DNA of 27,950 bases from a virus (IMGVR_UViG_3300032050_000645:1-27950); one strand, 5' to 3'. Positions 1 to 27,950 are shown, counted from the stretch's first letter. Made by a program: numbers and translations. Notes: generated by a model from the letters alone, not told the origin.

Positions 1-221
1 ATCCAAGGGAACAAACATGAACTCATTCTGTATATGAATATACCATTTTCAGAGTTCCATTTTATAATAGTTTTAAGATCTTCTAGATTTTTAAGAGCTA
101 GATCTGCTGCATAATCTTTTCCTTTATTTAAGAAAGTTTTCTTAATCATACCTCTGTTGGTAGAAATTCCTTTCTCTGAGAGGTTCATATTGATACAAGC
201 GTATCCTAAATTTAGACTCAT
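1..221 (-). CDS. uvsE: UV-damage endonuclease UvdE, N-terminal part (cut by window edge)
   Basis: About 73 codons are visible from the ATG at 221 and the frame stays open to base 1. The start reads MSLNLGYACINMNLSE and continues with ISTNRGM, then LALKNLEDLKTIIKWN, and IFIYRMSSCLFPW. This is the N-terminal pattern of the UvdE/UvsE family (LGYAC.N, .TNR, LA..NL.DL, R.SS.LFPW), a TIM-barrel, metal-dependent endonuclease that nicks DNA 5' of UV photoproducts to start excision repair. The start is well set because the ATG overlaps the TGA of the 131-aa gene upstream (ATGA), implying translational coupling. The metal-binding C-terminal half lies outside the window, so intactness cannot be judged. 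In a phage it would repair genome damage independently of the host. The assignment is from motif recognition. Confidence 0.88.
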   Translation of the reverse strand, partial: MSLNLGYACINMNLSEKGISTNRGMIKKTFLNKGKDYAADLALKNLEDLKTIIKWNSENGIFIYRMSSCLFPW

Positions 222-613
222 AAATTAAATTTTTCGTTAATACTTTTTGTTATATTTTCTATTCCATTTGATATGTACCACACACCTTTTATTTTCAAAT
301 AAGAAACTTCTGAAAACTTATGGTCATGAGTTAGCTGTCGTTGTTGATGATTTCCACAACCTGCACCTCCGCCAAGTTTTTCTGTAATTCTCCACACTCC
401 TGGCCAACCGTCAGAATCTCTTCCTTTGTTTTTAGTTCTTTCATCAGGTTCTCCGACCAAAAATTTTACATTTGTTGTAGACCAATAAATGCTCTGTTCA
501 ATTTTAGGATCGAGCACGCAAACTGAAATACCCTTGTATCCAAACTCATCAGCTATTTTGACTAACTCTTTATCGATAGGCTTGAGCAAATTGGTTTCAA
601 ATACTTTTATCAT
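218..613 (-). CDS. Hypothetical protein, 131 aa
   Basis: I do not recognise this protein. It is soluble, with no membrane segment. Visible features are a Gly-rich stretch with a Cys (GGGAGCGNH, residues 81-89), a following HDH (96-98), a tryptophan-rich pair (GWPGVW, 69-74) and an aromatic ending (VWYISNG, 111-117). The Cys/His cluster could bind metal or form an active site, but that is a guess. It overlaps the genes on both sides by ATGA junctions (upstream primase-like gene, downstream UvdE), so all three are likely made from one mRNA and probably act in the same DNA-metabolism setting. Confidence 0.75.
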   Translation of the reverse strand: MIKVFETNLLKPIDKELVKIADEFGYKGISVCVLDPKIEQSIYWSTTNVKFLVGEPDERTKNKGRDSDGWPGVWRITEKLGGGAGCGNHQQRQLTHDHKFSEVSYLKIKGVWYISNGIENITKSINEKFNL

Positions 614-1272
614 GATTGTAAATTATAATGTAACATAAAATCTTCGATTATGTCACTTGTTGTCATTCCTGGGCTTTCTTTTAGAAAATCTTCTAGGATA
701 TGAGTCATTTTATTCTTTTCAGCAATTTTATAAGCTTCTTCAAGAGACATTCTTTCCTGTTCAATAACTTCCGAATCAGGATTATAATACAGATCAGGAT
801 CGTAAGAAATAAACTGGATTCTAGCAATATCTTTACAGTGATTATCTCTAACAAAATTAACTGCATCTCTAAACATTGCCGCAACTTTTTCTTCCGTTCT
901 CCTGTAATTTTCTGGTGTTGAATTAGTTCGAACAATAACTTTTAGACCTTTACTAGATGGTGTAGTGAATGCTGCATGAACCCATGGAAGTTTTTTGACT
1001 TCTTGTTTAAGGTCGGATGGATTTTCTACATGATCAATATCTAAACAGATAATGCCATTATAGTATTCTAAACCTTTGATAGACCTATGGGTAAATGAAC
1101 CAGTGGGAGTGAAACAAGGAAGCCAGTCCTTGTGCTTAATGTCATTGTGACATTTTAAAACTCTATCTTTCCATTTATCGGATTTGATGTCGTTTAATAC
1201 TTTTTCTAAAGTAGTTTGTTCTTTTGGCGAGGTGAATCTTAACCCTCGGAAAACTGTTACAGGTATGTCCAT
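610..1272 (-). CDS. BT4734/VirE_N-type primase-like (AEP fold) protein
   Basis: The 220-aa protein matches the N-terminal domain seen in Bacteroidota BT4734-like/VirE_N proteins, which belongs to the archaeo-eukaryotic primase superfamily. Visible signatures are LDID at residues 77-80 (the acidic metal-binding pair), PSSKGLK at 105-111 and, after D148, ARIQFISYDPDLYYNP (150-165). In longer relatives this domain is joined to a helicase-like region. Here it stands alone, so it may act as a small primase-polymerase or a nucleotide-binding accessory; activity is inferred. The ATG at 1272 has a good Shine-Dalgarno (AAGGA, 5 nt spacing), unusual in this window, and that site lies in a hairpin. The stop overlaps the next ATG (ATGA). 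Confidence 0.8.
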   Translation of the reverse strand: MDIPVTVFRGLRFTSPKEQTTLEKVLNDIKSDKWKDRVLKCHNDIKHKDWLPCFTPTGSFTHRSIKGLEYYNGIICLDIDHVENPSDLKQEVKKLPWVHAAFTTPSSKGLKVIVRTNSTPENYRRTEEKVAAMFRDAVNFVRDNHCKDIARIQFISYDPDLYYNPDSEVIEQERMSLEEAYKIAEKNKMTHILEDFLKESPGMTTSDIIEDFMLHYNLQS

Positions 1273-1275
1273 AAT

Positions 1276-1308
1276 ATTCCTTTTTTACAAATTTAACAAA
1301 AAAGGAAT
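1276..1308 (-). promoter_or_regulatory. Hairpin sequestering the Shine-Dalgarno of the primase-like gene
   Basis: An 11-bp perfect inverted repeat, ATTCCTTTTTT (1308 to 1298) and AAAAAAGGAAT (1286 to 1276), separated by 11 nt. The 3' arm holds the AAGGA ribosome-binding site of the gene starting at 1272. It has no trailing T-run on the minus strand, so it is a poor terminator and more likely a translational control element. Confidence 0.6.
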
Positions 1309-1310
1309 GA

Positions 1311-1318
1311 TATTTATA
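1311..1318 (-). promoter_or_regulatory. Exact T4-like late promoter element TATAAATA
   Basis: Minus strand TATAAATA ends 38 nt before the ATG at 1272 and directly precedes the SD-hiding hairpin. A start site 6-8 nt downstream would fall inside the hairpin's 5' arm. Eight matching bases in AT-rich DNA can occur by chance. Confidence 0.4.
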
Positions 1319-1329
1319 ATGCCTGACAA

Positions 1330-1575
1330 TTATCCTATGCCTTCAATAGCTTCGATTTTTTTAGAAAAATCTTCGTAATCTGTTAAACCTTCCCAGCTTC
1401 CTTTGGCTAAAACTAGATATGCTCTATCATTTATTTCTCTCCAACCTAGTATCTGAAAAACTGTTCCGCTTCTGAAACATTTTTCATGTATAGTGACCTC
1501 TTCTGTCAATATCACAGAATTTGGAGATTTTTTTATATCTTGGAATCTTTTTATTAATGGGAAGATGCTAGTCAT
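1330..1575 (-). CDS. Hypothetical protein, 81 aa
   Basis: Small soluble protein of unknown function. The middle (residues about 24-62) is rich in alternating hydrophobic residues (SGTVFQILGWREIND, then AYLVLAKG), suggesting a compact beta-barrel. The C-terminus (YEDFSKKIEAIEGIG) looks helical. It begins with ATG 20 nt after the stop of the 145-aa gene and probably shares its transcript from the promoter at 2049-2057. The downstream SD-hairpin region separates it from the primase-like gene. Confidence 0.65.
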   Translation of the reverse strand: MTSIFPLIKRFQDIKKSPNSVILTEEVTIHEKCFRSGTVFQILGWREINDRAYLVLAKGSWEGLTDYEDFSKKIEAIEGIG

Positions 1576-1595
1576 AGAAAGAAAATAGAAATGGT

Positions 1596-2033
1596 TTATT
1601 TAGATTTGTTTTCTAATACAGCTTTAGAAAAACTTTCATAAGACAAAAATTTAGACTCTGCAAAAAGAGCAGGAGATGATACCACTCTAGCTTTATCATC
1701 ATCTACACTAGGTTTAGAAACTCTTTTGATTCTACTACCTTCTACTTTATAGTCTTTTCCTTTCTTGTCTTTAATGATAACAAATACACCATCTCCAAGT
1801 TCATTCTTCTCAATACGTTGAACAGTTCCCATGATTTCACCATGTTTCATGTCTGCTATAACGTCTGTTCCAACTTTTAAATTATCTAAATAATCATTGA
1901 CTTGATTATCTCTACCGGTACTAGGGTTTTGCTGCATATCATCCGTAGCAGGCACTATTTTTATAGTGAACGCTGGATTGATTAGTCCCCTGCCGGGTAA
2001 ATTTCTACCTGTACTTTTCGCTAGAATTGGCAT
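1596..2033 (-). CDS. Hypothetical protein with SH3/KOW-like central barrel, 145 aa
   Basis: Not assigned to a named family. Residues about 52-105 (VGTDVIADMKHGEIMGTVQ, then VFVIIKDKKGKDYKV) have the length and Gly/Val alternation of a small SH3/KOW-like beta-barrel, a fold often used to bind nucleic acid or protein. The N-terminus (residues 1-45) is polar and Pro/Asn-rich, probably flexible. The C-terminus (FLSYESFSKAVLENK) is an amphipathic helix. It starts with ATG 15 nt after a GATATATAG motif that overlaps the stop of the upstream glycosyltransferase gene, so it is probably expressed late from its own promoter. Fold is inference only. Confidence 0.7.
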   Translation of the reverse strand: MPILAKSTGRNLPGRGLINPAFTIKIVPATDDMQQNPSTGRDNQVNDYLDNLKVGTDVIADMKHGEIMGTVQRIEKNELGDGVFVIIKDKKGKDYKVEGSRIKRVSKPSVDDDKARVVSSPALFAESKFLSYESFSKAVLENKSK

Positions 2034-2048
2034 ATAAACATTATTTGT

Positions 2049-2057
2049 CTATATATC
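2049..2057 (-). promoter_or_regulatory. Putative late promoter GATATATAG
   Basis: Minus-strand GATATATAG just past the TAG stop of the glycosyltransferase gene (shared base) and 15 nt before the ATG at 2033. Same nine-base motif as at 3850, 8152, 21598, 24124 and 27489. Confidence 0.65.
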
Positions 2058-3274
2058 TACCTCTTTTTTCTATTTTTCTTCGATCCTCCGTGTGCAGGAA
2101 AAGAAGGCTTTAAAGTTTTTTTCTGAGGGCTTATAATACCAGTAGCATGAGTTATCGGAAAGTATTGCTCATTGTTTAATACTCTTTGCATAGCTTCTTG
2201 TGGTAAATAATCTGGACCTAGTTCAAGAAGTTGTTGTCTCATCATCCAATAGCATCTAGAGCCTTCTTCTATCCTATTAGTATAAAAACATGAAAGAGAA
2301 TGTAATTCTAACATTTCAAAGTCATACAATGCAGTATCTAAGAAAAGAACTCTATGAGGATAAGGATTATTTTTGTTGTATTTTAATCCGTACAAAGAGA
2401 ATACGTACGCATTTTCCCAGTCATTGAGTCTATGGTACATCTGAATTAAATTCTTAATAGCTTCTCCTCTTGCAGGGTCGGACGAATTTGCTTCTTGGTA
2501 TAAAATAGTACACTCATTCTTACTTTTACCGATAATTTCAGATAATTTTGCAACCATTAATTTAGATATGAAAGTTTCTTCATAAAAACCTTCTGTCATT
2601 TCAGCTCTTTTCTTGTACCATTCTATAGATGTCGGGTATTCTTGTGCATCTCTGTAAGATTGTGCTGTGTAAAATACCCATCTAGGATCATTAGTTTTTT
2701 CAGCATGTGCTTGTAATATTTTAGCATGACCTAGGTATTTCTCTATGATATTTCCCCAAGAACTACCTTCAGCTCTAACTACTACGCTTAAACCTTTTGC
2801 TAGACCACCGATAGTCTCTTCTTTTGACGATAACAACTCATGAATAGGACCTTCCCAGTAGAAATTCATACCTGTTTTCCAGATATTTTTTCTAGTGTAA
2901 TTTACTTTTCCGTAAATAGTTTCAATGGATATTGAATGAAACTCTTGCTTCAACATTTCTTCTTTATTGAAAGAGCTGTTAATGATAAGCTCTTCATCGG
3001 CATCTATCCACATTCCATAATCTACATGTTTTTCTATTTCATTCAATGATTGATTTCTAGCATAAGAAAAATCATCTATCCAGTCTATTTGTAAAAGTTT
3101 ACCAGGTATACCCTTCTCTTCAAAAAACTTCTGTATTATTTCTTGCGTACCATCTGTTGAGCCAGTGTCTGCAATAACCCAATAATCAATTATTGGGACT
3201 ACTGAATTTAGTAATCTAAGAATGACATGAGATTCATTCTTAACTATCATGCTTAACCCTAAAGTTTTACTCAT
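2057..3274 (-). CDS. Family 2 glycosyltransferase with TPR-like C-terminal half
   Basis: Residues (from ATG 3274) 4-100 form a GT-A nucleotide-sugar transferase domain: LGLSMIVKNES (5-15), VIADTGSTDGT (33-43), FSYARN (69-74) and the metal-binding DADEE (91-95). This is the GT2 subgroup that carries helical repeats. Residues about 170-360 are helical and TPR-like (for example DPRWVFYTAQSYRD). The C-terminus is basic (KKNRKKR). I prefer the internal ATG giving MSKTL over an upstream one ten codons earlier because the family begins right at the first beta-strand. A terminator lies upstream at 3332-3361, so it needs its own promoter, not identified. It sits next to virion genes; it may glycosylate virion proteins, DNA or host surface sugars. 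Target unknown. Confidence 0.88.
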   Translation of the reverse strand: MSKTLGLSMIVKNESHVILRLLNSVVPIIDYWVIADTGSTDGTQEIIQKFFEEKGIPGKLLQIDWIDDFSYARNQSLNEIEKHVDYGMWIDADEELIINSSFNKEEMLKQEFHSISIETIYGKVNYTRKNIWKTGMNFYWEGPIHELLSSKEETIGGLAKGLSVVVRAEGSSWGNIIEKYLGHAKILQAHAEKTNDPRWVFYTAQSYRDAQEYPTSIEWYKKRAEMTEGFYEETFISKLMVAKLSEIIGKSKNECTILYQEANSSDPARGEAIKNLIQMYHRLNDWENAYVFSLYGLKYNKNNPYPHRVLFLDTALYDFEMLELHSLSCFYTNRIEEGSRCYWMMRQQLLELGPDYLPQEAMQRVLNNEQYFPITHATGIISPQKKTLKPSFPAHGGSKKNRKKR

Positions 3275-3331
3275 TTTTATGTGTTTATAAGCTAATAGCA
3301 CCAAAACTGATAAGTTCTAGTTTTTGCATAA

Positions 3332-3361
3332 AAAAAGGATGCTTTTAAAAGCATCCTTTTT
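3332..3361 (-). terminator. Intrinsic terminator after the UVR-motif gene
   Basis: A perfect palindrome with 15-base arms, minus strand AAAAAGGATGCTTTT then AAAAGCATCCTTTTT, followed by more T. It folds as an 11-bp stem with a four-base loop and starts four bases after the stop at 3366. The symmetrical A/T flanks would also let it work on the plus strand. Confidence 0.88.
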
Positions 3362-3365
3362 GATG

Positions 3366-3806
3366 TTATTTTTTCCTTTCTTTTATCTTATCTCTAAGCT
3401 TAGCCGCTTCTTCGTATCTTTCATTCTTGATAGCATCCTCTAATTTATTTTCTAGGATTTGAACGGCGTCATTTTCTCCGTTATCTATTACGAAAGTCTC
3501 TTCTAATGAAAATATAGCTTCTAACCTTGCTGACGATAGTCCTTCTCTTGAAGCTCTTTCTTCATCTGTCCAAAAAATCAACCAATTCCCATAATCTAAA
3601 CTTTTAGTGTTTTTACTAATAGCGAATTTTAATAAAGCTCTCAGTTCCTCTTTAAGTTCAGCTATAGTTGGAAATCTCTCTGTTATATGGCCATCTTTTT
3701 CTTCGAATTGCCATTTAATTTTAAAGACTTGATGAAAGTATTTTATTCTGTTCCAATTGATAGATTTAACTACTTCCTGGATCATCTTCTCATAGTTAGC
3801 TTTCAT
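3366..3806 (-). CDS. UVR-motif protein, 146 aa
   Basis: The C-terminus (residues about 116-145: LENKLEDAIKNERYEEAAKL then RDKIKE) is a clear UVR motif, the helical hairpin by which UvrB contacts UvrC and which is also found in ClpC and McsA-type proteins. The N-terminal 110 residues are helical and not recognised. The frame is open for 28 codons upstream of the ATG chosen here, but those codons are unusually Lys/Arg/Tyr-rich and contain the GATATATAG motif at 3850-3858; starting at MKANYEKM (3806) puts the ATG 43 nt after it, behind an A-rich leader. It is likely a monocistronic late gene ended by the terminator at 3332. Role unknown: a UVR motif here more likely means protein-protein contact than excision repair. 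Confidence 0.75.
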   Translation of the reverse strand: MKANYEKMIQEVVKSINWNRIKYFHQVFKIKWQFEEKDGHITERFPTIAELKEELRALLKFAISKNTKSLDYGNWLIFWTDEERASREGLSSARLEAIFSLEETFVIDNGENDAVQILENKLEDAIKNERYEEAAKLRDKIKERKK

Positions 3807-3849
3807 GATTTCAAGTTTTTTTTGTTTTTTGAAGCGTCCTCTGTTCTTT

Positions 3850-3858
3850 CTATATATC
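3850..3858 (-). promoter_or_regulatory. Putative late promoter GATATATAG
   Basis: Minus-strand GATATATAG in the gap between the stop at 3894 and the ATG at 3806, followed by a purine-rich leader. Its position argues against an upstream start for the UVR-motif gene. Confidence 0.65.
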
Positions 3859-3893
3859 TTGAAATTAATTAGTTCAAGATAAAAAAACACTTT

Positions 3894-4427
3894 TTAGAAA
3901 ACTTGATAAGGTCTAAACGCTAATCTGTTTCCAAAAAGCCTAAGTACTCCTGTGCCTGAAGTTTGCTCGATAAAACGTGGAACTATTTCATAAGTAACAC
4001 CTTCTATAAAGTCTGAAACGTCCATAGTAACATAACCTGAATAATTTAATCCACCTGACACGATAGATATTGCTGATAATGAGCCACCTGAAGCTGTGCA
4101 AGATAAGACTGCTCCAGATCCATAGTTGTCAATTAAAGTAATAGGAACAGGCCCATTTGAATATCCTGAACCTGCTGATGCGATCTCTGCAGTAGTTATT
4201 ACACCTTTAGAATTAGTAGCTATTCTTATTCTACCTCCAGCGCCATCACCGCCTATTTCTGCTTTAGTAGAACTGTAAGGAGTGATTTTAACGTCACCAT
4301 TTCCACTTGAACCTATACATGTAAATGAAAGTATAGGACAAATGTTATCAGCGGCTGTGTAGTCTGTTGCAGAAGCGCCTTTTGCTACATCTATTGGAAC
4401 TATCTGAGTTGCAGTTATATTTGCCAT
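3894..4427 (-). CDS. Virion structural protein with Gly-Tyr beta-repeats, 177 aa
   Basis: Residues about 69-134 contain two copies of a beta-strand repeat of the type ITTAEIASAGSGYS...PITLI...GSGAVLSC and LSAISIVSGGLNYSG. Such GSGY-type repeats are common in phage and bacterial surface fibres and decoration proteins. Composition is rich in Gly, Ser, Thr, Ala and poor in charge, as expected for a structural protein. The C-terminal 40 residues (FIEGVTYEIVPRFIEQTSG...FRPYQVF) form a separate small domain, perhaps the particle anchor. ATG start, 19 nt after the propeller gene's stop, so probably cotranscribed with it. It likely decorates the head or tail or forms part of a fibre; the exact location is not visible. 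Confidence 0.75.
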   Translation of the reverse strand: MANITATQIVPIDVAKGASATDYTAADNICPILSFTCIGSSGNGDVKITPYSSTKAEIGGDGAGGRIRIATNSKGVITTAEIASAGSGYSNGPVPITLIDNYGSGAVLSCTASGGSLSAISIVSGGLNYSGYVTMDVSDFIEGVTYEIVPRFIEQTSGTGVLRLFGNRLAFRPYQVF

Positions 4428-4446
4428 CTTTTTTTTGTTTATTTAA

Positions 4447-6423
4447 TTATTTACCTATAAGGGTAGTAATGTTAACTCCAGTGCTTTGAGGATTACGGAG
4501 GTATAAACCTTGTGTATAGTTATTCTCGGCGCCTGTGTGGACTAACATTTTACCCATGACTTTCCATCCTAAGATGGGAACTATATTTTCCGTATAAAAA
4601 CCTACATTAATCTTTTCCTTCAAATTTGATCCATCTGCAGCAACAGAACCTTGCATAACTTTTAAATTATATGGTGAAGCTTTAGTTAATGGATCATCAG
4701 GCATGAAAGTTAAAACTTTACCAGTCAAATCTGAAGACCACGAGCCAGATACAATATTTGAGCTTCCTTCCAATCCTTCTGATATTACAGTATTAGAGTA
4801 AAAATCAGAAGAAGACAACGTTGTCATATCTTTAGAAAAAAGGAAATAAAACGGCTGGTGATTAGCGTAAAGTTGACTAGAATCTACATTAGTAGAATTT
4901 AAAACTTGACTCCACTGTCCAGGTGTTCCTATTTTTGTAGACAGTGGTGTGTTATTAGGATTCAATGGAACAGATAAAAGAATATTGGTCAATTTATCAT
5001 CTTCAGGTACTATAGAAAAATTTCCAGTTCCTGTGAATATTCTATACAGTCCTTTCTCAGGATCTTGAGATCCAAAATAAATTGTCTCAGATGCAGAATT
5101 AGATAAATTATCTACTATTAGATCTTTTACTCCTGAACCTAAATAAGAAAATGATAAAGAATTCTCACTAGACCAAGTATCTGTATCTACATTATAAATA
5201 GAGTAAGCATCATCATGACCAAAATATATCTTTCTTTCTCCTGCAATATCAGCAGATCTAGAAGACATGTAATAATTAGATCCTGGTCCTGAAGCGCCTG
5301 CTGCAATAGTAGAAGCAGTACCTCCCATATAAGGAACTATCACTAGTCCACCGGTAGTACCAGCATAGACATTACCATTATATACTTCTATGCATCTTAC
5401 AATATCTGGTGCAGACCAGCCTGGGGTAGAAGAATTAAAAACACTCCATTGGTTAGTAGAATACTCATAAGCGTAAACACCTCCATTTGTTGCAGCAAAA
5501 ATGATTAAATTCTCATAAGCTAGATCTAGAATTTGATTATGATGTAAAGCTGCTGTATTATAAATGTTGAAATTTTTCCAAGTATTAGCATTAGTATCGT
5601 ATAAAGATAGACCGTTATCAGTTCCTATAGCTAATTGTCCAGGAGCATACATTTCTAATGAAATAACGTTATTCGAAAGAATTTCTGAATTTTGTGTATT
5701 CCATATTTTAGAAAAACCTTCAGTTTCAGAGAATTTAGAAAGACCATTATCAGATCCTACCCATAAAGAATTGTATGAATCTACAAATAATGTATTGATA
5801 TAATCAGAAGGAGAGTTACTGTTTAAAGTATTCCACAACTTCATATCATTATTATCCCATTTAAGTAAACCTCCATCTGTTGCAACCCACAGAGAGCCTG
5901 ATGCACCAGTAGCATTGACATATCCACCCCATGAAAACTCTAATTTATTTATGGCTGAGATATCAAATGAAGTTTCACCTGAAGGACCCAATGAAGGTTT
6001 ATCATAAAGTTGACCTTTTTCAATGTCATCAATAAATGACCATTCCATAAATTCCGTAGTAGAACTTGTTACAGTAGCTCCACTGCAAAGTGAAGATGAT
6101 ACCGAAGAAGTTCCATATGTCGGTAAAAGGCCTAAAAATTTAACTTTTTCATCTGTATCTAATCCTGCTAAGTCTAATTTATACACGGGATAAGGTACAT
6201 TAACTACGCTTCCAGGTATTGAAATGTTAGTTCTAGCAGCATTCTGTACAGGAATAAACAAAGGCAACATAGAAATTTGAATCTCTGTTGAAGCACCGTT
6301 TACGACAGATAAGTTATCTCTTGAGAACACTATCGATCTAATAGCATTGGGATTCGGAGGACATTTTGATACTAATCTACTGTCAAAATTAGTTAAGCCA
6401 CAAGGCTGATTAGGAACTGCCAC
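4447..6423 (-). CDS. Virion-associated beta-propeller protein (Reg_prop repeats) with Ig-like domain
   Basis: A 658-aa protein. Residues about 175-465 carry propeller blades with the Reg_prop signature: LWVATDGGLLKW (178-189), LWVGSDNGLSKF (220-231), LAIGTDNGLSLY (264-275), FAATNGGVYAY (309-319) and YAGTTGGL (353-360), separated by W.N-type turns. Residues about 505-612 look like a Big_5/SbsA Ig-like domain (FYFLFSKDM, GKVLTFMPDDPL, YNLKV). The C-terminal 45 residues form a short cap. No signal peptide is seen. Reg_prop propellers normally form the periplasmic sensor of Bacteroidota hybrid two-component systems; here, between virion genes, it is better explained as an adhesin or fibre module. 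The start must be GTG at 6423, since a TAA lies seven codons upstream and the next ATG (codon 52) is far inside. The GTG lies 15 nt after the previous gene's stop. Confidence 0.8.
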   Translation of the reverse strand: MAVPNQPCGLTNFDSRLVSKCPPNPNAIRSIVFSRDNLSVVNGASTEIQISMLPLFIPVQNAARTNISIPGSVVNVPYPVYKLDLAGLDTDEKVKFLGLLPTYGTSSVSSSLCSGATVTSSTTEFMEWSFIDDIEKGQLYDKPSLGPSGETSFDISAINKLEFSWGGYVNATGASGSLWVATDGGLLKWDNNDMKLWNTLNSNSPSDYINTLFVDSYNSLWVGSDNGLSKFSETEGFSKIWNTQNSEILSNNVISLEMYAPGQLAIGTDNGLSLYDTNANTWKNFNIYNTAALHHNQILDLAYENLIIFAATNGGVYAYEYSTNQWSVFNSSTPGWSAPDIVRCIEVYNGNVYAGTTGGLVIVPYMGGTASTIAAGASGPGSNYYMSSRSADIAGERKIYFGHDDAYSIYNVDTDTWSSENSLSFSYLGSGVKDLIVDNLSNSASETIYFGSQDPEKGLYRIFTGTGNFSIVPEDDKLTNILLSVPLNPNNTPLSTKIGTPGQWSQVLNSTNVDSSQLYANHQPFYFLFSKDMTTLSSSDFYSNTVISEGLEGSSNIVSGSWSSDLTGKVLTFMPDDPLTKASPYNLKVMQGSVAADGSNLKEKINVGFYTENIVPILGWKVMGKMLVHTGAENNYTQGLYLRNPQSTGVNITTLIGK

Positions 6424-6438
6424 TGTATAGAATTTTTT

Positions 6439-7203
6439 TTAATATCTTGCAGGGTGCAATCTTCTACGATCACCCTTTATATGTATTTGATCGTCTTCAG
6501 GTTTTTTCTCAACTTCTTCCGATTCTTCTGTGATTTCTGTTTCTTCAAGAATTTCAGGTTCACTTATCTCATCTTTCACAGTTTCAGATTCACCTAAATC
6601 TTCTTGTTCAGTTTCATTGGCGTCAGTGATATCTTCTTTGACAGTATCTTCATCCAGAAGATTATCATCCAATACTGGAACGATAGGTGAAATTGGTTCT
6701 ATAGGATCTTTAGTTTCTACTAGATCTTCTCCAGACTGTAAGTTTTCATTGAACTTAATGTAAAAATGAAGAGCTATTAAAGACATGAAAGGTAAAGTCC
6801 CTCCTTGTATAAGAGCTAATAATCTTTTATGATCTGTCGGTGTCCAATCTTCAAACCAAGGTTGTAACAATTCTACCCAACTTGTAAACTGATAACCACC
6901 AACATTAATATCCTGAAATGTGAAAAATACATTTCCGACTATTTGGATCAAAGTTACCAAACAGAATAAAAGCCAAATAGAGCCTTTCTTTATTTTAATA
7001 CTAGCAGCAGACACTGAAGCTAAAGCGAAAACTTCTACTGCAACAGAAAGATAAATTGCCCACGAAAAAGGGTTTCCTAAATCGTACCAACTGATAACAT
7101 GAGATATAGACATCACTACTACCGACAGAATCGGTAGTAAAAATGAATTCTTAATAACAGTTGCTCTTTCAATATTTCTTAATCTTGAAAGAATTTTTTT
7201 CAT
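6439..7203 (-). CDS. Four-helix membrane protein with long acidic tail, 254 aa
   Basis: Four hydrophobic segments are visible at residues about 20-38, 47-68, 74-97 and 127-148, the last followed by a long hydrophilic tail. Residues 155-240 are extremely acidic (Glu/Asp with Thr/Ser/Pro), and the last ten residues switch to basic (DRRRLHPARY), a likely binding tag. The polar loop 98-126 holds several Trp (SWVELLQPWFEDW). I recognise no family. Membrane placement with a cytoplasmic acidic tail suggests a platform for recruiting a partner, or a modified holin/antiholin, but neither is shown. It follows the 106-aa single-span protein by about 27 nt and precedes the propeller gene by 15 nt, so the four genes from 7551 to 3894 look like one operon. 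Confidence 0.8.
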   Translation of the reverse strand: MKKILSRLRNIERATVIKNSFLLPILSVVVMSISHVISWYDLGNPFSWAIYLSVAVEVFALASVSAASIKIKKGSIWLLFCLVTLIQIVGNVFFTFQDINVGGYQFTSWVELLQPWFEDWTPTDHKRLLALIQGGTLPFMSLIALHFYIKFNENLQSGEDLVETKDPIEPISPIVPVLDDNLLDEDTVKEDITDANETEQEDLGESETVKDEISEPEILEETEITEESEEVEKKPEDDQIHIKGDRRRLHPARY

Positions 7204-7230
7204 AACATAAATTAATTTTAATCAAGAAAC

Positions 7231-7551
7231 TTATCTACTAAGTTCTTGTATCTTTGGCTTTACAAAATTAGTATGTAAATCCATTAGTTGTTCTCCTCTA
7301 TCTTTATTTGATATCCAGAGATCGTATTCTTGGTGAATCTTTAGTTTTTCTTTTCTTAAAGTTTCTTTAAAATTTACAGTAACGTTTTTTAAACTGTCTA
7401 CTTGAGAAACTAGTACAATATTTTGTTTTTCAATTCTTCTTAAACGTCTTCCTTTATTACAAGACCCTATATATGCAAATATCAAAAGTACTGATAATAT
7501 TTTGACAGCATGTGTCTTAATAAATTCTATTAAAGGTTTCATTTTTTCCAT
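7231..7551 (-). CDS. Single-span membrane protein with coiled coil (spanin-like), 106 aa
   Basis: From the ATG at 7551 the protein reads MEKMKPLIEF, then a hydrophobic helix (residues 15-30) ending in IGSC (28-31), then a basic patch (NKGRRLRR) and a coiled coil at about 40-75 (VSQVDSLKNVTVNFKETL). The layout (short cytoplasmic tail, one span, coiled coil) fits an inner-membrane spanin, and IGSC could be a lipobox, which would instead make it a lipoprotein. Neither is established. A start nine codons further upstream is possible but runs into the terminator; MEKMKP or the following MKPL (7542) fits better, with AGGAAAA upstream. No late-promoter motif lies directly before it, so it may depend on read-through of the terminator at 7577. 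Confidence 0.7.
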   Translation of the reverse strand: MEKMKPLIEFIKTHAVKILSVLLIFAYIGSCNKGRRLRRIEKQNIVLVSQVDSLKNVTVNFKETLRKEKLKIHQEYDLWISNKDRGEQLMDLHTNFVKPKIQELSR

Positions 7552-7576
7552 ATAGTGTTTTTCCTGCTTATAAAAC

Positions 7577-7610
7577 AAAAGAGCCTCTCTTCTAAGAAAG
7601 AGGCTCTTTT
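7577..7610 (-). terminator. Intrinsic terminator after the 170-aa gene
   Basis: A 12-bp perfect stem, AAAAGAGCCTCT with AGAGGCTCTTTT, and a 10-nt loop, followed on the minus strand by TTTTGTTTTAT. It begins 8 nt after the stop at 7618 and ends the transcript started at 8152-8160. Confidence 0.88.
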
Positions 7611-7617
7611 ATCTTTC

Positions 7618-8130
7618 TTAGTTATTGTTTTCGTTATTGTTCTCGATAGAAGAATCTGGTTCAATACCTTCACGTCTAGAAGCTACTACGAATTCCTGAT
7701 TTCTGATCTTATCATTATCAGCTTTAACTCTTTCCATACCTCCTGTCATAGCTTTCAGTACACGGATATAGTCATCTACTGTTTCGAAAGTAGTAGTGTT
7801 AGTATTTTTTCCGTTACCTTCAACTTTGCTCAAGTAGTAATAAATAGCTTCAATTGGCATAGCACCAATGTAAAGTTTTCCAGTCTTTAGAGCATCTTTA
7901 AGCTCTTTCTCAATCTCAACTACTCCTAGACACTCTGTAAATTTCCAAGTCGCATCATTTTTGTTAAAATCATTAAGTAATTTAATGTCTGATTTGTTTA
8001 AATCTATTAAATACTTTTTGTTAGCTAACTCTTCTCTAAGAGCGTTTAATTCATTTTCCGCTTTGATTAGCGATTCTCTTTGAAAATCATTTAATGATTT
8101 TTCGTTGTTTGCTGTCGCAGGTGTTTCCAT
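7618..8130 (-). CDS. Hypothetical late protein, 170 aa, Asn-rich tail
   Basis: Unknown function. Residues about 12-55 form a predicted coiled coil (FQRESLIKAENELNALREEL). A mixed domain follows (residues 60-115, with WKFTECLGVVEIEKELKDAL and IGAMPIEAIYYYLSKVEG), then a helical segment and an Asn-rich disordered end (SSIENNNENNN). It has its own GATATATAG promoter (8152-8160) and a strong terminator, so it forms a one-gene late transcript. That arrangement suggests high expression, as for an abundant virion or scaffold-like protein, but no sequence match supports a specific role. Confidence 0.8.
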   Translation of the reverse strand: METPATANNEKSLNDFQRESLIKAENELNALREELANKKYLIDLNKSDIKLLNDFNKNDATWKFTECLGVVEIEKELKDALKTGKLYIGAMPIEAIYYYLSKVEGNGKNTNTTTFETVDDYIRVLKAMTGGMERVKADNDKIRNQEFVVASRREGIEPDSSIENNNENNN

Positions 8131-8151
8131 TTTATGTTGTTTTTATGTTTA

Positions 8152-8160
8152 CTATATATC
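8152..8160 (-). promoter_or_regulatory. Putative late promoter GATATATAG
   Basis: Minus-strand GATATATAG includes the last codons and TAG stop of the nuclease gene (GAT ATA TAG) and lies 21 nt before the ATG at 8130. The leader AAACATAAAAACAACATAAA is A-rich with no Shine-Dalgarno. Confidence 0.65.
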
Positions 8161-8925
8161 TAGAGCAAGATAGTCTTCAAATGGTTTTGTGTCCCACATA
8201 GAATGATATGAATCACAAAGGCTTATGAACTCTTTTTTCTTCTCTTCCATTTCTTCTCCTAGAACTTCTATACATTGTATTCCATCCGTATGAGATATCC
8301 AAACTTCTCCTCTATGAACAGGTTTCTGATACATTTCTTCAAAAGCTATAGCGTAAGCAGCAACTTGACATTTGTACTTATCTATAGTTTCTTCGTCTCT
8401 AGGTGTTGATGCACTTTTAAAATCTGTTATCACGATATAATCATCGATATCAAGAAAACCAAAATCAGTTGTACCAGCAAAAAGAAATCTTTCTGAATGT
8501 AAAAATTTCTCTGTAAATATAACTTTTTTGATTTTATCGAAAAGGCCTGAGTGATAAACGTTATAGAATAAAGATCTTCCCACGTCTACACGATCTTTAT
8601 CCATTTCATGTAAAAGGGCATCTGTACTTTTACGTTGTGTATATAATAAACATGAATCAGAATCCCCTTTCTGTTTCATACATATCATATAATTTTCCAA
8701 AAATAAGTGCATAGCTGTACCTCTTTTAGCGGCTCTCTCCGATATCTTTTGAAGATCTTCTTTTCCAATTTTTTCTTCAAGCTCAGCTAAATGACTAGAA
8801 TGTTTAAGTGATAACACTGAAGTCACTGATGGTAAGAATAATGCTTTTTGATTTTCACATAACAGAGCATATGCTCTGCCACTAGGCGTATCAATTCTCT
8901 GTAAGATCTTTTTCTTTTTTCCCAT
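8152..8925 (-). CDS. PD-(D/E)XK (RecB/Cas4-like) exonuclease
   Basis: A 257-aa single-domain nuclease. Visible motifs in order are RGTAMHLFLE (68-77; the G..xH..E of RecB-family nucleases), E139, AGTTDFGFLD (150-159; metal-binding D154), ITDFKSA (166-172; the D-x-K catalytic pair D168/K170) and QVAAYA (187-192; motif IV Q..xY). This set matches the PD-(D/E)XK exonuclease superfamily, of which phage members degrade host DNA or process recombination and packaging ends. I chose the ATG at 8925 because it overlaps the upstream TAA (TAATG) and gives a normal family start (MGKKKKILQR); the extra upstream codons are the membrane-helix region of the preceding gene in another frame. Confidence 0.88.
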   Translation of the reverse strand: MGKKKKILQRIDTPSGRAYALLCENQKALFLPSVTSVLSLKHSSHLAELEEKIGKEDLQKISERAAKRGTAMHLFLENYMICMKQKGDSDSCLLYTQRKSTDALLHEMDKDRVDVGRSLFYNVYHSGLFDKIKKVIFTEKFLHSERFLFAGTTDFGFLDIDDYIVITDFKSASTPRDEETIDKYKCQVAAYAIAFEEMYQKPVHRGEVWISHTDGIQCIEVLGEEMEEKKKEFISLCDSYHSMWDTKPFEDYLALDI

Positions 8926-9338
8926 TAAATGATATTTTTTAGATAATTTAAAGCTAATGCAGTAATAACTAGCAAAACAATTCTCCAAAAAAACCATTTC
9001 AAGGTAGTTTCTCTGAATAGAGGAGAGTATACTACTAAATAAGATCTAGAATTTTCAATTTTTTCTATGCTAGGAAAAATTATTTCATGAACACCTAGAT
9101 CAGTCAAGTACTCATTTATAGGCTTCATTCTTTCCATAGCTAACCAATTTTTCACCATCTCTTCTTCACCAGCTTCTTCTTCTCTTAGAGATATTACAGT
9201 ATAGATTCTACCGAACCAATTTTTTCTAAGTTTGTAAGTCTGCCATCTAGAATCAGGAGCATTAGATTCTTTACTCAAAACTCTTCTTAAGAAAAAATAG
9301 TTTTTTATTTCTCTGAAAATTTTCTTTGTCCTGTTCAT
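8925..9338 (-). CDS. Tail-anchored membrane protein, 137 aa
   Basis: Unknown family. The N-terminal 110 residues are soluble and basic at first (MNRTKKIFREIKNYFFLRR), then contain a mixed domain (WFGRIYTVISLREEEAGEEE at 41-60; IIFPSIEKIENSRSYLVVY at 86-104). One hydrophobic helix at about 113-133 ends the protein, so it is a C-terminal tail anchor with the domain in the cytoplasm. ATG start 24 nt after the preceding stop; its stop overlaps the nuclease start. It belongs to the small membrane/nuclease group downstream of the sigma factor. Confidence 0.72.
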   Translation of the reverse strand: MNRTKKIFREIKNYFFLRRVLSKESNAPDSRWQTYKLRKNWFGRIYTVISLREEEAGEEEMVKNWLAMERMKPINEYLTDLGVHEIIFPSIEKIENSRSYLVVYSPLFRETTLKWFFWRIVLLVITALALNYLKNII

Positions 9339-9362
9339 GTTGTTTATATGAGTAATTGATGT

Positions 9363-9587
9363 TTAGTTCTCTTCTGAATTCTCTTCTTTTTTCTCGTAAT
9401 TTAGGATACTTCTCCAAGCATTAAAAGCTGGTAACAGAACTACAATTCCTAAAACCCCAAAAAGCATTGTTTCTATAGTCAGAGGTTTAGTGTACATTTC
9501 AGTCAATAACATTGAACCTTTGACTACTATATAAATAGTTATTAACGTAGTGGCGATATCAATTATCATTTTTTTAATTTTTTCCAT
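9363..9587 (-). CDS. Small two-span membrane protein (holin-like), 74 aa
   Basis: Two hydrophobic helices at residues about 8-29 and 39-59 are joined by a short loop (EMYTKPLTIET) and followed by a charged tail (YEKKEENSEEN). Size and topology match class II holins, but many phage proteins have the same shape and no endolysin gene is visible nearby. The ATG at 9587 lies 14 nt inside the upstream Cys-rich gene, indicating coupled translation. Confidence 0.72.
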   Translation of the reverse strand: MEKIKKMIIDIATTLITIYIVVKGSMLLTEMYTKPLTIETMLFGVLGIVVLLPAFNAWRSILNYEKKEENSEEN

Positions 9588-9777
9588 TTTCTATTTCATT
9601 TTTTTTGGGATGATTCTTTAAAAAGTCTTTAAATATTTCTAACAGTTGTTCTTTAGATTCCCATTTGAAATCATTTTCTAGCAACCTTTTCCAACCACAG
9701 GCTGATATCCAGCAATCACATACTAGACATTCTCCATTATGGTCTAAATTACAAGGGGTATGTGAATCAATTCTCAT
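9574..9777 (-). CDS. Cys-rich (zinc-binding-like) mini-protein, 67 aa
   Basis: Six cysteines and histidines are packed in the first 27 residues: C9, H13, C17, C20, C22 and C27 (CNLDHNGECLVCDCWISAC). This spacing suggests a zinc-binding knuckle. The rest (about 30-58) is an amphipathic helix with a Lys-rich end. Its ATG overlaps the sigma-factor stop (ATGA), so the two are translationally coupled and the protein may regulate the sigma factor, as anti-sigma or co-activator proteins often do when encoded beside it. That role is inference from position only. Confidence 0.72.
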   Translation of the reverse strand: MRIDSHTPCNLDHNGECLVCDCWISACGWKRLLENDFKWESKEQLLEIFKDFLKNHPKKNEIENGKN

Positions 9778-10694
9778 TTAAAGAATTTTCCTTCTCTGAT
9801 TTCTTCAACGTAATCTTTTCCTTCTCTTGTATATTCTATCACTAGAGCTTTTGATCTACCATAACATGGGTCTCCTCCTAATCTATTTGAAGCTTTTACT
9901 TCAAATCTTTCAGAATAAATTTTAGAAGCTTTTTCAGTCACATCTATCCAATCCATACCAGAACCATACTTGGCTTTAGTTATTACCAGATCGATAACAG
10001 TAGGTTTTTCTTGTTTTTTAGATTTTTTCTTATCATCATCCAATAATTGAAGTATAGTAACACCTAAAATGTTGATAGTTTTACTACAACCTCCTTTAAT
10101 CTTTTTCTCTATCCAGAGATTTTTGATTATTTTTTTTGCTGAATGTATTCTACTACGAATAGTGTTAATTTTCAAGCCTCTCTTCTCTGCGATATCCTTG
10201 TATTTCATTTTTTCTACAATTCTATCTTCAATAATTTCTTTGTAATGAGCAGGAAGATTTTTTATCTCTTGTAAAACTTCAGAGTATAATGAATCAGACT
10301 GGATAGTTTCTTCATCACCGAAAAATTCATAATCATCTTCCATTTTCCAATCATCGTCATTGACAGCTTTAATTGGAATTTTATTGTCTACCATACTATC
10401 TAGAGAGTATAGAGAATTCTGCCTTCTGATTTCCATAAGACATTCATTTTGGCAAATTTTGTATATCCATGTACTAAAATTCCATTGAGAATCGTACTTG
10501 TCCGCATAAACATACGCCTTCGATAAAGTGATGGCTAATATTTCATCGACAACCTCTGGGTCTTGATGGTATTTTTGGATGAATTTTTTGAGCCCAGGCT
10601 TCAGTCTATTATGAAGCAGGGTAAAAGATTTTTCACAACGGCTATCTACGAAATCAAGCGCAAGCTGTTGCAACGATTTTTGTTGTTGTATCAT
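9774..10694 (-). CDS. ECF-type sigma factor with C-terminal DUF3395-like domain
   Basis: From ATG 10694 (306 aa). Region 2 spans about 17-93 and ends with FSTWIYKICQNECLMEIRR (73-91), typical of ECF/sigma-70 region 2. An acidic linker follows (113-130). Region 4 spans 138-192, with IKNLPAHYKEII and KYKDIAEKRGLKINTIRSRI (164-183), a helix-turn-helix. There is no region 3. After a Lys-rich linker, residues about 233-303 form an extra domain: ITKAKYGSGMDWIDVTEKA, then VKASNRLGGDPCYGRSKAL and VIEYTREG. That pattern (YG..WxDVT, VxxSN.L.GDP..G..K.L.V.Y) looks like the DnaJC11/DUF3395 type C-terminal domain. It would direct host RNA polymerase, most likely to the GATATATAG promoters. Starting upstream would overlap the 76-aa gene, so ATG 10694 is preferred. 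Confidence 0.87.
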   Translation of the reverse strand: MIQQQKSLQQLALDFVDSRCEKSFTLLHNRLKPGLKKFIQKYHQDPEVVDEILAITLSKAYVYADKYDSQWNFSTWIYKICQNECLMEIRRQNSLYSLDSMVDNKIPIKAVNDDDWKMEDDYEFFGDEETIQSDSLYSEVLQEIKNLPAHYKEIIEDRIVEKMKYKDIAEKRGLKINTIRSRIHSAKKIIKNLWIEKKIKGGCSKTINILGVTILQLLDDDKKKSKKQEKPTVIDLVITKAKYGSGMDWIDVTEKASKIYSERFEVKASNRLGGDPCYGRSKALVIEYTREGKDYVEEIREGKFFK

Positions 10695-10725
10695 ATTCTG
10701 TCTGTCTTTTCTTTTTCTGTCTAAT

Positions 10726-10956
10726 TTAAGATAACAAAATCTTAAATAAAAAAGAAACATCGTACAGAAAAAATTCTTTTAAAGAATTTCGATGACCGCA
10801 TAAGAAATAAAGATTAAAATCGATATTAAACGTAGTGTTTGTAGCTACACTCAAGATGACAGAATCTTTAAAGATTTCTGCTCTATCGTTAGCACATATA
10901 GGTTTTTTAATTAATTGCCCGTTCACTTCTAAACTTTCCTTGCTGCTGTCTTCCAT
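10726..10956 (-). CDS. Hypothetical protein, 76 aa
   Basis: Short frame between the 66-aa gene and the sigma factor. The first 40 residues are polar and plausible (MEDSSKESLEVNGQLIKKP); the last 25 are hydrophobic and aromatic (EFFLYDVSFLFKILLS), possibly one membrane-associating helix. It has an ATG and a reasonable gap to both neighbours. No family recognised. It could be a real small gene or a chance frame; codon choice resembles neighbouring genes. Confidence 0.5.
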   Translation of the reverse strand: MEDSSKESLEVNGQLIKKPICANDRAEIFKDSVILSVATNTTFNIDFNLYFLCGHRNSLKEFFLYDVSFLFKILLS

Positions 10957-11007
10957 ACTGAAGATCTTTTTTATAGAAATAATATGGCAGCCAGAAAAAA
11001 GTTCTGA

Positions 11008-11208
11008 TCAGATCTCATCAGCAAACTTCCATTTAATACTAGGAGAAAATTTTTGTTTAGTTTTATCTTTTTTCTTCCCATGTAATGAGTCAAACTGCGC
11101 TTTAAACATAAAGAAACCTTTATCATTGGCAGCTGGTTGCACAACATACTCAGGTGCTTTGTATTTCTCAGTATCTTTTTCAAATAGTTTAAAATCTATC
11201 AATTTCAT
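11008..11208 (-). CDS. Hypothetical protein, 66 aa
   Basis: Short soluble protein starting 14 nt after the tape-measure stop. It reads MKLIDFKLFEKDTEKYKAP, then a core with VVQPAANDKGFFMFKAQFD, and a Lys-rich stretch (GKKKDKTKQK) before SIKWKF. The opening KLFEKD resembles the LFE-type N-termini discussed for the LRR-like protein, but only loosely. Function unknown; probably cotranscribed with the tape measure. Confidence 0.65.
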   Translation of the reverse strand: MKLIDFKLFEKDTEKYKAPEYVVQPAANDKGFFMFKAQFDSLHGKKKDKTKQKFSPSIKWKFADEI

Positions 11209-11222
11209 AAATCTATTAATTT

Positions 11223-14200
11223 TTACGGAGTTGGATCAACTGATATTTTTTTCTTACTGTTTGCAAATGTATTTAATGCATCTACAAATGCAGCTGATAT
11301 CTGACTCGTCGTTAATTGTTGTTGAACAGGTGGTTGGTGAATAGTTTGTTGATGATGGACTACTTTATTTTGAGTTTTATCAGATTTCTCATCAGTCTTT
11401 TTCTCCTCAGCCCCTCCTCCATTCGATACAACTACTTGTGGTGATGGTGCCATTTCTTTAACTAGTTTCTTTAAAGCTTCCACAAGGCCATCAAATGCTT
11501 CACCAATGGATTCTTTAATCTGTTCTCCTAGTGTATCTGGTGACTTCGAAAGTATCGCCAGTGACTTCATCAATGAATCAGTTACCTTTAAATTTTCAAC
11601 ATTAAAAGTATTAACGTGCTCTTTTAAAGTACCCATAGATTTAGCAAAAAGATCAAATCTGTAATGGCTTTGATTTTTAACGAGATTTGAAAATGAAGTT
11701 TCAAATCTAGCAAACTTATCTAAGTTAGTAGAAAATTTCTCGAATGCTGGAGTAAACAAGTTGAAAGATTTAGAAGTCTTAGATAAACTATCTGCAAATT
11801 CTCCTAATCCTTTACCAGTTTTAGACAATTTTTCTAAAACATTTGCAAATTTATCTAGAGACTTAGTTTTTTCATCGTCTATCTGTAAATCTTTTGTGTC
11901 AGTGATAAATTGTTTTAGAGCAGGACCTAGATCTCCTATAACACTTTTCTTTTTCTTGTTATCTTCTACCATTAATTTTTGGAAAGTTTCGGCTATCTTT
12001 CCTATAGTTTGAGCTAAAGGCTTAGCTTTATCTGCAATCTCATTAGCTTTTTCTATTTGATCGATATCAAGACCTTGAAAAACTTTAGGTATCATAGTTA
12101 ATACGTTTTTGATCGTAGTTTCGATCTTAACCATATCAAACGGACGATATTCTTTTATTTTACCTTTTTCATTGTATATTGGGATTCCTCTTTCTATTTC
12201 TCCAAATGCTAAGATACCTCCTGCGATATCACTTAATACTTTACCAATTCCTGACACGGCTTGTATACCTTCTTTGACGCCATTTTGAGATACAAATCCA
12301 TCTGCTCCGTACTTAGCTCCTATATTAGAAAATATTTTAGCTAAAGACATTAATAAACCTTCTTTTCCGGAAACTTTACCATTAACACTCATATCTCCTA
12401 CTAAGATATTCTGTATTTTTGGTATAACATCTAATAAATTAACTGATTGATAAATTAATTTAGATGGATTTTTAGGGTCTGGAACTTGTACAGGAAAAGT
12501 TTCAAAGTTTGCAAATTTGATAACAGCACCAACCACAGATTCAAGCTCTTTACCTAAACCTGATATAGCATCTATACCTTTTCTAACAGGACTCTCTGAG
12601 CCTGAAGTAAACCATCCACCTTCAGTGCCTCCATATCTTTCTCCAATTTTAGCGAACATATCCGCAAGAGATAATATAAGACCTCCGCCGGCTATGCTAC
12701 CATCACCTAATAATGTTTTTTGCATTTTAGGGATAACTTCACTTAAATTGACAGATTTATAAACTAATTTAGAAGGATCATTAGCGTCCGGTATCTGAAT
12801 AGGAAATGATTCAAAGTTAGCAAACTTGACTATAGCTCCAACTAGGGATTGTAATTCATTTCCTAATCCAGAGATTGCATCTATACCTTTTCTAACTGGG
12901 CTAGGGTCATCTGCAGTAAACCATCCACCTTCTTTTCCTCCGTATCTGCGTCCTATTTCAGCAAATACATCAGCTAAAGCAAATATTAAACCTCCACTTC
13001 CAACTTCTCCACCACCTAATAAAGTATCCTTTATCTTAGGAATAACATCCCAAAGGTTTACAGATTGATAAACTAATTTAGAAGGATCTTTAGGATCTGG
13101 TACTTTAATAGGAAATGCATCAAAATTAGCGAATGCAACTATACTACCTGCAATTTCTTGTAAAACTCCACCTAGACCACTTATAGCATCTATACCTTTT
13201 CTAACAGGGCTAGGATCATTAGGTTTAAACCAGCCACCATCGGAACCTCCGTATAAATTACCGATATCCGCAAAGACGTTAGCCAACGCGGTCAACATCG
13301 GCGGCAAGAAAGTTTGAATATTAGGGATAACTTGGCCGAATATATCTACTGTACTATATATGAGCTTAGAAGGATCTTTAGGATTTGGTGCAAGTACAGG
13401 AAAAGCTGTAAAATCTGAAAAAGCAACTATACCGCCTGCAATCTGTTTCAAAGCTTCACCTAATCCAGAAACGGTTCTCATACCTCTAGATACTGGATCT
13501 GCACCTACAATACCAGCTAAGAAACCTAAAACTCCTCCAGAATACTTATTACCTATATTAGCAAAAGCTTCCGCCATTACTGGAATTAATCCTTTTTCAG
13601 AAAACAAATCTTCTACAAACCTTGACATGTCAGGTATCTTTGCCAAAGCTTCTGCTGCCATGTATAAACCTCCACCTAAAACTAATAAAGAGGCTCCCAT
13701 GCCTATGGAGCTAGAAATACCTAGTAAAGTCCAAGGTTCAGTTAAGAATGTCCAACCTACTCCTGCCATAGCAGTAGCTATTGATTGCAGAACTCCTAAT
13801 CCTTTGATAGTTTCTCCATCTTTTCCCTCTATTAAAAGACCTTGAGAATTTAATACCGATAAAGCTCCTCCGAATGCTAGTATGCCTGCTCCTGCGAATG
13901 CCAATGAAGTGCCCATGAGAGCTAAAGAAGCTGTACCTAATGATATAGGTACAATTAAAAGACCCATTTCAGATATAGCCCATCCAATTCCTGTAATAAT
14001 GCCTGAAAATTTATCTCCTAGTGTATCTACATCTGAACCTACAGCCATTGTAGCTAATTTAACAGCTCCAGCAAAAACAGCAAGTCCTATTGAATATACT
14101 AATAAAGTAGTCCCAATCAAAGTCATTGCAACTGAACCTAGTATGACAAGAGGTGACATTAGACCTATAGTACTATAAGCTAAACCTAATCCTAAAATAA

Positions 14201-16100
14201 TTCCGCCGGCTATTTTACCAGCTTCTGAAAGATCATCAAAAATAGTTTGTATCAGTTTAATAGCTCCAGCAAATACCATAATACCTGCTGAGAATATAAC
14301 TAAAGACACTCCCATTAGAGCTATTGCGCCTGCTCCTAAAATTATAGGCGCTGAAAGTGCTCCTATTATAGAGAATGCTAATCCTAATCCTATAATGATA
14401 CTTCCGGCTATTTTACCAGCTTCTGTTAGATCATCAAACATAGTCTGCAATAATCTAATTGCGACACCAAATACTAGTATCCCAATACTAAAAGAGAATA
14501 GGGCTCCTCCTATTGCAGTGACAGCGGCAGCTCCAGGGATAATAGCACCTGACATACTACCCACAACAGCAAAAGCTAATCCTATCCCCAGTATGATTCC
14601 ACCTGCGACTTTACCAGCTTGTGATAGATCATCAAATATAAATTGTAAAAGCTTAATAGCTACCCCATAAGCTAATACACCTATACTGAATGTTAATAAA
14701 GCAACTCCTATTTCGGCTAAAGCAAAAGCTCCTGGTATTATTGATCCAGACATTAGACCTAACAAACCTACTGCAGTTCCTAGAGCAGCAATAGTAAACG
14801 CTCCTAATATAACAGTTTCAAAATCAAAAAGTTTGATAGCTAAACCAAAGATAGCTAAACCAACTGAGAATAAACCTAACGCAACTCCCATTTCAGCTAA
14901 AGCAATAGAGCCTCTGGATACCCAGCCTTTACTATCTAGTTTGCCTATTAACCATAAAGCTCCTCCTAGACCAGCAATTACAATTCCACCTAATAAAGCT
15001 GTTTCATAATCAAAAAGCTGTAATGCTAATCCAAATATCATTAATCCTCCTGAAAACAAGAATAATGCTATTGACATTCCAATAAGTAGTAATGCGCCTG
15101 TTGCTATGTATTTATCGGCTAAACCTAGAATAGCAAATACTAATCCAAATCCAGCTATCATAAGCATACCTTGTAAGATAAGTGCTGGTGTAGATATTAT
15201 TACAGCTAGCATAAGTGAAGCAAGACCCATGGAAAACGCTAATAACCCTAACCCTATCATTCCAAGAGCTTTAGCACCTTTAGTTATCTGTTTAGATGCT
15301 AAACCTATTGCAGTAAAGACTAGAGCAAATGCACTTATAACTGCTACACCTTCGAGAATTTTAGCTGGTCCAATAGCCATTATTGCTAAAGTTAATGCAG
15401 CAAGACCCGCAGTCAACCACAGTATCCCTTTACCCATTGTTTTAAAAGCTTTAGCACCGTCTTCTAGTTGTTCAGCTTTAGCTCCTATTCCTACGAAAAG
15501 AGCAGCCACACCTCTAGCTACCAGAGCTCCCAAGAGAACTAATGGAGCTGCTAATCCCATTAGAATTAACCCTCCTAGTGCTTTAGTTAGTGATAATAAA
15601 CCTTCTGCTGTATTTTTGAGAGCTTTTGCTCCCTCTGCTGACTTTTTGCTGTCTAAATCTTTAAACGCATCTTGCATACCTCCAATAAGTCTAGCTAGAA
15701 GAGGTTTTTTGCCTTCGAATAATATTTTTGAAGCTAATTTTAACTTCAAAAGTTTCATAGGTGTCATCACTTTTAATAACACGTCAAAAGCATCACCTAA
15801 TCCTTTTGCAAATTCACCAAAATCTTTCGCTGCAGAACTAGTGACTTTATTAGCCACTTCTACTAATTTCTCAGAAAATACGATTACATCTTCACCTTTC
15901 TTTGCGTCAAATGACATAACCGCAACAGAAGCGATAAGAGATTCTAGAGAAGAACCTAATCCTCCTAAAATAGCTCCTGCTTTGCCGACTTTCTTGTCGG
16001 CTTTATCGGATTTTTTATCCAATCCAGATTGGATAGCTGATAGGGATTTCTCCATGTTACGAGAAATCCCTATCAGAATATCAAATTGCTTGTCGTTCAA
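11223..16100 (-). CDS. Tail tape measure protein, about 1625 aa
   Basis: Its size, position after tube and chaperone genes, and composition identify the tape measure, the protein that sets tail length. Residues about 1-150 are helical and charged. Residues about 160-800 are a long series of Gly/Ala/Leu/Ile-rich hydrophobic helices in tandem repeats, likely to insert in the host membrane at DNA entry. Residues about 845-1300 are a second repeat array of about 103 aa per unit (DPSKLVY...VIPK...RYGG.EGGWF...SPVRKGIDAISGLG). Residues about 1320-1530 are helical; the end is Gln/His/Lys-rich and disordered. At 0.15 nm per residue the tail would be near 240 nm. No ATG opens the frame: a TGA precedes it, the first candidate is TTG at 16100, and the first ATG is codon 16 (16055), inside a hairpin loop. 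Confidence 0.9.
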   Translation of the reverse strand: MNDKQFDILIGISRNMEKSLSAIQSGLDKKSDKADKKVGKAGAILGGLGSSLESLIASVAVMSFDAKKGEDVIVFSEKLVEVANKVTSSAAKDFGEFAKGLGDAFDVLLKVMTPMKLLKLKLASKILFEGKKPLLARLIGGMQDAFKDLDSKKSAEGAKALKNTAEGLLSLTKALGGLILMGLAAPLVLLGALVARGVAALFVGIGAKAEQLEDGAKAFKTMGKGILWLTAGLAALTLAIMAIGPAKILEGVAVISAFALVFTAIGLASKQITKGAKALGMIGLGLLAFSMGLASLMLAVIISTPALILQGMLMIAGFGLVFAILGLADKYIATGALLLIGMSIALFLFSGGLMIFGLALQLFDYETALLGGIVIAGLGGALWLIGKLDSKGWVSRGSIALAEMGVALGLFSVGLAIFGLAIKLFDFETVILGAFTIAALGTAVGLLGLMSGSIIPGAFALAEIGVALLTFSIGVLAYGVAIKLLQFIFDDLSQAGKVAGGIILGIGLAFAVVGSMSGAIIPGAAAVTAIGGALFSFSIGILVFGVAIRLLQTMFDDLTEAGKIAGSIIIGLGLAFSIIGALSAPIILGAGAIALMGVSLVIFSAGIMVFAGAIKLIQTIFDDLSEAGKIAGGIILGLGLAYSTIGLMSPLVILGSVAMTLIGTTLLVYSIGLAVFAGAVKLATMAVGSDVDTLGDKFSGIITGIGWAISEMGLLIVPISLGTASLALMGTSLAFAGAGILAFGGALSVLNSQGLLIEGKDGETIKGLGVLQSIATAMAGVGWTFLTEPWTLLGISSSIGMGASLLVLGGGLYMAAEALAKIPDMSRFVEDLFSEKGLIPVMAEAFANIGNKYSGGVLGFLAGIVGADPVSRGMRTVSGLGEALKQIAGGIVAFSDFTAFPVLAPNPKDPSKLIYSTVDIFGQVIPNIQTFLPPMLTALANVFADIGNLYGGSDGGWFKPNDPSPVRKGIDAISGLGGVLQEIAGSIVAFANFDAFPIKVPDPKDPSKLVYQSVNLWDVIPKIKDTLLGGGEVGSGGLIFALADVFAEIGRRYGGKEGGWFTADDPSPVRKGIDAISGLGNELQSLVGAIVKFANFESFPIQIPDANDPSKLVYKSVNLSEVIPKMQKTLLGDGSIAGGGLILSLADMFAKIGERYGGTEGGWFTSGSESPVRKGIDAISGLGKELESVVGAVIKFANFETFPVQVPDPKNPSKLIYQSVNLLDVIPKIQNILVGDMSVNGKVSGKEGLLMSLAKIFSNIGAKYGADGFVSQNGVKEGIQAVSGIGKVLSDIAGGILAFGEIERGIPIYNEKGKIKEYRPFDMVKIETTIKNVLTMIPKVFQGLDIDQIEKANEIADKAKPLAQTIGKIAETFQKLMVEDNKKKKSVIGDLGPALKQFITDTKDLQIDDEKTKSLDKFANVLEKLSKTGKGLGEFADSLSKTSKSFNLFTPAFEKFSTNLDKFARFETSFSNLVKNQSHYRFDLFAKSMGTLKEHVNTFNVENLKVTDSLMKSLAILSKSPDTLGEQIKESIGEAFDGLVEALKKLVKEMAPSPQVVVSNGGGAEEKKTDEKSDKTQNKVVHHQQTIHQPPVQQQLTTSQISAAFVDALNTFANSKKKISVDPTP
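12240..13560 (-). repeat. Tandem repeats of 309 bp (103 aa) inside the tape measure gene
   Basis: The plus-strand string beginning ATAGCATCTATACC (coding for GIDAIS) recurs at 12565, 12874 (one change) and 13183, exactly 309 bp apart. Flanking units are degenerate. The units share the protein pattern NPSKLIYQSVNL, GGLI.SLAD.FA.IG, YGG.EGGWF, SPVRKGIDAISGLG and KFANF..FP. Confidence 0.85.
13840..15620 (-). repeat. Hydrophobic tandem repeats (about 198 bp, 66 aa) inside the tape measure gene
   Basis: The string GATCATCAAA (part of the FDDL codons) lies at 14231, 14429 and 14627, exactly 198 bp apart; weaker copies continue to about 15010. Each unit encodes FDDLSEAGKIAGGIILGLGL plus a glycine-rich helix pair. 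Confidence 0.8.
16037..16076 (-). promoter_or_regulatory. Perfect 16-bp inverted repeat at the tape-measure start
   Basis: Arms CTGATAGGGATTTCTC and GAGAAATCCCTATCAG are perfect complements around an 8-nt loop. On the mRNA the loop reads GTAACATG, so the first in-frame ATG (16055) sits in the loop. It lies within codons 9-21 counted from the TTG at 16100. It has no following T-run, so it is not a terminator. Confidence 0.75.
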
Positions 16101-16105
16101 AACTC

Positions 16106-16123
16106 TAGAAAATCATTTTTCTA
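16106..16123 (-). promoter_or_regulatory. Small hairpin with ATG in loop before the tape measure
   Basis: Minus strand TAGAAAA-ATGA-TTTTCTA, a 7-bp stem with a four-base loop. The ATG begins a three-codon frame (ATG ATT TTC TAG) lying out of frame with the tape measure. The 5' arm is part of the late-promoter motif, so only read-through mRNA would contain it. Confidence 0.45.
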
Positions 16124-16129
16124 TATATT
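16121..16129 (-). promoter_or_regulatory. Putative late promoter AATATATAG
   Basis: One base different from GATATATAG, between the stop of the 95-aa chaperone (16141) and the tape-measure start. Twenty nt before the TTG at 16100. Confidence 0.55.
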
Positions 16130-16140
16130 CTTTCCTAGAA

Positions 16141-16428
16141 TTAAAAATTCATGTTAGGAAACGAAGGCATGTTTGGCATACTTGGCATGTTCGGTGACAT
16201 GCTTTTCATTTGCCTTTGCATTTGGCTCATATTGAAACTGTTGTTTCCGCCATTTCCTTCCTTTTTCTTTCTATCTTCTTCTTCTTTTTCAGCTAGCATT
16301 TTTAAACTATCCACCAATTCTTCTAATTCATAGAAGGCCATCTTGTCCATTTCAGATGGCTGTAAATGCGAATACTTAAGAAGTGCTGCTCTAAGATCAT
16401 AAAAGTTTTGAAGAGATATCTGAAACAA
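16141..16428 (-). CDS. Second tail assembly chaperone (tape-measure chaperone), 95 aa
   Basis: Its place between a gp26-like gene and the tape measure, and its small helical build (LRAALLKYSHLQPSEMDKMAFY, ELEELVDSLK, EKEEEDRKK), fit the T partner of a G/T tail chaperone pair. The C-terminal 30 residues are Met/Pro-rich (MSQMQRQMKSM then PNMPSMPNMPSFPNMNF). No ATG precedes the conserved part: the frame reaches back to 16473 without one, and the best start is TTG at 16428, which overlaps the gp26-like gene by 32 bp. It may instead be made as a fusion by ribosomal frameshifting from that gene. The first ATG (16350) would lose the first helix. Confidence 0.7.
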   Translation of the reverse strand: MFQISLQNFYDLRAALLKYSHLQPSEMDKMAFYELEELVDSLKMLAEKEEEDRKKKEGNGGNNSFNMSQMQRQMKSMSPNMPSMPNMPSFPNMNF

Positions 16429-17362
16429 GGAAAAGACTTTTGACTCCGCCTCGAAAGTTAAGGGGTGCCTCTACCTCCGTGCCGCACCCTGAACATTCAT
16501 TTTTTAAATTTGCATTAACTGTCTTTTGCATTTTATCAACAAACCAGTCAACAACTGAAATTTTGTCTAATGACCATGCATAAGAATCTTGAAGAGTTTT
16601 ATGATAAGAAGCTGAATTTAACAGTCTCCAGTCAGGGAAAACAAACGGCGCCCATCTTAAAAAGGCTTTGTCGTAATCTTCTTTAGTCTGAGCTTTTTCT
16701 CTTAAGTATGTTTTAATAAAAGACATCGTACCTAAAGTAGGTAAATAAAGTTTTATTTCTTCTCCGTTTTGTAGTCTCAAATGGAAACAACGTTCTTCTT
16801 CAGAAAATCTAGGTTGTAATTCATCAGCTGGAGTATAATAAGATAACATTTCTTTTACGATAGGACGTGTATCTTGTTTACCACAATTTTTACAGTCAAA
16901 AGAAACATTTAATGCATTCTCTCCTTTTTTGAATGTATATTCTCTAATAGCAAAAACGATGAAAAATCTATCAATCTCTTTAAGATCTTTAAAATTTCCC
17001 ATTTGTCTAGGAAATCTTATTTTACAACATTTATCTACTATTCTATTTAAAGCATCATCTAAGCTTAATAAATCCTCTTCATCTATAGTAGACCAGTGAC
17101 GAATCTCTGCAGCCATAGCAGCTCTAATAGTTATTTCGGTTCCGTCTGGGTAAAAAATACCTTGAGAAGGCAGCGAATCTAGTTTAACTCTAATCCAACC
17201 GATATCTTCTATAACTGTTTTCTCTTCTTCGAAAAGATGAACTTTTCCAAGACTTTTTCTTTCAGATTCTTCAGATTCTTCAGGAATTACACTTAGATTT
17301 TTTTCTCTCTCTTCGATTAAGCGTCTAGCCTCATCTTGAAAGTCATTCTGATTTTGATCCAT
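16397..17362 (-). CDS. T4 gp26-like baseplate hub assembly/tail chaperone protein, 321 aa
   Basis: Residues about 60-140 carry the T4_baseplate (gp26) pattern: VKLDSLPSQGIFYPDGTEI (59-77), then IRAAMAAEIRHWSTIDEED and DALNRIVDKCCKIRF, LKEIDRFFIVFAIREYTF. Two CxxC pairs, C157/C160 (CKNCGKQ) and C290/C293 (CSGCGTE), make a zinc ribbon split by a 130-residue helical segment. The acidic N-terminal 50 residues are disordered. T4 gp26 is about 208 aa, so this one is longer. It has its own GATAAATAA motif 15 nt before the ATG and a terminator separates it from the tube gene. It overlaps the next frame by 32 bp, as G/T tail chaperone genes do. Confidence 0.82.
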   Translation of the reverse strand: MDQNQNDFQDEARRLIEEREKNLSVIPEESEESERKSLGKVHLFEEEKTVIEDIGWIRVKLDSLPSQGIFYPDGTEITIRAAMAAEIRHWSTIDEEDLLSLDDALNRIVDKCCKIRFPRQMGNFKDLKEIDRFFIVFAIREYTFKKGENALNVSFDCKNCGKQDTRPIVKEMLSYYTPADELQPRFSEEERCFHLRLQNGEEIKLYLPTLGTMSFIKTYLREKAQTKEDYDKAFLRWAPFVFPDWRLLNSASYHKTLQDSYAWSLDKISVVDWFVDKMQKTVNANLKNECSGCGTEVEAPLNFRGGVKSLFLVSDISSKLL

Positions 17363-17377
17363 TTTTTGTAAGTTTTT

Positions 17378-17386
17378 TTATTTATC
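17378..17386 (-). promoter_or_regulatory. Putative late promoter GATAAATAA
   Basis: Minus strand, 15 nt before the ATG at 17362. Close to T4 late TATAAATA and shared with the tail-tube gene (18091-18099). Confidence 0.6.
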
Positions 17387-17451
17387 TCTCTCTTTTTAGA
17401 CTACTGCGAGATAATTATTTTAGATAGTCTTTAAAAGGGTTCTGATAAACA

Positions 17452-17481
17452 GAAAAGGAGCTCTGAATAGAGCTCCTTTTC
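17452..17481 (-). terminator. Intrinsic terminator after the tail tube gene
   Basis: Perfect 13-bp stem GAAAAGGAGCTCT / AGAGCTCCTTTTC with a four-base loop, 19 nt past the tube stop at 17501. The stem ends in TTTTC and is followed by TGTTTAT. Confidence 0.87.
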
Positions 17482-17500
17482 GGTAAAAAATTTATAAAAA

Positions 17501-18067
17501 TTATGCAGTAGTATCGTTCCAGTAATCTGCTCTGAACGTGAAACCTGATATTGTATACTTATCCGTTGATGCGTAGTCAAATTCGATAGCGTTGATATTA
17601 GTTGTTGGCCATACTACATCAAAAGTGTATCTTCTGAACACATCACCTACACGTGTATAAGCTTCTAAAACCATAGGTCCACCAGCGTAATCTTTCTTCA
17701 AACTCATAGCACCTGTCAATGGGTCGAATATTCTGTTACACCAAGCTTTTAAACCTTTATACATATACATAGAGTTGGCATCGTCTAAGTTGACCTCAAA
17801 ATCTATCGTGATGTCCACAAAAGTTTGATCTAGCTTAGAGTTTGCGTAAGATCTTGTCCACCCTTTGTAAGTTTGTTGCACGCCTGCAGGAGGAGTTTTA
17901 TCTACATCAAGACCACCAACTTTGATAACTTGTTCCATTAACAATGGAGTAGTCCAGTTTGGAAGACCTTTAGGAGGTTGAATAGTAATCTCAAACAAGT
18001 TAAGGTAAACCGGTTCGTACTTCTCCATAGAAGCCTTTGAATTTTTGTAATGTGGTAACTTTGCCAT
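17501..18067 (-). CDS. Tail tube protein (T4 gp19-like)
   Basis: 188 aa, the length of T4 gp19 (about 163) plus a little. It shows the family course: N-terminal NLFEITIQPPKGL (23-35), then LLMEQVIKVGGLDVDKTP, TYKGWTRSYANSKLDQTFVD, ITIDFEVNLDD, MYKGLKAWCNRIFDPLTGAM, and a closing VVWPTTNINAIEFDYAS...YTISGFTFRADYW. These are typical for phage T4 gp19/T4-like tube proteins. It polymerises as hexameric rings inside the sheath. It follows the sheath gene by 57 nt with its own GATAAATAA motif and is ended by a strong terminator, as expected for a major structural protein. Confidence 0.93.
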   Translation of the reverse strand: MAKLPHYKNSKASMEKYEPVYLNLFEITIQPPKGLPNWTTPLLMEQVIKVGGLDVDKTPPAGVQQTYKGWTRSYANSKLDQTFVDITIDFEVNLDDANSMYMYKGLKAWCNRIFDPLTGAMSLKKDYAGGPMVLEAYTRVGDVFRRYTFDVVWPTTNINAIEFDYASTDKYTISGFTFRADYWNDTTA

Positions 18068-18090
18068 ACTATTAAAGTTTTTTATCTTTT

Positions 18091-18099
18091 TTATTTATC
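18091..18099 (-). promoter_or_regulatory. Putative late promoter GATAAATAA
   Basis: Minus strand, 23 nt before the tube ATG at 18067, between the sheath stop (18125) and the tube gene. Followed by AAAAGATAAAAAAC, an A-rich leader. Confidence 0.6.
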
Positions 18100-18124
18100 T
18101 TTTCAAAAGTTAGTTTTTACTAGA

Positions 18125-21100
18125 TTATGCTATAGTAAATCCTCCTGACGCAATTCCTCCAGTTTTAAGAACAGTTACTCTGTTGATAAATTTCTGTGCT
18201 CCTCTTGCAGGTTCTATACCAATGTCTAGGATAGCGAAATTTTGATCGATAATATCTGGAGTGTTATTAGATTCATCCATGATAGTAGCAAAATCGTAAA
18301 TTCCTCCACCTGATCTTACTCCATCTAAGTAAGCATCTACAATTGATTTAATTTGCAATCTTGTAGAAGCATCGTTGAATTCGAATAAGAAATTAGCTAA
18401 TACATCTTCTACAGCTTCTTCTACAGTGATTAACAAATCTCTAACGTGTAAATTATTGAATGCTGAAGGAGTTTTCTGGTATGCAGATTGATTACCATGA
18501 ATCATGAATCCAATTCCTCTTCTGAATACTATCGGGTTCCAACCCATCGGCTCTAAATAATCTCTATCTTTATCAGAGAAATCATATTCTAAACCTACAA
18601 GTTTAGGATTTGAAAGAACACCTCGTCTTGGACCTGCTACAATTGAATAAGGTTGTCCGTTGATAAATTTACGGATAAAATTATTTGAAACATCTGCAGC
18701 CGGTGGAATACTGAAATTCTTGTTGTTTTCTCTGATCACTAAGAATGGTGCAAAGAAACCTGAGAATTTTGCTCCGTTATCTTCATCAGGTAAAGAATAC
18801 GTGAATGAAGGTCCAAGTGTTAAGTTACCTCCGTCTGCAATGTATTGAGTCTTAAGTAACGGTTTTGGATCAGTTTGAGATGGTAATTCAGTAAATCTAG
18901 GATCAGTGCTTGCCACAAATTGCGAAATTGATGGAGCATTCATGATAGCTAAACATTTCTGTCTTTTCTTAGCAAGTTTAGTTACAATATTTTTTGGATA
19001 AGATTGCGTATTCAATCCACCGTTGAAAGTATCTATAATGTATCTAAAAGCTATAATATGTCTACTTGATAAAGCTTCAGGTAAGTTTGAATTAGCTTCA
19101 TCTAACATACCTAAGATTTTTGCTAGTTGAGAATTTGAACCGTTAGGTAAATGATAGCTAGTAATTTTAAATCCTGGTAAGTAAGTAGGTTGATATCCAG
19201 GTGTAGCTTGGTCAACAGATTTATATCTAATGATATCAGATCCATAATTAGCTAGCCTCTGGTTAACATTTATTTCATAGTATCCACTATAAGTACCTGA
19301 AGAAATTTTCTTCTTACTTATAACTCTAGTTAAAATATAATCAGATATATTTCCTGAATTTAATGGATCAGCTACTAAATATTGTCCAACTTGTATTTTA
19401 CTTTCATCTATAGCTGATACATAACAAGTAGTTCTTGTAGTGTTAAAACCTGTTGCAGTAACAGTAGATGCATAATCTCCAACTAAAGAGTAAATTCTTA
19501 AATCAGAACCTGTAGAAGATCCTGAAGAATCTTTAATATCAGCAAATGTCCAGCTTCCAGTGTATCCAATAGTTAAAGAAGGATCGATGTAAGCTTTGAT
19601 AGTAACAGTTTTAACTGCATCAGTGTCAAATCCAAAAGATGCTGATAAATAAAGAGGAGTAGGTCCTGCTATATAAGCTATATCAGAATCAGATAAAATA
19701 CCGGTATTGAAGTCTACATAAGCTGGAGAGAATTCATATCCTGTATAATAGCTTTGTTGTCCTGATACTACTACATGTTTAAATACGTCAGGTTGTTTAA
19801 CAACTTTGAATGTTGTAATAGTACTATTGGTATCTATTACATCAAATAAAGATCCTTCATTACCTGAAGTAGCCTCCCAGTAAACTTTAAAGAATGTGTT
19901 AATGTATCCAATATTAGTAGCTCCTTCGAATTCAGCATTTGTTGTATCTACTGTAATCTCCGTATCAGATCCTGATGCTGCAACTGATACTACTCTAAAG
20001 TAATATCTTAAACCAGTATTTTCTGCAAGAATCCAGTTTCCAGGATTAAGATCTCCAAGAGCTCCTGCACCACTAACTACTATAGTCGAACTAGTTTTTG
20101 AAATTACCTGAGCATTTTTTCCGGCAGTAGTCCCTTCAGTCTGTTTATCAGGATGTGAAATTGCTAACTTTAATCTAATATCAGATCCTACTGTAACTTC
20201 ATTGACAGAAGTTATCGTAGCTAATTTTGTACCTGAAACACCTTCAAATGCTAAAGATGATCCAGATTTAAGAGAAGATAATTCGGCGTATTGTGTTGCG
20301 CTGAAAAATTCTTTTCTTAATACTAAGATATTATTGAATTTACCTTCATTACCTGTACCATAGTAACTTGTAAGATAAGCAGCCTTAGATGGTACGTTTC
20401 TATAGTAACCATTAGTAGCAGGCAAATAACCAGCTCCTGCTGGTAAATTTGTTGTAGCAGCAGTACCTAAATCGTATTGATAAGTATTATTAGTTAGAGT
20501 ATGAGTTGATACTCCAGTAAAATCTTCATATTCTTTAGAAGTAAAGTTATAAGAAAGGAAATTAATAGAACTATTAGTTGAATTAATTAATGAGTGACCT
20601 ATCATATCTACTCTACCCGATATTGCAGTACTAGTAGCATCATAATCATTTAATGCATCTCTATTAAGAGCACAGAAAAGACCTGTAGTAGCTATAGCTG
20701 AGTTTATGATAGTATCTATACTATAGTTTACTCCATTGTTATCTACTAAATCGGGAATGATAGATCCTTGAAAAGATCCAAGTCTTGTAATTTGCGCGTT
20801 GTTCAAGAAATCATTCAATTTAGATTTGATAATTCCTCTAGTATCAAAATACTGTGAAAAGCTAGGATCTGCGCTTAATGTAGAAAAATCTGTCCAGTTT
20901 CCTCCTACTATATCAATACTAACAAAGTAATCAGATATGAAATCGAATTCTTTTATAAATTCTGGAACATTTCCAGGTCCAAACCAATCTCTTGCTGTTA
21001 CATCAAAACCAGGTAAACTTCCCGTCTTTCTAATTATTACGCTGTAAGGTGTTTGCCCCAAGTTTACAAAATTAAATAACTTCCCTTGGTTAGGTGAAGT

Positions 21101-21562
21101 TGAAGAGTTTACGTTAGCAAGAAAATATGAAGTATCAGGAAAGTAGAATCTTTCTTTGTTAAAGAAAGAACTGAATAAAACTGATTCTTCAGTACCATTA
21201 GCTTCAGTAGAACTTAATGAGAAACTTTTATACTTGACATAATCTGCATTAGCTGTTGTAACGTCGTTATTCAAAGGCATTAAGTTCAATGCGAAACATG
21301 GTCCTGTTTCCAAACAAGTGAATAAACTTCTATGGAAAAAAGAACCTTTGTTTTCAAGATCTTTATCTATGTCTCCGAAAATTCTTCTTGCAGTCTTAAC
21401 ATCATTACAGAAAACCGGTGCGTTAATAGGCCCCTTCTTAGAGAAACCTACTACTAATCTTGTTGTCTGAGTATTGATAACAATGCTTTCTGAAGCATCA
21501 AATTCTACAGTATATATACCTGATGCTTTAAATTGGCTCAGATCTAATCTTATTTTTGCCAT
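18125..21562 (-). CDS. Contractile tail sheath protein (T4 gp18-like), 1145 aa
   Basis: The C-terminal part carries the sheath signature: YSIVAGPRRGVL, YLEPMGWNPIVFRRGIGFMI, then NNLHVRDLLITVEEAVEDVL, FLFEFNDASTRLQIKSIVD, AYLDGVRSGGGIYDF and ILDIGIEPARGAQKFINRV. The N-terminus (about 1-110) holds VVGFSKKGPINAPVF and FGDIDK, matching the sheath start. It is far longer than T4 gp18 (659 aa): the middle, about 350-800, is Ser/Thr/Gly-rich with beta-strand repeats (for example ISGAGALGDLNPGNWIL-like) and no similarity I recognise, so insertion domains probably face outward. It has a GATATATAG promoter 35 nt before the ATG, consistent with high late expression. Confidence 0.93.
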   Translation of the reverse strand: MAKIRLDLSQFKASGIYTVEFDASESIVINTQTTRLVVGFSKKGPINAPVFCNDVKTARRIFGDIDKDLENKGSFFHRSLFTCLETGPCFALNLMPLNNDVTTANADYVKYKSFSLSSTEANGTEESVLFSSFFNKERFYFPDTSYFLANVNSSTSPNQGKLFNFVNLGQTPYSVIIRKTGSLPGFDVTARDWFGPGNVPEFIKEFDFISDYFVSIDIVGGNWTDFSTLSADPSFSQYFDTRGIIKSKLNDFLNNAQITRLGSFQGSIIPDLVDNNGVNYSIDTIINSAIATTGLFCALNRDALNDYDATSTAISGRVDMIGHSLINSTNSSINFLSYNFTSKEYEDFTGVSTHTLTNNTYQYDLGTAATTNLPAGAGYLPATNGYYRNVPSKAAYLTSYYGTGNEGKFNNILVLRKEFFSATQYAELSSLKSGSSLAFEGVSGTKLATITSVNEVTVGSDIRLKLAISHPDKQTEGTTAGKNAQVISKTSSTIVVSGAGALGDLNPGNWILAENTGLRYYFRVVSVAASGSDTEITVDTTNAEFEGATNIGYINTFFKVYWEATSGNEGSLFDVIDTNSTITTFKVVKQPDVFKHVVVSGQQSYYTGYEFSPAYVDFNTGILSDSDIAYIAGPTPLYLSASFGFDTDAVKTVTIKAYIDPSLTIGYTGSWTFADIKDSSGSSTGSDLRIYSLVGDYASTVTATGFNTTRTTCYVSAIDESKIQVGQYLVADPLNSGNISDYILTRVISKKKISSGTYSGYYEINVNQRLANYGSDIIRYKSVDQATPGYQPTYLPGFKITSYHLPNGSNSQLAKILGMLDEANSNLPEALSSRHIIAFRYIIDTFNGGLNTQSYPKNIVTKLAKKRQKCLAIMNAPSISQFVASTDPRFTELPSQTDPKPLLKTQYIADGGNLTLGPSFTYSLPDEDNGAKFSGFFAPFLVIRENNKNFSIPPAADVSNNFIRKFINGQPYSIVAGPRRGVLSNPKLVGLEYDFSDKDRDYLEPMGWNPIVFRRGIGFMIHGNQSAYQKTPSAFNNLHVRDLLITVEEAVEDVLANFLFEFNDASTRLQIKSIVDAYLDGVRSGGGIYDFATIMDESNNTPDIIDQNFAILDIGIEPARGAQKFINRVTVLKTGGIASGGFTIA

Positions 21563-21597
21563 GCTAGAACGTGTTTTTTATTTCTTCTTTTCTTTTA

Positions 21598-21606
21598 CTA
21601 TATATC
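21598..21606 (-). promoter_or_regulatory. Putative late promoter GATATATAG
   Basis: Between the terminase stop (21627) and sheath ATG (21562), with a purine-rich 35-nt leader (AAAAGAAAAGAAGAAATAAAA). No -35-like element is obvious. Confidence 0.7.
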
Positions 21607-21626
21607 TTAAACATTTTCATAATTTC

Positions 21627-23429
21627 TCATAGAATATTTTTTAAAAATGAAAAAGTATTATCATCTTTATCGATTTCAGCTTCAGCCAGTCTCTTTTGAA
21701 TAAGATCTTTAGTATCTTCTTCAAGTAAATCGTACATTTCTTCTACTATATCTGAAAATGTATCAGATTGGAACATTGGAACCAAATTCACACATGACAT
21801 TGCTACATCATCATGACCAGATTGAGAAGAATAAGTTCCTTTGTTATTTATACCAAAATCGTTCATTTCTTCAAAAGTTACTTGCTCGTTTAGGATAATT
21901 CTTTTTTCCATTACAAGTTTTCTAAACTCTCTACAAAAGAACATTTTATTATGTTTATGCAGCTTTATGCCTAATGAATAGGTCTTAGTTTTTTCATTAT
22001 GTCTAGTATGTAAAAAGATGTCTTCGTAATACTCTGCATTTTTTGAAATCTTTTCAATAAAATAATCTCCTTTGAAATTGATCTCTAGAGATACTCTTAC
22101 ATTGTCTGGATTGAAAAACTTAAATATCAAAACTTCTGAGATTTTAGAAAGCTCTTCTGCACTAGATTTGTTAGATCTGTACATTCCTACTTGTCTAAGT
22201 CTGAAAAAACTAGCTTCGCTCTCTATTCTATCTCTTCTAAGCTTTCTTATAGCAGCTTTACTCATTTTTTCAACCTTGAAAATGTTTATGACACTGTAAT
22301 CTTTACCAGCTCCATCTGCTATATCTATCGAAAGTACAAACTTATCATCGGTATCAATATCATAAAAACTAAAGTTAGGGTCCCATTTTAAGCTTTTGTA
22401 ATCTAAATCAGAATATTCAAAATCCTGTATCTGATCCCATTTATAGTTTCTAACAATCTTCTTCATAGCTCTCAAAGCATCTCCGCCTAAAAGAAGAGTA
22501 TCTCCTGCTAAGAATTGATTACCATATTCCTGGTTAAAAAGCTCTTCTGAGCCTAAGTTTGCAATTTCTCTGGCTTTCCACTTCTCATCTCTTCCTGGAA
22601 CTTGCCACCAGTCTACTCTTATAGGAGTGTATTCATTTTTCTTTTCTACCGCACCATTATAGATCTCAAAGAATTTATTTCTTCCGTTAGGAGTGCTAGT
22701 AATTATAACTTTTGATATCAGAGAAGCTGCAATAGTAGGATAAACTGAACGATAGAAAGGCTCTATGAAACTGGGTTGAATATGAGCAAACTCATCCATG
22801 TAAGCAAGATGGATGGTAAAACCGATAGCTGCTGTTTTAGTAGTAGCCTGCCCCATTACTCTGCAACCGTTATCGAATTTCATAGTCATAACATTATTTG
22901 TTACGATTCCAGGTTTTAAGAAAAATGGCAATCCTTTGAATACAGATTTTATCTTATCTAAGATTTCTGCTGCAGTAGCACCTTTGTTTGCTAGAACTAT
23001 TACATTTTTATCTACATTGAATAATAGATACCATGTAATAAAAATTGCAGAAGTAACAGTTTTTCCTATCTGTCTAGATGCTAAAAAGACATTAAAACGA
23101 TTATCTTGGAAAGACCTAAGAACATCTTCTTGATAAGGACGAAGAGTAATTTTCTGTATACCGTAATCAGTCATTGCCATACAGTAATTATTAGCAAAAT
23201 ACACTACATCTGCTGCACATCTAGCAATTTCTTGTAATTCAAATTCAGAGTACTCGTAAACAATATCGGCTGCTTTCCAACTAGGATCACCTTCATGGAA
23301 AGGAGTTCCTCCCATTGGAGCATCTCCAGTTTCTTCTATTATTCTAATACATTCAGAAACTCTTTCTGAATTCCATACCCTGTTATGAGAATTATTCGTC
23401 TTTGTTTGTGAGGTCTTCGAAAGGGTCAT
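21627..23429 (-). CDS. Terminase large subunit (T4 gp17-like), 600 aa
   Basis: DNA-packaging motor with ATPase and nuclease domains; T4 gp17 is 610 aa. ATPase: Q-motif-like LRPYQEDVL (96-104), Walker A SRQIGKT (118-124), Walker B LAYMDEFAH (208-216, D212/E213), coupling motif TSTPNGR (244-250). Nuclease (RNase H-like fold): LSIDIADGAGKDYSVI (366-381, D369), VRVSLEI (444-450, E449) and the final acidic GHDDVAMS (538-545, D540/D541). The acidic tail (LLEEDTKDL...) resembles relatives. All catalytic residues appear present. The ATG overlaps the preceding gene by 38 bp, as terminase small and large genes often do. Confidence 0.96.
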   Translation of the reverse strand: MTLSKTSQTKTNNSHNRVWNSERVSECIRIIEETGDAPMGGTPFHEGDPSWKAADIVYEYSEFELQEIARCAADVVYFANNYCMAMTDYGIQKITLRPYQEDVLRSFQDNRFNVFLASRQIGKTVTSAIFITWYLLFNVDKNVIVLANKGATAAEILDKIKSVFKGLPFFLKPGIVTNNVMTMKFDNGCRVMGQATTKTAAIGFTIHLAYMDEFAHIQPSFIEPFYRSVYPTIAASLISKVIITSTPNGRNKFFEIYNGAVEKKNEYTPIRVDWWQVPGRDEKWKAREIANLGSEELFNQEYGNQFLAGDTLLLGGDALRAMKKIVRNYKWDQIQDFEYSDLDYKSLKWDPNFSFYDIDTDDKFVLSIDIADGAGKDYSVINIFKVEKMSKAAIRKLRRDRIESEASFFRLRQVGMYRSNKSSAEELSKISEVLIFKFFNPDNVRVSLEINFKGDYFIEKISKNAEYYEDIFLHTRHNEKTKTYSLGIKLHKHNKMFFCREFRKLVMEKRIILNEQVTFEEMNDFGINNKGTYSSQSGHDDVAMSCVNLVPMFQSDTFSDIVEEMYDLLEEDTKDLIQKRLAEAEIDKDDNTFSFLKNIL

Positions 23430-24048
23430 CTAATTTCTTATTTTTAGCTTCATCCATGTAACCTTGAACTAATGACATTAATCCTTTTGTTCCTCTGAAT
23501 TTAGTGGAATGCTCATCTGGGACATCTGTGCTTTCAGGAAGAATGTCTTGTGTTTTGTCTATAACATTTTTCCAATCGAAAGTTAAGTTCTTGTAATTAC
23601 TTTCCATAGTAACCATGAAAGCTGCTAAATGTTTAACTATTTCCATTTTTGATTTTTGAAGAGACGCTAAAACTTCAAAGTGTCTAGCCTGAGGACTTCC
23701 GCTGTCAATCTCTTCAAGAAGTTTTTTGATAGCATGCTCTGCAGTTCTCATTTGAAATAACAAATTGGAAACAGTCAATTTATCAACTTCCATTTTTTGA
23801 TAAACATAATCTTGTTCTTTTACAAATTCTGCTGGTAAATACATAAGAATGACAGATTCTACTATATCAGTAGCTTTCCTGTCAGTTTCAGTTTTAACCT
23901 CATCATAATTTAAAGGAGCGATAGATTTTAATTTTGGTAGAACATCTTCACCAGCTACAGCTTGAATACCTTCATTATTAACACCTAATAAGATGTCTTC
24001 AAGATCTTTAGCTTGTTTTTTTAGGTTCTCCATTTCTTTCTTATTCAT
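23392..24048 (-). CDS. Probable terminase small subunit (gp16-like), 218 aa
   Basis: Assigned mainly by position, directly upstream of and overlapping the large terminase. The protein is almost wholly helical: a basic N-terminal helix (MNKKEMENLKKQAKDLEDIL), a central region (NLLFQMRTAEHAIKKLLEEI, 96-115) with heptad pattern, and an acidic end (LDDPFEDLTNKDE). T4 gp16 is 164 aa and likewise coiled-coil. It would recognise the DNA and load the motor. It has a GATATATAG motif 75 nt before its ATG, giving an unusually long leader. Confidence 0.68.
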   Translation of the reverse strand: MNKKEMENLKKQAKDLEDILLGVNNEGIQAVAGEDVLPKLKSIAPLNYDEVKTETDRKATDIVESVILMYLPAEFVKEQDYVYQKMEVDKLTVSNLLFQMRTAEHAIKKLLEEIDSGSPQARHFEVLASLQKSKMEIVKHLAAFMVTMESNYKNLTFDWKNVIDKTQDILPESTDVPDEHSTKFRGTKGLMSLVQGYMDEAKNKKLDDPFEDLTNKDE

Positions 24049-24123
24049 AACCTGTGGTTTTTTCTATGATTTAGCTATTTTGTCTCTATCACATGACACA
24101 ACGCTTAATCAAGCATTATTTTT

Positions 24124-24132
24124 CTATATATC
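24124..24132 (-). promoter_or_regulatory. Putative late promoter GATATATAG
   Basis: Minus strand, in the 88-nt gap upstream of the terminase operon and just past the stop of the LRR-like gene (24137). The 75-nt leader contains a weak hairpin (AATGCTT-GATT-AAGCGTT) and a three-codon frame ATG CTT GAT TAA. Confidence 0.65.
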
Positions 24133-24136
24133 AAAA

Positions 24137-24835
24137 TTATAGTCCGTATTTCTTTCCAGTTATGATTCCTCTTTTTTCAATGAGAAATTCTTCTATAGTT
24201 AACTTAGAATTAAGCCATTTATGAATTAGATCTAAATTTTGATCCGGGTCTGATAACCACTCTTTTTCAGTAGCATTTTCTATCCACTCAGTAGTTATAA
24301 AATAAGCTTTAGCTATGGGAGCCCCTAAAATAGTCTTCACATTTGGACAATGTTGAGCAAAAAATATACTTTCTCCTTCTATTTTTGAAGGTGCACCTTC
24401 AAATGATTCTAATAAATTATTATTTCCACAATTAAAAACTTTAGTAACTATCTCAGGTGATCCTATAAGATTTTTAATGCCTAGATTTTGTACATGATAT
24501 TCTCTAACTTCTTTTGGTCCTCCTTCTAAAGTTTGAATATTAGGGCAATCTTTGAGCCTAAATTCTTCTGAAGATTCTGGACAACCTTTAAGTGTTCCAA
24601 GATTTTGACATCTTTCGATAGTAAAATTTGAACGATGATCGGCAAATTTCACAGGAAGAGAAAATGTTTGTGAATTTTTAATAGTCACATCTCCTCTAAC
24701 TTCTATTAGAGTATCTCTATTACTATCCACAGCTTTCCATCGATCTCCTAGCCATATATTACACCATATAGTTTGTTTTCTATTAAGATCAGATGTGGCT
24801 TTTTCAAAGAGCCAGTTTTTATAGTTCTTTATCAT
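24137..24835 (-). CDS. LRR-like repeat protein with capsid-targeting-type N-terminus, 232 aa
   Basis: Residues about 50-180 are irregular leucine-rich-like repeats of about 22 aa with the pattern F.L.DCPNIQTLEGGP.EV, also LKGCPE, LIGSPEIV and FEGAPSKI. Such LRR-like proteins occur in many large phages, with unknown role. The N-terminus MIKNYKNWLFEKA resembles T4 internal-protein capsid-targeting peptides, which are cut by the prohead protease after (L/I)-x-E (here LFE). Residues 200-232 are a helical tail (LDLIHKWLNSKLTIEEFLI). The ATG overlaps the ParB-like gene's stop (ATGA). If the N-terminus works as proposed, this protein is packed in the head and could be injected with the DNA. Confidence 0.8.
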   Translation of the reverse strand: MIKNYKNWLFEKATSDLNRKQTIWCNIWLGDRWKAVDSNRDTLIEVRGDVTIKNSQTFSLPVKFADHRSNFTIERCQNLGTLKGCPESSEEFRLKDCPNIQTLEGGPKEVREYHVQNLGIKNLIGSPEIVTKVFNCGNNNLLESFEGAPSKIEGESIFFAQHCPNVKTILGAPIAKAYFITTEWIENATEKEWLSDPDQNLDLIHKWLNSKLTIEEFLIEKRGIITGKKYGL

Positions 24836-25203
24836 ATTGATACGTAAGCTTGTATTTCTTTTTCTCCTGATCTATAAAGAACACCTGTCCTATTATATCC
24901 GTCTATCACTTCACCTTTGTATACTACTATAGGATTTTGCAATTCTTCCCAAGACGGCTCATAATCTGAATCTTCGTATCTATCTTCTCCACTCATTACA
25001 TATTCTTTCAAAGATTCATCTTGAGCAAGAAGATCGTCAATTTTTAAAGTTTTTAATTCAAATTTAGCGTTAGCGTTCTTTATAACATCCATATAATAAT
25101 CAGGAATATCTGTTTCCGGTGTATCAGAAATTTCTGTCATATAATCGCAAATCTCTTTAGCTGTATAGATCTGCTCATTTAAAAATTGTTCAAAAGTTTT
25201 CAT
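24832..25203 (-). CDS. ParB/sulfiredoxin-fold protein with capsid-targeting-type N-terminus, 123 aa
   Basis: The C-terminal half (residues about 56-123) fits the ParB/Srx fold: FELKTLKIDDLL, then NPIVVYKGEVIDGYNRTGVL (the GxxxDGxxR signature, here DGYNR) and AYVSI. In ParB relatives this loop binds CTP or ATP; some phage members are nucleases or modify host proteins. The N-terminus MKTFEQFLNEQ is strikingly like T4 internal protein MKTYQEFIAEA, with LNE as the likely cleavage site. The ATG at 25203 lies one base after the TAA of the 755-aa gene, which decides this start; a longer frame upstream is not credible. Confidence 0.75.
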   Translation of the reverse strand: MKTFEQFLNEQIYTAKEICDYMTEISDTPETDIPDYYMDVIKNANAKFELKTLKIDDLLAQDESLKEYVMSGEDRYEDSDYEPSWEELQNPIVVYKGEVIDGYNRTGVLYRSGEKEIQAYVSI

Positions 25204-25204
25204 A

Positions 25205-27472
25205 TTATCTGGTGTATCCAATATACGGCATTTTAGATGGTGGCAATGCATTGTCTATGATTAATGCTATATGTGCATCTTTCACGATATTCTGATTTAA
25301 GATGATAGTCTGTTTATCAGTTTCAGCTACTCTGTTGAATAGCCTAATATTCGTCAAATCCATAGAAGATGGGCGAAGATAATAATCTATTCCTGAACTA
25401 CGATCTTCTTTGTTTATAGAAACTGTCTTATTTAAAACTAAAACAAGATCTGTTGTAGCTGGTAAATTAGTGACAGAATCCCATTGGATTTTCCAAATAT
25501 TTAGAGTAAGTTGTTTAAAAATGTTACTGAAATTGACAAAAATAGCATACCATTTATTCTTTGCTAGAGAAGGTATTGAGTTAGGTAAACTGAAATAAAA
25601 CTCATCTGAATTCGACAGTACTTTAAAATGTCGTTGGCCATATAATTCTATTTTAATACCTTTATTGTTATCCAATGAGTCTAAGAATACACGTGGTGCA
25701 CTCTTTTGAATTTGTAAATCAACATAATTTTGCCAAGAGCTAAAACTAAATTGAACAAAATCTAAGACATATTGAGGAATCTCTACAGTAACTATTTGCG
25801 AAGAAAGTACTCTTGTAACAGTTCCAAATAACATAAATTCTGAACTAGAAGATCTAGTTATTTCTATATTATCTCTTACAAATAACAAAGCTTTTCTAGA
25901 TAACTGCACTTGAATTTCTCTAGAATGAACGTCAAAGGTAAAAGAGTCTATACTGTTTTTAGGAAAAACACTTTCTTTTATTCTAAACCATGCAGAAAAT
26001 GCTCGATCTTCAGTTGATGGGAAATTTGAAGAGGCTTTATATGCTACAATTTTCTCAGTATAATAATTAGCATCGACTACATCGCATGAAACTAAAGGAG
26101 AATCAACAGACCCAGTATACTCATTTTCATATAAAGAAAATATAGAACCTAATGTGAATATTTGCGAATAACTAAAATTGCTTTCAGCTTGAGAGCTTCC
26201 TGGAGAAAACTTGAAGATACTATATCCTTTTGAATCTTTTCCAAGAAATTTAAACTTCTTGATAGAGAAATAAAATTGAGGATCTGGCTGAGAAGATGAA
26301 GGATCTAACCTAGCAAAATAAGTTTTATCTTTGACCAAGTCTGTAGAAATTTTCACTTTTATTTCTGACGAATCTAAAAGAGATGCCATATTATAATTAA
26401 ATTCGGAAATAACAGTGTGGTAATTTAAAACTTTCTCTTCTTTAACTTCTTGATTACTTGATAAGTAAGATCTTACAGGATCTTCTTTAGTAGTAGCTAC
26501 TTCAAACTGCTGAGGATTAGTAACTTTAATCTCTTCAGCTTTTTGTTCTTCTCCGAAAAGTTTACCTGCACTAACAGTAAAGCTTTCTAAAGTTTCTAAA
26601 GTTTCTGAGTTTTCAACATTAGTTTTTGGTAACCATTTGATTAGTGTCACTTTAAAATAAAGCGGCTCATTCATAAAGTCTCTAAACATGTAAGCGCTAG
26701 AAACTTCATACACCCTATTTGTTCTAGGAAAGTAGATCACGTCTCTTTTCTGAGGTCCAGTTCCGTCACCAAAAATTTTCTGGAAATAATCTTTATCTAC
26801 TTGAACTTCAAATGGCATTTCAAAGTCTACACCAAACGGTCCCATGCTTAATTTATTATCGGGGAACGCATTATCTGGAACTACTATTTTGACACATTGC
26901 CCTTCATCATGTTCAAAAAGAGAATGTTCCATTAAGAAAACATCTTTACTTCTTCCGTAAGGTAGAGCTCTGTAATAAATAGTATCATGCCCAAACATGC
27001 TATTTACCATCAAATTTAGATCCTTATAGAGACGAATAGCTCTATTCATCTTATAAGGTTCCCATAAGAAATTAGATTTATAAGTTACAGGGAATGCGTA
27101 TACTTTATCTTGATTTTCTATTCTAGGAGTTACGTAACCAGCATAAGGATCAGAGTATTTCTGCGTATATACAGGAGCTACTTTTTGAAATGTCACTGGT
27201 CCTCCACTCAGAAGTATGTATCTAAATTGGAACCATACTGCATCATGAGAACCTACAGCTAAAAGATTATCTTCTGTAATCTCTTGGAATTCTGAAAAAG
27301 TTGTACTATCTATAGAATACCTAAATTCTTTTTTCAAGATAGTACCATTTCCGGTATCCTGAAAACACTCTTCTATTCCTGTAATTTTTTCTACATTACA
27401 GTACGCATCTTTATTGGCTAGAACTACGTATTCTCCTGCCGTGTATAAAGTGTAAGTAGAAATACTGCTCAT
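25205..27472 (-). CDS. Virion structural protein, possible neck (gp14-like) with lectin-like C-terminus, 755 aa
   Basis: Position at the head of the T4-like order (neck genes 13-15 precede the terminases) and the segment FGDGTGPQKRDVIYFPRTNR with YEVSS (about 234-259), then RDFMNEPLYFKVTLIKW (264-280), suggest a neck or head-completion protein. Residues about 485-740 look like a LamG/concanavalin-type beta sandwich (AFSAWFRIKES, WYAIFVNFSN, KQLTLNIWKIQW), so a carbohydrate-binding or decoration domain may be fused on. Middle part (300-480) is not recognised. The ATG has a GATATATAG motif 16 nt upstream. Virion role is fairly sure; the specific neck identity is tentative. Confidence 0.65.
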   Translation of the reverse strand: MSSISTYTLYTAGEYVVLANKDAYCNVEKITGIEECFQDTGNGTILKKEFRYSIDSTTFSEFQEITEDNLLAVGSHDAVWFQFRYILLSGGPVTFQKVAPVYTQKYSDPYAGYVTPRIENQDKVYAFPVTYKSNFLWEPYKMNRAIRLYKDLNLMVNSMFGHDTIYYRALPYGRSKDVFLMEHSLFEHDEGQCVKIVVPDNAFPDNKLSMGPFGVDFEMPFEVQVDKDYFQKIFGDGTGPQKRDVIYFPRTNRVYEVSSAYMFRDFMNEPLYFKVTLIKWLPKTNVENSETLETLESFTVSAGKLFGEEQKAEEIKVTNPQQFEVATTKEDPVRSYLSSNQEVKEEKVLNYHTVISEFNYNMASLLDSSEIKVKISTDLVKDKTYFARLDPSSSQPDPQFYFSIKKFKFLGKDSKGYSIFKFSPGSSQAESNFSYSQIFTLGSIFSLYENEYTGSVDSPLVSCDVVDANYYTEKIVAYKASSNFPSTEDRAFSAWFRIKESVFPKNSIDSFTFDVHSREIQVQLSRKALLFVRDNIEITRSSSSEFMLFGTVTRVLSSQIVTVEIPQYVLDFVQFSFSSWQNYVDLQIQKSAPRVFLDSLDNNKGIKIELYGQRHFKVLSNSDEFYFSLPNSIPSLAKNKWYAIFVNFSNIFKQLTLNIWKIQWDSVTNLPATTDLVLVLNKTVSINKEDRSSGIDYYLRPSSMDLTNIRLFNRVAETDKQTIILNQNIVKDAHIALIIDNALPPSKMPYIGYTR

Positions 27473-27488
27473 CTGTTTTTTTCTTTAT

Positions 27489-27497
27489 CTATATATC
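27489..27497 (-). promoter_or_regulatory. Putative late promoter GATATATAG
   Basis: Minus strand, 16 nt before the ATG at 27472, at the head of the whole leftward late block. Leader ATAAAGAAAAAAACAG is purine-rich. Confidence 0.68.
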
Positions 27498-27507
27498 AGA
27501 TGGCCTC

Positions 27508-27519
27508 ACATTTAAATGT
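27508..27519. promoter_or_regulatory. 12-bp palindrome ACATTTAAATGT in the divergent gap
   Basis: Perfect palindrome between the leftward late block and the rightward gene at 27560. It could be an operator; being AT-rich and short, it may be chance. Confidence 0.25.
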
Positions 27520-27534
27520 AATATCTTTAAATAT

Positions 27535-27542
27535 TAAATTTG
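27535..27542 (+). promoter_or_regulatory. Possible Bacteroidota-type -7 element TAAATTTG
   Basis: Plus-strand TAAATTTG fits the TAnnTTTG -7 consensus of Bacteroidota promoters and lies 17 nt before the ATG at 27560. No -33 TTTG is seen at the usual distance, so support is weak. Confidence 0.3.
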
Positions 27543-27559
27543 TATAAAATCAAATAATT

Positions 27560-27950
27560 ATGAACTATAAAGACTATGCAAAACTTGAAAAAGAACTTCA
27601 AAATTCATTAAGAGAATCTATCAAAGCTCACGATGAACATAAAGCGAAATTGGATATGATACGAGAAATTATCGAATTAGATAAAAAAATTAATCAACTA
27701 TCATTTAATCTGACGCATTTTTATACACTTGAAAAATATATTAATGCAATCAGTTATCATCTATTTTTTAATAAATCTGAAAAAAAATATATGAAAATTT
27801 TTGATGTAAGACCGATGCAATTGTATTCTGCTATAAGTGGAATTAAATTAACAATGGAAGCACGAAATACATTATTGCCTAATGGAAGTTTACTAGAGTT
27901 TTTTCGACAAAACCCTAGTGAAGAATTAGTAAAAAGTCAATTAAAATGGG
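27560..27950 (+). CDS. Hypothetical protein, N-terminal part (cut by window edge)
   Basis: A plus-strand frame runs from ATG 27560 to the window end with no stop in 130 codons, unlikely by chance in DNA this AT-rich. It begins MNYKDYAKLEKELQNSL, with an N-terminal coiled coil (about 5-55), then FYTLEKYINAISYHLFFN and a mixed region with LTMEARNTLLPNGSLLEFF. No family recognised. It is the only gene on this strand here and is divergent from the late block, so it probably belongs to a different (early or middle) transcription unit. Confidence 0.75.
   Translation, partial: MNYKDYAKLEKELQNSLRESIKAHDEHKAKLDMIREIIELDKKINQLSFNLTHFYTLEKYINAISYHLFFNKSEKKYMKIFDVRPMQLYSAISGIKLTMEARNTLLPNGSLLEFFRQNPSEELVKSQLKW

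Follow-up and report, generated by a model that had tools for sequence, protein, structure and literature searches.

Gene content of the window

The window analysed here (27,950 bp; a virus record from IMG/VR) is included, with an end-to-end identity of 99.85%, in a longer contig of 50,544 bp (the 50.5 kb window contig). All genes but one of the gene block in the window are on the minus strand. Family searches identified a tail sheath, a tail tube, the large subunit of the terminase, an exonuclease, a glycosyltransferase and a sigma factor, together with weak matches to a baseplate hub and a baseplate wedge, and the rest of the 50.5 kb contig added a head maturation protease and the major head protein. 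The phage, which is uncultured, is of the T4 type, with a contractile tail. Among named phages, its relatives by sheath and terminase include Flavobacterium phage MaF61, Tenacibaculum phage PTm1, the Prevotella Lak phages and several huge metagenomic phages. Given these relatives, the host is probably a member of the Bacteroidota.

A short word precedes genes of the block

The initial annotation had listed nine copies of a repeated word, each 15-75 nt before a gene start, and proposed that they form a late promoter; all nine coordinates were exact, all nine sites are on the minus strand, and the distances were confirmed. The 755-aa first gene of the block (25205-27472) is preceded by GATATATAG at 27489-27497, 16 nt upstream, with a predicted transcription start near 27485. 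The same word at 24124-24132 lies 75 nt before a 218-aa gene that leads the terminase gene (21627-23429), and at 21598-21606 it lies 35 nt before the tail sheath gene (18125-21562), a site that is kept before sheath orthologs. Two genes have GATAAATAA upstream: the tail tube gene (17501-18067), at a distance of 23 nt (18091-18099), where the A at the fifth position is kept before tube orthologs, and a 321-aa gene with a weak baseplate hub match (16397-17362), at a distance of 15 nt (17378-17386). The 1625-aa gene at 11223-16100, designated tape measure in the initial annotation, has AATATATAG at 16121-16129, an A-variant kept in close relatives; this site is 20 nt from a TTG or 65 nt from an ATG, and the ATG at 16055 is the likely start. 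The other GATATATAG sites are found at 8152-8160, 21 nt before a 170-aa gene (7618-8130) and overlapping the 3' end of the exonuclease gene, at 3850-3858, 43 nt before a UvrB/C-motif gene (3366 to the ATG at 3806), and at 2049-2057, 15 nt before a 145-aa gene (1596-2033) and overlapping the stop codon of the glycosyltransferase. The 3850 site falls within the longest mechanical reading of ORF 3366-3890, for which the ATG at 3806 is the likely start.

Counting GATAWATAR on both strands of the window confirmed an excess of the word, with 9 copies against 3.3 expected, a number reached in 0 of 100 shuffles. Position is a stronger fact than this raw count: on the gene strand of the window, all eight copies have a start codon at most 80 nt away, which is true of a fraction of 0.081 of all positions (p = 1.8e-9). 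The statement that no copy lies in a coding region away from a start thus held for the gene strand, but not for the other one, since a chance GATAAATAA is found mid-gene on the non-coding strand (19644-19652, plus strand, within the sheath gene). In the 22.6 kb of the 50.5 kb contig outside the window, six of six gene-strand sites precede starts (p = 8e-7); the two sites on the opposite strand lie mid-gene and not before starts. The upstream regions of the whole window contig contain 14 copies, in comparison to a mean of 0.63 and a maximum of 5 in 1000 dinucleotide shuffles. A control with the reversed pattern is uninformative for GATATATAG, which is the same word when read backwards. The placement of the motif before genes is far above chance.

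The word and its fifth base are conserved before orthologous genes

Among sheath relatives with 56-83% identity, every complete upstream region has the word, with G or A as the first letter. Upstream of the sheath, tube and tape-measure genes, the word is kept, the sequence around it has diverged, and its distance from the start codon shifts. At the tape-measure site, the A at position 1 is kept in three distinct upstream regions besides that of the window, and at the tube site A5 is retained down to about 47% protein identity. When distinct upstream regions with a word were compared, the fifth base was A in 37 of 41 before the tube gene and T in 18 of 19 before the sheath gene; the corresponding p value of 1e-10 assumes independence and, as the sequences are related, is overstated and not a true probability, but with the flanks diverged the retention of these bases argues for selection. 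The fifth base, initially described as variable, does indeed vary; however, it does not vary freely, but is conserved per gene (A for tube, T for sheath).

The T5 form of the sheath and the A5 form of the tube could represent two promoter subclasses that differ in strength, timing or sigma, which would be a refinement of the promoter reading and not an alternative to it. The gene-specific counts, the persistence of each form at about 50% protein identity amid diverged flanks, and the presence of more than one phage sigma in the clade agree with such a division. However, part of the contrast may reflect the kinship of the sequences, the flanks and gene class of A5 and T5 sites showed no difference, and either base is used by T4-type lineages, so we see the division into subclasses as possible but lean against it.

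Gene classes behind the word in larger relatives

In two larger relatives, GATATATA is found just before genes in 46 of 58 cases (G005, 289,651 bp; p about 1e-54) and in 37 of 43 cases (G006, 217,893 bp; p about 7e-49), and the counts were similar under another mask. In the annotated isolate MaF61 the word is GATAAATA, with 15 of 22 copies before genes. The pattern [GA]ATA[ATC]ATA occurs there within 100 nt of 10 of the 14 virion genes, versus 4 of the 31 metabolic or replication genes (p = 2e-4), and GATAAATA alone is found before 4 and none of them, respectively. The large genes directly behind the word in G005 include those for the sheath, portal, head protease, head closure and endolysin. 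Timing was approximated by gene class, and by this measure the word serves genes of the virion and of lysis. Some sites precede genes that are not obviously late, namely the 145-aa and UvrB-motif genes of the window and the gene for RNR alpha in MaF61. In the relative G011, host-type TAnnTTTG boxes show enrichment upstream of genes; they are concentrated at 50-70 kb, which is probably the early region, and the late word is found at 0-30 kb.

Anatomy of the candidate promoter

Alignment of 72 sites from G005 and G006 revealed one conserved block with a mild preference for T just 5' of it; between -60 and -9 the information content is near zero, and there is no -35 element. Counted from the first base of the motif, a purine is found at index 12 in 64 of the 70 leadered sites of these two genomes (91%; A in 48, G in 16; p = 5e-9 versus local composition). 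The identical script applied to T4 as a control placed the purine peak at index 13, which is the documented +1 of T4, where TATAAATA spans -13 to -6 (PMC1524935). We infer from the position of this purine that transcription would start at index 12, the fourth base after the nine-letter word, which refines the 5' end initially placed 5-9 nt downstream. In the window contig the downstream sequence is A-rich, which fits a +1 at index 12 and cannot place it by itself.

The distance to the start codon in G005 and G006 is bimodal: in 24 of 94 sites the ATG lies 3-8 nt after the nine-letter word, and after a gap the main class begins at 14 nt. In 11 sites the A of the ATG coincides exactly with the predicted +1. 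About a quarter of the GATATATA promoters of these two genomes would yield leaderless or near-leaderless mRNAs. None of 25 T4 late sites has an abutting ATG, the shortest spacing there being 13 nt after the eight-letter word. Such spacing does not occur in the window contig either (shortest, 15 nt), so the leaderless class is a feature of the relatives and not of the window. No description of a leaderless late class of the T4 type was found in the portions of the open-access literature that we consulted.

Candidate sigma factors

G005 and G006 encode a 119-aa protein that consists of sigma region 2 only. It can be aligned with T4 gp55, and its matches include cyanophage proteins annotated as late sigma factors (E about 4e-9). 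Homologues of gp55 were also found in MaF61, PAU, Lak, LR756500, other huge phages and very many IMG/VR contigs, and the Tenacibaculum phages, like MaF61 and PAU, have both a gp55 homologue and an ATAnATA word. The gp55-family proteins of the relatives stop after region 2; they do not have the T4-like C-terminal tail, and coupling to the clamp may therefore differ. A sliding clamp is annotated in MaF61. The gp55 homologue of MaF61 is ORF75 (L142:4739-5476), annotated as hypothetical, in which region 2 is split by an insert of ~120 residues.

The co-occurrence of the word with gp55 would place the promoters of the relatives in the gp55-dependent class; the 50.5 kb contig of the window, which is an incomplete genome, gave no gp55 match by BLAST or with a 42-sequence profile (best E 3.6). 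Pfam searches with the genes of this contig upstream of the head protease, a frequent location of gp55 in the relatives, returned UV-repair genes or nothing. Scans of viral contigs for gp55-bearing members of the window clade found none with close window-clade genes.

The sigma factor of the window itself is a phage protein of the ECF type, with regions 2 and 4 and a C-terminal extension of about 100 aa (9774-10760, minus strand). These C-terminal ~100 residues are absent from complete orthologues (about 200-230 aa) and have a weak DnaJ-like C11 C-terminal match. The motif could be a late promoter that is read by this protein instead of gp55: its gene is in the window, inside the late block, and is conserved in the same place in about 40 relatives, and a gp55 was not found in the incomplete window contig. 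However, ECF sigmas use a -35 together with a -10 element, and this promoter type failed as a description of the 72 aligned sites, where the -10-like block is the only conserved part. The same ECF sigma coexists with gp55 in G005 and G006. Furthermore, a search with the ECF sigma of the window named none of MaF61, PAU and the Tenacibaculum phages, all of which combine a gp55 homologue with an ATAnATA word. For these three reasons gp55 is favoured as the reader, and we consider the ECF sigma unlikely in this role.

A probable late promoter of the T4 type

The sites are very probably late promoters of a T4-type myophage, with a gp55-family sigma as the most likely reader, presumably also in the phage of the window. 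According to this model, a single -10-like element, (G/A)ATA(T/A)ATA(R), with no -35, would mark each late promoter. A region-2-only sigma of the gp55 family would most likely recruit the RNA polymerase of the host to this element in late infection, transcription would start at the purine found 12 nt downstream of its first base, and the genes for head, tail, packaging and lysis would be switched on from it. Both terms, promoter and late, are strongly suggested by the comparisons described above. The likeness to T4 late promoters claimed in the initial annotation, namely a lone -10-like element and no -35, held on each point at the level of sequence.

Two other explanations of the word deserve consideration. 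A translation-initiation or RNA-processing element of the leader would account for the usual position of the sites, 15-25 nt upstream of a start codon, and for the A-rich leaders. However, such a signal was rejected because the spacing between word and start codon is variable (3 to 76 nt) and bimodal; many genes in each record do not have the word, and the purine is fixed relative to the motif and not to the AUG. Moreover, at the shortest spacing the word would be upstream of the predicted start of the RNA, so this explanation appears very improbable. The sigma-A promoters of Bacteroidota have TAnnTTTG with a TTG near -33, and the word might be an ordinary host-type -7 box of this kind, given that both are AT-rich elements of the -10 type and that TAnnTTTG boxes precede genes in G011. 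The sequence contradicts this reading: TAnnTTTG is absent from the word, the window contig shows no enrichment of it (4 of 88), and in G011 it is found in another part of the genome than the late word. The host promoters have an unrelated word and lie before different genes, and these phages probably use them for early genes, as in G011; as an explanation of the late word, a host-type box is scarcely credible.

Probable dialects of the T4 late promoter

All 16 words of the form nATAnATA were scored in each lineage. The best word was TATAAATA for T4, GATATATA for the window contig, G005, G006 and LR756500, GATAAATA for MaF61, AATATATA for LR756502 and TATACATA for PAU. PTm1 and MA9V-2 had TATACATA or AATACATA as a weak best word, and Lak had TATAAATA, also weakly. 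Written as positions 1 and 5, the series is T and A in T4, G and T here, G and A in MaF61, A and T in LR756502, and T and C in PAU. Each lineage appears to have its own ATAnATA word, in agreement with the lineage-specific late promoter proposed initially. The GATATATAG/GATAAATAA word is almost certainly a local dialect of the T4 late promoter, whose spelling varies by lineage at two positions.

The T4 late promoter (TATAAATA, used by gp55 with gp33 and gp45) shares with the sites described here a lone -10-like element with the ATA-n-ATA frame and no -35, virion and lysis genes downstream, and a gp55-family sigma, found here in relatives; a purine start at a fixed distance downstream would be a further common feature. 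In GATATATA and GATAAATA the ATA.ATA frame is the same as in T4, and position 1, sometimes also 5, is changed. In contrast to T4, the first base here is G instead of T, the fifth is mostly T, the ninth is a purine and the predicted +1 is one nucleotide nearer. The gp55 of the relatives differs by the missing T4-like tail, and some promoters of the relatives abut the start codon, whereas no T4 site does. Earlier work on the late promoters of other T4-like phages (RB49, KVP40, S-PM2 and Aeh1) reported that the first position varies and that Aeh1 has a late word of its own, CTAAATA (PMC1524935). These phages provide a precedent for a varying first position and for a word peculiar to one phage; however, their hosts are gamma-proteobacteria or cyanobacteria, whereas here position 5 changes too and neighbouring lineages use different combinations of bases at positions 1 and 5. 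In the open-access literature we found no paper with GATATATA as a phage promoter word, and no description of a change of position 5 between lineages or of its gene-specific retention within one lineage.

Beyond the initial annotation, the analysis suggests an ATAnATA word for each lineage, a fifth base conserved by gene, and leaderless-type promoters in two relatives. The joint claim that T4-type phages of Bacteroidota form dialects via positions 1 and 5 only, have functionally distinct A5 tube and T5 sheath forms and possess a leaderless subset has, as a whole, a little less than an even chance of being correct. The proposed reading would extend the late-transcription scheme of T4 to a broad group of large phages, most of them uncultured, with relatives that infect Flavobacterium, Tenacibaculum, Chryseobacterium and Prevotella, and it would provide a marker of their late genes from sequence alone. 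If this natural series of words is compared with an alignment of the gp55 proteins, the question of which of their amino acids recognize promoter positions 1 and 5 can be addressed. Late promoters abutting the start codon would be a natural case of leaderless phage mRNAs, in hosts that probably make little use of Shine-Dalgarno sequences.

Other features of the late genes

Many genes behind the late word in G005 and G006, and at 46300-46815 of the window contig, encode an amphipathic N-terminus, e.g. MKHIKLFEDF or MKNLKTYRQLFES. These N-termini recall the capsid-targeting sequence of the T4 internal proteins. A loose pattern of this kind was not enriched in the late genes of the window contig; in G005 it was found in 34 of 61 late genes versus 74 of 321 others (p = 7e-7), and the difference was weaker in G006. 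In the part of the 50.5 kb contig beyond the window, a gene for a homing/HNH endonuclease of 568 aa (L013:17005-18711), without a late word of its own, is located in the late block directly 3' of the major head protein gene, and a gene for a UvdE endonuclease (L013:11027-11932) lies close to one for a pyrimidine-dimer glycosylase (L013:12138-12713).
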